This document shows positions 1-64,000 of a stretch of 64,000 bases of DNA, piece after piece. Position 1 is the stretch's first letter; each line of letters opens with the position of its first letter. Source of the DNA: Variovorax sp. OV700 (GTDB lineage: Bacteria; Pseudomonadota; Gammaproteobacteria; Burkholderiales; Burkholderiaceae_C); the NCBI RefSeq assembly GCF_900099805.1, contig NZ_FNDR01000004.1:248001-312000 (forward strand), written 5' to 3'. The notes under the pieces are model-generated. The model worked only from the letters and a program-made list of their open reading frames with translations. It was not told where the DNA came from and ran no database searches. The position numbers and the translations under genes are program-made.

Positions 1-803
1 ACCCGAGCTATGCCACCGCGCAAGAGAACCTGGGCGACGTGTACGCGCGGCTGGCCAGCCAGGCCTACAGCAAGGCGCTGCAACTCGACCAGAACAACAC
101 GGCGGTGCAACCCAAGCTGGCGGTGATCCGCACCTTGTTCACTCCGGCACCGGTGGGCGGTAAATCCGCGGCCACGGCGATGGCGGCTGCGCCTGCCGCA
201 AAGACCGCCGCGCCCACTGCTGCGCCTGCGCCTGTCGCGAAGGCGGCCGCTGCCCCAACGCCCACCCCAGCTCCCGTGCCTGCACCTGCGCCAGTCAAGG
301 CAGCAGCACCGGCGGCAGCGCCGACACCCGTGCCACCGGCACCGCCACCGCCTGTGGTGGTGGCGAAGGCGCCCGAGGCTTCGATGCCATCCGCATCCGC
401 ATCTGCATCCGCATCCACACCTGCATCCACGCCGGCCGCGGTAGCAGCAGCAGCAACGCCCGGCTCGACGGCCGAGGTGGAATCGGCCGTGCGCGGATGG
501 GCCGCCGCTTGGGCGTCGCAGGACATGGAGCGCTACCTTGGCGCCTACGGCCCCGAGTTCAATCCCGGCGGCGGACAAAGTCGCAAGAGCTGGGAAGAAG
601 AACGCCGCGCGCGAATCGTCGGCAAGTCGAGCATCAGCGTGAATCTCGAGAACCTGGCGATCAACGTCAACGGACAAACCGCGACCGCCAAGTTCCGCCA
701 GATCTATCGCGCAGACAACCTCAACATCTCGAGCCGCAAGACACTGGAGCTGCATCGCTCTGGCAACCAATGGCAAATTCGCAAGGAAAGCGTCGGGGGG
801 TAG
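1..803 (+). CDS. TPR-repeat protein with C-terminal NTF2-like (Cds6-type) domain, 5' end outside window
   Basis: The reading frame is open from base 3, so the start lies upstream; the visible first residues read as the end of a tetratricopeptide repeat (AYSKALQLD). A long alanine/proline/valine-rich linker follows (about residues 55-150 of the visible part) with a short Ser-Ala run. The last ~110 residues form an NTF2/SnoaL-like domain (WAAAWASQDMERYL near its start, ending QWQIRKESVGG). This domain type is found at the C-terminus of some L,D-transpeptidases, and the next gene carries one too. The stop TAG overlaps the GTG start of that gene, so the two are probably co-translated. A cell-envelope role is inferred; the function is not known. 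Confidence 0.8.
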   Translation, partial: PSYATAQENLGDVYARLASQAYSKALQLDQNNTAVQPKLAVIRTLFTPAPVGGKSAATAMAAAPAAKTAAPTAAPAPVAKAAAAPTPTPAPVPAPAPVKAAAPAAAPTPVPPAPPPPVVVAKAPEASMPSASASASASTPASTPAAVAAAATPGSTAEVESAVRGWAAAWASQDMERYLGAYGPEFNPGGGQSRKSWEEERRARIVGKSSISVNLENLAINVNGQTATAKFRQIYRADNLNISSRKTLELHRSGNQWQIRKESVGG

Positions 804-2218
804 TGGCGGACATCGTCCGGCGCGGCCGGCTTCCGAAGAACGCTCCGGTCCCGCGCAGCGGGAACTTGCTTGCGGCGCTCGTGGCGGCGTCGGTCCTTTT
901 GCTGACGGCGCCCGGCCCGGCCAATGCCTCCACCAAGCCCGGCGGTACCACCGCCAACTCGAAGACCAACGGCAGCCGACCGGTCCACCAGGCCGCCAGG
1001 GAAGCGAAATCTCGAGCAAAGAAGACCGCTGGCGCACAAACCGCAAGCGCGGCCAGCAGGTCCGCGCCGCGCAAGGCGGCGGCATCTTCGGCCGCCCTTC
1101 AGGAAGCCAGCGGCGCCGAGGCCCGACTGATCGCAGTCTACGAACTGTTCGGCCGCGGCCAGGCGCGGCCCGCGCTCGCCAAGGCCCGCAATCTGGTGCG
1201 CGACTACCCCAACTTTCAGCTGGCGCAGCTGGTCTACGCCGACCTGCTCGCAACGCAGGTACCACCGGCCCACGCCTTCTCCGACGCCTCGGGCATCGCA
1301 CGCCTGCGCGGCGATCCGGCCATGGCTGAACTGCGCGAAGAATCGCAGCGGCGCCTGCAGGCCCTGCGCGACAGGCCGCCAGCCGGCACCGTGCCTTCGC
1401 AGTTCCTGGCGCTGTCCACGCGCAGCCGCTATGCCATTGCGGTCGATGCCTCGCGTTCGCGGCTCTACCTGCTCGAGAACTCCGACAAGGGGCTGCAGCT
1501 GGTGGCCGATTACTACGTGTCGGTCGGCAAGTCGGGCATTGGCAAGGTCGCGGAAGGCGACGCGCGTACACCGCTGGGGGTCTACTACATCACGAGCAGC
1601 CTCGATCCGAAGTCGCTGCGCGACTTCTACGGCGCCGGCGCGCTTCCCATCAACTACCCCAACCCGTATGACGTGCGGCGCGGCAAGACCGGTGGAGGCA
1701 TCTGGCTGCACGGCACCCCGCCCCAGCAGTTTGCGCGCGCGCCGCTGGCAAGCGATGGTTGCGTCGTCATGGCCAACCCCGACCTGAAGCAGCTCTTGCG
1801 CAAGGTGCAGATCGGCGCCACCCCCGTGGTCACGGCCCGCAGCCTGCAATGGATCTCGCAGCCACAGGCCCAGAAAGACGCCCAGTCATTCACCAGTGCC
1901 ATCGCGGCCTGGAAAGATGCACGGGCCAACGGCAATGAAGCGCAATTGAAGAAGTTCTATTTGCCGGAATTCCAGCGCAACAACAATAAAAAATCCCTCG
2001 AAGGATTTTCGGTGCTCCACGACGAAGTGGAATATGCCCAAGGCAAACGTGTCCAGTTCAAGGACATGTCGTATCTGCACTGGCGCGATGGTGACGAAAC
2101 CATGGTCGCCACCTTCGGAGAAGTCTTCGAAGGCGAAAAGAGCGGACGCACTCGGCGTCAATACTGGCTGCGCCAAGGCAGCGAGTGGAAGCTCTTTCAC
2201 GAAGAAATCCTGGGCTGA
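803..2218 (+). CDS. L,D-transpeptidase (YkuD domain) with C-terminal NTF2-like domain
   Basis: Periplasmic L,D-transpeptidases cross-link peptidoglycan or attach proteins to it. The GTG at 803 is chosen because it overlaps the previous stop and is followed directly by a signal-like hydrophobic stretch (LLAALVAASVLLL); the open frame runs further upstream but only as a shadow. The product is 471 residues. A basic, Ala-rich linker and a helical region precede the YkuD domain (about residues 195-330), which has the catalytic signature with His303 and SDGC ending in Cys320. The last ~110 residues are an NTF2-like domain ending in WKLFHEEILG, resembling the one in the preceding gene. Family assignment is firm; the substrate is unknown. 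Confidence 0.9.
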   Translation: MADIVRRGRLPKNAPVPRSGNLLAALVAASVLLLTAPGPANASTKPGGTTANSKTNGSRPVHQAAREAKSRAKKTAGAQTASAASRSAPRKAAASSAALQEASGAEARLIAVYELFGRGQARPALAKARNLVRDYPNFQLAQLVYADLLATQVPPAHAFSDASGIARLRGDPAMAELREESQRRLQALRDRPPAGTVPSQFLALSTRSRYAIAVDASRSRLYLLENSDKGLQLVADYYVSVGKSGIGKVAEGDARTPLGVYYITSSLDPKSLRDFYGAGALPINYPNPYDVRRGKTGGGIWLHGTPPQQFARAPLASDGCVVMANPDLKQLLRKVQIGATPVVTARSLQWISQPQAQKDAQSFTSAIAAWKDARANGNEAQLKKFYLPEFQRNNNKKSLEGFSVLHDEVEYAQGKRVQFKDMSYLHWRDGDETMVATFGEVFEGEKSGRTRRQYWLRQGSEWKLFHEEILG

Positions 2219-2501
2219 ACCTGACTTTCGGCCCTCCTATGAGGGGGGTCATGCTCAAAATCCGTGATTTTTTGCTCAGATGTTGGCCCGAACTTGGCCG
2301 TTACATCTCGCTTCACGATACCCGTGCTACGTAACACGTAACGCGCTGGTGCCCGTAACGTCGACCTCGTGCGCGTTCCGTCCGCACCGTAACGACGTCC
2401 CCCGTTCATGGGATGGGTACCTTTGTTATCAGAGGGAAGAATGGTCTCCGGACTGTTAATCACCCCCTGAAGTTCGATCGCGTCGCAGGACGGCGCGGGC
2501 T

Positions 2502-2516
2502 TGGCCGCGTTCCTGC
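2502..2516 (+). promoter_or_regulatory. Candidate sigma-54 promoter for the Flp pilin/tad operon
   Basis: TGGCCGC (2502-2508) and CTGC (2513-2516) give the GG-N10-GC spacing that sigma-54 needs, with partial matches to TGGCACG and TTGC. It sits 110-215 bases downstream of the GTAAC cluster, a normal enhancer distance. A second, weaker GG-N10-GC match is TGGCCCG/TGGC at 2284-2298, upstream of most of the GTAAC words. Either could be chance; a sigma-70 candidate is also present. Confidence 0.35.
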
Positions 2517-2564
2517 TTAGACCCTTCGGTTAGCACAGGAACCTTCCTGTCTCATGGGTACCTC

Positions 2565-2594
2565 TTGTTGATACACAGAGTTACGCCGTATAAC
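2565..2594 (+). promoter_or_regulatory. Candidate sigma-70 promoter for the Flp pilin gene
   Basis: TTGTTG (2565-2570) and TATAAC (2589-2594) are separated by 18 bases, about 45 bases before the pilin start. It is the closest promoter-like sequence to the gene. It competes with the sigma-54 candidate as an explanation of expression. Confidence 0.35.
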
Positions 2595-2640
2595 ATCCAC
2601 CTGCCGTCACTGTTGTTAACAATTCCTTGAAGGGGAAATT

Positions 2641-2820
2641 ATGCTTCGCTCAATTACTCGTTTTCTGCGCGATGAAGAAGGTGCTACTGCAATTGAATAT
2701 GGGATTATTGCGGGGTTGATTTCGGTTGTGATGATTACGGCAATTACTGGCACCGACGGAATAGGCGCAAATCTGTCGACCATCTGGACGAACATCAGGA
2801 CCGCTATCGCAGCTGCTTAA
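2641..2820 (+). CDS. flp: Flp family type IVb pilin
   Basis: Major subunit of the Tad pilus, exported as a prepilin and cleaved by the peptidase encoded next. The 59-residue product begins MLRSITRFLRDEEG, then ATAIEYG and a hydrophobic helix (IIAGLISVVMITAI), the standard Flp prepilin layout with cleavage after the Gly and Glu at +5 of the mature protein. An AAGGGG ribosome site lies 5 bases before the ATG. The stop TAA abuts the ATG of the prepilin peptidase gene. The gene is distinctly more AT-rich than its neighbours, as is common for highly expressed pilins. Confidence 0.95.
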   Translation: MLRSITRFLRDEEGATAIEYGIIAGLISVVMITAITGTDGIGANLSTIWTNIRTAIAAA

Positions 2821-3336
2821 ATGACGTTGCAAGCAATGACATCAGCCTATTTGATGTGGTTGCTATTCATTGCCGTTTATGACTTCAGGCAACGCCGCGT
2901 CCCTAATTGGCTTGTGCTCGCAGGCGCCTTCCTGGCTCTTGTGGCGCTGACATTGGGGATGGGGCCCGTCAAGCACGACTGGGCTGCCGCCCTGCTCGGT
3001 GCAGGCGTGGCTTTTGGTTTTCTGGTGTTTTTCTACGCCCTCGGAGTCATGGGAGCCGGCGACGTGAAGTTCGCGGGAGCGCTCGGACTCTGGGTAGGCT
3101 TTTCGGCGCTGCTCCCCGTCTGGCTCATCGGCAGCCTCCTCGCCAGCCTTCATGCCGTGCTTTGGCTGATTCTTCGGCGCTGGCCAGTTTCCCCCCGGTT
3201 TTCGCTCGCGCCGTTCGGGCCGTCGCCGCCGACAGATGGAAGTCCATCGCCGACCCGGGTTCGCTTTATTCCCTATGCGGCCTATCTCGCGCTGGCCGCC
3301 GCGGTGTGGATGGTTTGGGGTCGACAGAGCGCCTAG
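2821..3336 (+). CDS. tadV: Tad prepilin peptidase (A24 family, CpaA/TadV)
   Basis: Inner-membrane aspartic peptidase that processes Flp pilin and the TadE/F pseudopilins. The 171-residue polytopic protein has the first catalytic Asp in the YDFRQRRVPN loop near residue 21 and the second in the GAGDVKFAGALGL motif (GxGD) near residue 80, as expected for the A24 family. Its length suits the short CpaA subfamily, which lacks the N-terminal methylase domain. The start directly follows the pilin stop. Confidence 0.93.
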   Translation: MTLQAMTSAYLMWLLFIAVYDFRQRRVPNWLVLAGAFLALVALTLGMGPVKHDWAAALLGAGVAFGFLVFFYALGVMGAGDVKFAGALGLWVGFSALLPVWLIGSLLASLHAVLWLILRRWPVSPRFSLAPFGPSPPTDGSPSPTRVRFIPYAAYLALAAAVWMVWGRQSA

Positions 3337-3402
3337 TCGCTCCGCCACCACGAGCTGTTCATCGATAGCTCTCGAATTGCTCCTTTTCTTGACACGCCGC
3401 TC

Positions 3403-4392
3403 ATGATCAATCTCACCAAAATCATCGCCGCCGTCCTCGTGCTCCTGGCCCTCGCGCTCGGCGGCTATGCATGGCTGCTGAGCCGCAAGCCCCCACCGCC
3501 CGTCGCGGTCGCCGCCTCTGCCGCCGCTCCGGGCAAGGCCGCCCAGGCGCAAACCTTTCCCGTGGTCGTGGCAGCCAAGCCGCTGCCGGCGGGCCTGCCG
3601 ATCCCGGCCGATGCACTTCGCATCGAACGCCTGACGATCAATCCAGTGGGCGCCTTCCAGGACACCGCGCCGCTCGCGGGGCGCGTGCCGGTGATCGACC
3701 TGAGCGAAGGCTCGCCGCTTCTCCAAGCCCAGCTCGTTTCCGGTCTTGCGCTGCGCATCGCTGAAGGCGAGCGTGCTGTCGCCATCAAGGCCGACGAGAT
3801 CATGGGTGTGGGCAACAAGGTTCAACCCGGCGACTTCGTCGACGTGTTCCTGATGCTCAAGTCGGACGGCAAGGACATCGACCGCAGCCAGGCGCGCCTC
3901 TTCCTGTCGCGCAAGCGCGTGCTGGCCTACGGCAGCGCCTCCGTCGATGGTCTGCCTTCCAAGATGGACAAAAACGGTACCGCACAGCAGGCCCAGCGCG
4001 CCGAGGCAGCCCGGACTGCCGTGCTCGCAGTGCCGGTGGACGATGTCAACCGGCTCACGCTTGCCGAAAACAGCGGCCGCTTGATCCTGGCGCTGCGCAA
4101 TCCCACCGATATGTCGGAACCCGATCCGAAGCTCTTTGCCGAGTTGCCCACCGCTTTGCAACCGTCTCCGCCGAAAGCCGGCGAACCGCGTCGCCCGCAA
4201 CTCGAAGGACTGGACCGCGCGCAGGCCGGTATCACCACGGCGGATTTCGTGACCGGCGGCAAGCCGGGCAGCGCCTCACGCGTGCCGGCTATCGCTGCTG
4301 CGCGGATTCCAGCGGCTCGCACCGACGACTCCCGCGGCGGACTCAAGGTCGAAGTCATTCGTGGCGACCGCAGCGAAACCATCAACTACTGA
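3403..4392 (+). CDS. cpaB: Flp pilus assembly protein CpaB/RcpC (SAF domain)
   Basis: Periplasmic, inner-membrane-anchored Tad component thought to work with the secretin. The 329-residue product has an N-terminal membrane anchor (residues 6-26), a Pro/Ala linker, then a SAF domain beginning FPVVVAAKPLPAGLPI and the RcpC segment with the GERAVAIKADEIMGVGNKVQPGDFVDVF motif characteristic of the family (cited in part). It is followed after 21 bases by the secretin gene. The C-terminal third is Pro/Ala-rich and poorly conserved in type. Confidence 0.9.
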   Translation: MINLTKIIAAVLVLLALALGGYAWLLSRKPPPPVAVAASAAAPGKAAQAQTFPVVVAAKPLPAGLPIPADALRIERLTINPVGAFQDTAPLAGRVPVIDLSEGSPLLQAQLVSGLALRIAEGERAVAIKADEIMGVGNKVQPGDFVDVFLMLKSDGKDIDRSQARLFLSRKRVLAYGSASVDGLPSKMDKNGTAQQAQRAEAARTAVLAVPVDDVNRLTLAENSGRLILALRNPTDMSEPDPKLFAELPTALQPSPPKAGEPRRPQLEGLDRAQAGITTADFVTGGKPGSASRVPAIAAARIPAARTDDSRGGLKVEVIRGDRSETINY

Positions 4393-4413
4393 TCAGCAAC
4401 AAGCGGCACGCCC

Positions 4414-5808
4414 ATGCATGCCACGCAGAAAACGAACTCCATGACGATCGCCCTTCTCGCGAAAACAACCGGCCCGGCCCGTCCACTGCGTCCAGCACTC
4501 GCGGTGCTGTGCCTGCTGGCCTCGGGCGTCTGGCCTGTGGTTTCCGCAGCCGCAGATCCGGCAGAAGCGCCGTCTCTTCGCCCCGCAATTCAACTGCGGA
4601 TCGACGCAGGCACGCAAAAGGAACTGCTGATCGGCAAGGGTATCGAGCGCATGGCCATCGCCGACGAGACGGTGGCCGGTGTCGCGCTCACCCGCCAATC
4701 GCCCAACTCGCCGGCCGCGCGCCTCATCGTCACCGGCAAGGCTGCGGGGCGGACCACGCTCATGGTCTGGGAAAAAGGCCAGTCGACCGCCACGGTCTAC
4801 GCGCTCGAAGTGCGGCGCCGCGCCTCGACGCTCTCCGGCTCGCTCAACAGCATGACGGCGCACCAGGAAGCGCGCGACGCGGCGATGGCCGCCGGCGGAG
4901 AAAAGTCGGCACTGATCGATCGCTCAGTCATCAACGTACGAAGCAACACCGTGCAGGTCGAAGTCAAGATCGTCGAGTTCAACCGCAGCGTGCTCAAGCA
5001 AGCCGGCCTCAACATCTTCAGCACGCGCGCCAACTCCAACGGCTTCAGCTTCGGGGTCTTCACGCCATCATCGCTGCGCTCGGTTTCCTTCGCTCCCAAC
5101 GGTGCAGTCAGCGGTGAATACAGCAATCCGCTCGCCCAGGCCTTCAGCCTCCTGTTCAATTTTGGCAAGGCCGGGATCGGCCTGAACGTCGGCTTCCTCG
5201 AAGGCAACGGCATGGCCCGCGTTCTTGCGGAACCGACGCTGGTGGCGCTGTCGGGCCAGAGCGCGAGCTTCCTGGCCGGCGGCGAACTGCCCGTGCCCGC
5301 TCCCCAGGGCCTGGGCACCACGAGCATCGAATACAAGCCGTTCGGCATCGGCCTTACGCTCACGCCCACCGTGCTGTCGAACGACCGCATCGTGCTCAAG
5401 GTGGCACCCGAAGCCAGCGACCTGGACTACACCAACTCGCTCAGCATTGGCGGTGTCGCGGTGCCCGCCATCAGCACGCGCCGTGCCGACACCACGGTCG
5501 AACTCGGCGACGGCGAGAGCTTCATCATCGGCGGGCTGGTGAGCCGCACCACGACATCGAACGCTGACAAGGTTCCATTGCTGGGCGACATTCCGGTGCT
5601 CGGAACCTTCTTCAAGCAGACCAAATACCAGATGAGCGAGAAGGAACTGGTGATTCTTGTCACGCCGCACCTGGTGAAGCCGATCGCCCGGGGCACCGAT
5701 CTCGGTCCGTACCTTCCCGGTGGTGCCGAACAACGCGATGGCGCCGTGTGGCGATCGCACCTGCTGGGGCCGGCGTCGGGCACGACTGTCCCGGGCTTCT
5801 CGCGTTGA
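4414..5808 (+). CDS. cpaC: Tad secretin RcpA/CpaC
   Basis: Outer-membrane secretin channel for the Flp pilus. It has 464 residues with a signal peptide (hydrophobic segment ending in VVSAAADPAEA), an N-terminal pilus-secretin/BON-like region (to about residue 150) and a type II/III secretin domain in the C-terminal half, with the VPLLGDIPVLGTFFK signature near residue 390. ATG 4414 is the first start; ATG 4441 is an alternative that still leaves a signal peptide. Confidence 0.92.
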   Translation: MHATQKTNSMTIALLAKTTGPARPLRPALAVLCLLASGVWPVVSAAADPAEAPSLRPAIQLRIDAGTQKELLIGKGIERMAIADETVAGVALTRQSPNSPAARLIVTGKAAGRTTLMVWEKGQSTATVYALEVRRRASTLSGSLNSMTAHQEARDAAMAAGGEKSALIDRSVINVRSNTVQVEVKIVEFNRSVLKQAGLNIFSTRANSNGFSFGVFTPSSLRSVSFAPNGAVSGEYSNPLAQAFSLLFNFGKAGIGLNVGFLEGNGMARVLAEPTLVALSGQSASFLAGGELPVPAPQGLGTTSIEYKPFGIGLTLTPTVLSNDRIVLKVAPEASDLDYTNSLSIGGVAVPAISTRRADTTVELGDGESFIIGGLVSRTTTSNADKVPLLGDIPVLGTFFKQTKYQMSEKELVILVTPHLVKPIARGTDLGPYLPGGAEQRDGAVWRSHLLGPASGTTVPGFSR

Positions 5809-5843
5809 CGCATACCGATCACGAAACGCAGGTGACCGACGCC

Positions 5844-7127
5844 ATGAACGCTCCCCGCGACAACCTCCCCGAAACCGGTGCGGAGACCTATCTCTTCGCA
5901 TCGCCGAACAGTAGCCACATCACGTGGCTGACCGATGCGCTCGGCCAGCTGGGCGCGGTGGTGATCCTTCCAGCCGAGGCCAAGTCGATCGACGAACGGA
6001 TCGCCATGCTCGGTCCGGCAGCGGTTTTTCTCGATTTCTCGGGCAACCATGCCACTGCGGCAAGCGAACTTCACCAGCGACTCAAGCGCGAATGGCCGAC
6101 GCTGCCGGTACTGGCGACAGGTGTTTCGGCCGAGCCAGCTTCCATGCTCGCTGCTCTGCGTGCAGGGGTGGACGATTTTGTCGACATGAGCGCACCTCCG
6201 ACCGATGCAATCAATACGCTGCGCAAGCTGCTCGATCGTCAAAGCAGCCTGCAAAGTCGCGCCCGCGGATGCACGCTTGCCCTGCTTGGCGCTCGTCCCG
6301 GCATCGGCGTGACAACCCTCGCGGCCAGTCTGGCGCTGATGCTCAACGACCAGCCGTCCCAAACGGCCGCGTCTTCTCATACGCGCAACGCGCGCCGCGG
6401 AGTGGCATTGCTCGATCTTGGGCTGCCCGCCCGCGACGGTCTTCTGTATCTTGACACTCAAAGCGGCTTCAGCTTTGTCGATGGCGTACGCAACCTGCGT
6501 CGCCTCGACCAGACGCTGCTGCACACCGCTGTGGCCCACCACACGAGCGGCGTCGCTGTGATCCCACTGCCAGCGAGTCTCGCGCAGGTGCGCGAGATAT
6601 CGCACGCGGACTCGGTGGCGCTGATCAAGCGACTCGGCGATTTCTTCGATTTCCAGATCGCCGACCTCGGCGGATTTTCGACGCTCGATTTCGTCGCCCA
6701 GACCGCCAAGGCAGCCCAGCGCAGCTGGGTTGTGTGCGACCAGAGCATCGGTGCAATCGTCTCCACCGCGAACTTGCTCAAGGAACTGCGCACCCGCGGT
6801 GTCGACACCGATCGGCTGTCGCTCGTGGTCAACAAGTTCGACAGCCAAGTCGGGTTGCCGGCCAAGGACGTTGCGGAACGGCTCGAACTGCCGCTGCACC
6901 ATGTTGTGCCGGCACGCGCCACGCAACTGCTCGCGGCCGCGAGCCGCGGCGAAATGCTGGTGCGCACCGCGCGCAATGACGCGTATTCGCAAGCCATCGC
7001 CGCTCTCGCACGCGGACTGAACCAGGAATACATGTCCGAAGCAGGCCAGCCGCCGGCCCGGCAGTCCCCTTGGGCGGCGCGAATGTCGCAAATTGCCGGA
7101 TTCTGGAAAAGCTCTAGTCAAGGTTGA
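5844..7127 (+). CDS. tadZ: Tad localisation protein TadZ/CpaE, ParA/MinD-like ATPase
   Basis: Cytoplasmic protein that positions the Tad machine at the pole. The 427-residue product starts at ATG 5844, which has an AGGTGA site 8 bases upstream; the frame is open earlier but overlaps cpaC. A receiver-like domain (about residues 15-140) is followed by a MinD/ParA-like domain. The P-loop is atypical: ARPGIGVTTLA in place of KGGxGKT, so the signature lysines are absent, as seen in several TadZ proteins. Co-transcribed with cpaC and the ATPase gene. Confidence 0.88.
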   Translation: MNAPRDNLPETGAETYLFASPNSSHITWLTDALGQLGAVVILPAEAKSIDERIAMLGPAAVFLDFSGNHATAASELHQRLKREWPTLPVLATGVSAEPASMLAALRAGVDDFVDMSAPPTDAINTLRKLLDRQSSLQSRARGCTLALLGARPGIGVTTLAASLALMLNDQPSQTAASSHTRNARRGVALLDLGLPARDGLLYLDTQSGFSFVDGVRNLRRLDQTLLHTAVAHHTSGVAVIPLPASLAQVREISHADSVALIKRLGDFFDFQIADLGGFSTLDFVAQTAKAAQRSWVVCDQSIGAIVSTANLLKELRTRGVDTDRLSLVVNKFDSQVGLPAKDVAERLELPLHHVVPARATQLLAAASRGEMLVRTARNDAYSQAIAALARGLNQEYMSEAGQPPARQSPWAARMSQIAGFWKSSSQG

Positions 7128-7136
7128 ACTGCCCCT

Positions 7137-8453
7137 ATGTCCAACGATCTCGAATTCGCCGACGACGACCAGGCGTTCATCAATTCCCAGCAGTTCCAGG
7201 ACATCAAGAGCTGGACTCATGACCATCTGCTGAGCCGCATCGAAGAGCTCGGTGCGGAGTTCGGTCGCTGGTCGCGCGCCTCGATCCAGCAGTTCGTCGA
7301 ACTGGAGGTCGACAGCTTCGTCCGGCTACGCCGCGTTCCGATCAACGACCGGGAGATGCAGCTCATCTCCGACGCGCTCACCAAGGAGCTGGCTGGCTTC
7401 GGGCCGCTGGAAGATTTGCTCAACGATCCCGCCGTCGAAGATATTCTGATCAACGGCTACCAGAACGTATACGTCTCGCGTCACGGAATGCTGGAGCGAG
7501 AGACGGTGCGCTTCGCCGATGCGGAGCACGTGATGCGCATCGTGCGCCGCATCCTCGCGCCGCTCGGCCGCCGGCTCGACGAATCCAACCCAATGGTCGA
7601 CGCGCGGCTGCCGGACGGCGGCCGTATCAACGTGATCATCGAGCCACTGGCAATCGACGGGCTCTCGGTTTCGATTCGAAAGTTCCGCAAGGAGCCGCTG
7701 ACGCCGGCGGACCTGGTGAAGCTCGGCACTTTCGATGCAGGCATGGCGCAGTTGCTGGAGATTGCCGTGCGCGCGCGCTGCAACATCCTCGTGAGCGGCG
7801 GCACCAGCTCGGGAAAAACTTCGCTGCTCAATGCGCTCGCAACCTTCATTCCGGCGCGCGAGCGTGTCATCACCATCGAAGACACGGCGGAGCTGTCGCT
7901 CGGCACCAGCCACGTCGTTCGGCTCGAAAGCCGCCCCGGCGGCTTCGACGGCACGGGCGTGGTGTCGATCCGCGACCTGCTGCGCAACAGCCTGCGCATG
8001 CGGCCGGACCGCATCATCGTCGGTGAAGTGCGGGGCGCCGAAGTCATCGAGATGATGCAGGCCATGAACACGGGCCACGAAGGCTCGATGGGCACCATCC
8101 ACGCCAGCTCGCCGCGCGAATGTCTCTACCGGCTCGAGATGCTCGCGGGCTTTGCCGGCTATCAGGGCAGTGAAGTGAGCCTGCGCCGGCAGATTGCGAA
8201 TGCCATCGATTTCATCGTGCAGATTGGGCGTCTTTCAGGTGGCCAGCGTCGAATCATCTCGCTGAGTGAAGTCACCGGCGTCAACGACAACGTGGTCGCG
8301 ATGCAAGAGCTTTATCGCTACGAACCGATTGTGTCGCCCGATGGCGAGGAACGCGATCGATGGGTTTCGCTTGGCATTGCGCCGCATTCGCCCAAGATCA
8401 CGCGCTTTCGCCAGTCACTGACGCGCGCGCAGCAAGGAGACAACCGTGCGTGA
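7137..8453 (+). CDS. tadA: Tad pilus assembly ATPase TadA/CpaF
   Basis: Secretion ATPase that powers Flp pilus assembly. 438 residues, the usual CpaF length. Walker A is GGTSSGKTS with Lys227; the Walker B and His-box region reads GEVRGAEVIEMMQAMNTGHEG, followed by GTIHASSPRECLYRLE. The gene end overlaps the GTG start of tadB by 8 bases. Confidence 0.96.
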   Translation: MSNDLEFADDDQAFINSQQFQDIKSWTHDHLLSRIEELGAEFGRWSRASIQQFVELEVDSFVRLRRVPINDREMQLISDALTKELAGFGPLEDLLNDPAVEDILINGYQNVYVSRHGMLERETVRFADAEHVMRIVRRILAPLGRRLDESNPMVDARLPDGGRINVIIEPLAIDGLSVSIRKFRKEPLTPADLVKLGTFDAGMAQLLEIAVRARCNILVSGGTSSGKTSLLNALATFIPARERVITIEDTAELSLGTSHVVRLESRPGGFDGTGVVSIRDLLRNSLRMRPDRIIVGEVRGAEVIEMMQAMNTGHEGSMGTIHASSPRECLYRLEMLAGFAGYQGSEVSLRRQIANAIDFIVQIGRLSGGQRRIISLSEVTGVNDNVVAMQELYRYEPIVSPDGEERDRWVSLGIAPHSPKITRFRQSLTRAQQGDNRA

Positions 8454-9438
8454 AGTCCTGCTGACAGTGGCTTGCCTCGCGTTGCTGCTCGCAGCCGCGG
8501 GGCTGCTGCTGTGGCAATGGGCCAAGGGCCGCCAGGCTCGGCAGGCGACTGGGCGGCATCTGGATCAGCAGATTCACGCCAGCACAGCCACTGCGGCGCC
8601 GCTGCCAATCCCTCTAAGGGATCTGCCTGGCGATGGCCTCTTGACTGGCGTGACCACGGACCCGTGGCTCGACTCCGATGCAAGTGCCGCAGCTGCCGCA
8701 CCCGTCGGGGTTTTTGAAAAGGCCCTGCCCGAATGGCTGATAGGCGTGATCGACGCGCGCACGGCCACCCTGGGCTTGGCTGCCATCGTGGCGCTGGCCG
8801 CGCTCGCCGGCCTGTTTGGCGGGTGGATCGCAGCGTTGAGCGCGCTCTCGCTGTTGGTTCTCCTCGCGGTCTTCGCGGTCTGGCTGCGGCTGCAGAAGTT
8901 CCGCCGCAAGATGATCAGCCAGCTGCCCGCCTATATCGATGCGATGGTGCGACTGATCACCATCGGCAATTCCACGCAGGCAGCGTTTCAGCTTGCGATT
9001 GCCACCACGGAGGCTCCGCTGCGAGCCCAACTGGAACGCTCGGCTTCGCTGGTGCGCGCGGGCATGGATCTGGATCGAGCTTTGCACCAGACAGCCAGCA
9101 ATGTCCGCATCGAGGAGATGTTCCTGCTGGCCTCCATTCTCGGCCTGGGTGTGCGTTACGGCGGACGCTCCGACCTCCTGCTGGAGCGCGTAGGCAACTT
9201 CATGCGCGACCGCGAGCAGGCAGAGCATGAGCTGCTCGCCATGTCTTCTGAAACCCGGCTGTCTGCGTGGATCCTCGGATTGCTGCCTGTGAGCGTCGGC
9301 GCCTTCTTCATTCTGACCAATCCCGGCTATTTCCTGGGGATGTGGAACGACGGGACCGGTCGAATGATGGTCCTCTCTGCAGGGGGCTTTCAGTTGTTCG
9401 GCGCGGCGCTCCTCTACCGATTGGCAAAACTGACATGA
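8446..9438 (+). CDS. tadB: Tad inner-membrane platform protein TadB
   Basis: Polytopic inner-membrane protein of the type II secretion F family that forms the assembly platform with TadC. The 330-residue product starts at GTG 8446 inside the end of tadA. It has an N-terminal helix, paired helices near residues 100-150, the T2SSF cytoplasmic domain (PAYIDAMVRLITIGNSTQAA and following), and a final pair of helices. Its stop overlaps the ATG of tadC (ATGA). Confidence 0.92.
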   Translation: MREVLLTVACLALLLAAAGLLLWQWAKGRQARQATGRHLDQQIHASTATAAPLPIPLRDLPGDGLLTGVTTDPWLDSDASAAAAAPVGVFEKALPEWLIGVIDARTATLGLAAIVALAALAGLFGGWIAALSALSLLVLLAVFAVWLRLQKFRRKMISQLPAYIDAMVRLITIGNSTQAAFQLAIATTEAPLRAQLERSASLVRAGMDLDRALHQTASNVRIEEMFLLASILGLGVRYGGRSDLLLERVGNFMRDREQAEHELLAMSSETRLSAWILGLLPVSVGAFFILTNPGYFLGMWNDGTGRMMVLSAGGFQLFGAALLYRLAKLT

Positions 9439-10400
9439 CCATGACCTCCGATCAACTGGGAATCGTCAGTCTGACGCTGTTGGCCCTGGGTTTGATGGCC
9501 GGCGCTGGCGCCCTCATTGCGGCTGAGTTGCGACGTACGCGCAGCGGCAAAGTCATCGACCGCGCCATACAGCAGGTCGTGACGGCTCCGCAAGCATCGA
9601 GAGCCTCCGCCGATTCGACCGAAGAGACGGGCGCCTCGGCGAAGCCGGACATTGATTTGCCGTTCCACTGGCTCGATTCAAGAATCGGTCGGGCATTCGT
9701 GGCAGACGAAGACCGGAATCTCATCGACCAGTGCGGCCTTTCCTCCAAGCGCGCTCAGCTGATCTTTCTGGTGACCCGTGTCTTTCTGGCCTTCTTCCTT
9801 CCTTTTCTTGCCTATGTGCTGTGGAGCGCAGGCCATCAGCAGCGCACCGTCACCATCGTGCTGGCGGTCGCACTCGTCACGGGCTTCATGGCGCCGAAAT
9901 GGGTGCTCGGCCGCTTTGCCGCCGCGCGGCGCGAGCGAGCGAATCAGGAGCTTCCACTGTTCATCGACTTGCTGCGCCTGCTGCAAGGCGTTGGCCTCAG
10001 CCTGGACCAGAGCCTGCAGATCATGGCCAGCGACTTCTCGCATGTGTTGCGCGTGCTCGGCTACGAGCTGACCTTGGCCAACAACCTGTACAGCCGCGGC
10101 CGCAGCCGCGAGCATTCGCTGCAGCGCCTCGCGACCCTGCACAAGAATGAAAACCTCCGCGGACTCGTGTCCTTGCTGGTGCAGGTCGACAAGCACGGCG
10201 GCGCCGTGCAGGAACCGCTACGCATCTTCAGCGATCGGCTGCGCGAACACCGGCGTTCCGAAATGAAGGAAAAAATCGGAAAGATCACGGTGAAGATGAC
10301 TGCCGTCATGGTGACCACCCTGCTGCCCGCACTGGTCATCGTCACGGCGGGGCCAGCTTTTCTCGCGATCTTCCGCTCACTGGGAGCCGCCGCCAAATGA
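9435..10400 (+). CDS. tadC: Tad inner-membrane platform protein TadC
   Basis: Partner of TadB. The 321-residue product starts at ATG 9435, overlapping the tadB stop; the open frame extends further back only as a shadow. The T2SSF domain carries QELPLFIDLLRLLQGVGLSL and a hydrophobic C-terminal helix. The gene overlaps tadD by ATGA at 10397-10400. Confidence 0.92.
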   Translation: MTMTSDQLGIVSLTLLALGLMAGAGALIAAELRRTRSGKVIDRAIQQVVTAPQASRASADSTEETGASAKPDIDLPFHWLDSRIGRAFVADEDRNLIDQCGLSSKRAQLIFLVTRVFLAFFLPFLAYVLWSAGHQQRTVTIVLAVALVTGFMAPKWVLGRFAAARRERANQELPLFIDLLRLLQGVGLSLDQSLQIMASDFSHVLRVLGYELTLANNLYSRGRSREHSLQRLATLHKNENLRGLVSLLVQVDKHGGAVQEPLRIFSDRLREHRRSEMKEKIGKITVKMTAVMVTTLLPALVIVTAGPAFLAIFRSLGAAAK

Positions 10401-11335
10401 AACCATCCACGCTTTGCATGAGCTTGCGCGCCGCCCGCCGCGTGCTGGCTTTCGCCACCACCACCGCCGCCGTGGCTCTCTCTGCCGCAGGCTGCGCCGG
10501 CATCAAGGATCAATACGCCGCCAGCGCCGATGCGCAACAGCGCATGGCTGCCGAGGCGGCCGCGGATACGAAGGCAGGGGCGTCTGTGGACACTCAGGCG
10601 ACCTATCTCAGGCTCGTCGAGCAGATGCAGAAAGAGGACCTGTGGTTTGCATCGCTCGCGCACATCGATGCACTCGAACAGCGATGGGGCGTATCGCCCG
10701 AATCCTCGCGCGTGCGTGCTGAAGCGCTGCGCCAGACAGGGCAGGCTGCCCCCGCCGAGGCCGCGTACAAACGCCTGATGGGCACGCCGCTGGAAAGCGC
10801 GGGCTATCGTGGACTGGGCCTGCTCGCAGGTGCGCGCGGCAACTACGCCGACGCCGTGCAGTTGCTTGCACAGGCACAGCGCCGCACGCCGACCGATGCG
10901 CTGTTGCTGAGCGATCTCGGCTATGCCCAGCTGCGCGCGGGACAGATCGACCAAGCGCGGCTTCCGCTGATGCAGGCGCTTCAGTTGCGTCCGGACAGCA
11001 CGCAGGCACAAGCCAATCTCGCGCTCTATCTGGAAGTAACCAATCAGCGAGACCAAGCCACAGCGCTGATGGATGCGAATCGCATGTCCGAAACGACACG
11101 CCTGGCGGTGCGCGAAGCGGCGCAGCAGATGCGTGCGTCGGGCGGTTCCGCGGCCGCATACGGCGCGGCCTCGGCGGCGCCCCGCCATGAATCCATCGCT
11201 GCGCCCCTTGCGCTCAAGCCGTCGCGGTGGACAGGCGCGGGTGGCATGAGGACCGCGAGCCAGACGAATCCATCCGCCGCATCGAGCGCCGAAGCCCCGC
11301 TCTCACCGAATTCGACCTCACGAGGGACGCCATGA
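10397..11335 (+). CDS. tadD: TadD-type TPR lipoprotein
   Basis: Predicted lipoprotein of the Tad machine, probably a pilotin for the secretin. The 312-residue product has a signal sequence ending in the lipobox LSAAGC, then tetratricopeptide repeats between about residues 65 and 230 (for example LGYAQLRAGQIDQARLPLMQ). The C-terminal tail is Ala/Ser-rich. It overlaps both tadC and the next gene. Confidence 0.9.
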   Translation: MKPSTLCMSLRAARRVLAFATTTAAVALSAAGCAGIKDQYAASADAQQRMAAEAAADTKAGASVDTQATYLRLVEQMQKEDLWFASLAHIDALEQRWGVSPESSRVRAEALRQTGQAAPAEAAYKRLMGTPLESAGYRGLGLLAGARGNYADAVQLLAQAQRRTPTDALLLSDLGYAQLRAGQIDQARLPLMQALQLRPDSTQAQANLALYLEVTNQRDQATALMDANRMSETTRLAVREAAQQMRASGGSAAAYGAASAAPRHESIAAPLALKPSRWTGAGGMRTASQTNPSAASSAEAPLSPNSTSRGTP

Positions 11336-11760
11336 ACCATCAGCCTGCCGACCGAATCGCAAAGCTGCCTTTTCACATTGCCTTGGCCGCCGCGCTTTTC
11401 GCAATGGTGACCGTGGCCTTCGCGCAAACGGATGCGAAGGCCGCGACGGCGCCAGTGGTCGCACCGGAAATCGCCAAGGCCGCCGCGGCCGAACCGCCGA
11501 CGCAAGGGGCTCAGATCGCCGAGCCCGAAGAGTTCGACCCGCCGACGCTGCGGGTGGGTGATGCCACGCAAAGCCTGTTCGCCTGGCAGCGCAGTGGAGA
11601 GATTGCGTCTCCCACGCCCCGGCCTATCGCGGGAAGCGTGGCCAGCCGGAGCTACGAGCGATACATCAAGAGTTTCGATTACCCGATTCCCGAGCGCCTT
11701 GGCTCGACGGTGACAAAGTCCAACGGCGCCGCTGGCGGCGCTGCTGCCGGGGCGCGTTGA
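11332..11760 (+). CDS. DUF3613 protein of the tad operon
   Basis: 142 residues from ATG 11332, which overlaps the tadD stop (ATGA). A signal peptide (IALAAALFAMVTVAFAQ) is followed by an Ala-rich linker and the conserved segment LRVGDATQSLFAWQRSGEIA ... YERYIKSFDYPIPERLG, matching what I recall of DUF3613 proteins found in betaproteobacterial tad loci. The protein is probably periplasmic; its function is unknown. Confidence 0.75.
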   Translation: MNHQPADRIAKLPFHIALAAALFAMVTVAFAQTDAKAATAPVVAPEIAKAAAAEPPTQGAQIAEPEEFDPPTLRVGDATQSLFAWQRSGEIASPTPRPIAGSVASRSYERYIKSFDYPIPERLGSTVTKSNGAAGGAAAGAR

Positions 11761-11788
11761 GCCACGGGAAATCCCATCGCGCCAAAGA

Positions 11789-12280
11789 ATGCCAATGCAA
11801 GCAAGTCGCCTCGCAAGACACCGGCGCGCACAGCGCGGCGTGTATGCGATCGAGTTTGCGTTTGTGTTCCTGATCAGCTTTGCGCTGCTCTACGCGGTGA
11901 TCTGCTATGGCTTCCTGTTGACGATGCGCTTGAGCCTGCAGAACGCCGCGGAAGACGGCGCTCGCGCCGGGCTGCGCTACCAGAGCAGTCTGGATGCGAG
12001 GAAAACCGAAGCAGCAGGCGTTGCGGAATTGCGCAGCGACTGGTTGCCGGGCGCCTTGAAAGCGAAGCTGGCTGTCGATGCGAAGATCTGCCTGGCCACG
12101 GGGGACGACTGCGCGCAGGCTGCGCCCCCTTGCGGGCCGGAATGGAGCAACCGTTGCCAGATGGTCGTGACCGTGGCCGTCACTGGCATCGAGGCGCTGT
12201 TTCCCGCATTCCCCAGTTTCGCGCTGCCTGACCGGGTGACAGGCAAGGCCAGCATGCTGCTCGACGGAAGGTCGCTGTGA
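11789..12280 (+). CDS. TadE-like pseudopilin
   Basis: 163 residues with a short basic leader, then RGVYAIEFAFVFLISFALLYAV, the TadE/prepilin-type segment with Glu at +5 from the likely cleavage site. Four Cys residues occur in the C-terminal part. ATG 11789 is used; ATG 11795 is an alternative. The stop overlaps the next start (GTGA). It is presumably cleaved by the peptidase encoded at 2821. Confidence 0.88.
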   Translation: MPMQASRLARHRRAQRGVYAIEFAFVFLISFALLYAVICYGFLLTMRLSLQNAAEDGARAGLRYQSSLDARKTEAAGVAELRSDWLPGALKAKLAVDAKICLATGDDCAQAAPPCGPEWSNRCQMVVTVAVTGIEALFPAFPSFALPDRVTGKASMLLDGRSL

Positions 12281-12771
12281 AGCCCGCCCGCCCGCGCCTG
12301 GAATGCGCGAGGCCGCGCCGGCAGCGCGGCGTCGCCGCCATCGAATTCGCGCTCATCTTCGGCGTCCTGTTCCTGGGCATCTATGGCCTCATCACGTTCT
12401 GCGGCGTTCTCTACGTGCAGCAGGCCATCTCCCGCGCAGCGGAAGACGGCGCGAGAGCGGCCCAGACTTTCCGCAGCGACACGCCGGTGGCGGACGTGCA
12501 GGCGAATGCACGAACGGCCATCTACCGGTCGCTCGCACTCTCGATGATCACCCCTGTGTCCGCGGGCACTGTTCCATCGACCAAGGAGGCCTGGCTTCGC
12601 GCAAAGATGGCGGACCTTCCGCCTGAAGTGAATCTTTCATCCGCGGAGATCGCGGTGAAAGTGAGCTACCCGTACCGCGCCAATCCGCTCCTGCCTCCGC
12701 TTCCTCTCACCGGCAGCTGGATGCCTGACCGGCTGCTCGGCAAGGCCACGGCGACCCGGTCGTCTTTCTAG
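12277..12771 (+). CDS. TadE/TadF-like pseudopilin
   Basis: 164 residues from GTG 12277, overlapping the preceding gene. The leader is basic (MKPARPRLECARPRRQRG) and is followed by VAAIEFALIFGVLFLGIYGL, again a prepilin-type cleavage motif with Glu at +5. It is related to the preceding protein in layout, so the locus has two minor pseudopilins plus TadG. Confidence 0.88.
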   Translation: MKPARPRLECARPRRQRGVAAIEFALIFGVLFLGIYGLITFCGVLYVQQAISRAAEDGARAAQTFRSDTPVADVQANARTAIYRSLALSMITPVSAGTVPSTKEAWLRAKMADLPPEVNLSSAEIAVKVSYPYRANPLLPPLPLTGSWMPDRLLGKATATRSSF

Positions 12772-12779
12772 CGCGAACG

Positions 12780-14864
12780 ATGCATTCCTTGAATCGAAGA
12801 ACTCCAAGACGGCGGCAACTTGGGTCGGTGGTCATCAATGCGATCATCGCGCTGAGCCTGCTGATCATCGTTCTCGTGGGCACCGAGCTGGGCTACCTGT
12901 TCTTCCTCAAGCGCGAACTCCAGAAGACGGCCGACCTCGCCGCACTCGCGGGCGCACAGGCGCTGGACGGGGAAAGCTGCACGGGCGCAACAACGGCAGC
13001 GATTGCAAACGCCGCACAGAACATTCCTCCCACGCTGGCAGCCGTCGCTGCGGACAGCGTGGCGTGCGGCCACTGGGACCCTGTGTCCAGGCCCGCTGCA
13101 CCTCACTTCGGCACGCCGGAAAGCGGTCAGAAACTCAACGCAGTGCGAGTCAGCATCAACAGAACTCCCGCGCTGCTGCTTGCAGGCCTTCCCGGCAACG
13201 AGCCAAGACCCATTGCGGTCGTCGCGCTCGCGGCGCGCAAGCACCCGCTGGCAGCCTTGAGTATCCGCAGCACGCTCGTCAGCGTGGACAGCACTCGATC
13301 GCCTTCGCTCAATGCGGTGTTCGGCGGTCTTCTGGGTGGCAGCCTCAACCTCGAAGCCGTCGGCTGGAACGGCTTGGTCTCGACTGACCTCAAGTTGCTG
13401 ACCTTCCTGGACGAACTGGCGCTTGAACTGGGTATAGGCGCCGGAAAGTACGACGAGGTCCTGGCCGCCGACGCCTCGGTGGGGACATTGGCACAGGCCA
13501 TGATCAATGCGCTTCAACGCAACGGAGGCACGGCCCAGACGGCCATCGACGCACTCGGGCTGATCAAGCTCGCAGCCAATGCAGCCGCGGCCCAGCCACT
13601 GCTGAAGCTTGGGACACTGCTGGGCGTGCAGTCCGGCACGGACGCCGCCGGACTGGACACCAGCATTCAGGTTTTCCAGTTGCTGCAGGGCGTGGTGCAA
13701 GCGGCCAATGGCAAGAACGGGGCGGCCGTCGATGTCAGCCTTGCCGGGGTCACCGCGAGCATCAAGGTGATCGAGCCGCCGCAGTTTTCTGCCGTGGGAA
13801 ATCCTGAACTGGCCAAGCTCGATCCACTGGGCCCGAACAAGATCTATGTCCGGACGGCTCAGGTTCGGGCGCTTGTTTCAGCCGATCTCGGAGCAGCTGG
13901 TCAAGTGCTGACCACGTTGATCAGCGGCCTGCTCAATGCGCTTGATACGCTGAAAACTGCGCTGGTATCGATCCTGAGTTCCATCATCGACCTGACGCCG
14001 CCGGGCAGTTGCCCGGTCATCGCGTTGAACTGCCACACGCCTGCAAAGGCCGAAATCTCGGACGTGAAAGCGCTTCCCTTGCCGTTGCAGATCGACATCA
14101 GCATCGACATTGCGCCTGCCTCGGCGTATGTCACGGACTACGACTGCACCAACAGTGCCGACAGCAAGCTGTGGGCCAATTCCAAGTCCAATATCGCCAC
14201 GCTGCGCATCGGAAAAATGGGCACTTCGCCGGCCGACGCGAAGGCCAAGGCTTTCTCGTCGACAGCGCTGGCTCCCGCCATGGAGCCCATCGCATTGGTC
14301 GATATCGGCACAGTGCAAACCAGAAAAACCTGCTTCGCGGTGGTCTTAGGGATATGCACCCTGCCTACGCAAGAGTATCTGCAACTGAACGGAACATGGA
14401 CGACCCAGAAGTTGACCGCGCAGCGCACGGCTTTCGGCGGCGGAGGCGTAGGCCTCTCGGTCAACTCCCCTCCGCTCGACGGTGGCTCCGACTCGTTGCT
14501 CTTTCACTCGAGCGCACCCGGGCTGCTGAAGGAAATCGGCGACGTTGCAGCGCCGGCACAAACCTACCTGGCAACGTCCGCCACGAACGATGTGGCCGGC
14601 CTCGTGACCGGCGTCGTCAATGGCCTGCAGCTCAACTTGTATGCACCCGGCGCCTCGGCAGGATTGCTCGGTGCCATCGTGTCAACCACCGATTCGGCGG
14701 CCACCGCCGTGTTCAACCTGCTCAAACCTCTGGTCAATTCTCTTGTCTCTTCTGTTGTCAATTCGCTGGTGGAGCTACTCTTGAAAAACCTCGGTATCGA
14801 ACTTGCGAACGCCGAAGTCGGCGCTCGCATGACATGCAAAGCGGGTGCGGAATTGGTGTACTGA
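12780..14864 (+). CDS. tadG: TadG-like Flp pilus assembly protein
   Basis: 694 residues. The N-terminal region (GSVVINAIIALSLLIIVLVG, then LQKTADLAALAGAQAL) is the Tad/TadG signature, with one membrane anchor. The rest is a long exported region rich in Leu, Ala and Ser with several Cys residues (for example TPPGSCPVIALNCHTP). No VWA domain was recognised. TadG proteins anchor or trigger pilus biogenesis at the envelope. The gene lies 9 bases after the second pseudopilin gene and 10 before the regulator. Confidence 0.82.
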   Translation: MHSLNRRTPRRRQLGSVVINAIIALSLLIIVLVGTELGYLFFLKRELQKTADLAALAGAQALDGESCTGATTAAIANAAQNIPPTLAAVAADSVACGHWDPVSRPAAPHFGTPESGQKLNAVRVSINRTPALLLAGLPGNEPRPIAVVALAARKHPLAALSIRSTLVSVDSTRSPSLNAVFGGLLGGSLNLEAVGWNGLVSTDLKLLTFLDELALELGIGAGKYDEVLAADASVGTLAQAMINALQRNGGTAQTAIDALGLIKLAANAAAAQPLLKLGTLLGVQSGTDAAGLDTSIQVFQLLQGVVQAANGKNGAAVDVSLAGVTASIKVIEPPQFSAVGNPELAKLDPLGPNKIYVRTAQVRALVSADLGAAGQVLTTLISGLLNALDTLKTALVSILSSIIDLTPPGSCPVIALNCHTPAKAEISDVKALPLPLQIDISIDIAPASAYVTDYDCTNSADSKLWANSKSNIATLRIGKMGTSPADAKAKAFSSTALAPAMEPIALVDIGTVQTRKTCFAVVLGICTLPTQEYLQLNGTWTTQKLTAQRTAFGGGGVGLSVNSPPLDGGSDSLLFHSSAPGLLKEIGDVAAPAQTYLATSATNDVAGLVTGVVNGLQLNLYAPGASAGLLGAIVSTTDSAATAVFNLLKPLVNSLVSSVVNSLVELLLKNLGIELANAEVGARMTCKAGAELVY

Positions 14865-14873
14865 AGTGAGCCA

Positions 14874-16340
14874 GTGCAAAAACACACGAACACACCTCAA
14901 GCGATTGTTCTCATGAGCGCCCCCAACTTCGACGAACTCGACCTCTTTGTCTGGGAAGGCAAGGCCGACATCCTCGACCGCATTGCGCGCTGCATGGCGA
15001 GCTTCGACGTCGAGGTGATCCGGGCCGATGGCATGCCGCCTCCTCAACAGGAGCGCGGCACGGCGCTTCGGCCTTCGGTCGCGATCATCAGCGTCACGGT
15101 CATCGACGGCGGGGGCCTTGCGCACGCGACCGAACTGCTGCAAGGCATGCCGGTGATCTGGGTGGCTGCGGCTTCGCGCGACCGCGACTCGCGCACTTAT
15201 CCGCCCGAGTACCTGCACGTTCTGCCTTATGACTTCACCTGCGCCGAGCTGCGCACGATGGTGGCCAAGCTAGTGCGGCAGCTGCGCGCGCGCGACGTGG
15301 CGCCGCAGGCGCCCGACGTGCTGGTGGCGCACTCGGAGGCGATGAAATCGCTGCTCGCCGAAGTGGGCGCCTTTGCCGACTGCAACCACAGCGTGCTGGT
15401 GCGCGGCGAAACGGGGGTGGGCAAGGAACGTATCGCGCAGCAGCTCCATCTCGGCCATCAGCACTACAGCAAGGGCGCGTTCGTGGCGGTGAACTGCGGC
15501 GCGATTCCCGATGGGCTGTTCGAGTCGCTCTTCTTCGGCCACACGAAAGGCTCGTTCACCGGCGCCGTGCATGCGCACCGCGGCTACTTCGAGCAGGCGA
15601 CGGGTGGCACGCTGTTTCTCGACGAGATCGGCGACCTGCCGAAGTACCAGCAGGTCAAGCTGCTGCGCGTGCTCGAGGACAACACGGTCACGCGGCTGGG
15701 CGCCACGGCGCCGGTTCGCGTCGACTTTCGGCTGGTGGCTGCCACCAACCGCAACCTGCGCGAGATGGTGGCGAGCGGCGAGTTTCGCGCCGACCTGTTC
15801 TACCGACTCGCGGTGATCGAGCTGCACGTGCCCAGCCTCGAAGAGCGCGGCGAGATCGACAAGATCGCGATCTTCAAGGCGCTGCTGGCCAATGTGCTGG
15901 GCGACGAGCTGGAGGTGCTGGGAGAAACGCCGCACTGGCTGAGCGATGCGGTTGCGGAAACGTACTTTCCGGGAAACGTGCGGCAGCTGCGCAATCTGGC
16001 CGAGCGCGTGGGTGTGATTGCGCGGCAATTGCACGCGTGGGACCAGAACCTGATCCAGCGCGCCATCGCACTCACGCGCGGCACGCCGACGCCGATGGCG
16101 GGTTCAGCCGAGAGAAACGGCTACAACGGAAGCGCCAACGGCGTCGCGCTCGACGGCAACGGTGACCGCAAGGGTTGGAACAGCAGCGAGCGAAACCGCA
16201 TCATCGCGGCGCTGGAGATCAACGACTGGAAGCGCCAGGACACCGCGCAGCATTTGGGCATCAGCCGCAAGGTGCTGTGGGAAAAGATGCGCAAGTATCA
16301 AATCCTGGACGGCGAGGCCGGCATCCCCGAGGATGCCTGA
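14874..16340 (+). CDS. VpsR-like sigma-54-dependent activator
   Basis: Enhancer-binding activator of sigma-54 promoters. 488 residues from GTG 14874 (ATG 14913 is a plausible alternative). The N-terminal 130 residues resemble the receiver-like VpsR domain. The AAA+ domain has Walker A GETGVGKE with Lys184, a GSFTGA loop at 226-231 where most activators have GAFTGA, and Walker [10 protein letters not shown] with Asp250. A Fis-type helix-turn-helix occupies about residues 440-485. In Vibrio, VpsR controls biofilm matrix genes and responds to c-di-GMP. As the last gene of the tad operon, it probably controls the pilus and perhaps the adjacent adhesin operon. Confidence 0.88.
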
Positions 16341-16352
16341 GCCCACCCCGGC

Positions 16353-17918
16353 TTACTGACGGGTCGCCAGGCGATCGGCCCGGCGCAGCGGCGGGTTCGA
16401 TGCGGTCGCGGTGGCGCCGCGGTCGGTCACGGGTTCGCTGGCGCAACTCGCATTGCTCGAGATGCACAGCGCGGTGAGCAGGCCGTCTTCGCTCAGCGCG
16501 GGGCGGCCTGGCGGTCCGAAGATGCGGTCGATCCAGGCATTGCTCGCATCGGGATCGATCCGCAGCTCACCCGTGGTGCGTGCAAGGCGCAGTTCGCTGA
16601 TGCGAAGGTCGAACACGGCATCGACATAGTCGAACAGCAGGTTGTAGTAGTCGAGCTGCGCGTCGAGCACGGCCGGCAGAGTCTCGCGGCCGAACTCCAT
16701 CAGGCGGCGCCGGCCGCGGAAGGCTTGGCCCGAGGTGCTGACGGCTTCCATCAGCTGCCGTTCGCGTTCGCGTCCGGACACCGTGCGCGACCATGAGGCC
16801 GACGTGAGTTCCAGCAGGTTGAGCTTCACGCCTTCGAGCTTGGCTTCCTGGTTGGCGACTTCGGCCAGCGCGGACTTCAGCCGCAACTGGCGGTCGAAGC
16901 CGTTGCCAAAGTTCCAGTTGAGCTCGAAGGCTGCGCGCGTCGGATCCTGCGGCGACACGCCGCGCGGATCCTTGCTCTTGACGACCACCGCATCCACCGT
17001 CGGCCAGATGCTGGCTTCCTGCTGGTCGACCAGGGCCTGGGCTCGCGCCACGCGGCCCTTGGCTTCGGCGATCTCGGTGCTGCGTTCTTCCGCGCGGCGC
17101 AAGGCTTCTTCGTGCGACGCGATGCGCCAGAACGCGGGTGCCGCAAGCACGGGCAGCGAATCGGTGTTGGGCGTGAATTTGAAATACGTATTGAACTTGG
17201 CCAGCGCCTCGTCGCGCTGCGCCTGAAAGTCGGACTCGCGGGCGGCCACGCTGGCGCGGCGCGCGGCCGCCATGTTCAGGTCGTTCTCGCCGGCCGCGCC
17301 AAGCGCCACGCGTCGTGCCTCGGCCTTCGAAAGCTCGGCCACCACCTCGGTGGACTTGCGTGCGATCTGCTTCTTCAGGTCGAAGCGCTGCACTTGCAGG
17401 TAGGCGGTCAACGCATCGAGCACCACCTTCTGCGAGGTGGTCACCACGGCCTCGTCGTCGGCCTGGTTTCCCGCTTCGGCAGCGCGCACCGCGGCGCTCA
17501 TGGCGCCGCCATCGACCAGGCTCACGCGCGCCTCGGCGGTCAGCACGGTGTAGTTCTCGCTTCTGGCGTTGGCCGCGCCGCTGTTGTAGGTGCCGGACGC
17601 GGTGCCCATCTTGAAGCGCGGGTAGCGGGCCTTCTTTGCCGCGTCCACGCCAAAGCTGCTGGTGTTGGCGGCGGCCTGCGCGGTTTGCACTTCGGGGTAA
17701 TCCTGCGCGAGCGTGATGAGCGCCTGCTTCACGCGCTGGGCATAGCTTGCGGCACCGATCGAAGGCGCGGAGAGGCGTCGTGCGGCCATCAGCTGCGCCG
17801 GCGCTTCCTGCAGCTCCTGCGCGATTGCACCCGGCGGAACGGCGAAGCTCGCGCACAGTGCCGTGCACAGGATGCCGCGGCCCACCCGGCGCCGGCCTGT
17901 CAGGATGCTCGCCCTCAT
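16353..17918 (-). CDS. TolC-family outer-membrane factor of the adhesin exporter
   Basis: Outer-membrane channel of the type I secretion system. 521 residues with a signal peptide (ILCTALCASFAVPPGAIAQ), long helical hairpins with abundant Ala/Glu/Arg, and TolC-family repeats (TAEARVSLVDGG and RAAFELNWNFGNGFDRQL). The start ATG overlaps the stop of the HlyD gene (ATGA at 17915-17918). The C-terminal ~50 residues are not typical of TolC. The gene converges on the VpsR-like regulator with only 12 bases between. Confidence 0.9.
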   Translation of the reverse strand: MRASILTGRRRVGRGILCTALCASFAVPPGAIAQELQEAPAQLMAARRLSAPSIGAASYAQRVKQALITLAQDYPEVQTAQAAANTSSFGVDAAKKARYPRFKMGTASGTYNSGAANARSENYTVLTAEARVSLVDGGAMSAAVRAAEAGNQADDEAVVTTSQKVVLDALTAYLQVQRFDLKKQIARKSTEVVAELSKAEARRVALGAAGENDLNMAAARRASVAARESDFQAQRDEALAKFNTYFKFTPNTDSLPVLAAPAFWRIASHEEALRRAEERSTEIAEAKGRVARAQALVDQQEASIWPTVDAVVVKSKDPRGVSPQDPTRAAFELNWNFGNGFDRQLRLKSALAEVANQEAKLEGVKLNLLELTSASWSRTVSGRERERQLMEAVSTSGQAFRGRRRLMEFGRETLPAVLDAQLDYYNLLFDYVDAVFDLRISELRLARTTGELRIDPDASNAWIDRIFGPPGRPALSEDGLLTALCISSNASCASEPVTDRGATATASNPPLRRADRLATRQ

Positions 17919-19273
17919 GGTTCGCGGAAGGCTTCGCGCCGCAGCTTGAGCACCGGACGAAGGATGTACCAGATGAACGGATCGGTCCCCACCTTCAGGT
18001 CGACCTCGGACTCCATGCCGGCGGTGATGCGGTTCTCCGGCTGTCCCACGTAGGCCTGCCCGGTGCTGATAAGGATGCGGTAGTAGGGTGCCGCGTTGGC
18101 AATGGCCGGGTCGCGGTCGGCATCGGCGGCTACCAGCGTGACCTTGCCTTCGACGGCGCCGTAGCGCAGGTAATCGTAGGCCGTGACCTTCACGCGCGCC
18201 GCCTGGCCCACCTCGACAAAGCCGCGGTCGTTCGGGTTCAGGCGCGCCTCGATCATGACCTCGTCCTTGTCGGGCACCACTTCCATGATCGCCTCGCCAG
18301 GCTTGATGACCCAGCCCGGGCTGCCGCTGCGCAGCCCCTTGACGATGCCGTCGGCGGGCGCCTTCACGATCGTGCGCGAGCGCTGGGTGCGTGCGCGTGC
18401 CAGGTCTTCGCTCAGGCTTGCGAACTGACGCTCCACGGTCGCGAGTTCGTCCGATGCGCGGCGCCGGAACCGGCCTTCGGCCTCGGCCATCTTGGCCTGC
18501 GCCTCGGTGATGGCCGCGCTGGCTGAGATGGCGCCCTGGCGTGCCACGGCGAGCTCGCTTCGCACGCCCTCGACCTGCCTGCGCTTCTCGAGCACCTCGA
18601 CCTGTCCGACCAGCTTTTCGCTCAGCAGCTGTTCAGAGATTTCGAGTTCCTTCTGCATCAGCGCCAGCCGGTCGTTGAGACCTTTCACCTTGGCCTGCTG
18701 CTCGAGCTGTTTGCTTCGGGCCTGCTCCAGGCCCGACACCGCGCCGGCCATCACGCCCCGCTGCTCGAGCGCGCGCGCTTCATACGCGCCGGCTTCGCCT
18801 TCGAGCACGCTCGCGTCGATGTCGGCGGCAAAGCTCTCGCGCCTGAGTGCCTGGCCGCGGCTCTCGGCCATGAGCCGGACGCGGGTGGCCAGCGTGGCGG
18901 CATGGCGTGCGGAGAGTTCTTCGAGGTTGAGGCCGCTGCCGCCAAGGTCGATCTCGACCAGCGACTGGCCCTGCTTCACGCGGTCGCCTTCCTTCACCAG
19001 CACGTTGCTGACAATGCCGCCTTCCAGATGCTGGATCGACTTGACGCGGTCCGACGGAATCACGCGGCCGGGCGCCACCACCACGGTCTCCATGGGAAAG
19101 CCCAAGCCGACCATGGCCAGCACCGCGACCACGCCGCCGATCACCCACTGGCGGCGCCTGCCCTCGGGCGATGCATGCGCCGCACGCTTCTGGTCTTCGT
19201 CCTGCAGTATCTGCGGCAGATCTGATTTCAAGTCGCGGTCCCCATTGCTCTTGTCTTCAATCGATGGGCTCAC
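17915..19273 (-). CDS. HlyD-family periplasmic adaptor of the type I exporter
   Basis: Membrane fusion protein linking the ABC transporter to the TolC channel. 452 residues from GTG 19273, which directly abuts the stop of the ABC gene. There is one membrane segment (about residues 47-65), then the biotinyl-lipoyl-like half QHLEGGIVSNVLVKEGDRV, a long coiled coil (about 130-290) and the HlyD C-terminal beta domain. Confidence 0.93.
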   Translation of the reverse strand: MSPSIEDKSNGDRDLKSDLPQILQDEDQKRAAHASPEGRRRQWVIGGVVAVLAMVGLGFPMETVVVAPGRVIPSDRVKSIQHLEGGIVSNVLVKEGDRVKQGQSLVEIDLGGSGLNLEELSARHAATLATRVRLMAESRGQALRRESFAADIDASVLEGEAGAYEARALEQRGVMAGAVSGLEQARSKQLEQQAKVKGLNDRLALMQKELEISEQLLSEKLVGQVEVLEKRRQVEGVRSELAVARQGAISASAAITEAQAKMAEAEGRFRRRASDELATVERQFASLSEDLARARTQRSRTIVKAPADGIVKGLRSGSPGWVIKPGEAIMEVVPDKDEVMIEARLNPNDRGFVEVGQAARVKVTAYDYLRYGAVEGKVTLVAADADRDPAIANAAPYYRILISTGQAYVGQPENRITAGMESEVDLKVGTDPFIWYILRPVLKLRREAFREP

Positions 19274-21115
19274 TCAAGCCATGGAACGGTTCGCGGCGTT
19301 GCCCTGCGGCAGCGCCTCGGCGTCGTCGCCGCCGGCAGCGGAATCGCCCAGTGCCACCAGGGCCTTCTTGACCCCGAACAGCTTCGGCACCATGACCGCC
19401 GCCGTTCCCTGCTCGACGTTGCCCTGCCCCGTCACGTGATAGACCACAGTGGCGGCCGAGACGATGCGCAGCGAGTGCGTGACCACCACCACGGTGCGCA
19501 CCTTGGCCACCGCAAGCAGCGTGGCAAGGAGCGTGCGTTCGCTTTGAAAGTCGAGGTCGTTGCTCGGCTCGTCGAGCACCAGCACCGAGGGCTTGCGCAG
19601 GAAGCTCATGGCCAGCGCGAGCTTGCGCCGCTCGCCAACTGAGAAACCGGTGCCGCCCTCGCCAACCACAGTGCGATAGCCGTCGGGAAGGCGCGAGATG
19701 AAGTCGTGCGCGCCCGAAAGCCTGCAGGCCGCCACCACCTGCTCGTCGCTCTGGCCCGGCGCCGTGCGGCGCATGGTGTCGATCAGCGGCCCGCCAAACC
19801 AGTACACCTCCTGCGAGAGATAGCTGATCCAGCGCGAGAGCTCTTCGCGCCCGAATTGCGAAAGGTCGTATTCGCCGATGCTGATGACGCCGCGCGTGGG
19901 CGCGTACAGGCCCGAGATCAGCTTGACCAGCGTCGACTTGCCGGCGCCGTTGCGCCCGACGATCACGTGGAGCCCGCCCGGCCCGATGTCGAGATCGACG
20001 TTCTCGAGCACCGGCTTCTGCGCGCCTTCCGTGAAACTGAAGCTCACGTCCTTCAGCATGACGCGGCCGAGCGGTTGCGGCAGCGTCATGCCCGAGGGCG
20101 GCTTTTCGACCGGCTCGGAGAGCACTTTTTCGAGCCGCTTTGCCGCTTCCTTCGCGGCTGCCAGCGAGCGCCAGCTCGACACCAGTCCGGCCACCGGCTG
20201 CAGTGCCTTGAGCGCCAGCATGTTCGAGGCGACCAGGCCGCCGACCGTCATCCATTGCTCCATGACCGACACCGCGCCCACGGTCACCACGATGACCGAG
20301 AACACCGTCAGCAGCACCGTGGTGCCGTCGCGCGCGGTTTCGATCTGGCCGTTCTTGCTGAAGCTTTCGCCCAGCCAGGCGTTATAGGTCTGGCGCCACA
20401 TCTCGATGGTCGGCCCGTCGTTCGCCTGCGTCTTGAGCGTTTCGCGCGCGTTGCAGATCTCCGAGGTCATGCGGTCGAGCCCACGGCCGCGCTGCACTTC
20501 CTCGACGCGGCCGGTGCGTACCTCGTCGGCCCACCACCAGGCCAGAAAAGCCATGATGGCAAGGAACAGCGCCACGACAGGCAGCACAGGCAAGGCCACG
20601 ATGCCGATCACCACCAGCGCGAAGATTGCCATCGGCAGGTCGAAGATCGATTGCGCCAAGCCGCCGGTGACGGTGCCGCGCACCGAGGCCACATCGCGAA
20701 AGTACTGGTGCCAGATCGACGCCGGACGCGCTTCGAGCGCGCGCAGCGGGCGGTTCAGCATCGAATGGAGCAGCGCCCCCGAAACGCCGTGGTCGATGAC
20801 GGCGCCCGCGTTGCGCAGCAGGCGTGAGCGCCGCGTGCGCATCCAGAACTCGATGCAGAGAAAAAACAGGATGCCGCTTACCAGCGCGGCCAGCGTCGAG
20901 ACGCCGCTGCGCGACAGCACGCGGTCGTAAACCTGCAGCAGAAAGATCGAAGGCAACAGGCCGAACAGGCTGATGGGCAGCGAACGCCATGCCGCGCTCT
21001 TCACCAACGGGTAGGCAGCCCGGAACGCGGTGTGCAGCGCACCCGCGTGCGGACTGGCACCCGGCTCCTCGGGAAGTTCGGCCACCAGCTGACTGGGCAA
21101 GAGAAACTTGATCAT
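19274..21115 (-). CDS. Type I secretion ABC transporter (permease/ATPase)
   Basis: Inner-membrane exporter that should secrete the repeat adhesin encoded upstream in the operon. 613 residues: about 50 N-terminal residues with no C39 peptidase domain, an ABC membrane domain (about 45-330), then the ATPase with Walker A GRNGAGKST (Lys393), signature FSVGERRK (a divergent form of LSGGQ), Walker B VLVLDEPSNDLD and the H-loop VVTHSL. The start ATG lies downstream of three GTTAC words. Confidence 0.92.
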   Translation of the reverse strand: MIKFLLPSQLVAELPEEPGASPHAGALHTAFRAAYPLVKSAAWRSLPISLFGLLPSIFLLQVYDRVLSRSGVSTLAALVSGILFFLCIEFWMRTRRSRLLRNAGAVIDHGVSGALLHSMLNRPLRALEARPASIWHQYFRDVASVRGTVTGGLAQSIFDLPMAIFALVVIGIVALPVLPVVALFLAIMAFLAWWWADEVRTGRVEEVQRGRGLDRMTSEICNARETLKTQANDGPTIEMWRQTYNAWLGESFSKNGQIETARDGTTVLLTVFSVIVVTVGAVSVMEQWMTVGGLVASNMLALKALQPVAGLVSSWRSLAAAKEAAKRLEKVLSEPVEKPPSGMTLPQPLGRVMLKDVSFSFTEGAQKPVLENVDLDIGPGGLHVIVGRNGAGKSTLVKLISGLYAPTRGVISIGEYDLSQFGREELSRWISYLSQEVYWFGGPLIDTMRRTAPGQSDEQVVAACRLSGAHDFISRLPDGYRTVVGEGGTGFSVGERRKLALAMSFLRKPSVLVLDEPSNDLDFQSERTLLATLLAVAKVRTVVVVTHSLRIVSAATVVYHVTGQGNVEQGTAAVMVPKLFGVKKALVALGDSAAGGDDAEALPQGNAANRSMA

Positions 21116-21195
21116 GGGAAGGGGCCGATCCGTTCGGCAATGACGCCTGCGTCATTATCAACTGTTACCCAACTGTTACAAGGCAAAATATCACG
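21116..21195 (-). promoter_or_regulatory. Possible internal promoter/operator before the exporter genes
   Basis: An AT-richer gap holding GTTAC at 21164-21168 and 21175-21179, with a third at 21195-21199 on the gene edge. The same word is repeated in the tad and adhesin control regions. I could not find a convincing sigma-54 promoter here. Confidence 0.35.
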
Positions 21196-21483
21196 TTACG
21201 CATCTCCGCATCGCGGCGTTCGCACCGGCTTCTGCGGGACTGTTTGGCCTCCACTCGCGCCGGGTCTCGCGGTGGTTTCCGCAAGTGCGCAAGCAGACGA
21301 GGTTTTCGCCTGCGGCGCCGCCTCGTCCTGTGGCCAGCCCTTGGTCAGCACCAGCGCGACGTTGGCGCACAGCAGCATGCAAAGCAGCCATGCGCAAAGC
21401 AGTTGCAGCCAGCCCAGCCACCAGCGGCCCGCCGGCACGGCCTTGGGTTCGAAGGACAAGGACAGGGGCATGTTCAATTTCAT
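21196..21483 (-). CDS. Small single-span membrane protein of the adhesin operon
   Basis: 95 residues beginning MKLNMPLSLSFEP. The ATG at 21483 overlaps the stop of the MurF-like gene (ATGA), so translation is probably coupled. One strong membrane helix (LQLLCAWLLCMLLCANVALVL, residues 26-46) is Cys- and Leu-rich; the remaining ~45 residues are polar. I do not recognise a family. The longer open frame upstream is a shadow of the MurF-like gene. Confidence 0.6.
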   Translation of the reverse strand: MKLNMPLSLSFEPKAVPAGRWWLGWLQLLCAWLLCMLLCANVALVLTKGWPQDEAAPQAKTSSACALAETTARPGASGGQTVPQKPVRTPRCGDA

Positions 21484-24400
21484 GGCAATGCTTTCAATAC
21501 ACGGGCCAGCCGGGACAGGCCGACGCCGGCGGAACTCTTGGCCAGCACCCAGTCGCCCGGCTGCAGCAGGCCTCCGAGCGCGGTCGACAGATCGGACACA
21601 TCGACGAACCAGTGCGACCGGACCTTGGTGCGGATGCGCGCGTGCAGCGCACGCATGAGCGGGCCGCACAGCAGCACGCGGTCGGGCTGCGATGCGAGCA
21701 GTTCCGGCTCGAGTTCCAGGTGATGCCGCTGCGAAGCCGGACCGAGCTCCTGCATGTCGCCAAGAATCGCCACGCGCCGCGCCGGCTCGCAGGGCGCCTG
21801 CGACAACAGTTCGAGCGCGGCGCGCATCGAGCTCGGGTTGGCGTCGTAGGTCTCGTCGATCAGCTTGAAACTGCCGCCGCCGATGTGGATGGTGTGCAGG
21901 GCGCCGCGCCCGCCCGGCGGCTCGAATCGCGCGAAGGGCTCCACCGCGGCAGACAGCTTCAGGCGCATCGCCTGCAGCGCGGCCAGCGCGGCCACCGCGC
22001 TCCCGCCCATGTGCCGCCCCGGCGCATTGAGGCGAAGCTGGAATGGTTCGCCGAGCACCAGAGCCTGCACTTCGCCATGGTCGAACGCGAGCAGCCGCAC
22101 ATCGGCGTCCTTGTGCTCACCATAGGTCAGGATCTGGAGCTGTTGCGCCATGGCGGCTTCGGCAAAGGTCGCAAACTCGGGAAGGTCGCGGTTCAGAACG
22201 GCGCTGTCGCCCGGCGCCATGCCCTCGAAGATGCGGCTGTCCTGGCGCGCGGCGGCCTCCGAGGGTCCGCGATGCTTCTGCGAAGCGGATGAAAGCCCCG
22301 TCACCACTGTCACCATCGGCCGCACCAGTTGCGTCGACGCGAGGATGTGCGGCGAGCCCATCTCCAACACCCAGTAGGCCGCATGCCGCGGCATGCAGGT
22401 CAGGTTCCAGGCAAGGCCCGAGGGGAGGCTGACGTTGCCGTCGGGCCGTCCGACTTCGCCCCACACGGCCAGGGTCTCGGCCAGCATCGCGGCCACGGTG
22501 CTGCTGCCGGCGCCACTGCCCAGCACGCCGCAGACACGCCCGCCAAACTCGGTGCGCGCATGCGCGCCCAGTGCCAGCACGGCCTGCTGCACGTTGGCAA
22601 CCTGGAGCACGGGTACCCGCTTGTCCAGATGCGGTGCGGCGTCGGCACACAGCACGGCGGCCGCGGGCTGCAACACGCCCTTGAGCGCCACGGCGGCCAG
22701 CGGCGCCTTGGCGGGCCGTGTCTGGTGCTCGAACACCACCCGCCCCTTGCGCAGGAAGGAGCGTTGCGCCACGCCGCCGGCGCGCCAGCCGTCGTCGGGC
22801 CTCACCACCCAGTCGCCGCCGGTCACGCGCGCCATTTCGCTCGCGGTCCAGACGGCGCCGTCGTCTTTCACGCTGCCGGCACCGGGCAAGGCCCGCCGCT
22901 CCAGAAGGTAACGGTGGTAGGCCACGAAGCCGGACAGATACTGCGCGACGTCGTCGACGCGCACGCGGAACGCGTGATGCCGGATGAAGAACGCGCCGGC
23001 AATGGTGGAGGGCCGCCTGAAGTACATCGCCATCTCGGGCCAGAAGAAGCCGTTCTGCAGGTAGTGGGCGCGGTACTCGAGCGCGCGGTAGAACTTCTCG
23101 GTGTCGAGCTCGTCGAGCAGGTGCCGCATCGCAGGCATGGCCTCGAGCCGCTGGAGCATCTGCTGTGCCGCCAGCATGAGTTCGAGCAGCGTGGGAAAGG
23201 TGGTCTTGCGGTCGAGCACGAAGTCCAGGTACCCGGCCACGTTCTGCAGGCCGAAGCGAAAGTACTTTTCCTGCGGGCTCCAGCGCGTGAGTTCGTTGAC
23301 GCAGCAGCTCAGCCAATGGTCGTGCGCCTGCCAGTGCTGGCTCGCAATGAAATGGTCGAAGGCCTTCTCGACCACCGCCAGCCATCTGGCATCGCGTGTG
23401 AGGTCGTACAGACGCATGAGGCCGTAAGCCGCCTGGCCGTCATGGCAGACAGCGTGCGAGGCCTGCTTCAGATGCAGGTCGGCGGCGTGGAGCACGTGGT
23501 TGAAGCGCCCCGTGGCCATGTCCTGCAGCCATGCGATGCCCAGCGCCAGTTTTTCCAGCAACGGCAGCCAGTCGCGCGTGCCCATCGCCTCGCAATACTT
23601 CACCAGCGCGAGCACGCAGGCGGCATTGCCGCCCAGCTTGATCTCTTCGCCGGTGTCGATGAGGAAGGCGAGCTGGGTACCGTCCGCGAGCCTGTAGTGG
23701 CGTATGAGCGAATTCGCGAGATGGTCGAGCGCGTGGTCGATGGCCGCACGCAGCTTGTCATCCCGCGTGAGCTCCCACGCTTCGATCATGGTGTGGAGCG
23801 CGCCCGCGTGGCGCGACGCGTCATAAGTGGAAATGCGGCGGTCGAAGCACGGAAAGTAGCCGTACGCAAACAACCCGTCGCCCTGCACCTGGCGCGCAAG
23901 ATAAGCCGAGCCGCTGCGCACGAGCTCGAGCACCGACTGCGAATTGAGCGCCGGCGCCTGGCGCCGACCCGCATCGAGCCCCGTGCCGACGAGCTTGTGC
24001 ACGACGCCGTCCGATTGGCAAAAGACACCTGCCGTCGCAAGCAGATAGACCGGCTGGTCCGCCGGCAAGTCGAGCCGGGGCGCACGTGCGAAGCGCGTCT
24101 GCCCGTAGACCTCGAAGTTGCGCGCATTGACCACGGCGTGCGCAATGGTCGAGTCGCCGCACAGCATCGCGTTGGCGTTGAGTTCCTGCTCGGTGAACGC
24201 GGTCTCGAAGCTCTTGTCGAAAGCCAGGCCAAGGCGAAAGTAGTTGCGCTTGACGGCGGCAAGCTGTGCCTTGAACTGCGCCCAATCCATCGGGCTTGCG
24301 CCCTCGACCCAGTCGATGCGCAGCCATGGCGAGACCAGGCCGTATTCGCGCACCCGGCGCTCCACGGCCTCGGCGCCTTCGCGCCAGGCCGTTTCGAATT

Positions 24401-24551
24401 CGGCCGCACGCGCGTGGACCACGTGCGCGCGCTGCGAACCGTCGCTCACCGAAAAGAAAAGCGTGAAGGCCGGATATGGTGCCGGCAGCGCCGCACACAC
24501 CGAGACCAGGCGCTCGTGGCAGGCCTGGAGCTGGTCGGAGAAGGACATCAT
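21480..24551 (-). CDS. Large fusion: alpha-helical toroid-like domain plus MurF-like Mur ligase domain
   Basis: 1023 residues. The first ~560 are Trp/His-rich and resemble alpha/alpha-toroid proteins (repeated helical pairs such as DASRHAGALHTMIEAWELT and DGQAAYGLMRLYDLTRD); no exact family was recognised. From about 600 the protein follows MurF. There is an N-domain-like segment, then GSGAGSST at 678-685 where Mur ligases have GSxGKTT, so the P-loop Lys is replaced by Ser683. Further on come YDANPSSMRAAL (~898-910), the MurF signature YNANPxSM, then AILGDMQELG, and GDWVLAKSSAGVG in place of GDxVLxKGSR. The ligase may be inactive or use a changed mechanism. It lies between the OmpA-like lipoprotein and the exporter genes, which suggests a role in the adhesin or its wall anchoring. 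That role is inference. Confidence 0.75.
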   Translation of the reverse strand: MMSFSDQLQACHERLVSVCAALPAPYPAFTLFFSVSDGSQRAHVVHARAAEFETAWREGAEAVERRVREYGLVSPWLRIDWVEGASPMDWAQFKAQLAAVKRNYFRLGLAFDKSFETAFTEQELNANAMLCGDSTIAHAVVNARNFEVYGQTRFARAPRLDLPADQPVYLLATAGVFCQSDGVVHKLVGTGLDAGRRQAPALNSQSVLELVRSGSAYLARQVQGDGLFAYGYFPCFDRRISTYDASRHAGALHTMIEAWELTRDDKLRAAIDHALDHLANSLIRHYRLADGTQLAFLIDTGEEIKLGGNAACVLALVKYCEAMGTRDWLPLLEKLALGIAWLQDMATGRFNHVLHAADLHLKQASHAVCHDGQAAYGLMRLYDLTRDARWLAVVEKAFDHFIASQHWQAHDHWLSCCVNELTRWSPQEKYFRFGLQNVAGYLDFVLDRKTTFPTLLELMLAAQQMLQRLEAMPAMRHLLDELDTEKFYRALEYRAHYLQNGFFWPEMAMYFRRPSTIAGAFFIRHHAFRVRVDDVAQYLSGFVAYHRYLLERRALPGAGSVKDDGAVWTASEMARVTGGDWVVRPDDGWRAGGVAQRSFLRKGRVVFEHQTRPAKAPLAAVALKGVLQPAAAVLCADAAPHLDKRVPVLQVANVQQAVLALGAHARTEFGGRVCGVLGSGAGSSTVAAMLAETLAVWGEVGRPDGNVSLPSGLAWNLTCMPRHAAYWVLEMGSPHILASTQLVRPMVTVVTGLSSASQKHRGPSEAAARQDSRIFEGMAPGDSAVLNRDLPEFATFAEAAMAQQLQILTYGEHKDADVRLLAFDHGEVQALVLGEPFQLRLNAPGRHMGGSAVAALAALQAMRLKLSAAVEPFARFEPPGGRGALHTIHIGGGSFKLIDETYDANPSSMRAALELLSQAPCEPARRVAILGDMQELGPASQRHHLELEPELLASQPDRVLLCGPLMRALHARIRTKVRSHWFVDVSDLSTALGGLLQPGDWVLAKSSAGVGLSRLARVLKALP

Positions 24552-24653
24552 TCGGCCCCGATCGAATACGGGAGCCCGGCCGCGGCCGTCATCTGCTCTC
24601 GCTTTGACGTCGCGGACCGGAAGCTCCCCTCGAAGGCATCGCGGTTCTCCGGA

Positions 24654-25160
24654 TCAGCGGTAGCTGAATTCGGCTCTGCGATTGAGCTGATAGCCCTCCT
24701 CGGTGGTTTGGGGGGATGCGGGTTTTTCCATGCCCCAGCTGACGGCCTCGATGCTCTCGCCCGGCACGCCAAGCTGCGTGAGCGCACGCTGCACCGACTC
24801 GGCACGGCGTTGGGCCAGCGCGAGGTTGTATTCGCGGCCGCCGCGCGAGTCGGTGTGGCCTTCGATCATCACCTTGCTCGCGGGACGGTTCCGGAGAATG
24901 TCCGCGTGCGCTTCCACCACGTTGCGGTACTGCGGCTTGACGTCGTACTTGTCGAAGTCGAAATACACGATCTTCGGCACGCCGACGTTGTCGGCCGGCG
25001 GCGCGGGCGGAGGCGACTCCACCTTCGCGACCGGGGCACCCTTGTTCGAGTAGTAGTAGATGGCGTCTTCGCGCCCGCTCTTGATCGCCGTTCCGCAGGC
25101 GGCAAGACTTGCCGCGAGCGCGACGACGGTCAGTATCCGATAGCTGCTGCTGTTGTTCAT
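24654..25160 (-). CDS. OmpA-family peptidoglycan-binding lipoprotein
   Basis: 168 residues from ATG 25160, which has an AAAGGA site just upstream. The signal ends in the lipobox SLAACG. A short Pro-rich linker leads to an OmpA C-terminal domain (about 60-168) with IVYFDFDKYDVKPQ, the peptidoglycan-binding stretch IEGHTDSRGGREYNLALAQRR and NRRAEFSYR at the end. It sits between the adhesin and MurF-like genes, so it probably ties this secretion system to the cell wall. Confidence 0.9.
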   Translation of the reverse strand: MNNSSSYRILTVVALAASLAACGTAIKSGREDAIYYYSNKGAPVAKVESPPPAPPADNVGVPKIVYFDFDKYDVKPQYRNVVEAHADILRNRPASKVMIEGHTDSRGGREYNLALAQRRAESVQRALTQLGVPGESIEAVSWGMEKPASPQTTEEGYQLNRRAEFSYR

Positions 25161-25176
25161 TTTCAAATCCTTTCAG

Positions 25177-25202
25177 GGGACAGGCCGACACCGGCCTGTC
25201 CC
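25177..25202 (-). terminator. Strong hairpin between adhesin and lipoprotein genes
   Basis: GGGACAGGCCG and CGGCCTGTCCC form a perfect 11-bp stem with a 4-base loop, right after the adhesin gene and just before the lipoprotein ribosome site. No T-run follows on the minus strand, so it may be an attenuator or an mRNA stabiliser rather than a full terminator. It could make adhesin mRNA more abundant than exporter mRNA. Confidence 0.6.
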
Positions 25203-25245
25203 TGGTGCTGCCGTTCTTCTTCTCCTCTGCTGCCCTTTTTGTTGC

Positions 25246-28269
<3,024 letters not shown>

Positions 28270-28303
28270 GACAGCCTCTGTGACAAAAGATGCATGTACA
28301 GGG

Positions 28304-28317
28304 GCAACTAGCGTGCC
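28304..28317 (-). promoter_or_regulatory. Sigma-54 promoter of the adhesin operon
   Basis: Read on the minus strand the sequence is GGCACGCTAGTTGC: the -24 element GGCACG, four bases, and TTGC at -12, exactly the GG-N10-GC spacing. Transcription would start near 28292, about 23 bases before the adhesin ATG, with an AGAGG ribosome site between. GTTAC/GTAAC words upstream (28323 and 28447-28464) could be activator sites. Confidence 0.65.
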
Positions 28318-28446
28318 GATTCGTTACCGCTCTTCGATATCGGCCCAGCCAATGACGCAAGCTATTGATTCATATGGACATTTATTTAAAACGAGGCGTG
28401 CGCGCCGGCGTTGAAATAGGCCTCCGGAGCGGTCTTTTGCCGCTTC

Positions 28447-28464
28447 GTTACGTAACGATGTAAC
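28447..28464. promoter_or_regulatory. GTTACGTAAC palindrome and extra GTAAC, candidate activator site
   Basis: GTTAC-GTAAC (28447-28456) is a perfect 10-base palindrome followed by another GTAAC at 28460-28464. A single GTTAC is at 28323-28327. The palindrome lies about 130-150 bases upstream of the sigma-54 promoter of the adhesin gene, and 48 bases from the divergent DUF1841 gene. The same words cluster ahead of the pilin gene. Confidence 0.5.
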
Positions 28465-28511
28465 GTCTCGCTACCGGAACATCGACCTCCATTTCTCTTC
28501 TTCATACAGAT

Positions 28512-28946
28512 ATGTTCAACCCCTCCCAGGAAGACGTGCGCCGCTTCTTTTGCGATGTGTACGCCAAGCACCGACAGGGCTTGCCGATGGAAGCGCTCGA
28601 GACGATTGCCGCGGGATGGATCGATGCGCACCCCGAATACAACGAAGACCTGGCCGATGCCGATGCAGCGGTCGCACGCGTGTACGACGGCTCGAATGGC
28701 CGGGAGAATCCGTTTCTCCATCTGTCGATGCATCTGTCGATCAGCGAGCAATGCTCGATCGATCAGCCGCGCGGAATCCGTCAGGCCGTTGAGCTGCTGG
28801 CGGCCCGCCGCGGTTCGCTGCTCGACGCGCATCACGAGGCCATGGATTGCCTGGGCCAGATGATGTGGGAGAGCCAGCGCGCCGGCCGGCCGCCGGATGG
28901 CGACGGCTACGTGGCGTGTGTGCAGCGACGAGCAACAAAAGACTAG
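28512..28946 (+). CDS. DUF1841 family protein
   Basis: 144 residues beginning MFNPSQEDVRRFFCDVYAKH, which is the typical start of DUF1841, with HPEYNEDLADADAA and NPFLHLSMHLSISEQ. Members are small soluble proteins widespread in beta- and gammaproteobacteria with no established function. It is divergent from the adhesin operon and alone in its direction. Confidence 0.85.
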   Translation: MFNPSQEDVRRFFCDVYAKHRQGLPMEALETIAAGWIDAHPEYNEDLADADAAVARVYDGSNGRENPFLHLSMHLSISEQCSIDQPRGIRQAVELLAARRGSLLDAHHEAMDCLGQMMWESQRAGRPPDGDGYVACVQRRATKD

Positions 28947-28979
28947 AGGCACATCCGCAGGGCTGGATCGGATCGCTAC

Positions 28980-29978
28980 CTACCCCTGCGGCTTTCTCCT
29001 GGGCTGCGAAGGCGGCGCGCCCTGCTGCTTCGCGCCTTCGCGCAGCAGCGCGGCCATGGCGCCGCGCAGGGTCGAGGCTTCGGCATCGCTGCGCAACAGC
29101 AGGCCCACGGGCTCGTCCGTGCCGGTGGTTTCGATGCGCAGCCGGACCAGGCGTTCGTCCGCCAGCTCGCCGCGGGCGGCGCCAAGCGGCGTGATCCAGA
29201 CCGCGTCGGACACCGCGAGCAGGCCGCGCGCCACCGCCACGTCGAGCGTCTGCAACGCATTGGCCGGAAGCACCAGGCCGCGCGCCGACAAGAAACTTTC
29301 CGTGTTGTGGCGCGGGATGGTGCCCTCGCCGTACACCACCAGCGGATAGTCGAGCACCGCCTGCACCGACACCGTCCGGGTGGACCGGGCCACCAGCGGA
29401 TGGCCGGCGCGCACGGCAAACACCAGCGGCTCGGTGTAGAGCAGCTCGAAGCTGAGGCCGCCCATGAGCCGCGGATCGCTGATGCGGCCCACCACCATGT
29501 CGAGCTCCCCGGCGCGCAGCTCATCGAGCAACACCGGATTGGCCGCGCTCTTCACCACCACCTGCACCGAAGGCCAATGCTCGCGAAAGCGCGCGAGCGC
29601 CATGGGCAACAGGGCCGGCGCCACGCTCGGCAGCGCGCCGATGCGCAGCCGCTCGATGCGCTGGCCCGAGGCCGGCGCCAACGCCTCTGCGCTGGCGTCG
29701 AGCGCCTCGAGCACGCGCAGGGCGTGGGCCAGCAGCTGCTCGCCGGCCGGCGCGAGCCCCTGCACGCCACGCCGCCCGGCCTTGCTGCGTTCGACCAGGC
29801 GCGCCCCGACGATGGCTTCGAGTTCCGCGAGGGTCTTGGAGACGGCCGGCTGGCTCAGCGAGAGCCGCTCGGCGGCGCGCGCCAGATGGCGCTCCTGCGC
29901 CACCGCGACCAGGCAGCGCAGGTGCCGCAGCTGCACGTTGCGCACGAAGTCCTGGCGAAGCTTGGCGGGGGTGTTCAA
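28980..29978 (-). CDS. pcaQ: LysR-type regulator PcaQ of protocatechuate genes
   Basis: 332 residues, a LysR regulator with N-terminal helix-turn-helix (LRHLRCLVAVAQERHLARAA, SLSQPAVSKTLAELE) and an effector domain. Divergent placement beside pcaHG and the sequence identify it as PcaQ, which in other bacteria activates the pca genes in response to beta-carboxymuconate. No early ATG exists; TTG at 29978 with AAGAG 5 bases upstream gives the standard PcaQ N-terminus, and an internal GTG is a weaker alternative. Confidence 0.85.
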   Translation of the reverse strand: MNTPAKLRQDFVRNVQLRHLRCLVAVAQERHLARAAERLSLSQPAVSKTLAELEAIVGARLVERSKAGRRGVQGLAPAGEQLLAHALRVLEALDASAEALAPASGQRIERLRIGALPSVAPALLPMALARFREHWPSVQVVVKSAANPVLLDELRAGELDMVVGRISDPRLMGGLSFELLYTEPLVFAVRAGHPLVARSTRTVSVQAVLDYPLVVYGEGTIPRHNTESFLSARGLVLPANALQTLDVAVARGLLAVSDAVWITPLGAARGELADERLVRLRIETTGTDEPVGLLLRSDAEASTLRGAMAALLREGAKQQGAPPSQPRRKPQG

Positions 29979-29992
29979 TTACTCTTGGTTAT
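29977..29992 (+). promoter_or_regulatory. Candidate PcaQ operator
   Basis: AATTAC-TCTT-GGTTAT has one perfect half of the known PcaQ site, whose form I recall as ATAACC-N4-GGTTAA read in either direction, and one degenerate half. It overlaps the pcaQ start and lies about 95 bases before pcaH. Confidence 0.4.
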
Positions 29993-30085
29993 TCAAAACG
30001 GATCAATCTTCAATTTACATCATCGGATGGGACTTCTAAAGTTCAGTCTCCAAAACTCGATCCGCCCCACCGCAGGAGACAACGC

Positions 30086-30811
30086 ATGTCGACCCCAACC
30101 AAGGCATCCCCCGCCATCCTCACGCCGCGCGACTGGCAAGCCCACCCCTCTTACGTCTACCCCGGCTACAAGTCGACCGTGAAGCGCGGTCCGCAGAAGC
30201 CCCTGGTTCCACTGAAGGCCTCGCTGGGCGAGCTGCAGCAGCCGGTCTACGGCCACGACAGCATCGGCGCTCTCGACCACGACCTGACGCGCAATGCACG
30301 CAAGAACGGCGAGCCCCTCGGCGAACGCATGATCCTTACCGGCCAGGTGCTGGACGAGCGCCGCCGCCCGGTGGCCAACACGCTGGTCGAGATCTGGCAG
30401 GCCAACGCCGCGGGCCGCTACGTGCACAAGGTCGACCAGCACGATGCACCGCTCGACCCCAACTTCCTGGGCGCGGGCCGCTGCCTGACCGACAGCGAGG
30501 GCCGCTACCGCTTCCTCACAATCAAGCCCGGCGCATACCCTTGGGGCAACCACCCCAACGCCTGGCGTCCGCAGCACATCCACATGTCGCTGTTCGGCCA
30601 GAGCTTTGCGAGCCGCCTGGTCACGCAGATGTACTTTCCCGGCGATCCGCTGATGCAGTACGACCCCATGATCACCGGCACGCCGGAGCGCTACCGCAAC
30701 CGGCTGATCGCCGACTTCAGCCTCGACATCACCGAAGAAGGCTATGCGCTGGGCTACCAGTTCGACGTCGTGCTGCGCGGCGCCGACGAAACCCCATTCG
30801 AGAACCGTTGA
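30086..30811 (+). CDS. pcaH: Protocatechuate 3,4-dioxygenase beta subunit
   Basis: Iron(III) intradiol dioxygenase subunit that opens protocatechuate to 3-carboxy-cis,cis-muconate, with PcaG. 241 residues. The four iron ligands are visible: Tyr112 (GRYVHK), Tyr151 (GAYPWGN), His164 and His166 (QHIHM). The 39-residue gap between the two Tyr matches the Pseudomonas putida enzyme (Tyr408/Tyr447). A CAGGAG site precedes the ATG. pcaG follows 20 bases later. Confidence 0.97.
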   Translation: MSTPTKASPAILTPRDWQAHPSYVYPGYKSTVKRGPQKPLVPLKASLGELQQPVYGHDSIGALDHDLTRNARKNGEPLGERMILTGQVLDERRRPVANTLVEIWQANAAGRYVHKVDQHDAPLDPNFLGAGRCLTDSEGRYRFLTIKPGAYPWGNHPNAWRPQHIHMSLFGQSFASRLVTQMYFPGDPLMQYDPMITGTPERYRNRLIADFSLDITEEGYALGYQFDVVLRGADETPFENR

Positions 30812-30831
30812 GCAAGAAGGAGACACACACC

Positions 30832-31440
30832 ATGTTGATGAGCACACAGGAAGCCGACTTCGGCCAGACCCCCTCCCAGACGGTGGGCCCCTACTTCGCC
30901 TACGGCCTCACCGCCGCCCAGTACGGCTATGACTTCGACCAGCCTTTCGACGCCGTCGTGGCGCTGGACAATGCCGCCGGCGAGCGCATCCGGCTCGAAG
31001 GCCGCGTGATCGACGGCGACGGCAACCCCATTAACGATGCGCTGGTCGAGATCAGCCAGCCCGACGGCAAAGGCCGCTATCCGCAGACGCCGGCCGAGGC
31101 GCGCGAGATCGGCTTTCGCGCCTTCGGACGCGCGGGCACGGGCACCGATTTGCAGAACCGCTTCGTGTTCCACACCGTGAAGCCGGGCGCGGAATCGCCG
31201 GGCGAGGCACCGCACGTCAACGTGATCGTGCTGATGCGCGGCCTGCTGCTGCATGCGTTCACGCGCGTGTATTTCGGCGACGAGGCCGAAGCCAACGCCA
31301 AGGACGCCGTGCTGGCCAGCGTGCCGGCCGAGCGCCGCCACACGCTGATTGCCGAGCGCGTGGAGCAAGGCGGCGCGGTGAGCTACCGCTTCGACATCCG
31401 CATGCAGGGTGCTGACGAAACGGTGTTCTTCGACGTCTGA
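30832..31440 (+). CDS. pcaG: Protocatechuate 3,4-dioxygenase alpha subunit
   Basis: 202 residues from ATG 30832 with AAGGAG 10 bases upstream (ATG 30838 is also possible). The start QTPSQTVGPYFAYGLT and PGEAPHVNVIVLMRGLL are typical of PcaG. The alpha subunit lacks the iron ligands but completes the active site. No other pca genes follow; a terminator ends the unit. Confidence 0.96.
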   Translation: MLMSTQEADFGQTPSQTVGPYFAYGLTAAQYGYDFDQPFDAVVALDNAAGERIRLEGRVIDGDGNPINDALVEISQPDGKGRYPQTPAEAREIGFRAFGRAGTGTDLQNRFVFHTVKPGAESPGEAPHVNVIVLMRGLLLHAFTRVYFGDEAEANAKDAVLASVPAERRHTLIAERVEQGGAVSYRFDIRMQGADETVFFDV

Positions 31441-31456
31441 CCTCGGCTCCGGACGC

Positions 31457-31485
31457 AAAAAAGCCCGCTCGATGCGGGCTTTTTC
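31457..31485. terminator. Bidirectional intrinsic terminator
   Basis: AAAAAAGCCCGC, a 5-base loop, and GCGGGCTTTTT form a GC-rich stem with A and T runs on both sides. It lies between the convergent pcaG and cytochrome c genes and can serve both. Confidence 0.92.
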
Positions 31486-31510
31486 ACGGGAGAAGAGTGC
31501 TGCCTGCGTC

Positions 31511-32203
31511 TTACTGCGCGCCGTGATGGATGCGCGATTCCGGCACCGTCTTGAGTTCGCCGGGCAGCGAGCTGATGTAGCTGGCGAGCGTCTTGAGTTC
31601 GGCGTTGGTGAACTTCTTGGGCTCGACTTGCTGCGCCATCACCGCACTTGAACGGCCCAGGTGCAGGTTGTTCTTGACGCGGTATGACTTGAGCGCCACG
31701 AAGAGGTAGTCGGCATGCTGGCCGGCCAGCTTGGGGACCGTGCCATCGTTGGGCGTGTTGAAATTGGCGCCGTGGCACTTGGTGCAGCTGTTGTCCTTGT
31801 CGCGCGACACCAGAGCCTGCACGTTCTCAGGCATGGGCTTGGCCAGCGCGGCCGGCGGTGCGTCGCCTTCCTTCAGGCCCAGCTGGCTGTAGTAGGCGGC
31901 CACATCGGCGATGTCCTGGTCTTTCAGGGTGTCGGCAATGGCGCGCATGGTGGGGTGTTTGCGATCGCCGCCCTTGTAGGCGTTGAGGGCCGAGGTGATG
32001 TAGCTGGCGCTCTGGCCGGCAATCATGGGCACCTTGTGGATCTCCGGAAAGCTGGCCTGGTAGCCAATGATGCCGTGGCAGCCCACGCACATCGCAACCT
32101 TCTTGGCGCCGTCCTGGGCATTGCCCGTGACTTGCTGGGCTTGCGCCGAGACCGTCACGCAAGCGACAGCGAAGGCAAACATCGTGGTCAACAACTTGTT
32201 CAT
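31511..32203 (-). CDS. Dihaem c4-type cytochrome c
   Basis: Periplasmic electron carrier. 230 residues from ATG 32203: a signal peptide (TTMFAFAVACVTVSAQAQ) and two cytochrome c domains with haem sites CVGCH (N-terminal) and CTKCH (C-terminal). Met residues that could be axial ligands occur in each domain (HPTMRAIA and SSAVMAQQ). The layout and length fit cytochrome c4. The gene is divergent from the MoxR gene with 161 bases between. Confidence 0.92.
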   Translation of the reverse strand: MNKLLTTMFAFAVACVTVSAQAQQVTGNAQDGAKKVAMCVGCHGIIGYQASFPEIHKVPMIAGQSASYITSALNAYKGGDRKHPTMRAIADTLKDQDIADVAAYYSQLGLKEGDAPPAALAKPMPENVQALVSRDKDNSCTKCHGANFNTPNDGTVPKLAGQHADYLFVALKSYRVKNNLHLGRSSAVMAQQVEPKKFTNAELKTLASYISSLPGELKTVPESRIHHGAQ

Positions 32204-32364
32204 TTTGCGCGCACAATCTCGTGGAGCTACAGTTTTTCGAATCAACATTCGATTATATGCAAGGGTCCTCCGGGAACCCTCGCCGGCCGTCCAAAGGCCG
32301 CGCAAAGCGAATCGAGTGTGTTCTTTTCTCCACCCGGCCTCCTCCACCTGCTTGCGTTCCACTC

Positions 32365-33219
32365 ATGAAATTCAAGGGCTCAGACAACTACGTCGCCACT
32401 CAGGACCTGATGCTGGCAGTCAATGCCGCCATCACGCTCAAACGTCCGCTGCTCGTCAAGGGCGAACCCGGCACGGGCAAGACCATGCTGGCCGAGGAAG
32501 TGGCGCAGGCGCTCGACCTGCCGCTCCTGCAGTGGCACATCAAGTCGACCACCAAGGCCCAGCAGGGCCTGTATGAATACGATGCCGTGAGCCGCCTGCG
32601 CGACTCGCAGCTCAAGGACGTGGACGGCGGCGAGCGCGTCAAGGACATCCAGAACTACATCGTCAAGGGTGTGCTCTGGCAGGCCTTCACGGCCGACCAG
32701 CCGGTGGCGCTGCTCATCGACGAGATCGACAAGGCCGACATCGAGTTTCCGAACGACCTGCTGCGCGAAATCGACCGCATGGAGTTCTACTGCTACGAAA
32801 CGCGCGAGCTCATCCGCGCAAAGCACCGGCCGGTGGTGTTCATCACCTCCAACAACGAAAAGGAGCTGCCCGACGCCTTCTTGCGCCGCTGCTTCTTCCA
32901 CTACATCAAGTTCCCGGACGCCGAGACGATGAAGAACATCGTGGCGGTGCACTTCCCCGGCCTCAAGCAGGAACTGCTCACGTCCGCGATGAAGACCTTC
33001 TACGACGTGCGCAACCTGCCCGGCCTCAAGAAGAAGCCTTCCACCTCCGAACTGCTCGACTGGCTCAAGCTGCTGGTGGCCGAAGACATTCCGATCGAGG
33101 CCCTGCAGAGCAAGGACGACAAGGTTGCCGTGCCGCCGCTGGTGGGTGCGCTGCTCAAGAACGAGCAGGACGTGACCTTGTTCGAGAAGCTCGTCTTCAT
33201 GCAGCGCAACAACCGATGA
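32365..33219 (+). CDS. MoxR-family AAA+ ATPase
   Basis: 284 residues from ATG 32365; the open frame extends upstream without support. Walker A is GEPGTGKTM near residue 36, Walker B VALLIDEIDKADIEF, and an arginine-finger region VFITSNNEKELPDAFLRRCFFHYI. MoxR ATPases act as chaperones together with VWA-domain proteins; a CoxE-like VWA protein is encoded three genes downstream. The target enzyme is unknown. Confidence 0.93.
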   Translation: MKFKGSDNYVATQDLMLAVNAAITLKRPLLVKGEPGTGKTMLAEEVAQALDLPLLQWHIKSTTKAQQGLYEYDAVSRLRDSQLKDVDGGERVKDIQNYIVKGVLWQAFTADQPVALLIDEIDKADIEFPNDLLREIDRMEFYCYETRELIRAKHRPVVFITSNNEKELPDAFLRRCFFHYIKFPDAETMKNIVAVHFPGLKQELLTSAMKTFYDVRNLPGLKKKPSTSELLDWLKLLVAEDIPIEALQSKDDKVAVPPLVGALLKNEQDVTLFEKLVFMQRNNR

Positions 33220-33224
33220 GCCAG

Positions 33225-33250
33225 CCCCCGCCCGGCCGCTCCGAAGGGGG
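33225..33250. repeat. CCCCC/GGGGG intergenic hairpin
   Basis: CCCCCGCCCGG ... CCGAAGGGGG between the MoxR gene and the next small gene resembles GC-rich intergenic elements common in Comamonadaceae. It occurs once clearly in this window, so repetition in the genome is an inference. Confidence 0.3.
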
Positions 33251-33283
33251 CTCGCACCGCAGTGCAAAGCACGGAGGTTGCCT

Positions 33284-33532
33284 TTGACCCGCCAGGCCCC
33301 GCATCCGGTCGGCCAGTTGCTCAAGCTGGGCGTGGCGCAGGCCGTGCTGTTCGTGGCCGGTGCGCTGCTCGGCCGCTGGATCGGGCTCCAGCTGGGGCTG
33401 GATGCCTTCGGGCCCAACGGCTACGGTAACCGTGAGATCTTCGGCATCCTGCTGATCGGCGTGGGCGGTGGCGGCGGCGTGCAGCTGGCCCGGGCCTGGT
33501 ACGACCGCAAGTACGGCAAGCCAAGAGGCTGA
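33284..33532 (+). CDS. Small hypothetical membrane protein
   Basis: 82 residues from TTG 33284, chosen because GGAGG lies 6 bases upstream; TTG 33278 would overlap that site. Two hydrophobic segments (LKLGVAQAVLFVAGALLGRWIGL and IFGILLIGVGGGGGVQLARA) suggest two membrane helices. Sits between MoxR and GNAT genes in the same direction. No family recognised. Confidence 0.65.
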   Translation: MTRQAPHPVGQLLKLGVAQAVLFVAGALLGRWIGLQLGLDAFGPNGYGNREIFGILLIGVGGGGGVQLARAWYDRKYGKPRG

Positions 33533-33557
33533 AAAACAATTTCGAGGGGTGTTGAAG

Positions 33558-34154
33558 ATGGCGTTCGTCGAACCTGTCACGCTGAAGGCCCGCGACTTGG
33601 CGCTGGTGCCGCTTTCGCTCGGCCATGAAGAGGGCCTTCGCGCCGCCGCGGCCGATGGCGAACTGTGGAACCTGCGCGTCACCTCGGTGCCCGAGCCGCA
33701 TGAAACCCGCGCCTACATCGAGACCGCCCTGCAGGGCCGCGAAGCCGGCCAGCGCTTTGCGTTTGCCGTGACCGAGGCCGAAAGCGGCACCGTGCTCGGC
33801 AGCACCAGCTTCCACGACATCCTGCCTGCCGTGAAGCGCGTGGAGATCGGCTACACCTGGTACGCCAAACGGTGCCAGCGCACGCACGTCAACACCACCT
33901 GCAAGCTGCTCATGCTGACGCACGCCTTCGATACCCTCGGCTGCAACGTGGTGGGCTGGCGCACCGACAATTTCAACTTCGCTTCGCAGCAAGCCATCGA
34001 GCGGCTGGGCGCAAGAAAAGACGGCGTCATTCGCGGCCATGCCATGCGCCGCGACGGCACCATCCGCGACACCGTCATGTACAGCCTGCGCTCGGGCGAG
34101 TGGCCCGAGGTGAAGGCCCAGTTGCTCTACCTGCTCGACAAGCCGCGAAGCTGA
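33558..34154 (+). CDS. GNAT-family N-acetyltransferase (RimJ/RimL type)
   Basis: 198 residues from ATG 33558. The RimJ/RimL-type GNAT fold is visible: FAVTEAESGTVLGSTSF, VEIGYTWYAKRCQRTHVNT (acetyl-CoA region) and LGCNVVGWRTDNFNFASQQAIERLGARKDG (cited in part). The pattern is that of enzymes acting on protein N-termini or small amines. The substrate is not evident. The VWA gene starts 25 bases after the stop. Confidence 0.88.
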   Translation: MAFVEPVTLKARDLALVPLSLGHEEGLRAAAADGELWNLRVTSVPEPHETRAYIETALQGREAGQRFAFAVTEAESGTVLGSTSFHDILPAVKRVEIGYTWYAKRCQRTHVNTTCKLLMLTHAFDTLGCNVVGWRTDNFNFASQQAIERLGARKDGVIRGHAMRRDGTIRDTVMYSLRSGEWPEVKAQLLYLLDKPRS

Positions 34155-34179
34155 AGACAAGCCCAAGGAAAGCCCGACC

Positions 34180-35367
34180 ATGCTGATCGATTTCTTCTAC
34201 ACGCTGCGCTCGGCCAAGCTGCCGGTCTCGGTCAAGGAATACCTCACGCTGCTCGAGGCGCTGCAGGCAGACGTGGTGGGGCCCAACTCCGACGGCGCCT
34301 TTGGCCTCGATGACTTCTACTATCTCTCGCGTACCGCGCTGGTCAAGGACGAGAAGCACTACGACAAGTTCGACCGCGCCTTTGCCGCCTACTTCAAGGG
34401 CGTGGAGATGCTGGCCGACTTCACCAAGGAAGTGCCGCTCGACTGGCTCCGCAAGACGCTGGAGCGCGAGTTCACTGCCGAAGAAAAAGCCAAGATCGAG
34501 AAGATGGGCTGGGACGAGCTCATGGAAACGCTCAAGAAGCGCTTCGAAGAGCAGAAGGAACGCCACGAGGGCGGCAGCAAGTGGATCGGCACCGGCGGCA
34601 CCTCGCCCTTCGGCCACGGCGGCTACAACCCGCAGGGCGTGCGCATCGGCGGTGCTGGCAAGAACAAGAGCGCTGTGAAGGTGTGGGACCAGCGCGCCTA
34701 CAAGGACTACGACGACAGTCAGGAGCTGGGCACGCGCAACATCAAGGTGGCGCTGCGGCGGCTGCGCAAGTTCGCGCGCGAAGGCCATGAAGAAGAGCTG
34801 GACCTGGACGACACCATCCACTCCACCGCCGCCAATGCCGGCTACCTCGACATCAAGATGCGGCCCGAGCGCCACAACAACGTCAAGGTGCTGCTGCTGA
34901 TGGACGTGGGCGGCACCATGGACGAGCACATCCAGCGCGTGGAAGAACTGTTCTCGGCCGTGAAGACCGAGTTCAAGCACCTGGAGTTCTATTACTTCCA
35001 CAACTGCGTGTACGACTTCATGTGGAAGAACAACAAGCGCCGCTTCTCCGAGAAGTTCGCGACCTGGGACATCCTGCGCAAGTACAACAAGGACTACAAG
35101 CTCATCTTCGTCGGCGACGCGACCATGAGCCCCTACGAGATCCTGCAGCCTGGCGGCAGCGTGGAATACAACAACGAGGAAGCCGGCGCCGAATGGGTCC
35201 AGCGCCTCACGCACGCCTTTCCCAAGTTCGCGTGGATCAATCCCGAGCCGCAGGGCGTGTGGCAATACCGCCAGAGCATTGCCGTGATGCAGCAGCTCAT
35301 GTCGAACCGCATGTATCCGCTCACGCTGCGGGGCCTCGAAGACGCGATGCGAATGCTTTCGAAGTAA
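34180..35367 (+). CDS. VWA-domain protein (CoxE-like), MoxR partner
   Basis: 395 residues. The N-terminal ~200 residues are helical and charged. The C-terminal half is a von Willebrand A-like domain with the metal-site motif DVGGTM where an intact MIDAS has DxSxS, so both serines are changed (Gly and Thr). CoxE-like proteins act with a MoxR ATPase in enzyme maturation; that ATPase is encoded at 32365. The start ATG follows a weak AAGGAAAG site. Confidence 0.88.
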   Translation: MLIDFFYTLRSAKLPVSVKEYLTLLEALQADVVGPNSDGAFGLDDFYYLSRTALVKDEKHYDKFDRAFAAYFKGVEMLADFTKEVPLDWLRKTLEREFTAEEKAKIEKMGWDELMETLKKRFEEQKERHEGGSKWIGTGGTSPFGHGGYNPQGVRIGGAGKNKSAVKVWDQRAYKDYDDSQELGTRNIKVALRRLRKFAREGHEEELDLDDTIHSTAANAGYLDIKMRPERHNNVKVLLLMDVGGTMDEHIQRVEELFSAVKTEFKHLEFYYFHNCVYDFMWKNNKRRFSEKFATWDILRKYNKDYKLIFVGDATMSPYEILQPGGSVEYNNEEAGAEWVQRLTHAFPKFAWINPEPQGVWQYRQSIAVMQQLMSNRMYPLTLRGLEDAMRMLSK

Positions 35368-35439
35368 GGCGGCGTGCGGCATGCGCCTCTGTTTCCGGAT
35401 GCTTCCGGAGCCGGCGCGCCTTGCTGTCAAAATCCGCCC

Positions 35440-37368
35440 ATGTTCAGGGTGGTCCCAGTCTTTGCGCCGGCGTGGTTGCCGGCTTTGCTTTTTTTCGGCG
35501 TCCTGCTTCTGCAAGGATGCAGCCTGCTGCCGAAAAAAGAAGCCGCAGCGGACACCACTGCCCCGGCCCTGGTGCGCAGCGGCGATACCGCCGCCGATGA
35601 AACCGGCAAAGATGGCGACAAGGGCGCACGGCGTGCTGCATTCACCGTCGACGTGCGCGGGCCCGACAACGTGCGCGAATACCTCGCGCTGCATCTGGAC
35701 ATCCAGCGCTACCGCGAGCTCGACGACCTGGGCGCCACCGAGATCTCGCGGCTCATGGTGGCGGCGGAAACCAACGCTCGCGAACTGCTCGGCACGCTGG
35801 GCTACTTCACGCCCACGCTGACGCTCGAGCTCAACGAAACACCGGCCAGCACCAAGGCTCCGCGCGAGATCGTCATCACGGTGGAGCCGGGCGAGCTCAC
35901 CCGCGTGAGCAACGTGCAGCTCAGTTACGGCGGCGCGATTGCAGACGACCCCACCGCCGAGGCCCAGCGCGATTCGATCCGCACCGCCTGGGCGCTTCGG
36001 CCCGGCCTGCCCTTCACGCAGCAGGGCTGGGACAACGCCAAGGCCACGGCCTTGCGCAGCCTCACGGCCAAGCGCTTTCCCACCGGCAGCATCGAGGTGA
36101 GCCGCGCCGAGGTCGATGCCGACCGGCAGGAGGCCCGGCTCAGCGCCACCTACCAGTCGGGCCCCGCCTACCGCTTCGGCCCGCTGGTGCTGCGCGGCAC
36201 CGAACGCTACGACACCGACGGTGCGCGCCGCATCGCGCAGCTCCCCACCGGCACCGACTACGACCAGCAGAAGCTGCTCGATGCCCAGCAGCGCCTGGCC
36301 AGCAGCGGCTACTACGACTCGGTGTTTCTCACGCTCGACACCGAGAGCGGCAACCCGCTGGCGGCGCCGGTGATCGCGCAGCTGCGCGAAGCCCCCATGC
36401 AGAAGGTGGTGCTGGGCGCCGGCTTCACCACCGACAGCGGTCCGCGCCTGTCCGTCGACCACATTCACAACCAGCTGCCGCTGCTGGGTTGGCGCGCGGT
36501 CTCGCGCCTGTCGGTCGACAGCGACGTCAAGTCGCTCTCGACCGAATGGAATGCCATTCCCGACGATCGGGGATGGCGCTGGTTCGCGGGCGCCGGGCTC
36601 AAGAGCGAGACCTCGGGCAGCTACGTGGTCGACAGTGGCCGCGTGCGCAGCGGGCGCAGCAAGTCGAGCGGCCACATCGACCGCAGCTACTTCCTGCAAT
36701 ACGACTACGCGCAGAACCGCGGCACCAACGCCCCGCCCTCGGCCTCCGCCGTAACCGCCAACTGGGGCTGGACCGGCCGTTATTTCGACGACAACGCCCA
36801 GCCGACGCGAGGCTTCGGCCTGGCGCTCGAACTGGCCGCGGGCTACACGCTGACCGGCGAGCAGCTGCCTTTCACGCGCACCTATGCACGCTGGCTCGGC
36901 GTGCTGCCGGTGGGCTTCTCGGAGGACCGGGACGCCGCCACCCTGGCGCGCCGCAGCCGCGTCCAACTGCGCGCCGAAGCCGGCGCCGTGTCCGCCAAGG
37001 ACAGCGCGCAGGTCCCCTCCACGCTGATGTTCCTGACCGGCGGCGACACCACGGTGCGCGGCTACAGCTACCGCCAGATCGGCACCGTGCGCAGCGACGG
37101 CCAGATCGTGGCGGGACGCTACCTCGGCGTCGTGAGCGCCGAGTGGCAGCGGCCCTTCGTCTACAAAGACAAGCTCACCGAATGGGAGAGCGTGGTGTTC
37201 GTCGATGCCGGCGCGGTGGCCGACAAGCCCGGCGAACTCAAGCCGAAGGTCGGCGTGGGCGTGGGCGCGCGCTGGCGCAGCCCGGTCGGGCCGGTGCAGG
37301 CCGATCTTGCCTATGGGGTGGACACGAAGAAGTTCCGCCTTCACTTCCGCCTCGGGTTCACCTTCTGA
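35440..37368 (+). CDS. tamA: TamA-type outer-membrane assembly protein (Omp85 family)
   Basis: 642 residues from ATG 35440. A signal sequence ends in LLLQGC, a lipobox, so the N-terminus may be lipidated, unusual for classical TamA. POTRA-like domains follow (about 60-330) and then the Omp85 beta-barrel with GGDTTVRGYSYRQIG, the family VRGY motif, and a C-terminal Phe (LGFTF). It works with TamB in moving proteins or lipids to the outer membrane. tamB follows after 14 bases. Confidence 0.92.
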   Translation: MFRVVPVFAPAWLPALLFFGVLLLQGCSLLPKKEAAADTTAPALVRSGDTAADETGKDGDKGARRAAFTVDVRGPDNVREYLALHLDIQRYRELDDLGATEISRLMVAAETNARELLGTLGYFTPTLTLELNETPASTKAPREIVITVEPGELTRVSNVQLSYGGAIADDPTAEAQRDSIRTAWALRPGLPFTQQGWDNAKATALRSLTAKRFPTGSIEVSRAEVDADRQEARLSATYQSGPAYRFGPLVLRGTERYDTDGARRIAQLPTGTDYDQQKLLDAQQRLASSGYYDSVFLTLDTESGNPLAAPVIAQLREAPMQKVVLGAGFTTDSGPRLSVDHIHNQLPLLGWRAVSRLSVDSDVKSLSTEWNAIPDDRGWRWFAGAGLKSETSGSYVVDSGRVRSGRSKSSGHIDRSYFLQYDYAQNRGTNAPPSASAVTANWGWTGRYFDDNAQPTRGFGLALELAAGYTLTGEQLPFTRTYARWLGVLPVGFSEDRDAATLARRSRVQLRAEAGAVSAKDSAQVPSTLMFLTGGDTTVRGYSYRQIGTVRSDGQIVAGRYLGVVSAEWQRPFVYKDKLTEWESVVFVDAGAVADKPGELKPKVGVGVGARWRSPVGPVQADLAYGVDTKKFRLHFRLGFTF

Positions 37369-37382
37369 CGCGCGCCCCATCG

Positions 37383-40300
37383 ATGCAGACAGACGCCGAA
37401 CCCCAGCCCCAAGAAGCCGCGCCGCGCGCACGGCGTTCGCGCACGCGGCGCGCGCTGCGTGCGCTCGGTTGGACGATCGGAGGCCTGCTGGCGCTGGTGC
37501 TCGTTGTGGGCGCGGGCGCATGGTGGTGGCTCGGCTCCAACCAGTCGCTGGCCTTCGCGCTGGCCAGGGTCGCGCTCTACCTGCCTGCCGGCCAGTCGCT
37601 TGAAAGCCGCGATGTCACGGGCTCGCTGCGCACGGGCGGGCGCATCGGCTGGCTGCGCTGGCAAAGCGAGAAGCTGGCCGTCGAGGTACATGACGCAGAC
37701 ATCGGCTGGCAGCTTGGGCCGCTGTTCCAGCGCAAGCTGCAATTGGGTGAGGTGCATGCGGCACAGCTTCTCATTGAACGCCGCGGCCCGCCGAGCGACA
37801 CGCCCACCGAGCCGCTCGAACAGCTCGCGCTGCCCATCGAAGTCGACCTGCCGTTTCGCATCGACGAAGTGCGCTGGGCCGGTCCGCCGGCACTGCAGGC
37901 GAATCAGCTCACGGGCAGCTACCGCTATACCGCCGCACACCACCAGCTGGAGGTCAAGGGCGTCGACATTGCCGAAGGCCACTACAGCGCGCGCGTGAAC
38001 TTGCAGGGCCCCGCGCCGATGGCGCTCGACGCCACGCTGAACGGCCACGTGAAGGCGCCGTTGGCCGAAGGCCGCAGCATCGACGTGCTGGCCGAAGCCG
38101 CGATCAAGGGCAAGCTCGCAGGCGCCGATGCGCGGCTGCAGATAGCCGCCGAGCTGAAGCCGGTCGAGCCCGACGCCGAAGCGCCCATGGAAGCCAAGCT
38201 GCAAGCCAATGTCGCGCCCTGGCTGCCGCAGCCCGTCATCGATGCGAAGGCCGACCTTCGCAACGTCGATGCGGCCGCGCTCTGGCCCGGCGCTCCGAAG
38301 ACACGCCTCACCGGAACGGTCGAACTGCAGCCCGATTCGCCCACCGGCCCCGCCGCCTGGCAGGCCTCGGCCAGCATCCGCAACGCGGTGCCCGGGCCGT
38401 GGGACAAGGGCGCGCTGCCGGTCGAAGAGGTCCAGGCGCGCGTGGGCTTCGACGGCACCAACTGGACGATTCCCGAAGCCATGCTGCGCGCAGGCGGCGG
38501 CCGCATCGAAGCCCAGGGCCGCTGGAGCCCCGTGCCCGCACCGTGGCAGGTGCGCGCCAACGTGCGCGGTGTGCGAGCGGGCCTGCTGCACAGCGAGCTT
38601 TCGGGCGCGCCGATCAGCGGTACGGCCACGGCACAGCAGCGCGAAGACACGATCGGCTTCGACGTGGCGCTCCGCGCCGCAGGTGGCGCCGGCAGCAAGG
38701 CGATGCCTGGCTTCGGCCTCGACCGCGTACTGGCCCAGGGGCAGTGGAAAAACCAGGTGCTGGACCTGCGTACGCTGCGCGTGCAGGCCGAAGGCGCCAG
38801 CATCGAGGGCAAGCTGCAGGTGCGCGTGGCCGAGCAGGCCGCGAGCGGCAAGCTCGACTTGGCGCTGCCGGGCGGCAGCGCGCAACTCGAAGGCCGCATC
38901 GCACCGGCGCAAGGGGCCGGTGACATCAAGGCACGCATCGACGACGCCGATGCCGCGCAGCGCTGGATCGAGGGCCTGCCCGAGCTGTCGAAGGTGTTCG
39001 CGGGCAAGAGCGCAAAGGGGTCCGCGCGGCTCGACGCAAGCTGGCAGGGCGGCTGGCAGACCATCCAGCGCCGGCTCGAGAACCCTGCCGCGCCTGCGCA
39101 GCGCGGCATCGCGGAGCCGAGTCTGAAGGCGTCGCTCGGTGTGCCGCAGCTCGAACTGCACATGCCTGCCGTCAACGGCAACGGCGAAACAGCGGCCGCC
39201 ACCACGGTGCAGCTGAAGGACCTGCGTGCGGACCTCGCCGGCAGCCTGGCCGAGGCGACGCTCGCGCTGCAGGGCGAAGCCACCACCGGCACGCAGAAGC
39301 TCACGGTCGATGCACGCGCTAGCGGTGGCCTTGCGGGTCCCAACCACTGGCGCGCCGCGCTCGCCAGCCTGCGCCTGCAAGCTCAGGACAGCGCGCGTTT
39401 CGGCACCGCCGCGGCGCCCTGGACCCTGGAGCTCGGCCGAGAAGTCACCGCCACCATCAAGACGAGCGGAAGCGGCGCCGCGAGCCGCCTCGATCTCGAA
39501 GCCTCGGCGGCCACCGCCACGCTGCGCGGACCGGCGCCCGGTACCGTTCGCATCGAATGGCAGCCGCTGCGCTTCACCCGCAGCGGCGTGGCGCCCAACC
39601 AGGCGTTTCGCATGCAGTCCAAAGGCAAGCTGCAAGGCCTTCCGATGGCATGGGCCGAAGCTTTCGGCGCGAGCACCACCTTCAATGAACTGGGCGTGAG
39701 CGGCGACCTGATGTTCGACGGCGACTGGGATATTGACGCCGGCGACACGCTCCGCGCCCATGCACGGCTCGCACGCCAGAGCGGCGACATTCGCGTGCAG
39801 GCCGGGGAGGCCGCGCTGGTCACGCGCATCACCAGCCGCGGCACCGGCACGGCCAGCGAGCGCACGATGAACTCCGCCACCGCGGTCGGGGCGGTCGCGC
39901 CCAACACGCCAGCCGGCTTGCGCCAGGCCGAACTGAGGCTCGATGCGCAAGGCGACGCGGTGCGCGCCACGCTGGCCTGGGACAGCGAACGCGCGGGCAA
40001 GATCGATGCCGAGCTCAACACGCGCATGCAGCAGCGCGCGAATGGCTGGCAGTGGGCGGCCGATGCGCCGCTGGCCGGCAACATCAAGGCCGCGCTGCCG
40101 AACCTGGGCGTGTGGTCGATGCTCGCGCCGCCCGGCTGGCGCATTGCAGGCACGCTGGATGCCGACGCCGCGCTCTCGGGCAACCGCGCCACGCCGCGCT
40201 GGAACGGCACGCTGGGCGCCGACAAACTCGCACTGCGCGCGCCGGTCGAAGGGCTGGACCTGCGCGATGGCCGCCTGCGCGCCACGCTCACCGGCACGCG

Positions 40301-41486
40301 CATCGACATCACGGACTTCACGCTCAAGGGCGGTGCCGGCAGCAACGTGCGCATCGCGGGCCAGAGCGGCAACCGCAGCACCGCGGCCAGCCAGGCCGCC
40401 GCCGATGGCGGCTCGCTCTCGGCCCGCGGCGACATCGGCTGGGGTGCGGCCGGCGCATCGGGCGCATCGGGCACCGGCATTCGCATGGCGCTACAGGCCG
40501 ATCTGCGCGCGCTGCGCGTGCTGGTGCGCACCGACCGCCAGGTCACGCTCTCGGGCAACCTGCAAGCCCGGCTCGACGGCGGCCAGTTCAACGTGCGCGG
40601 CAAGCTCAAGACCGACCGCGCCGTGATCATCCTGCCCGACGAAACCGCGCCGAGCCTGGGCACCGACGTGGTCGTGCGCTCTGTCGCCAAGGACCGCGAG
40701 GCGGCCGAGCAGGCGCAGCGCGACGCCGCGAGCAACGAAGCGCGAGCCGCCCGGCCGGAGACTGCCAAGCCGCCCGACATCGTGGTGAACTTCAACCTCG
40801 GGGACGACTTCGCGGTGCAAGGGCGCGGCATCACCACGCGGCTCGAGGGCGACCTCGAGATCCGGAGCACCAAGCTCAACGGGCCGCCGCGCATCACCGG
40901 CGAAGTCAAGACCGTGAAGGGCCAGTACCGCGCCTATGGCCAGCAGCTCGATGTGGAAACCGGCCTGGCCCGCTTCAACGGACCGTTCGACAATCCCGCG
41001 CTCGACATCCTCGCGATCCGGCCCAACATCTCGCAGCGCGCCGGTGTGCAGATCACGGGCACCGCGCAGTCGCCGCGCGTCAAGCTCTACTCCGAGCCCG
41101 CGCTGTCCGATGCCGAGACGCTGTCATGGGTGGTGCTGGGCCGCGCCTCGGCCACCAGCGGCGGCGAATCGGCGCTGTTGCAGCAAGCGGCCCTTGCGCT
41201 GATCGGTCACGTCAGCAAAGGCGGGAGCGGCGGCAGCCTGGCAAGCCGCTTCGGGCTCGACGAACTCGGCTTCAAGGGCCCCGGCAATGGCGGCGATCTG
41301 CGCGAGTCGGCCGTGACGCTCGGCAAGCGGCTGTCGAAGGATTTCTATCTGACCTACGAGCGCAGCGTGGGCGGCACCTTCGGCACGATCTTCATCTTCT
41401 ACGACCTGACGCAACGGCTCACGCTGCGCGGGCAGGCCGGGCAGACCAGCGGGCTCGACCTCATCTACACATTGAAGTACGACTGA
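37383..41486 (+). CDS. tamB: TamB-type inter-membrane translocation protein
   Basis: 1367 residues from ATG 37383. One N-terminal membrane anchor (LGWTIGGLLALVLVVGAGAWWWL) is followed by a very long AsmA/TamB-type beta-rich region and the C-terminal DUF490/TamB domain (about 1040-1367) ending LTLRGQAGQTSGLDLIYTLKYD (in part). The large upstream open frame is a shadow of tamA. Confidence 0.94.
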   Translation: MQTDAEPQPQEAAPRARRSRTRRALRALGWTIGGLLALVLVVGAGAWWWLGSNQSLAFALARVALYLPAGQSLESRDVTGSLRTGGRIGWLRWQSEKLAVEVHDADIGWQLGPLFQRKLQLGEVHAAQLLIERRGPPSDTPTEPLEQLALPIEVDLPFRIDEVRWAGPPALQANQLTGSYRYTAAHHQLEVKGVDIAEGHYSARVNLQGPAPMALDATLNGHVKAPLAEGRSIDVLAEAAIKGKLAGADARLQIAAELKPVEPDAEAPMEAKLQANVAPWLPQPVIDAKADLRNVDAAALWPGAPKTRLTGTVELQPDSPTGPAAWQASASIRNAVPGPWDKGALPVEEVQARVGFDGTNWTIPEAMLRAGGGRIEAQGRWSPVPAPWQVRANVRGVRAGLLHSELSGAPISGTATAQQREDTIGFDVALRAAGGAGSKAMPGFGLDRVLAQGQWKNQVLDLRTLRVQAEGASIEGKLQVRVAEQAASGKLDLALPGGSAQLEGRIAPAQGAGDIKARIDDADAAQRWIEGLPELSKVFAGKSAKGSARLDASWQGGWQTIQRRLENPAAPAQRGIAEPSLKASLGVPQLELHMPAVNGNGETAAATTVQLKDLRADLAGSLAEATLALQGEATTGTQKLTVDARASGGLAGPNHWRAALASLRLQAQDSARFGTAAAPWTLELGREVTATIKTSGSGAASRLDLEASAATATLRGPAPGTVRIEWQPLRFTRSGVAPNQAFRMQSKGKLQGLPMAWAEAFGASTTFNELGVSGDLMFDGDWDIDAGDTLRAHARLARQSGDIRVQAGEAALVTRITSRGTGTASERTMNSATAVGAVAPNTPAGLRQAELRLDAQGDAVRATLAWDSERAGKIDAELNTRMQQRANGWQWAADAPLAGNIKAALPNLGVWSMLAPPGWRIAGTLDADAALSGNRATPRWNGTLGADKLALRAPVEGLDLRDGRLRATLTGTRIDITDFTLKGGAGSNVRIAGQSGNRSTAASQAAADGGSLSARGDIGWGAAGASGASGTGIRMALQADLRALRVLVRTDRQVTLSGNLQARLDGGQFNVRGKLKTDRAVIILPDETAPSLGTDVVVRSVAKDREAAEQAQRDAASNEARAARPETAKPPDIVVNFNLGDDFAVQGRGITTRLEGDLEIRSTKLNGPPRITGEVKTVKGQYRAYGQQLDVETGLARFNGPFDNPALDILAIRPNISQRAGVQITGTAQSPRVKLYSEPALSDAETLSWVVLGRASATSGGESALLQQAALALIGHVSKGGSGGSLASRFGLDELGFKGPGNGGDLRESAVTLGKRLSKDFYLTYERSVGGTFGTIFIFYDLTQRLTLRGQAGQTSGLDLIYTLKYD

Positions 41487-41561
41487 AGTCCGGGTCTGCC
41501 GCCTTGACCGCGGTAATTCAGGGGATAAGAATCGTCGACGCCCTTCTAACAAGGAACGACG

Positions 41562-41864
41562 ATGCACGATGATGGAGACAAGGGCGAGTGTTCCCCACTG
41601 GACCGTCAGAAGTACGACCCGCCGGGCTACTCGCGAACCACGTTCTTGCGCAACGCACTGCAGTGCGTCATTGCGGCCATCGCAGCCGGTGCCGCGGCTG
41701 CCTCCATTCCCTACTGGGGAGGCGATGACTTTCCGCTGATGGGCCTGATCATCTACGTCGCCGGCATGGTGTTCGTCGCCATGCCGCTGTGCCTCTACTA
41801 CGAGTCGCTGCTCCAGTCGCACGAAGAGCGCGTGGAGCGTGCAAGGCACATGTTGGCCACCTGA
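41562..41864 (+). CDS. Small hypothetical membrane protein
   Basis: 100 residues with two hydrophobic segments (ALQCVIAAIAAGAAAASIPYW and LMGLIIYVAGMVFVAMPLCLY) and a charged tail. An AAGGAAC site is just upstream of the ATG. It converges on the LysR gene 18 bases away. No family recognised. Confidence 0.65.
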   Translation: MHDDGDKGECSPLDRQKYDPPGYSRTTFLRNALQCVIAAIAAGAAAASIPYWGGDDFPLMGLIIYVAGMVFVAMPLCLYYESLLQSHEERVERARHMLAT

Positions 41865-41882
41865 CAGCCAAACCCTGACACC

Positions 41883-42737
41883 CTAGGCGGCCGGCTTGGC
41901 CTTGACGACCTGCCTCAAGCCCTCGAGCGCAGGGTCCACGATGGCTGTGTCCGCGCCCACCGCATACACCGCGTAGGCCGGGTAGAGAAACTCCGGCGTG
42001 TCGGGCACGCGGCGCAGCCGGCCCGACTCGAGATGGCTGCGCACCACGTCGTGCCGAAAGTAGCCGGTGCCGCCCGCCGCCAGCAGGTACTCGCGGCCCA
42101 GCGGCCCCAGCCCGGCACTCACTGCGGCGTTCGAGAGCTCCGGATACGCAAGGCCATGCTGCGCCGCGAACTCGGGGCCCCAATCCACATACACGTAGTC
42201 CGCCGGCCGCGGCACGCGCGGGCGCTTCGCGGTGGTGACCATGACGAGCTTCTCTTCGATGAGCAATTCCACGCGCAGGCCGGGCCGCTGCTGCGGCGCG
42301 TAGGCAATGGCGATGTCGAGCACGCCCGAGGCCACCTTGTCGAGCAGGTCGTGCGGAAAGCCCACCTCGGTACGAATGGCCAGCTGCGGCGCAGCGGTGC
42401 GCATCCAGAGCAGCCATTGCAGCAGCAGCGGGTCCCACAAGCTGATCTCGCATCCGATGGCGAGTACCGCGCGGCTGCCGCTCGGCACCGCGACCTGATG
42501 GCGGGCGCGCTCCCACACCTGCACCAGCGTGGTGGCGTGCGGCAGAAATTGCTCGCCCGCGGCGGTCAGCACCGCACCCGCCTTGTTGCGCACGAAGAGC
42601 GGCCGGCCCAGCAGTTCTTCGAGCGTTCGCACGCGCGCGCTCACCGAGGTCTGCGTGACATGCAGCCGCTCTGCGGCACGCTGGAAGCTGCGCGTGTCCA
42701 CGATCTCTAAAAAGGTTCGGGCCAGGTTGATGTCCAT
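41883..42737 (-). CDS. LysR-type transcriptional regulator
   Basis: 284 residues from ATG 42737. N-terminal helix-turn-helix (ARTFLEIVDTRSFQRAAERLHVTQTSVSARVRTLE, quoted in part) and a substrate-binding domain. The effector is unknown. A TGCAA-N5-TTGCA site lies just upstream, probably for autoregulation, and the divergent gene encodes a 78-residue protein. Confidence 0.9.
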   Translation of the reverse strand: MDINLARTFLEIVDTRSFQRAAERLHVTQTSVSARVRTLEELLGRPLFVRNKAGAVLTAAGEQFLPHATTLVQVWERARHQVAVPSGSRAVLAIGCEISLWDPLLLQWLLWMRTAAPQLAIRTEVGFPHDLLDKVASGVLDIAIAYAPQQRPGLRVELLIEEKLVMVTTAKRPRVPRPADYVYVDWGPEFAAQHGLAYPELSNAAVSAGLGPLGREYLLAAGGTGYFRHDVVRSHLESGRLRRVPDTPEFLYPAYAVYAVGADTAIVDPALEGLRQVVKAKPAA

Positions 42738-42755
42738 GCCGCATCCGTTTTTGAA

Positions 42756-42770
42756 TGCAATATTTTTGCA
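42756..42770. promoter_or_regulatory. Candidate LysR binding site
   Basis: TGCAA-TATTT-TTGCA is a perfect inverted repeat with the T-N11-A form of LysR boxes, about 20 bases upstream of the LysR gene and in the gap shared with the divergent small gene. Confidence 0.55.
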
Positions 42771-42853
42771 CTCAACTGGCAATTAATATCGTTTTACTTG
42801 CTGCGAACGCAAGCCGAAGATGAAGGCATTCCATAGCAACCAGGAGTTGATCG

Positions 42854-43090
42854 ATGCCCACCCTTCGCCAGCCATTCCATGCCACCCCGTCAGAAAGCTT
42901 TGTGGATGCGTTCAAGGCGCTTGTCGACGAAGCCCTGATGCTCGCCGAGGCCCTGCTGAGCCCGAACAAGATCATCGGCGAGGTGGAGCAGATGCGTGCG
43001 TTGCAAGTGGCGGCGGACAACATCGAAGCCACCGATCCACTGCATGCCGAGGTGCTGCGCTCGCGCGCCGCGCGCGTCGGCCTGCGCTGA
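42854..43090 (+). CDS. 78-residue protein, paralogue of the one at 62189
   Basis: Small, Ala/Leu/Glu-rich helical protein of 78 residues with AGGAG 9 bases before the ATG. About 50 C-terminal residues match the protein at 62189-62425 closely: both have ALLSP, K-I/V-I-EVEQMRALQV, R/N-IEA-DPL and end in IGLR or VGLR. The family is unrecognised. It sits beside the oxalate antiporter gene (convergent), while the other copy sits beside tctC. Confidence 0.75.
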   Translation: MPTLRQPFHATPSESFVDAFKALVDEALMLAEALLSPNKIIGEVEQMRALQVAADNIEATDPLHAEVLRSRAARVGLR

Positions 43091-43125
43091 ATAGAGGCGA
43101 GCGGCGCTGCTGCTGCTGCTGCGAA

Positions 43126-44451
43126 CTACGAAGAAAGCCGGCTCTGTTCGATGTGCTTGCGCCGCATCGGGCGCAGGACGAACCACGCCATGAGCGCAGC
43201 GGCTGCATTGACCGCGCTGGCGGCAATGAACACGGCCTGCCAGCTTCCGGTGGCCGCGGCGAGCACGCTCGACAGCGGCACCAGCAAAGAGGCCGTGCCC
43301 TTGGCGGTGTAGAGCATGCCGGCGTTCGATGCCGCGTACTTGGAGCCGAAGGTGTCGGCGCAGGTCGATGGAAAGAGGCTGTAGATCTCGCCCCAGGCAA
43401 AGAACACGATGCCCGTGAGCACGACGAAGAGGATCGGGTTGTGGCCGTAGTGATAGAGCATCAGGATGCCCACCGATTCGAGTGCGAATGCGATGAACAT
43501 CGTCTGCTCGCGCCCGATCTTGTCGGACACCCAGCCGAAGAAGGGCCGCGTGAGCCCGTTGAGCACGCGGTCGATCGCGAGTGCAAAGGTCAGCGCCGGC
43601 AGCACCAGGCCCATGATGTTGACGGGCACGTCCATGATCTTGAAGTCCTGCGCAATCGGCGCGAGCTGGGCCGTGGCCATCAACCCGCCCGCGGCCACCA
43701 TCACGAACATCGCATACATCACCCAGAACACGGGCGAGCGCAGCACCTCCGAAGGCGCGTAGTCGCGCTGCGACTGCTGCACGTTGCGGCTGTTCGAACT
43801 CTTGGCATGGTCGGGCGCACGGGTCAGCGCCCAGGCCAACAGGAAGACGATCAGGCCCTGCCCGATGCCGAAGTAGAGAAACGCCGACTCGTAGCCGCTC
43901 GTCCTGATCATCGCGGAGATGGGGATGATCGTCAGCGCCGAGCCGGCGCCGAAGCCTGCGGCCGTCATGCCCGCGGCAAGGCCGCGCCGGTCGGGAAACC
44001 ACTTGAGCGCATTGCCCACGCAGGTGCCGTACACCGCGCCCGCGCCGATGCCGCCGATGGCCGCGGCAATGTAGAGCAGCGGCAGCGTGTTGGCCACCGA
44101 GTTGATCACCCAGCCCAGGCCGCAGAGGATGCCGCCCACCAGCACCACCGGCCGCGGGCCGAAGCGATCGACCAGGTAGCCTTCGATGGGCACGAGCCAC
44201 GTTTCGGTGAGCACGAAGATCGTGAAGGCCACCTGGATCGCGGCGCGGCTCCAGCCATGCTTCTCCGCGATCGGATTGACGAAGAGCGTCCAGCCGTATT
44301 GCAGGTTGGCGATCATCGCCATGCACACGATGCCGATCAGCAGCTGGCCCCATCGGTAGGCCTCCGATCGGGTCGCCGTGGCGCCGTGGGTTCCTGCGGG
44401 GGAATACATCGCCGGGTTGGAACCGGCGATCGTTGGCGTAGGCCGAGTCAT
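43126..44451 (-). CDS. oxlT: Oxalate/formate-type MFS antiporter
   Basis: 441 residues, 12 membrane segments. The stretch YGTCVGNALKWFPDRRGLAAG and the first-helix region LQYGWTLFVNPIAEKHGWS match OxlT-type exchangers, which bring in oxalate and release formate. The oxalate-degrading genes lie about 8-13 kb away in this window. A TTGAC-N4-GTCAA site lies 119-132 bases upstream of the start, shared with oxc and tctC. The specificity is inferred from family and context. Confidence 0.85.
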   Translation of the reverse strand: MTRPTPTIAGSNPAMYSPAGTHGATATRSEAYRWGQLLIGIVCMAMIANLQYGWTLFVNPIAEKHGWSRAAIQVAFTIFVLTETWLVPIEGYLVDRFGPRPVVLVGGILCGLGWVINSVANTLPLLYIAAAIGGIGAGAVYGTCVGNALKWFPDRRGLAAGMTAAGFGAGSALTIIPISAMIRTSGYESAFLYFGIGQGLIVFLLAWALTRAPDHAKSSNSRNVQQSQRDYAPSEVLRSPVFWVMYAMFVMVAAGGLMATAQLAPIAQDFKIMDVPVNIMGLVLPALTFALAIDRVLNGLTRPFFGWVSDKIGREQTMFIAFALESVGILMLYHYGHNPILFVVLTGIVFFAWGEIYSLFPSTCADTFGSKYAASNAGMLYTAKGTASLLVPLSSVLAAATGSWQAVFIAASAVNAAAALMAWFVLRPMRRKHIEQSRLSS

Positions 44452-44569
44452 GGGTGTTCCTTTGTCTTCATGTTGTGTTTAGGTCCGACGAAGTCGGTCG
44501 CTGGTCCGGTCTGTCGAATGACCGGTATCCGCGCGAGAACGACTGTCGGACGGAGTGCCCCAAAAGCTC

Positions 44570-44583
44570 TTGACCGCAGTCAA
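44570..44583. promoter_or_regulatory. FNR-like operator upstream of oxlT
   Basis: TTGAC-CGCA-GTCAA, a perfect palindrome with the geometry of an FNR box (TTGAT-N4-ATCAA). It is centred about 125 bases upstream of the oxlT start. The same form occurs at 57093-57106 and 61967-61980. Confidence 0.7.
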
Positions 44584-44754
44584 GTTCCCGACAACCTCGA
44601 GCCCTCGATGACGCGTGATTTCTCGAGCGAGAAACCCAGGTGCGGCATGTGTCGATTCGTGTCTTTCGAAGTCGCCGAAACACGCGCGGACGAGAACGGG
44701 TTTCGACGTGTCCGCCGACAGGTCTGCGCAGTGACAACGCACGGCAAAAGGGGT

Positions 44755-44783
44755 TTGCCTGAGTTAGGGGTAAACCCTATAAT
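44755..44783 (+). promoter_or_regulatory. Promoter with GGGTAAACCC element for the 52-residue gene
   Basis: TTGCCT (44755-44760) and TATAAT (44778-44783) with a 17-base spacer form a near-ideal sigma-70 promoter. GGGTAAACCC (44768-44777) abuts the -10 box, where a bound protein would block or alter initiation. The same element abuts TAAAAT at 62131-62146. Confidence 0.75.
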
Positions 44784-44816
44784 TGCCCTCAGTCATCTCA
44801 ACTTTCGGAGCGCTCC

Positions 44817-44975
44817 ATGAACAACACCGCAGTGAATTCCAACGCACTCAAGAACACCGCTTCGCTGGGCAGCAACGAGACCCTGCGCAGCCTCATCGCC
44901 GCCATGCCCATCGTGATCTTCGCGAAGGCCGCGCGCGCCGCGCTGAAGCGCTCTGCTGGCGCACGCGCACGCTGA
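44817..44975 (+). CDS. 52-residue small protein
   Basis: Begins MNNTAVNSNALKNTASLGSN, then a hydrophobic/amphipathic stretch (LRSLIAAMPIVIFAKAARAA) and a basic tail ending RARAR-like (SAGARAR). A strong promoter and a downstream hairpin frame it, which supports a real gene. No family recognised. It could be a small membrane-associated protein. Confidence 0.6.
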   Translation: MNNTAVNSNALKNTASLGSNETLRSLIAAMPIVIFAKAARAALKRSAGARAR

Positions 44976-44998
44976 TCGCGCGGGGTTCGCCCCCTGTT

Positions 44999-45035
44999 GG
45001 GGAGGTGCGCAAGGCACCTCTCCCTGTTCAGTTTT
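44999..45035 (+). terminator. Terminator after the 52-residue gene
   Basis: GGGGAGGTGC, a short loop and GGCACCTCTCCC form a strong stem; GTTTTTC follows shortly after. It lies between the small gene and the convergent LysR gene. Confidence 0.7.
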
Positions 45036-45965
45036 TCAAGCCGGGGAGTCGAAGGGCACGATCTGCGAAATGAGCGCCGGCCCGTCGGCGAGCAGAAAGT
45101 CCTTGAAGGCCTGCGCCACCGGCGGCAGCCGCTTGTTGCGGCGGTGCACCACGTACCAGTTGAGCATCAGCGGAAAGCCTTCCACGTCGAGCACGCGCAG
45201 GCTGCCGGCGCGGGTTTCCTGGCTGATGGTGTGCGCCGACACGAAGCTCACCCCCATGCCTGCGATCACCGCCTGTTTGATGGTTTCGGTGCTGCGGATC
45301 TCCATGGCGATGTTGATGCCGCTGAGGTCGCCGCCAAAGCCCTCTTCCATCGAATGCCAGGTGTCCGAGGCCTTCTCGCGCACCACGAAGGGCTCGCGCA
45401 TCAGCCGCTTCAACGGGATTCTGGGCACGCCCACCAGCGGATGGTTGGGCGCCGCGACGATCACATAGGGATGCGGCGCAAACGGCTGGTTGATGGTGTC
45501 CAGGTCGGTCGGCGGGCGCACCATGATTGCCAGGTCGGTGAGGTTCTCCGCGATGTGCGTCATGAGCCCTTCGCGGTTGTGCACCGTGAAGTTCAAGGTC
45601 ACGCCGCGGTGCCGGCTCGCAAACTCCACGAGGAGGCGCGGAAAGAAATAATCGCCCGCGCTGATCACACCCACGTTGAGCTTGCCGCCCGAGACGCCGT
45701 TGAATTGCAACATCGCATTCTCGGCCGCCTCGAACTGCTGGATGATGGCGCGGCTGATCTGCAGCAGTTCGGTGCCCGCCGGCGTCAGGTAGATTTTCTT
45801 TCCGAACTGTTCGAACAGCGCATTGCCCGCGTGCTCTTCGAGCTTGCGCACCTGCGTGGACACGGCCGGCTGCGTCAGGTGAAGCTCTTCCGCCGCGCGC
45901 GAGAAGCTCAGCAAACGCGCCACCGCTTCGAAGACTTTCAACTGGCGCAGGGTCGCGTGCTTCAT
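45036..45965 (-). CDS. LysR-type regulator (CbbR-like)
   Basis: 309 residues from ATG 45965. The N-terminus MKHATLRQLKVFEAVARLLS and the effector-domain phrase GVISAGDYFFPRLL are typical of the CbbR-like LysR branch. It is the last gene after pyruvate kinase in the same direction. It may control carbon assimilation in the oxalate cluster; this is inferred from position only. Confidence 0.88.
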   Translation of the reverse strand: MKHATLRQLKVFEAVARLLSFSRAAEELHLTQPAVSTQVRKLEEHAGNALFEQFGKKIYLTPAGTELLQISRAIIQQFEAAENAMLQFNGVSGGKLNVGVISAGDYFFPRLLVEFASRHRGVTLNFTVHNREGLMTHIAENLTDLAIMVRPPTDLDTINQPFAPHPYVIVAAPNHPLVGVPRIPLKRLMREPFVVREKASDTWHSMEEGFGGDLSGINIAMEIRSTETIKQAVIAGMGVSFVSAHTISQETRAGSLRVLDVEGFPLMLNWYVVHRRNKRLPPVAQAFKDFLLADGPALISQIVPFDSPA

Positions 45966-46036
45966 TCGGAAAAAGGTGGTCGCTGCTTCGATCGGACGGG
46001 CATGGTACTGCGCGCCACGCCCCGTGCGAATGCGGC

Positions 46037-47464
46037 CTAGGGTATCCGCGCGACGTGCAGCAGGTTCGTCGTTCCCGAAAGCCCGAACGGCAGGCCAGCT
46101 ACCACCACCACGTCGTTGCCCGTGTTCGCGAAGCCTTCGGTGCACGCGATGCGGCAGGCGCACTCGATCATCTCGGCCACGTCGTGAACGTCATCGACCA
46201 GCACCGCATGCACGCCCCACACCATTGCCATGCGGCGCGCGGTGGCCACATCGGGCGTGAGGCTCAGGATGGGCACGGCCGGCCGCTCGCGGGCGGCTCG
46301 CAGGCTGGTGAAGCCCGACGAGGTGTAGGTGACGGTGGCGGCAGGCGCCAGCAGCGCGGCCACCTGGCGCATCGAAGCGCACACGGCATCGGCGGTGGTC
46401 GACAGCGACGCCTCGTGCGTGGCGTCGATACCGATCCGGTACGACGCATCGGCTTCCACGCGCGAGATGATGCGGTCCATCATGGCGACCGCCTCGAGCG
46501 GGTATTTGCCGGAGGCCGATTCGGCGGAGAGCATCACCGCGTCCACGCCGTCGTAGATGGCGGTTGCAACGTCGGACACTTCGGCGCGCGTGGGCACGGG
46601 CGCGGCAATCATCGATTCGAGCATCTGCGTGGCCACCACCACCGGCTTGCCGCGCTTGCGGCAGGCGCGCACGATGAGGCGCTGCAGTTCGGGCACGCGC
46701 TCGGGCGGCAGCTCCACGCCGAGGTCGCCGCGCGCCACCATGACGCCGTCGCACAGATCGACGATCGCATCGAGGTGGTCGATGGCCGCGGGCTTCTCGA
46801 GCTTGGCCATGATCCATGCGCGCGTACCGATGATGGCGCGCGCCTCCTCGATGTCTTCGGGGCGCTGCACGAAAGAGAGCGCCACCCAATCCACGCCCAT
46901 GGCCAGGCCGCAGGCCAGGTCGTCGAGGTCCTTGGGGGTCAGCGGCGAGATCGGCAGCAGCACGCTCGGCACGTTGACGCCCTTGCGGTCGGAGATCGGG
47001 CCGCCGACCAGCACCGTGGTCTCGGCAAAGTCGGCGCCGTGGCTGTCCACGCGCAGCCGCAGCTTGCCGTCGTCGAGCAGCAGCTCGGTGCCGATCTCCA
47101 GCGCCGCGAAAATCTCGGGATGCAGCAGCGGGGCGCGGCGCGCATTGCCGCTCGCCTTGTCCATGTCGAGGCGGAAGCGCGATCCCGCATCGAGCTGCGC
47201 GCGTCCGCCTTCGAAAGTGCCGAGCCGCAGCTTGGGGCCTTGCAGATCGAGCAGCACGCCGATGGGCCGGCCGAACTCTTTCTCGAGCCGCCGGATCGTG
47301 TCGAGCCGGCGTGCATGGTCGTGCTGCGTGCCGTGGCTGAAGTTGAGCCGGAACACATCCACACCGCGCTCGAACAAGGCACGAATGGCCGGCTCGTCGG
47401 TGGTGGCTGGGCCCAGCGTGGCCACGATCTTCGCGCTGCGTGTACGTCGCATCATCCGTTCCAT
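46037..47464 (-). CDS. pyk: Pyruvate kinase
   Basis: Converts phosphoenolpyruvate and ADP to pyruvate and ATP. 475 residues with RSAKIVATLGPA near the start, FRLNFSHG, the signature IMAKLEKPAAIDHLDAI (active-site Lys) and MVARGDLGVELPPE. ATG 47464 is first; ATG 47452 gives MRRTRSAK and is also plausible. It lies 54 bases after the PanE-family gene. In an oxalate or glyoxylate assimilation route the carbon reaches 2-phosphoglycerate and then pyruvate, which would explain a pyk copy here. Confidence 0.95.
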   Translation of the reverse strand: MERMMRRTRSAKIVATLGPATTDEPAIRALFERGVDVFRLNFSHGTQHDHARRLDTIRRLEKEFGRPIGVLLDLQGPKLRLGTFEGGRAQLDAGSRFRLDMDKASGNARRAPLLHPEIFAALEIGTELLLDDGKLRLRVDSHGADFAETTVLVGGPISDRKGVNVPSVLLPISPLTPKDLDDLACGLAMGVDWVALSFVQRPEDIEEARAIIGTRAWIMAKLEKPAAIDHLDAIVDLCDGVMVARGDLGVELPPERVPELQRLIVRACRKRGKPVVVATQMLESMIAAPVPTRAEVSDVATAIYDGVDAVMLSAESASGKYPLEAVAMMDRIISRVEADASYRIGIDATHEASLSTTADAVCASMRQVAALLAPAATVTYTSSGFTSLRAARERPAVPILSLTPDVATARRMAMVWGVHAVLVDDVHDVAEMIECACRIACTEGFANTGNDVVVVAGLPFGLSGTTNLLHVARIP

Positions 47465-47518
47465 TTCATCGATCGATCACTGCGCGCACGCGGCGCAGAA
47501 TGCGCAGCCTGAAAAGAG

Positions 47519-48532
47519 CTAGCTCGCCATCTCGTGAAGGCAGACCCGGCCGCGCTGTTCTTCCATCGTACGCGCCAGCAGCTTGACGAGCGAATACACG
47601 GTGTCGATGTGCGGCGTCGGGGTCTCGGTGAGCCGGGCCAACTCGACGACCGCACCCACCAGCGCGTCGATCTCCGGTGCGCGGCCGGCTTCGACGTCCT
47701 GCAGCATCGAGGTCTTGTGCTTGCCGACCTTTTCAGCGCCCGCAATGCGCTTGTCGAGCGTCACGCGAAACTCGATGCCCAGCTTGTGCGCCACCGCCTG
47801 CGCCTCGCGCATCATCGCCGCGGCCAGCTCGCGCGAGGGCGGGTATTGGCAGATGTCGACCAGCGTCGAGTGGGAGAGGCTGCTGATCGGGTTGAAGGTC
47901 AGGTTGCCCCACAGCTTGAGCCATATCTCGGCACGGATGTTGTCGAGCACCGGCGCCTTGAAGCCCGCAGCGCTCAAGCAGGCCGAGACGCGGTTCACGC
48001 GCTCACTCGAAGAGCCGTCGAGCTCGCCGACCGGGAAGCGGTCGCCCTCGATGTGCTTGACCACGCCGGGCGCGATCAATTCGGAGGCGGGGTACACCAC
48101 GCAGCCGATGACGCGCTCGGCCGGAATCTTGGACGCCACCAGGCCCGTGGGATCGACGCTGCGCACCGGCGTGCCCGCCAGCGCGCCGCCATGATTGTGG
48201 AAGTACCAGAACGGGATGCCGTTCTGCATCGTCACCACCACCGTCTCGGGACCGAACAGCTTCGGTACGTCGTTGGCTACGGCCTCGACCTGGTGCGCCT
48301 TCATCGCGAGGATGACGATGTCCTGCGGCCCCGCCTGGTCGTAGCGGTCGGTGGCCTTGACGTTCCGCGCCACCTGTTCGGCCCCATCCGCACCGATGAG
48401 CTTGAAGCCGTTGGTGGCAATGGCGTCGAGATTTTTCCCGCGCACGATGAACGTCACATCCTCGCCGGCCAGGGCGAGCTTGGCGCCCACCAGGCCGCCG
48501 ATGGCGCCCGCTCCGATGACTGCTATCTTCAT
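47519..48532 (-). CDS. PanE/ApbA-family reductase, candidate oxalyl-CoA reductase
   Basis: 337 residues from ATG 48532. Rossmann motif GAGAIGGLVGAKLALAG at the N-terminus and the C-terminal ketopantoate-reductase domain with EIWLKLWGNLTFNPISSL containing the conserved catalytic-type Lys. Such proteins are usually annotated 2-dehydropantoate 2-reductase. In Methylobacterium extorquens a paralogue called panE2 was reported as oxalyl-CoA reductase (to glyoxylate). Placement in an oxalate cluster beside pyk makes that role likely here, but it is inference. Confidence 0.85.
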   Translation of the reverse strand: MKIAVIGAGAIGGLVGAKLALAGEDVTFIVRGKNLDAIATNGFKLIGADGAEQVARNVKATDRYDQAGPQDIVILAMKAHQVEAVANDVPKLFGPETVVVTMQNGIPFWYFHNHGGALAGTPVRSVDPTGLVASKIPAERVIGCVVYPASELIAPGVVKHIEGDRFPVGELDGSSSERVNRVSACLSAAGFKAPVLDNIRAEIWLKLWGNLTFNPISSLSHSTLVDICQYPPSRELAAAMMREAQAVAHKLGIEFRVTLDKRIAGAEKVGKHKTSMLQDVEAGRAPEIDALVGAVVELARLTETPTPHIDTVYSLVKLLARTMEEQRGRVCLHEMAS

Positions 48533-48573
48533 GTCGATCCCCAAGGTTGTTGAATCTTTTCGCGCGGGCGAGC

Positions 48574-49356
48574 TCAGCCGAAGCGGTTGCCGAGCCTGCC
48601 GATGCCGCCGATCTCGACTTCGACAAGGCTGCCGGGCTTCATCGAACCGACGCCGATGGAAGTGCCGCACAGGATCACGTCGCCGGGGTTCAGCGTCATG
48701 TCGAGGGAGATCAGGCTCACGAGTTGCTGGACCGAAAAGCGCATGTCGCTGATCGGATAGTTCTGCCGCACCTCGCCGTTGAGCAGCGTGGTCACGGTCA
48801 ATGTTGCGGGGTCGAGGCCGGTGGCCACCACCGGGCCCATGGGGCAGAAGGTGTCGAAGCCCTTGGCCCGCACCCACTGGGTGAACGACGCGTCGCGGTT
48901 CAGTATGTCCGCCACGGTCACGTCGTTGGCGCAGGTGTAGCCGAACACATGGGCCAGAGCATCCACCTCGGGCACGGCGGTGCATGTCTTGCCAATGACG
49001 ATGCCGAGCTCGCCCTCGAACACCACTTTGCCGTCGCACAAGGGCTTGCGAATGTCCGCGCCGGGGGCGAGGTATGAATTGGGCGCCTTCAGCAGGTACA
49101 GCGGCTCCGCGGGCACCGGCAGCTTCAGCTTCTCGCCGAGCGCATGGAAGTTGTTCCACAGCGCAATGACCTTGGTGGGCTCGGTGGGCGTGAGCAGCCG
49201 CACACCGGCCAGTACGAACACGCGGCCGGTCGGCTCGGGGCGCTCGAACATGTTGCCGCGGTGCTCGTGCACGGCATCGCCTACGAGCGTGCCGAATCCG
49301 GTTTCGCCGCCGTGTTCGAAACGGACCCATTGCTGCTGTTGTTGCTGTTGCTGCAT
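48574..49356 (-). CDS. Fumarylacetoacetate hydrolase family protein
   Basis: 260 residues. The N-terminus is MQQQQQQQQW, an eight-Gln run from CAG/CAA codons. The FAH fold motifs are present: LWNNFHALGEKL, KVVFEGELGIVIGK (metal Glu residues), YTCANDVTVADI (metal Asp) and NPGDVILCGT. Family members hydrolyse or decarboxylate C-C bonds of acylpyruvate-like acids or oxaloacetate. The substrate is not known; the cluster suggests a C2-C4 acid. Confidence 0.9.
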   Translation of the reverse strand: MQQQQQQQQWVRFEHGGETGFGTLVGDAVHEHRGNMFERPEPTGRVFVLAGVRLLTPTEPTKVIALWNNFHALGEKLKLPVPAEPLYLLKAPNSYLAPGADIRKPLCDGKVVFEGELGIVIGKTCTAVPEVDALAHVFGYTCANDVTVADILNRDASFTQWVRAKGFDTFCPMGPVVATGLDPATLTVTTLLNGEVRQNYPISDMRFSVQQLVSLISLDMTLNPGDVILCGTSIGVGSMKPGSLVEVEIGGIGRLGNRFG

Positions 49357-49399
49357 GTCGCGCCTTCCTTGGTTCTGTTGGAGTGTGTTTTTTCAGGGC

Positions 49400-50299
49400 T
49401 CAGTCGAAGGGCAGGTAGTCGGGGATGACGAGCGACGCGAGCAGCTTGCCCATCTCGGCCGGGTTGTCGGTCACGTGAATGCCGCACTCCCTCATCACCG
49501 CCAACTTTTCCTTTGCCGTTCCCTTGCCGCCCGAGACGATGGCGCCTGCGTGGCCCATGCGCTTGCCTGGCGGTGCGCTGGCACCGGCAATGAAGCCAAC
49601 GACGGGCTTGTGCATGTGGTCCTTGATCCAGCGTGCGCAGATCTCTTCGTCGTTGCCGCCGATTTCGCCGACCATGATCACGGCGTCGGTGCGCGGGTCG
49701 TCGTTGAACATCTTCAGCACGTCGATGTGCCGCAGCCCGCCGACCGGATCGCCGCCGATGCCGACGACGGTCGATTGCCCGATGCCATAGTTGGCAAGCT
49801 GGCTCGCGGCCTCGTAGGTCAACGTGCCCGAGCGCGACACCACGCCGATGCGGCCCTTCTGGTGGATGTGGCCCGGCATGATCCCGATCTTGATTTCATC
49901 AGGCGTGATGAGGCCGGGGCAATTGGGGCCGAGCAGCAGGGCCTTGCTGCCTTCCAAGCGATGGCGGGTGCGGATCATGTCGCGCACCGGAATGCCTTCG
50001 GTGATGCACACCACCAGGTCGAGCCCCGCATCCACCGCTTCGTCGATGGCTGCGGCAGCGAAAGGGGGCGGCACGTAGATGACCGAGACGGTGGCGCCTG
50101 TTTCAGCCTTGGCTTCCTTGACTGTGCCGAACACTGGAATGCCGTCGAAGGACTTGCCTGCCTTCTTCGGATTCACGCCGGCGACGAAGCACCTCTGGCC
50201 GTTGCCGTAGTCGCGGCACATGGCGGTGTGGAACTGGCCTGTCTTGCCGGTGATGCCCTGGGTGATGACGCGGGTGTGCTTGTTGATGAGGATGGACAT
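49400..50299 (-). CDS. sucD: Succinate-CoA ligase alpha subunit
   Basis: 299 residues with the CoA-binding N-domain ([21 protein letters not shown]), [20 protein letters not shown] and the phosphohistidine loop [16 protein letters not shown]. With SucC it interconverts succinate, CoA, ATP and succinyl-CoA. The gene lies inside the oxalate cluster, not with TCA-cycle genes, so it may be a second, pathway-specific copy. Confidence 0.93.
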
Positions 50300-50401
50300 G
50301 TCAGCTCTCCATCTTTTGTTCGAGGCACCTTTGTTGAGGGCTCTTGTTCAGGGCGGGAGCGCGCCCTGAATGCGCGACACGACATATCAAAGAGCGAGTT
50401 T

Positions 50402-51574
<1,173 letters not shown>

Positions 51575-51580
51575 GGCAAT

Positions 51581-51910
51581 TCAGGCCCCGAGTTCTGCGC
51601 CGCGGCTTTCGGCCCAGTTGAAATAGCGCTTTTTCATGGCACCCGTATCCAGCTCGCGCTTTTGATGCTCTTCCTTCTTCTGCTCGATCACCTCGGCCAG
51701 GAATTTGGCGTCGTAGGCGCGCAGCAGATGCGGCTGGTGGGTATTCAGGTAATGACAGATCCGCTCGATGCCGTCTTGCGTCTGGCGCAGCAGCTGGCAA
51801 TAGATTTCACGGTCCCAGTGCCAGCGGAAACCCAGTTCGTAGAACGCGGCGTTGTAGGCGTTGCGCTCGGTTTCGCTGCTCCAGTATTGAATTGGCAATT
51901 CATCGATCAT
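51581..51910 (-). CDS. Hypothetical protein ahead of sucCD
   Basis: 109 residues from ATG 51910, with AGGAG 8 bases upstream (TAGGAGAAATTTCATG). Trp-, Tyr- and charge-rich and apparently soluble: WSSETERNAYNAAFYELGF, a Gln/Arg-rich middle and LDTGAMKKRYFNWAESRG near the end. The gene stop is 7 bases before sucC. No family recognised. Confidence 0.7.
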   Translation of the reverse strand: MIDELPIQYWSSETERNAYNAAFYELGFRWHWDREIYCQLLRQTQDGIERICHYLNTHQPHLLRAYDAKFLAEVIEQKKEEHQKRELDTGAMKKRYFNWAESRGAELGA

Positions 51911-52122
51911 GAAATTTCTCCTAGAAATTGAACGCCGGGCGACAAATGATTTGTGGATCGGCATGATCAAAATGTAGATTGGATGATCGATAAATAATAG
52001 TTAAACTATTTTATTGAATGCATTCGCGATAAGTTATACATACGGGGCGACGAATTTCCATCGCCGGCGCATCTGTCGCCCCGCGTCTTAATTGCGCTTT
52101 TTTGAAAAAGCCGCGCCGCGGC
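51911..52122 (-). promoter_or_regulatory. AT-rich control region upstream of the hypothetical-sucCD unit
   Basis: A 212-base gap, the largest within the minus-strand oxalate cluster and clearly AT-rich. It contains an inverted repeat AATAGTT-A-AACTATT (51996-52010). A promoter here for the 51910 gene and sucCD is likely, but I cannot pin down its boxes. Confidence 0.45.
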
Positions 52123-53370
52123 TCAGATCACGCCCTCTGCACGCAGCGCCTGCACATCGCCCGCGGTGTAGCCCAGTTGCATCAACACTTCTTCGGTGTG
52201 CTCGCCAAGCAGCGGCGAGCGCGTGACCTCGGTCGGGCTGTCGGACATCTTGATCGGATTGCCCACCGTCAGGTACTTGCCCCGCGTCGGGTGGTCCACC
52301 TCGACGATCGTGCCGGTCTCGCGCAGCGACGGGTCGGCGGCGATTTCCTTCATCGAAAGAATCGGCCCGCACGGAATGTCGTACTGGTTGAGGATGTCCA
52401 TGGCCTCGAACTTGTCCTTGGTCATGGTCCATTGCTCGATGCGCGCGAAGATCGGCTTCAGGTGCAGCAGGCGCGCCGCCGGCGTGGCGTAGGCCTCGTC
52501 GGTGATCCAGCCTTCTTCGCCGATGACCTTGCACACGGCCGGCCACACCGCCCCTTGCGTGATGAAGTAGATGTAGGCGTTGGGGTCGGTCTCCCAGCCC
52601 TTGCACTTGAGAATCGAGCCCGGCTGGCCACCGCCCGAGGCGTTGCCCGCGCGCGGCACCGCGTCGCCGAACTTGCCGTCCGGGTACTGCGGGTATTCGT
52701 GCATGGTGCCGGTGCGCTCCAGCCGCTGCTGGTCGCGCATCTTCACGCGGCAGAGGTTGAGCACCGCGTCCTGCATGGGCGCGAGCACCTGCTGGCCGCG
52801 GCCCGTGTTGTTGCGCTGGTAGAGCGCGGCCACGATGCCCAGCGCCAGGTGCAGGCCGGTGCCGCTGTCGCCGATCTGCGCGCCCGTGACGACCGGCGGG
52901 CCGTCTTCGAAGCCGGTGGTCGAGGCCGCGCCGCCCGCGCACTGGGCCACGTTCTCGTACACCTTGCAATGCTCGTACTTGCCGGGGCCGAAGCCCTTGA
53001 CCGACGCGACGATCATGCGCGGGTTGAGCTCCTGGATGTGGGCCCAGGTAATGCCCATGCGGTCGAGCGCGCCGGGCGCGAAGTTCTCCACCAGCACGTC
53101 GCAGGTCTTGATCAGCGTGTCGAGCACTTTCTTGCCCTTGGGCTTCTTGGTGTCGAGCGTGATCGAGCGCTTGTTGTGGTTCAGCATCGTGAAGTAGAGG
53201 CTGTCCACACCGGGAATGTCGCGCAGCTGGCCGCGCGTTGCGTCGCCTTCGCCGGCGCGCTCCACCTTGATCACGTCCGCGCCGAACCACGCCAGCAATT
53301 GCGTGCACGTGGGACCGGACTGGACATGGGTGAAGTCGAGAATGCGAACGCCCTCAAGTGCCTTGCTCAT
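52123..53370 (-). CDS. frc: Formyl-CoA:oxalate CoA-transferase paralogue 1 (CaiB/BaiF family)
   Basis: 415 residues, class III CoA-transferase. The catalytic Asp lies in [16 protein letters not shown]. The glycine loop reads ASGGGQPG, with one Ser where the Oxalobacter enzyme type has Gly. [18 protein letters not shown] is the typical start. Its ATG overlaps the stop of the PAS gene (TGATG), so they are translationally coupled. Its acceptor or donor may differ from paralogue 2. Confidence 0.88.
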
Positions 53371-53807
53371 CAGCTGTCTCCTTTGATCGTGGTCTCTGCT
53401 TCTTGCAGACGAGCGCGCAATTTACGCTCCTCCGCAAAGCGGGCTGTTTCGTCTCGCACGAAGGCAACGATGCCCGTGACTTCACGATTTTCCGAGAACA
53501 GCATCGACACCGTGAAGGCGATCGACAGCGTGTGCCCGTCCTTGTGCAGCGCCGGCACGCGCAGCAGATCGGCACCGTACTTGGTGATGCCGGTGTCCAT
53601 GGTCTTGTTGTAACCGTCCCAGTGCCGCTGGCGCTGCCGCTGGGGAATGATCATGTCGAGCGACTGGCCCAGGGCCTCCGCTTCGGTAAAACCGAAGATG
53701 CGCTCGGCCGCGCGGTTCCAGAGCGTGATTGCTCCTTCCGCATTGCACACCATGATCGCGTCGCCGGCGCCTTCGACGATCTGCTTGAAATCAACGTTCG
53801 CTTGCAT
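53370..53807 (-). CDS. Stand-alone PAS-domain protein
   Basis: 145 residues: one PAS domain ([39 protein letters not shown], then [16 protein letters not shown] beta strands) and a short charged coil at the C-terminus. It has no kinase, GGDEF or DNA-binding domain. The gene sits between two CoA-transferase genes and overlaps the next. It may sense a ligand or redox state and act on a partner encoded elsewhere; the role is unknown. Confidence 0.85.
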
Positions 53808-53834
53808 GTTTACCTCTGGCGCTTCATGTCATTT

Positions 53835-53872
53835 CCCAGCTCGTCCGCCTGTCGTCAAGCGGACGAGCTGGG
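53835..53872 (-). terminator. Perfect 14-bp hairpin between frc paralogue 2 and the PAS gene
   Basis: CCCAGCTCGTCCGC and GCGGACGAGCTGGG form a perfect stem with a 10-base loop. No T-run follows on the minus strand. It may stop or slow transcription, or protect mRNA ends, between the oxc-frc and PAS-frc parts of the cluster. Confidence 0.6.
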
Positions 53873-53881
53873 GTGAGTCCG

Positions 53882-55153
53882 CTAGACGGCCTTCGATTCT
53901 TTCAGGTTGTCGATCTGTGCCTGGGTGTAGCCCAGTTCGGCCAGCACCTGTTCAGTGTGCTCGCCCAGCAGCGGCGAGGCGGTGACCTCGGGCTTGAGGT
54001 CCGAGAACTTGATCGGGCTGCCGATGGTCCAGTAGCTGCCGCGCTCCTTGTGCGGCACTTCGACGATGGAGCCGCTCTTGCGCAGCGACTCGTCGTGCAG
54101 CAGCTCTTTCATCGACAGCACCGGGGCGCAAGGAATGTCGTGCTTGCGGAAGATGTCCACCGCCTCGAACTTGGTCTTGTCCTTGATGAAGTCTTCGATG
54201 GTGGCGAAGATCTGGTCGATGTGCGGCTGGCGGGCCTTGGGGGTCATGTAGTCCGGATCGGTCTTCCACTCGGGCTTGCCGAGCGCATCGCAGATCGGGT
54301 CCCAGGCGTGGCCCTGCACCGTGAAGTAGATGTAGGCGTTGGGGTCGGTCTGCCAGCCCTTGCACTTCAGGATCCAGCCCGGCTGGCCGCCGCCGCCGGC
54401 ATTGCCGCCGCGCGGCACCACCTTGTCCTTGAATGCGTCCATCTCGTGCGGGTATTGCGGGTATTCCTCCAGGTAGCCCACGCTGTCCAGGCGCTGCTGG
54501 TCGCGCATCTTCACGCGGCACAGGTTGAGCACGGCATCCTGCATCGAGCAGGCCACCTTCTGGCCCTTGCCCGTTTGCTGGCGGCCGATGATGGCCGTCA
54601 GGATGCCGATGGCCAGGTGCATGCCTGTGTTCGAGTCGCCCAGCGCCGCGGCCGAGATCGTCGGGGCCGAGTTTTCGCCCTTCCACCAGCCGGTGGTGGA
54701 GGCGGCGCCGCCGGCGCACTGCGCCACGTTCTCGTACACCTTCAGGTCTTCATAGTGGTGGCCGTCGCTGAAGCCCTTGACCGAGGCGACGATCATCTTC
54801 GGGTTCAGCTCCTGGATGCGTTCCCAGGTAAAGCCCATGCGGTCCAGCGCGCCGGGGCCGAAGTTCTCGACCAGCACATCCGATTCCTTGATCATCTTCT
54901 CCAGCACGGCCTTGCCTTCGGGCTTCTTCGTGTCCAGCGTGATCGAGCGCTTGTTGCTGTTCAGCATGGTGAAGTACAGCGCGTCGACGTTGGGGATGTC
55001 GCGCAGCTGGCTGCGGGTGACGTCGCCGGCGCCCGGGCGCTCGACCTTGATCACGTCGGCGCCGAACCAGGCCAGCATCTGGGTACAGGCCGGACCGGCT
55101 TGCACGTGCGTGAAGTCGATGATCTTGATGCCGTTGAGGGGTTTGTTGCTCAT
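53882..55153 (-). CDS. frc: Formyl-CoA:oxalate CoA-transferase paralogue 2
   Basis: 423 residues, class III CoA-transferase. Catalytic Asp in [16 protein letters not shown] and an intact glycine loop AGGGGQPG, both close to the Oxalobacter formigenes enzyme as I recall it. It moves CoA from formyl-CoA to oxalate, giving oxalyl-CoA for the decarboxylase encoded 27 bases upstream. This is the better candidate for the classical Frc. Confidence 0.93.
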
Positions 55154-55180
55154 GGAAATTAACTCCTGGGTTGCCTTGGA

Positions 55181-57019
55181 TTACTGCTGCTGCTTTTTCT
55201 TTGCCGTGCTCGGATTGAGGCTGGTGATCCGGCCGCTTTCCGTTCCGGCCGTCTCGTCGATGACGGCATTGATCAGGGTCGGACGGCGCGAGGCGACGGC
55301 TTCGGCCAGCGCCTTCTGCAATTCATCCGCGGTGGTGGCGTTGACGCCCACGCCACCGAACGCTTCCATCAGCTTGTCGTAGCGCGCGTTCTTCACGAAC
55401 ACGGTGGGCGCCACGTCGGGCGTGCCGCTCGGGTTGACGTCGGTGCCGCGGTAGACGCCGTTGTTGTTGAACACGACGATGCAGATCGGCAGGTTGTAGC
55501 GGCAGATGGTTTCCACCTCCATGCCGCTGAAGCCGAAGGCGCTGTCGCCCTCGATGGCGATCACCGGCTTGTCGGTGACCACCGCGGCCGCCACGGCAAA
55601 GCCCATGCCGATGCCCATGATTCCCCAGGTGCCCACGTCGAGGCGCTTGCGCGGCTCGTACATGTCGACGATGCTGCGCGCGAAGTCGAGCGTGTTGGCG
55701 CCTTCGTTCACCACGATGGCGTCGGGCCGGGCCTTCACCTGGTCGCGGATCACGCTCAGCGCGCTGTGGAAGTTCATTGGCGAGGGCCGCGCGGCCAGCG
55801 TCACGGCCATCTTCGACAGGTTCTTGTCCTTGCGCTCGGCAATGGCACCGGTCCATTCGGCCGGCGGCTTGGCCCACTTGGCGTCGACGCCAGCGAGCAG
55901 TGCCGCCACGCAGGAGCCGATGTCGCCGATCACCGGCGCCGCAATGGCCACGTTGCTGTCGATCTCGGTTGGTGCAATGTCGATCTGGATGAACTGCTTG
56001 GCGCCCTTCTCCTGGCCCCAGGTCTTGCCCTTGCCGTGCGACAGCAGCCAGTTGAGGCGCGCGCCGACCAGCATGACCACGTCGGCTTCCTGCAGCACGT
56101 AGGAGCGCGCGGCCGCGGCCGATTGCACATGCGTGTCGGGCAAGAGGCCCTTGGCCATCGACATCGGCAGGTAGGGAATGCCGGTCTTCTCAATGAATGC
56201 GCGGATGTCGGCGTCGGCCTGCGCGTAGGCGGCGCCTTTGCCCAGCAGGATGAGCGGCTTCTTCGCACCCTTGAGGAGGTCGAGTGCGCGATTCACGGCA
56301 TCGGGCGCCGGAATCTGGCGCGGTGCCGGGTCGATCACCTTGATGAGCGAGCGGCGGCCGGCTTCGGCGTTCATGGTCTGGGCGAACAGCTTGGCCGGCA
56401 GGTCGAGGTACACGCCGCCCGGGCGGCCCGACAGCGCCGAACGGATGGCGCGTGCAATGCCCACGCCAATGTCTTCGGCATGCAGCACGCGGAAGGCGGC
56501 CTTGCACAGCGGCTTGGCAATGGCGAGCTGGTCCATTTCTTCGTAGTCGCCCTGCTGCAGGTCGACGATTTCGCGCTCGCTCGATCCGCTGATGAGAATC
56601 ATCGGGAAGCAGTTGGTGGTGGCGTTGGCCAGCGCGGTGAGGCCGTTCAGGAAGCCGGGCGCCGACACGGTCAGGCAGATGCCGGGCTTCTGCGTCAGGA
56701 AGCCGGCGGCCGCAGCCGCGTTGCCCGCATGCTGCTCGTGGCGGAACGAGATGACCCGCAGGCCTTCGGCCTGTGCCATGCGCGTGAGGTCGGTGATCGG
56801 GATCCCCGGCAGGCCGAAGATGGTGTCGATGTCGTTCAGCTTCAGCGCATCGATGACCAGGTGAAAGCCGTCGATCGTCGCGTCGTGCGCCGCCGTTGCT
56901 TCCTCCGTGGGGTGTTTGAGGGCGACCACGACTGCGTCGCCGTCTGCTGCCCGGTTCTTGGGCTTGAGGGCGTCGTCCAGGGTCGTGGATGCCTCTTTGT
57001 CCGTTCTTACTGAAGACAT
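55181..57019 (-). CDS. oxc: Oxalyl-CoA decarboxylase
   Basis: Thiamine-diphosphate enzyme that turns oxalyl-CoA into formyl-CoA and CO2. 612 residues: about 45 extra N-terminal residues, then [21 protein letters not shown], the catalytic Glu in [12 protein letters not shown], and the ThDP/Mg motif [11 protein letters not shown] ... NNNGVYRG. It is the first gene of the minus-strand cluster and faces the FNR-like regulator across a palindromic site. Confidence 0.96.
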
Positions 57020-57091
57020 GTCTCTCCTTCTTGCTTGGGTGAATGGCCGAGGCCCGAGCCGGGACTATGATTCGGGGGCATGCTTTCGGGC

Positions 57092-57107
57092 GTTGACCTC
57101 GGTCAAC
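57092..57107. promoter_or_regulatory. FNR-like operator between oxc and its likely regulator
   Basis: GTTGACCTCGGTCAAC; the core TTGAC-CTCG-GTCAA is 57093-57106. It is centred about 80 bases from the oxc start and 76 from the regulator start, so it could serve both. Same form as the sites ahead of oxlT and tctC. Confidence 0.8.
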
Positions 57108-57175
57108 TTTCCGGAAAACGGCACCGGCCAGATGAACCAGATGTTGTTGTTGCGAATTCGAGCAAGACGGGACCC

Positions 57176-57784
57176 ATGACGTTGTTGGAAAACCACCCGG
57201 AGAAAAACATCATTCGCGCGCAGCTCCGGCAGAACATCCTTCTCAAGGACCTGAACGAGAGTGAGCGCGCCGAGCTGGAAACCCATCTCGTCATCGTGGA
57301 CGGCAACAAGGGCGACTTTCTGCTGCACCAGGGCGTGCGCGAGATGGAGCAGTACTTCATCCTCGACGGCATCCTCAAGCGGGTGGTGAGCAACCCCGAG
57401 GGCAAGGAAATGATCCTGCGCTTTGCCGACGCGCACGACATGGAAACCAGCTACGCGGCGCTGCGGCTGGGCACGCCCACGCCCTACGGCATCGTTTGCG
57501 TCACCAAGGCGCGCGTGGCCAGCCTGCCGCTGAAGGAGTGGATCGCGTTCCTGGACCGGCACCCCGAGACCAAGGAGCTGTTCGAATACTGCGTGATGCG
57601 CGGCATGAGCGAAATCATGGCGCACACCATCACGCTTCATTTGCTCGACGCGCCCGGCCGCGTGCACCGGTTCATGCGCAAGCACCCGGAGCTCGAAGAC
57701 CGCATTCCGAGCAAGGAATTGGCCTCGTACCTCAATCTCTCCGCGGAAACCCTGAGCCGCCTGCGCAAACGCGGAAAGATCTAG
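57176..57784 (+). CDS. CRP/FNR-family transcriptional regulator
   Basis: 202 residues from ATG 57176. A cNMP-type sensor domain spans about residues 20-130 without the Cys cluster of FNR. The helix-turn-helix at about 168-200 includes IPSKELASYLNLSAETLSRL; Glu191, Ser194 and Arg195 form the ExxSR pattern that in FNR reads TTGA half-sites. That fits the TTGAC palindromes found at three promoters in this window. The ligand is unknown; an oxalate-pathway CoA or acid is a guess. Confidence 0.9.
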   Translation: MTLLENHPEKNIIRAQLRQNILLKDLNESERAELETHLVIVDGNKGDFLLHQGVREMEQYFILDGILKRVVSNPEGKEMILRFADAHDMETSYAALRLGTPTPYGIVCVTKARVASLPLKEWIAFLDRHPETKELFEYCVMRGMSEIMAHTITLHLLDAPGRVHRFMRKHPELEDRIPSKELASYLNLSAETLSRLRKRGKI

Positions 57785-57797
57785 GCGGGCGCGGTAC

Positions 57798-58634
57798 TCA
57801 GGTCTGCTTCGCTGAAGCGAAGCGGCGCGGAACGGTCATCAGGCGCAGCGCGTTGTCAACGCCGCTTACGCCGCCGACCTTGGAAGCTACATCCTCCGTG
57901 AGCGCACGCTCCTGTGCATTGAGCACGATGCCGCTCAGCTTTACCTTGCCCTGATCGGCCTCCACGGTCACGCGGATGTCGCCGGTCTGCTCGTTGTCCT
58001 TCAGTGCCGACTTCACCCGCGCAGCGAGTGCCATGTTGGCCAAGAGCGCGCGCGAGGCCGGTGTCTCGGCAAACTCCGGGCGCTCGACCAGCGCGCGGAT
58101 CTGCGCCACGCAACTGTCCACCGAGAGGCGGTCCGTGTTGAGCACCAGGTCGTAGAGCACCGGGTCGCCCCATGTCACGCCGAACTGCGCATGCATGCGC
58201 GCCGCATGCGCGTCGTCGCTGCGCCGGATCTCGGCTTCGGCAAACTCGGCGTCGTCGGTCTCCAGGTGCGCCATCAGCCATTCGACTCGCTTTTTCATCG
58301 AGCGCGTGATGCGCACGCACACCACGTGCGGCACCGGGCGCAACAGGCAGGTTGCGCCCCAGCCGCGAAGCACCACGTTGCCGCGGTCCGCCAGTGCGAA
58401 GAGTTCCTCTGCCGTGTAGAGCGCAAGGCTGCGCTTGTCGGCGGTAAGCCGCTCGACGAAGCCGGCCTTGCCGTCGCGCAGGCGACCGATGAAGCTGGTC
58501 GGCACCTGCATGCGGTCGGCCACGCGCTCGATCGTCTCGTGGCGCATGATCTCGAGGCCGAGCTGCTCGGCGAGGCGCTGCGACACGTCCTTGGCAAGGG
58601 AACCCATCTCCTGGGTGAGTGCAATCACTGGCAT
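57798..58634 (-). CDS. Cytidylate-kinase-like protein fused to a BON domain
   Basis: 278 residues. The first ~195 resemble the cytidylate-kinase-like family (MPVIALTQEMGSLAKDVSQRLAEQL, GWGATCLLRPVPHVVCVRI, WGDPVLYDLVLNTDRL); the N-terminal loop EMGSLAKD is a weak P-loop. From about 205 a BON domain follows (ALAARVKSALKDN, VKLSGIVLNAQERALTEDV). BON domains usually bind membranes or partners. The gene follows tctA by 17 bases, so it is probably in the transporter operon. Function unknown. Confidence 0.82.
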   Translation of the reverse strand: MPVIALTQEMGSLAKDVSQRLAEQLGLEIMRHETIERVADRMQVPTSFIGRLRDGKAGFVERLTADKRSLALYTAEELFALADRGNVVLRGWGATCLLRPVPHVVCVRITRSMKKRVEWLMAHLETDDAEFAEAEIRRSDDAHAARMHAQFGVTWGDPVLYDLVLNTDRLSVDSCVAQIRALVERPEFAETPASRALLANMALAARVKSALKDNEQTGDIRVTVEADQGKVKLSGIVLNAQERALTEDVASKVGGVSGVDNALRLMTVPRRFASAKQT

Positions 58635-58651
58635 GGTGTGTTCCGTTCCGT

Positions 58652-60181
58652 TCAGTCCACAGGCCGCTCGACGGCAAACTCATCCGGCTTCTTCGGCTTG
58701 ATGAAAGCCAGCGCCTTGGAGATCAGCGGCCAGAACAGCAGCACGAGCGCCAGGGTGGTGATACCGCCGACCAGCGGGTTCGAGAACATGATCATCACGT
58801 CGCCTTGGGAGACCAGCATGGCCTGGCGGAACGAGTCTTCCGCCTTGTCGCCGAGCACCAGCGCCAGCACCAGCGGCGCCAGCGGAAAGTCGAGCTTCTT
58901 GAACAGATACCCCACCACACCGAAACCGAGCATGAACCAGATGTCGAGCATCGCGTTGTGCACGGTGTAGGCACCGATGGCGCAGATCACGATGATCACC
59001 GGCGCAATGATCGAGAACGGAATGCGCAGGATCGAGGCGAACAGCGGCACCGTGCTCAGCACCACGATGAGGCCGACGATGTTGCCCAGGTACATGCTGG
59101 CAATCAGGCCCCAGACAAAGTCCTTCTGCTCGACGAACAGCAGCGGTCCGGGCTGCAAGCCCCAGATCAAGAGGCCACCCAGCAGCACCGCGGCAGTGGG
59201 CGAACCCGGGATGCCGAGCGCCAGCATTGGCAGCAGCGCGCTGGTGCCGGCCGCGTGCGCCGCGGTCTCGGGCGCCACGACGCCTTCCATCTGGCCGGTG
59301 CCGAATTTGGAACCGCGCTTCGACATCTTCTTGGCCAGGCCGTAGGCCATGAACGAAGCCGGCGTGGCGCCGCCCGGCGTGATGCCCATCCAGATGCCGA
59401 TGAGCGAGCTGCGGAGCGACGTCACCCAGTATTGCGGCAGTTGCTTCCACGTTTGCAGCACCACCTTGGGATCGATCTTCGCGGTCTTGCCCGAGAACTT
59501 GAGGCCCTCTTCCATCGACAGCAGGATTTCGCCGATGCCGAACAGGCCGATGACCGCGATCAGGAAATCGAAGCCGCGCATCAGCTCCGACTGGCCGAAC
59601 GTGAGCCGCAGCTGGCCCGTGACTGTGTCCATGCCCACGCTGGCCAGCGCAAAGCCTAGCGCCATGGACGCCAGGATCTTGAACGGCGACCCCTTGCCCA
59701 TGCCCACGAAGCTGCAGAAGGTGAGCAGGTACACCGCAAAGAACTCGGGCGAGCCGAACTTGAGCGCGAACTTGGCCACCAGCGGCGCGAGGAAGGTGAT
59801 CATGATCACCGCCAGCAGCGCACCGACGAAGGACGATGTGAAGGCCGTGGTCAGCGCGGCGCCGGCGTTGCCCTGCTGCGCCATCGGGTAGCCGTCGAAG
59901 GTGGTGGCCACCGACCATGGCTCGCCGGGAATGTTGAACAGGATGGAGGTGATGGCTCCACCGAACAACGCGCCCCAGTAGATGCACGACAGCATGATGA
60001 TCGCCGAGGTGGGCGACATCGTGAACGTGAGCGGCAGCAGAATCGCCACCCCGTTGGCGCCACCCAGTCCGGGGAGCACGCCGATCAGCACCCCCAGGAT
60101 GATGCCGACGAACATCAGGCCGATGTTCATGGGTGTGAGGATCACCGAGAAGCCCTGCATCAGGGCACTGATTTCATCCAT
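58652..60181 (-). CDS. tctA: Tripartite tricarboxylate transporter large subunit TctA
   Basis: 509 residues with 10-12 membrane helices. Family motifs: GVLIGVLPGLGGANGVAILLPLTF, GSPTAAVLLGGLLIWGLQPGP and GITPGGATPASFMAYGLAKK (each quoted in part). It forms the permease with TctB and receives substrate from the periplasmic TctC/Bug protein. It lies downstream of tctC and tctB. Confidence 0.95.
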   Translation of the reverse strand: MDEISALMQGFSVILTPMNIGLMFVGIILGVLIGVLPGLGGANGVAILLPLTFTMSPTSAIIMLSCIYWGALFGGAITSILFNIPGEPWSVATTFDGYPMAQQGNAGAALTTAFTSSFVGALLAVIMITFLAPLVAKFALKFGSPEFFAVYLLTFCSFVGMGKGSPFKILASMALGFALASVGMDTVTGQLRLTFGQSELMRGFDFLIAVIGLFGIGEILLSMEEGLKFSGKTAKIDPKVVLQTWKQLPQYWVTSLRSSLIGIWMGITPGGATPASFMAYGLAKKMSKRGSKFGTGQMEGVVAPETAAHAAGTSALLPMLALGIPGSPTAAVLLGGLLIWGLQPGPLLFVEQKDFVWGLIASMYLGNIVGLIVVLSTVPLFASILRIPFSIIAPVIIVICAIGAYTVHNAMLDIWFMLGFGVVGYLFKKLDFPLAPLVLALVLGDKAEDSFRQAMLVSQGDVMIMFSNPLVGGITTLALVLLFWPLISKALAFIKPKKPDEFAVERPVD

Positions 60182-60202
60182 TTCGCATTTGCTCCGTGAG
60201 AT

Positions 60203-60724
60203 TCAGTAGCCGAGAAAACGGAGGGGATCGAGTGCGCCCTTGAACAGCGGCACCTTGAACCACACCTCGAACATGAAGAAGAACACCGTGCTGACCGCCA
60301 GCGCCGCAATGACGCTCTTCACCCACGAGTATTTGCCCAGGAACACCATGAACAGCGCGATGTAGATCGCCGAGGCCACGTACAGACCGAGCGCCGAAAT
60401 GGCCAGCACATAGACCGTGGCCGGCACCAGCACAGAGAGCACGCGCTTGAGCTGCACCGTGTCGACGAAGACCTCGGTCTTCTTGTTCTTGCCGAGCAGC
60501 GCCTGATACAGGATGCCGGCCCCCGAGATGGTGATGATCACCCCGATGTAGAACGGGAAGTACCCCGCGCCGGGGCCGTCGCTGGTCCAGCCCGAGCCCA
60601 GCCTCTGGCTCTCGTAGATCACCACCAGGCCAATCACCACCAGGACCAGCGCAACCACCGCCTCGACCAGGTTGGTCGCTACGCCCCTGCGCGGCGCGCC
60701 ATCGGAAATCTCGTCGTGTTCCAT
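60203..60724 (-). CDS. tctB: Tripartite tricarboxylate transporter small subunit TctB
   Basis: 173 residues with four membrane segments, for example VEAVVALVLVVIGLVVIYES and the C-terminal VIAALAVSTVFFFMFEVWFKVPL (quoted in part), the typical TctB layout ending PLFKGALDPLRFLGY. 21 bases before tctA. Confidence 0.9.
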   Translation of the reverse strand: MEHDEISDGAPRRGVATNLVEAVVALVLVVIGLVVIYESQRLGSGWTSDGPGAGYFPFYIGVIITISGAGILYQALLGKNKKTEVFVDTVQLKRVLSVLVPATVYVLAISALGLYVASAIYIALFMVFLGKYSWVKSVIAALAVSTVFFFMFEVWFKVPLFKGALDPLRFLGY

Positions 60725-60847
60725 GGAGTTCCCATCGTTCGTATGTATGTGCCGGGAAAAAACGAGGGTGCAGCGCCCCCCCGCCGCCCGGCCGGCGGCA
60801 GTCTCTTCAGGCAGGAAACGCTGCAGGGCGCTCGATTGCCGCTACTG

Positions 60848-61873
60848 CTACTTGTTGCTGGCCAGGAAGCCGGCTTCGCTCATCAACGTGCGGTGCGTGG
60901 CTTCCGCTTCGGTGAGCCACTTGGTGAACGCGTCGCCCGTCATGAAGGTCGGGTTGAAGGCACCCTTCTCCATGTATTCCTTCCAGTCCGGCGTGGCGGC
61001 GATCTTGGTCAGCAGATCGACATAGAACGCGCGCTGTTCGGGCGTCACGCCGGGCGGCATGAAGATGCCGCGCAGCATGGTGTACTTGGTCGGAACGCCG
61101 GCTTCCTTGCAGGTGGGAATGTCGTTCCACGACTGCGTGTCGGTCACCTTGGCCTTGAACGGCATGCGCTCGTCGTCGAACACGCACAGCGCGCGCAGCT
61201 TGCCTGCGCGCCACTGGGCGACGGCTTCGATCGGGTTGTTGACCGTGGACTGCACGTGGCCGCCCACCAGCTGCACCGCCACTTCGCCACCGCCCTTGAA
61301 CGGCACGTAGATGAACTTGGTGCCCGTGGCCTTCTCGAGCGCCACCGTGATGATCTGGTCTTCCTGCTTGGAGCCGGTGCCCGCCATCTTGAACTTGCTC
61401 GGGCCCGCCGCCTTGGCCGCCGCGATGTACTCCGCGGCGTTCTTGTATGGCTGCTCGGCATTGGTCCACAGCACGAACTGGTCGAGCGCCATCATCGCGA
61501 CCGGCGTCATGTCCTTCCAGTTGAATGGCACACCAGTGGCCATGGGCGTGGTGAACAGGTTGGACAGCGAGATGACGATCTTGTGCGGATCGCCCTTGGC
61601 CTCCTTGATCGCCAGGAAGCCCTCGGCGCCCGCGCCGCCCGACTTGTTGACGACGATCAACGGCTCCTTCATGAGCTTGTACTTGATGACGATGCCCTGC
61701 AGCAGCCGGCCCATCTGATCGGCGCCTCCGCCGGTGCCCGCGGGGATCACGAACTCCACCGGCTTGGTGGGCTCCCATGCGAAGGCTGGCGTGGCCACCG
61801 CGAGTGCCAGCATGGCCGCGGTGAAGACTTTGGCCCGACAAGCGCGAGTGCGCGAAAAGAAGTTCTTCATCAT
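60848..61873 (-). CDS. tctC: Tripartite tricarboxylate transporter binding protein (TctC/Bug)
   Basis: 341 residues from ATG 61873 (or 61870). A signal peptide ends PAFAWEPTKPVEFVIPAGTG; the Bug fold carries VNKSGGAGAEGFLAIKEAKG and GTGSKQEDQI. The binding site is not diagnostic, but Bug proteins bind carboxylates. The FNR-like site at 61967-61980 suggests co-regulation with oxalate genes. The open frame extends upstream without support. Confidence 0.93.
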   Translation of the reverse strand: MMKNFFSRTRACRAKVFTAAMLALAVATPAFAWEPTKPVEFVIPAGTGGGADQMGRLLQGIVIKYKLMKEPLIVVNKSGGAGAEGFLAIKEAKGDPHKIVISLSNLFTTPMATGVPFNWKDMTPVAMMALDQFVLWTNAEQPYKNAAEYIAAAKAAGPSKFKMAGTGSKQEDQIITVALEKATGTKFIYVPFKGGGEVAVQLVGGHVQSTVNNPIEAVAQWRAGKLRALCVFDDERMPFKAKVTDTQSWNDIPTCKEAGVPTKYTMLRGIFMPPGVTPEQRAFYVDLLTKIAATPDWKEYMEKGAFNPTFMTGDAFTKWLTEAEATHRTLMSEAGFLASNK

Positions 61874-61966
61874 GTTGTCTCCTGTGTAAGGTGCGCTCTT
61901 TTTTTGGTGAATCTGAGCCGAGATGCGAACAGGGCAGATGGTGCGCGCTGGTAGAACTTCGCTTGC

Positions 61967-61980
61967 TTGACCATGGTCAA
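61967..61980. promoter_or_regulatory. FNR-like operator upstream of tctC
   Basis: TTGAC-CATG-GTCAA, a perfect palindrome centred about 100 bases before the tctC start. Same form as at oxlT and oxc. Confidence 0.75.
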
Positions 61981-62130
61981 CTTTTGCGAGATTTTGTCTT
62001 GGGGTTAGCCCGCGCCGCGTGATACGCGAGCAAGTGTGCCAAGGCATCCGATGCGGCCTCCACACCTGAGCGGCGCCACGCGAAGCGGCACGCATTGCGC
62101 AACCTTTTTTCGCCATGCCGAGGGGAATTC

Positions 62131-62146
62131 GGGTAAACCCTAAAAT
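62131..62146 (+). promoter_or_regulatory. GGGTAAACCC element abutting a -10 box
   Basis: GGGTAAACCC (62131-62140) is followed directly by TAAAAT, a -10-like box, about 43 bases before the 78-residue gene. The arrangement repeats that at 44768-44783. No clear -35 box is seen here, which may mean activator dependence. Confidence 0.6.
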
Positions 62147-62188
62147 GAAGGGCAATTCAACCCATCCACCAAACCCAGGAGTTCCTTT

Positions 62189-62425
62189 ATGCCTACCCTT
62201 GACCGAACGTCCGGCGCGAGCGCATTCAGTGGCTTGGCTGGCGCGCTCAAGGCATTTGCTGAAGAGGCCAGCGTGCTCGTTCAGGCCTTGCTGAGCCCCG
62301 GCAAGGTCATCGAAGAAGTCGAGCAGATGCGCGCCCTGCAAGTGCGCGCCAACCGCATCGAGGCATCAGACCCGCTGCGCGCCGACGTGCTGCGCTGGCA
62401 CGCCTCGCGCATCGGCCTGCGCTAA
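62189..62425 (+). CDS. 78-residue protein, paralogue of the one at 42854
   Basis: 78 residues with AGGAG 7 bases before the ATG. It shares length, the start MPTL and most of the C-terminal half with the protein at 42854-43090 (EVEQMRALQV, IEASDPLRADVLRWHASRIGLR near the end). Helical and soluble in appearance. No function recognised. Preceded by the GGGTAAACCC promoter. Confidence 0.78.
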   Translation: MPTLDRTSGASAFSGLAGALKAFAEEASVLVQALLSPGKVIEEVEQMRALQVRANRIEASDPLRADVLRWHASRIGLR

Positions 62426-62504
62426 GCAGCAGCAGGCCACGCGGCGACTCAGGTAGCCGACGCGCCGGAGCCGCCCCGAACTGGTAAAGTCCGGGCCGCC
62501 CTCC

Positions 62505-62579
62505 GTCTTCGTAGTTCAATGGATAGAACGGGGTCCTCCTAAGACTCAGATACAGGTTCGATTCCTGTCGAAGGCACCA
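62505..62579 (+). tRNA. tRNA-Arg, anticodon CCU
   Basis: 75 bases including the encoded CCA (62577-62579). The acceptor GTCTTCG pairs with CGAAGGC (one G-T). The anticodon stem is GGGTC/GACTC with loop CTCCTAA, giving anticodon CCU (reads AGG). The T arm is ACAGG-TTCGATT-CCTGT. All arms fold. Confidence 0.96.
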
Positions 62580-62613
62580 AGGACCCGGTTCACGGCGTCT
62601 CACCCCACATCAG

Positions 62614-62646
62614 AAACCCGCACGCTTCGAGGCGTAGCGGGTTTTT
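62614..62646 (+). terminator. Intrinsic terminator after tRNA-Arg
   Basis: AAACCCGC and GCGGGTTTTT, with an inner ACGC/GCGT pairing, form a long stem followed by a T-run, 34 bases after the tRNA. Confidence 0.88.
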
Positions 62647-62743
62647 CTTTGCCCCACGTCATGTCATAACGCAGCGATGTCATCGCAGAGAAATACGGGT
62701 ATTTTTGTTGGTATCTCGAAAGGCCCAAAAACCAGATAACAGG

Positions 62744-63022
62744 CTACTTTGGTTGAAGTCCGGCTAGCACGGCGCCCAGTTGCTCGTCGTTCAAGGCCGG
62801 ATGTACTTCCATGTCCATCAGATCGGACCACTCGAGAACCCAGCGTGCCATCGCAGAAGCGTCGTCTGCCTCGCTGATGCTGATGCCCGTGCCGTTAGCC
62901 ACGTCGTGCCAGCGCCCGAGCAGCTTAATACCGTCTGGAGGCTGTCCACCTGTTTTCGCGAAGCGCTCGATGACAGCGTTGCGATTGCCAGAAGCAATGC
63001 GCCAATGGCCAATGAAAAGCAT
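62744..63022 (-). CDS. DUF3303 family protein
   Basis: 92 residues from ATG 63022, with AAGGGG about 10 bases upstream. The start MLFIGHWRI, then GIKLLGRWHDVANGTGISI and WSDLMDMEVHPALND fit DUF3303, small single-domain proteins of unknown function with a ferredoxin-like fold. Stands alone near the tRNA. The upstream extension of the frame is unsupported. Confidence 0.82.
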   Translation of the reverse strand: MLFIGHWRIASGNRNAVIERFAKTGGQPPDGIKLLGRWHDVANGTGISISEADDASAMARWVLEWSDLMDMEVHPALNDEQLGAVLAGLQPK

Positions 63023-63618
63023 GATGTTCTTCCCCTTCTGGCACTTTGAAAGTGCGATGCGTGCGAGTGCCGCGCGAGCAACGCCGGGTTTTTGGATGAT
63101 GCCCTGAGTCATTGAAAGTCGATCACGCCCACATCTATCGCAGACGTCACGGCTCGCTTTTGGTCGTAGTGGCGTGCGAGCTTAGATTCGAAAGGGCTCG
63201 CTCAGAAGGATATTTGTTAACCTTTGTTTTCATACTTCAATCGATGGCGCAGCGTGGTTCAACGGCCGAAGGCGTCATGGATAGGCACCCCGCCAAAGCC
63301 GCGTTCATGGCGTAACTCGACGACATGCAACGGCGCGCCATGCCGCGGCCGATAGAGCGTTCGCTCCGGTCGCTCAAAGCTAACGAACGACTGATCGGAC
63401 CACTCGTCCCGAGCCAGCGCGCAACACCGCCGGTGGCGGCCCTTCCAGACTGCTGGATTCCCACTGGCAGGTACTTCTTTACGTGTTGCGAGAGCACGGG
63501 TGCTGCACCTGCACCCAAGCACCTGTCAAAAAGCCAGGCTGCGACATGACAAATGCCCCTCGCGCCCGCACCTTTTCCGCCTTAGCCTATCAATGCACTC
63601 AATCGAAAGGCGGCCCCC
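63023..63618. other. Stretch with no supported gene
   Basis: Open frames of 60-98 codons occur on both strands (for example 63237-63518 minus), but they overlap one another, lack recognisable ribosome sites or motifs, and do not look like proteins of known type. No RNA gene or clear repeat was seen. Confidence 0.5.
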
Positions 63619-63711
63619 ATGGACGTACTCGAATGGATCATTCTCAACGCGGTGCTTCTGGTCATCGCCGCAGCCATCTACGACTTCTGGCGAGGCTGCA
63701 AGGGCCTGTGA
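63619..63711 (+). CDS. 30-residue candidate membrane protein
   Basis: MDVLEWIILNAVLLVIAAAI then YDFWRGCKGL: one membrane helix with a charged end. AAAGG lies 8 bases before the ATG. A partial gene starts 14 bases after the stop. Plausible but short; no family known. Confidence 0.45.
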   Translation: MDVLEWIILNAVLLVIAAAIYDFWRGCKGL

Positions 63712-63724
63712 AGGCGAAGCCGCG

Positions 63725-64000
63725 ATGACAATCTCAAGGCACTTGGGCAGCGTGGTGCATCGACTGTTCGTCGTGTTCCAGTGGGCGACAGCCGCGCTGG
63801 TTGTTGCTGTTGGATGGGCTGCGCATCCGCAGCCGATCGAACAGCTGATTCCGTGGGAAAAGAAGGAAAGTTCTTATGCCAGCCCGCATTCGATGCCGCT
63901 GGACCGCGAACCCTTCGCCGCGAAAGCCTTGCCTGCGCCGAAGCGCGAAAAGCCTGTCAGCTTTCCGGCGCAGCCAGCGTCTTCGAGTCCTGCGACGCCT
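63725..64000 (+). CDS. Hypothetical protein, 3' end outside window
   Basis: Open from ATG 63725 to the window end (92 codons, no stop). It has an N-terminal membrane or signal segment (FVVFQWATAALVVAVGWAA) then a Pro/Ala/Lys-rich region. No family recognised. Probably in one unit with the 30-residue ORF before it. Confidence 0.5.
   Translation, partial: MTISRHLGSVVHRLFVVFQWATAALVVAVGWAAHPQPIEQLIPWEKKESSYASPHSMPLDREPFAAKALPAPKREKPVSFPAQPASSSPATP

Follow-up and report, generated by a model that had tools for sequence, protein, structure and literature searches.

Plants and fungi produce large amounts of oxalate, which has harmful effects in the human gut. The E. coli homologues of oxc (oxalyl-CoA decarboxylase) and frc (formyl-CoA transferase) are controlled by EvgAS, a two-component acid-resistance system. 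EvgAS resembles the system described here in being a known transcriptional control of oxalyl-CoA genes, and differs from it in not being a CRP/FNR protein. Among CRP/FNR proteins, FNR acts by class II activation at TTGAT-N4-ATCAA. An EvgS paper mentions oxc and frc (PMC4283999). No CRP/FNR-type regulator named for oxc/frc was found in the literature searched, which covered few subscription journals. For the HcpR1 branch of HcpR, one study gives the motif wyTTGACnnnnGTCAArw and reports the FNR cysteines to be lacking (PMC1274295). The sites described here match the HcpR motif TTGACnnnnGTCAA, and the HcpR structure 9day_B is a distant match to the regulator (14% identity). HcpR is known as a regulator of hcp, frdX and nitrogen-oxide genes, whereas the present regulator accompanies oxc, frc and oxalate transporters, in neighbourhood maps that covered 15 proteins of the window.

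The window is a stretch of 64,000 nt from Variovorax sp. OV700 (GCF_900099805.1, NZ_FNDR01000004.1, positions 248,001 to 312,000, forward strand). Sequence comparisons make it very likely that a 202-aa protein encoded here is a dedicated class II activator of oxc-frc and tctCBA, and in some genomes of oxlT, in the Burkholderiales. The proposed regulon would be new, its regulator being of a known kind. A dimer of this CRP/FNR-type regulator would bind TTGACC-N2-GGTCAA at sites whose centre lies some 41.5-42.5 bases ahead of the transcription start, and would recruit RNA polymerase to the oxc-frc operon by class II activation. The same activation would apply to transporter genes, namely tctCBA and, in some genomes including Variovorax sp. 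OV700, oxlT. We infer that the regulator binds the site, that it activates rather than represses, and that its signal is a pathway metabolite, which may be oxalate, oxalyl-CoA or formyl-CoA. The features concerned, in window coordinates, are:

43126..44451, minus strand: oxlT, oxalate/formate MFS antiporter (TIGR04259 equivalog, 668 bits against a cut-off of 335)
44570..44583, minus strand: palindrome TTGAC-N4-GTCAA on the oxlT upstream side (pattern scan; -10-like GACAGT at class II distance, read by eye)
49400..50299, minus strand: succinate/malate-CoA ligase-like alpha subunit, in the oxalate gene block
50402..51574, minus strand: succinate/malate-CoA ligase-like beta subunit, in the oxalate gene block
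52123..53370, minus strand: frc, second formyl-CoA transferase (TIGR03253 equivalog)
53370..53807, minus strand: small protein with a PAS domain, encoded between the frc genes (Pfam PAS; also close to frc in several relatives)
53882..55153, minus strand: frc, first formyl-CoA transferase (TIGR03253 equivalog)
55181..57019, minus strand: oxc, oxalyl-CoA decarboxylase (TIGR03254 equivalog, 999 bits against a cut-off of 739)
57064..57069, minus strand: putative oxc promoter -10, CATAGT, lying 30.5-35.5 nt away from the centre of the palindrome (coordinates counted by hand)
57093..57106, minus strand: palindrome between the divergent oxc and regulator genes; the -10 here and in related promoters orients it to oxc
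57176..57784, plus strand: CRP/FNR-family regulator, 202 aa (Pfam cNMP_binding; predicted CRP/FNR fold; E191 and R195 invariant in 29/29)
58652..60181, minus strand: tctA-like large permease subunit, named after the earlier reader and its place beside tctC
60203..60724, minus strand: tctB-like small permease subunit, adjoining tctA here and in relatives
60848..61873, minus strand: tctC solute receptor (Pfam TctC PF03401, 111 bits against a cut-off of 27)
61967..61980, minus strand: palindrome on the tctC upstream side (pattern scan)

The oxalate catabolic set oxc/frc/oxlT scores above the equivalog cut-offs throughout (NCBIfam TIGR03254, TIGR03253, TIGR04259). The three perfect palindromes described in the first-pass annotation were found again at 44570, 57093 and 61967. 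The first lies 118 bp from the oxlT start (44451) and the last 93 bp from the tctC start (61873), while the one in the shared gap is 73 bp from the oxc start (57019) and 69 bp from the regulator start (57176). Site 57093 falls within a longer open frame that begins at 57080; regulator orthologues align from 57176. A scan of the window with one mismatch allowed gave 5 matches against 0.95 expected, a number reached in 1 of 100 shuffles. The whole 6.48 Mb genome holds 4 perfect copies of TTGAC-N4-GTCAA, compared with 2 for the backward control, and 3 of the 4 fall within a 17.4 kb stretch (binomial P about 8e-8, for a stretch picked after the fact). The fourth copy, at C18:77062, is intragenic: the translated open frame around it was recognised by eye as an ABC-type substrate-binding protein. 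In its own genome, the palindrome is thus neither frequent nor mostly within genes (4 copies, 1 within a gene), which favours the claim of a regulon.

The pattern alone is not specific, because the number of perfect palindromes in congeners ranges from 5 to 11 (11, 7 and 5 in three of them, with backward controls of 2, 6 and 2); the congener with 5 has neither oxc nor the regulator. Of the 249 family genomes in which the regulator is missing, 154 have at least one TTGACYNNRGTCAA. In the congener with 7 (G285), five palindromes were compared: the regulator/oxc and tctC sites are both on contig C17, and none of the 15 window genes was found within the fetched stretches around the palindromes on C2 and C12, or within 1.5 kb of that on C25. 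The other two are on C44 and C77. A second candidate for a shared element, GGGTAAACCC beside transporters, was near only 17/94 tctC genes and was therefore set aside.

The association of site, regulator and oxc across genomes supports a regulon. Among 299 family genomes, 49 have both regulator and oxc, 2 have oxc only and 1 has the regulator only (Fisher P about 1e-52, with relatedness ignored). The site is upstream of the regulator in 49/49 loci, perfect in 41 and with a T/A variant in 8, and upstream of tctC in all 30 relatives examined (22 perfect, 8 with a one-base variant). An overlapping named set, from which rows with fewer than 200 upstream bases were dropped (3/80 for the regulator), has the site at 76/77 regulator genes and 62/62 tctC genes; at the one remaining gene the site has a single mismatch. 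The flanking sequence diverges, but both half-sites persist at these genes in many genera. Genera with the regulator include Variovorax, Polaromonas, Collimonas and Oxalicibacterium. Class-level searches for the regulator and for oxc returned the own genome only (1/369 and 1/339, respectively). Since these searches gave no controls, a phylum draw was used, in which the regulator extends beyond the window's family.

The arrangement of the promoters is consistent with class II activation. The -10 offset was first noticed in the alignment and counted afterwards, and it agrees with the class II prediction. A loose test (nAnnnT with an offset of 29.5/30.5 nt from the centre of the palindrome) was positive for 82/83 oxc, 67/70 tctC and 14/17 oxlT promoters, and a strict TATAAT-like -10 was present at 79/83, 4/70 and 5/17, respectively. 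An A-rich flank accompanies 79/83 oxc, 65/70 tctC and 8/17 oxlT sites, and no conserved -35 hexamer was found 17 bp before the -10 on the oxc side. Judged from the -10-like hexamers, the centre of the putative activator site would lie near -41.5 at the oxc, tctC and oxlT promoters. Across the aligned promoters the layout is polar: oxc, tctC and oxlT each have a -10-like hexamer on their side of the site, and none is conserved towards the regulator.

This polarity bears on the suggestion, made in the first-pass annotation, that the regulator also controls its own gene via site 57093. The site is 69 bp before the regulator start and occupies the pre-regulator gap in 49/49 loci, in line with autoregulation, but there is no conserved -10 facing the regulator (8/85 versus 82/83 on the oxc side). 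Moreover, in three genomes of genus g412 the site follows the regulator and precedes oxc, leaving none in front of the regulator (3/3 loci), and the regulator of genome G952 is on another contig without a site in front, while oxc keeps its site. Autoregulation is unsupported because the site stays with oxc where the genes are tandem or unlinked, and we consider it rather unlikely. Repression of the regulator from the shared site in divergent layouts is possible.

Loci lacking the regulator served as natural controls. At 22 oxc loci of the phylum draw no regulator is found closer than about 1.5 kb, and none of the 22 has the site; whole-genome searches of 7 of those 22 site-less genomes found no regulator. 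Genome G049 has oxc but no regulator orthologue (best match 24%) and no site. In G952, where oxc keeps the site without a linked regulator, an orthologue (63%) was then found on the other contig. In G197, tctCBA and oxc form one operon that lies about 0.68 Mb away from the regulator and is preceded by the site. Two loci with another gene order (L071, L072) have a site at each of oxlT, oxc and the regulator/PAS gap. In G052, oxc and oxlT are each preceded by a site and the regulator was not found; the contig stops shortly after oxc. Across the genomes compared, the presence of the site depends on the regulator. Together with its conservation, this dependence supports the earlier proposal of a dedicated FNR-like regulator with a shared palindrome.

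The same controls weigh against canonical FNR, DNR or a similar protein reading the sites in response to low oxygen or nitric oxide, with the neighbouring regulator doing other work. The same palindrome is given for HcpR (PMC1274295) and as a putative Anr box (PMC4974557), and other FNR-like sites occur in the genome. However, the site is missing at 22/22 oxc loci that have no regulator close by and in G049, the oxc of G952 keeps it with the regulator unlinked, and all 7 genomic copies of TTGAT-N4-ATCAA, a form closer to the FNR box, are on other contigs than the window's. This reading is very unlikely.

The regulator protein itself also differs from FNR. Its sensor domain is cyclic-nucleotide-binding-like (PF00027, 37.9 bits against a cut-off of 27.5), in agreement with fold matches. 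Conserved cysteines for an FNR-type [4Fe-4S] cluster were not found, with no cysteine column common to all rows of two alignments, A1 (29 rows) and A2 (43 rows); the window protein has two cysteines (108, 139), of which column 108 is the best kept (35/43 A2 rows, 16/29 A1 rows). FNR differs further in the fifth base of the half-site, which is C/G rather than T/A here, and in the oxalate regulon. The ExxSR residues claimed earlier, Glu191-Ser194-Arg195, are correct with the start at 57176: the recognition helix carries E..[SG]R, E191/R195 are invariant in 29/29 A1 rows, S194 is C in the 3 paralogues, and ETLSR is present in 43/43 A2 rows. A Pfam scan of the regulator returned no HTH family. A structure model built on 43 sequences of fairly high similarity (pLDDT 88.8 for the best of five models, range 62 to 89) predicts HTH helices at 179-185 and 190-198. 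Among structures, DNR, which like NnrR is known for NO sensing and control of denitrification genes, gave weak PDB matches, and 3dn7, a Cytophaga hutchinsonii regulatory protein whose listing names no function, is 19% identical. CRP shares the cyclic-nucleotide-binding fold, the helix-turn-helix and the recognition-helix Glu and Arg. At the positions aligned with the cAMP-contacting residues of CRP (Glu, Arg and Ser in its phosphate-binding cassette), the regulator has Ser, Thr and Pro, with Thr-Pro in place of the phosphate contacts (phmmer alignment, lined up by eye). Ala190 and Glu191 align with CRP Arg180 and Glu181; the former difference is consistent with TTGAC versus TGTGA, and the pair fits a recognition rule in the literature (PMC1274295). 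The regulator is probably neither an oxygen sensor nor a cAMP sensor of the classic kinds.

A regulator that represses the oxalate genes until relieved by oxalate or a CoA ester would also place a site near each gene's start, and the sign of regulation is not readable from sites alone. The oxc side nevertheless has a class II layout (centre about -41.5/-42.5, oriented A-rich flank, no conserved -35), making repression highly improbable. TTGAC matches the -35 consensus hexamer and isolated copies of the pattern occur widely in the family, but chance or plain -35 boxes as the source of the palindromes are rejected, given that both half-sites are conserved at these genes in many genera.

Control by the dedicated regulator was originally proposed to cover two uptake systems and degradation. 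The proposal is supported for oxc/frc and the tctC transporter, while the oxlT link is patchy: the window and congener G215 show it, the five palindromes compared in G285 did not, and elsewhere 5/8 close homologues have the site (7/16 OxlT-like genes overall in the first set). Within 4.5 kb of the regulator, 34 of the 49 loci have tctA, 11 have an OxlT-like gene, 4 have neither and none has both. Genomes can hold tctA and oxlT further apart, as Variovorax sp. OV700 does. A tentative reading is that TctCBA itself imports oxalate, replacing OxlT beside the regulator, whose sensor pocket may have turned to an oxalate-pathway metabolite. The regulon would give a lead to the substrate of the orphan TctCBA transporter, and the regulator, DNA site and promoter layout together would offer a directly testable switch and a candidate oxalate biosensor.

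The oxalate block lies in a genome of 6.48 Mb. Perfect TTGAC-N4-GTCAA palindromes at 44570, 57093 and 61967, reported by the first-pass annotation, were confirmed by pattern search, and the genes around them are as follows.

Features of the oxalate block in the window
43126-44451, minus strand: oxlT, passing the NCBIfam equivalog cut-off
49400-51574: succinate/malate-CoA-ligase-like pair, within the oxalate block
55181-57019, minus strand: oxc, passing the NCBIfam equivalog cut-off
57176-57784, plus strand: CRP/FNR-like regulator, divergent from oxc
57798-58634: protein with Cytidylate_kin2 and BON domains, between regulator and tctA
58652-61873, minus strand: tctA-like, tctB-like and tctC genes

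Between oxlT and the frc genes lie, in order, a LysR-type gene, a pyruvate kinase gene, a ketopantoate-reductase-like gene and the CoA-ligase pair. Next come two frc genes, separated by a gene for a small PAS protein, and then oxc; both Frc proteins score above NCBIfam equivalog cut-offs. The CoA-ligase-like pair could make an oxalate CoA ester or feed the pathway. Such a pair also occurs in the oxalate block of some Variovorax neighbourhoods and of an Oxalicibacterium locus (L179), and the Cytidylate_kin2/BON gene holds the same place between regulator and tctA in a number of relatives. Three Variovorax records (L103, L104 and L105) carry a regulator with 100% identity to this one.

Evidence for a link between site and regulator came from a family sample of 299 evenly drawn genomes, with presence called at E 1e-20 or better for the regulator and 1e-150 or better for oxc. 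The regulator was present in 50 genomes, oxc in 51 and both in 49 (Fisher P ~1e-52, ignoring kinship of the genomes). Among the 51 neighbourhoods fetched (49 orthologue loci, being the 50 minus the window's own, and two with paralogues only), a site stood upstream of the regulator orthologue in 49/49, perfect in 41 and carrying a single TTGAT or ATCAA half-site in eight. Where loci had enough sequence, it also preceded tctC in 30/30 (22 perfect, eight variant), and it preceded 7/16 OxlT-like genes, or 5/8 of those above 60% identity. A named set, the best 80 of at least 550 loci and sharing some genomes with the first, gave 76/77 for the regulator, 62/62 for tctC and 9/13 for close OxlT genes once rows with fewer than 200 upstream bases were left out; the sole regulator miss, L174, carries a single-mismatch site. 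Two loci of different gene order (L071 and L072) have a site at each of oxlT, oxc and the regulator/PAS gap.

The genome-wide scan called for by the first-pass annotation found four perfect copies (backward control, two), one of them within a gene, the open frame of a substrate-binding protein; that three of four fall in this stretch has a binomial probability of ~8e-8, for a stretch picked after the sites were seen. The palindrome is less rare in relatives: among congeners, perfect matches number 11 in G215 (backward control 2), 7 in G285 (6) and 5 in G122 (2). Both oxc and the regulator are missing from G122. A narrower pattern, TTGACYNNRGTCAA, occurs at least once in 204/299 family genomes and, with the 50 regulator genomes (each holding a copy) set aside, still in 154/249, and this spread among regulator-less genomes counts against site specificity. 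In G215 the site precedes regulator/oxc, tctC and oxlT. Two further perfect palindromes lie near its oxlT (L228:2307 and L228:5433), one in the oxlT-LysR gap and the other beyond oxlT. Elsewhere in the window's genome, four TTGAY-N4-RTCAA sites fall within 18 kb (G000:C35:9504-27349), three of them TTGAT-N4-ATCAA; judged by sequence, these are possibly a canonical FNR regulon.

The site was also compared between genomes with and without the regulator. In a draw of 378 genomes across the phylum, 28 had oxc, 27 besides the window genome. The regulator lay beside oxc in 4/27, with a site in 4/4; at 22/27 loci neither regulator nor TTGAY-N4-RTCAA was found within ~1.5 kb. A whole-genome regulator search in seven of these 22 found none (0/7), a result with a positive control, since the same query matches elsewhere. 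The remaining locus, in G952, has a site and no neighbouring regulator, and a later search located an orthologue (63%) on another contig; an frc-like gene (56%) lies 4.4 kb past that regulator, with TTGATCCGGGTCAA 0.5 kb before the frc-like gene. Within the oxc-bearing stretch L231:4432-13811 of the 1.9 Mb G952 genome, hydrogenase-like membrane genes directly follow oxc, and a second FNR-like site, TTGACCTGGATCAA, precedes a cytochrome bd-like gene (both named by eye). In G197, a tctCBA-oxc-frc-PAS operon with a site before its tctC lies ~0.68 Mb from the regulator, and all three TTGACYNNRGTCAA copies are at one or the other. G049 has oxc together with two frc genes, a PAS gene and an OxlT-like gene, with no regulator orthologue (best match 24%) and no palindrome in 20 kb. 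In G052, sites precede oxc and oxlT, a search for the regulator found none, and the contig breaks off just past oxc.

To describe promoter layout, sequences extending 100 bases to either side were aligned on the palindrome and near-duplicates removed, leaving 83 of 123 oxc, 70 of 95 tctC, 17 of 19 oxlT and 85 of 128 regulator-side promoters. By a strict test, a TATGAT/TATCAT-like hexamer starts 28.5-31.5 nt from the centre in 79/83 oxc promoters, an offset picked after the alignment had been seen (other windows of the alignment: mean 1.1%, maximum 3.6%); this test did poorly for tctC (4/70), oxlT (5/17) and the regulator side (4/85). A looser test, nAnnnT at 29.5/30.5, matched 82/83 oxc, 67/70 tctC, 14/17 oxlT and 8/85 regulator-side promoters (controls averaged 5 to 9% and peaked at 19 to 41%). 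At least two of the three bases just upstream of the site are A in 79/83 oxc, 65/70 tctC and 8/17 oxlT promoters; the downstream mirror gave 3, 5 and 2. With a -10 at the observed distance, the palindrome would be centred near -41.5 or -42.5, where CRP and FNR sit at class II promoters. We interpret the weak -10 hexamers as usual for promoters that need an activator.

The first-pass annotation had also proposed autoregulation, which these data do not bear out. In three genomes of the genus g412 (L232, L233 and L234), regulator, site and oxc run in one direction with no such palindrome before the regulator, and L232 and L233 have a -10-like TAATAT or TAAGAT on the oxc side (by eye). G952 likewise has no such palindrome before its regulator. 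Taken with the lack of a conserved regulator-side -10, these arrangements indicate that the site belongs to oxc. In divergent layouts, the regulator gene may be repressed from the shared site.

The regulator has a Pfam cyclic-nucleotide-binding domain, and its AlphaFold2 model (pLDDT 88.8) has a CRP/FNR fold whose best structural matches include CRP-type and FNR structures. The ExxSR residues noted earlier held up: Glu191 and Arg195 are invariant in 29/29 aligned homologues, and Ser194 in all 26 orthologues there. Three paralogues, 44-45% identical (L084:13813-14415, L076:9701-10291 and L077:9791-10381), have ETLCR or ETFCR in place of ETLSR; the L084 and L076 copies each have an oxlT-like gene nearby, and a perfect palindrome stands upstream of the L084 copy. 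A rule for such residues was set out by Rodionov and colleagues (PMC1274295): Arg180 and Glu181 of CRP are tied to site bases G3 and A6, and HcpR1 proteins without Arg180 are reported to read TTGACnnnnGTCAA. The regulator has Ala190 and Glu191 at those places, a pair that fits the rule. No cysteine is common to all rows of a 43-row alignment (best column 35/43), and the CRP cAMP contact positions are not kept (alignment judged by eye). The simplest guess for the signal is a metabolite of the oxalate pathway.

Two studies report that frc, oxc and antiporter genes are raised together in nutrient-poor medium in Collimonas pratensis (PMC12542777), and that such clusters are raised near a fungus in Burkholderia terrae (PMC5209427). 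No regulator of oxc/frc/antiporter genes is named in the available portions of these two papers or of PMC1274295, PMC4974557, PMC5986945 and PMC4764995.

Exactly two genomic copies of GGGTAAACCCTANAAT exist, both in the window (44768-44783 and 62131-62146), each preceding a small open frame that points away from oxlT or tctC. Neither frame, at 44817 (52 aa) or at 62189 (78 aa), matches a Pfam family. GGGTAAACCC, in either orientation, lies within 600 bases of 17/94 tctC genes. Within 4.5 kb of the regulator, the 49 loci have tctA in 34, an OxlT-like gene in 11, neither in four and both in none; the 80 named-set loci have tctA in 63, an OxlT-like gene in 12 and neither in five, four of which sit at a contig end. 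Because tctA and OxlT replace one another near the regulator and share its site, these data suggest that the TctCBA system beside the regulator carries oxalate, even though the window genome holds both TctCBA and OxlT.
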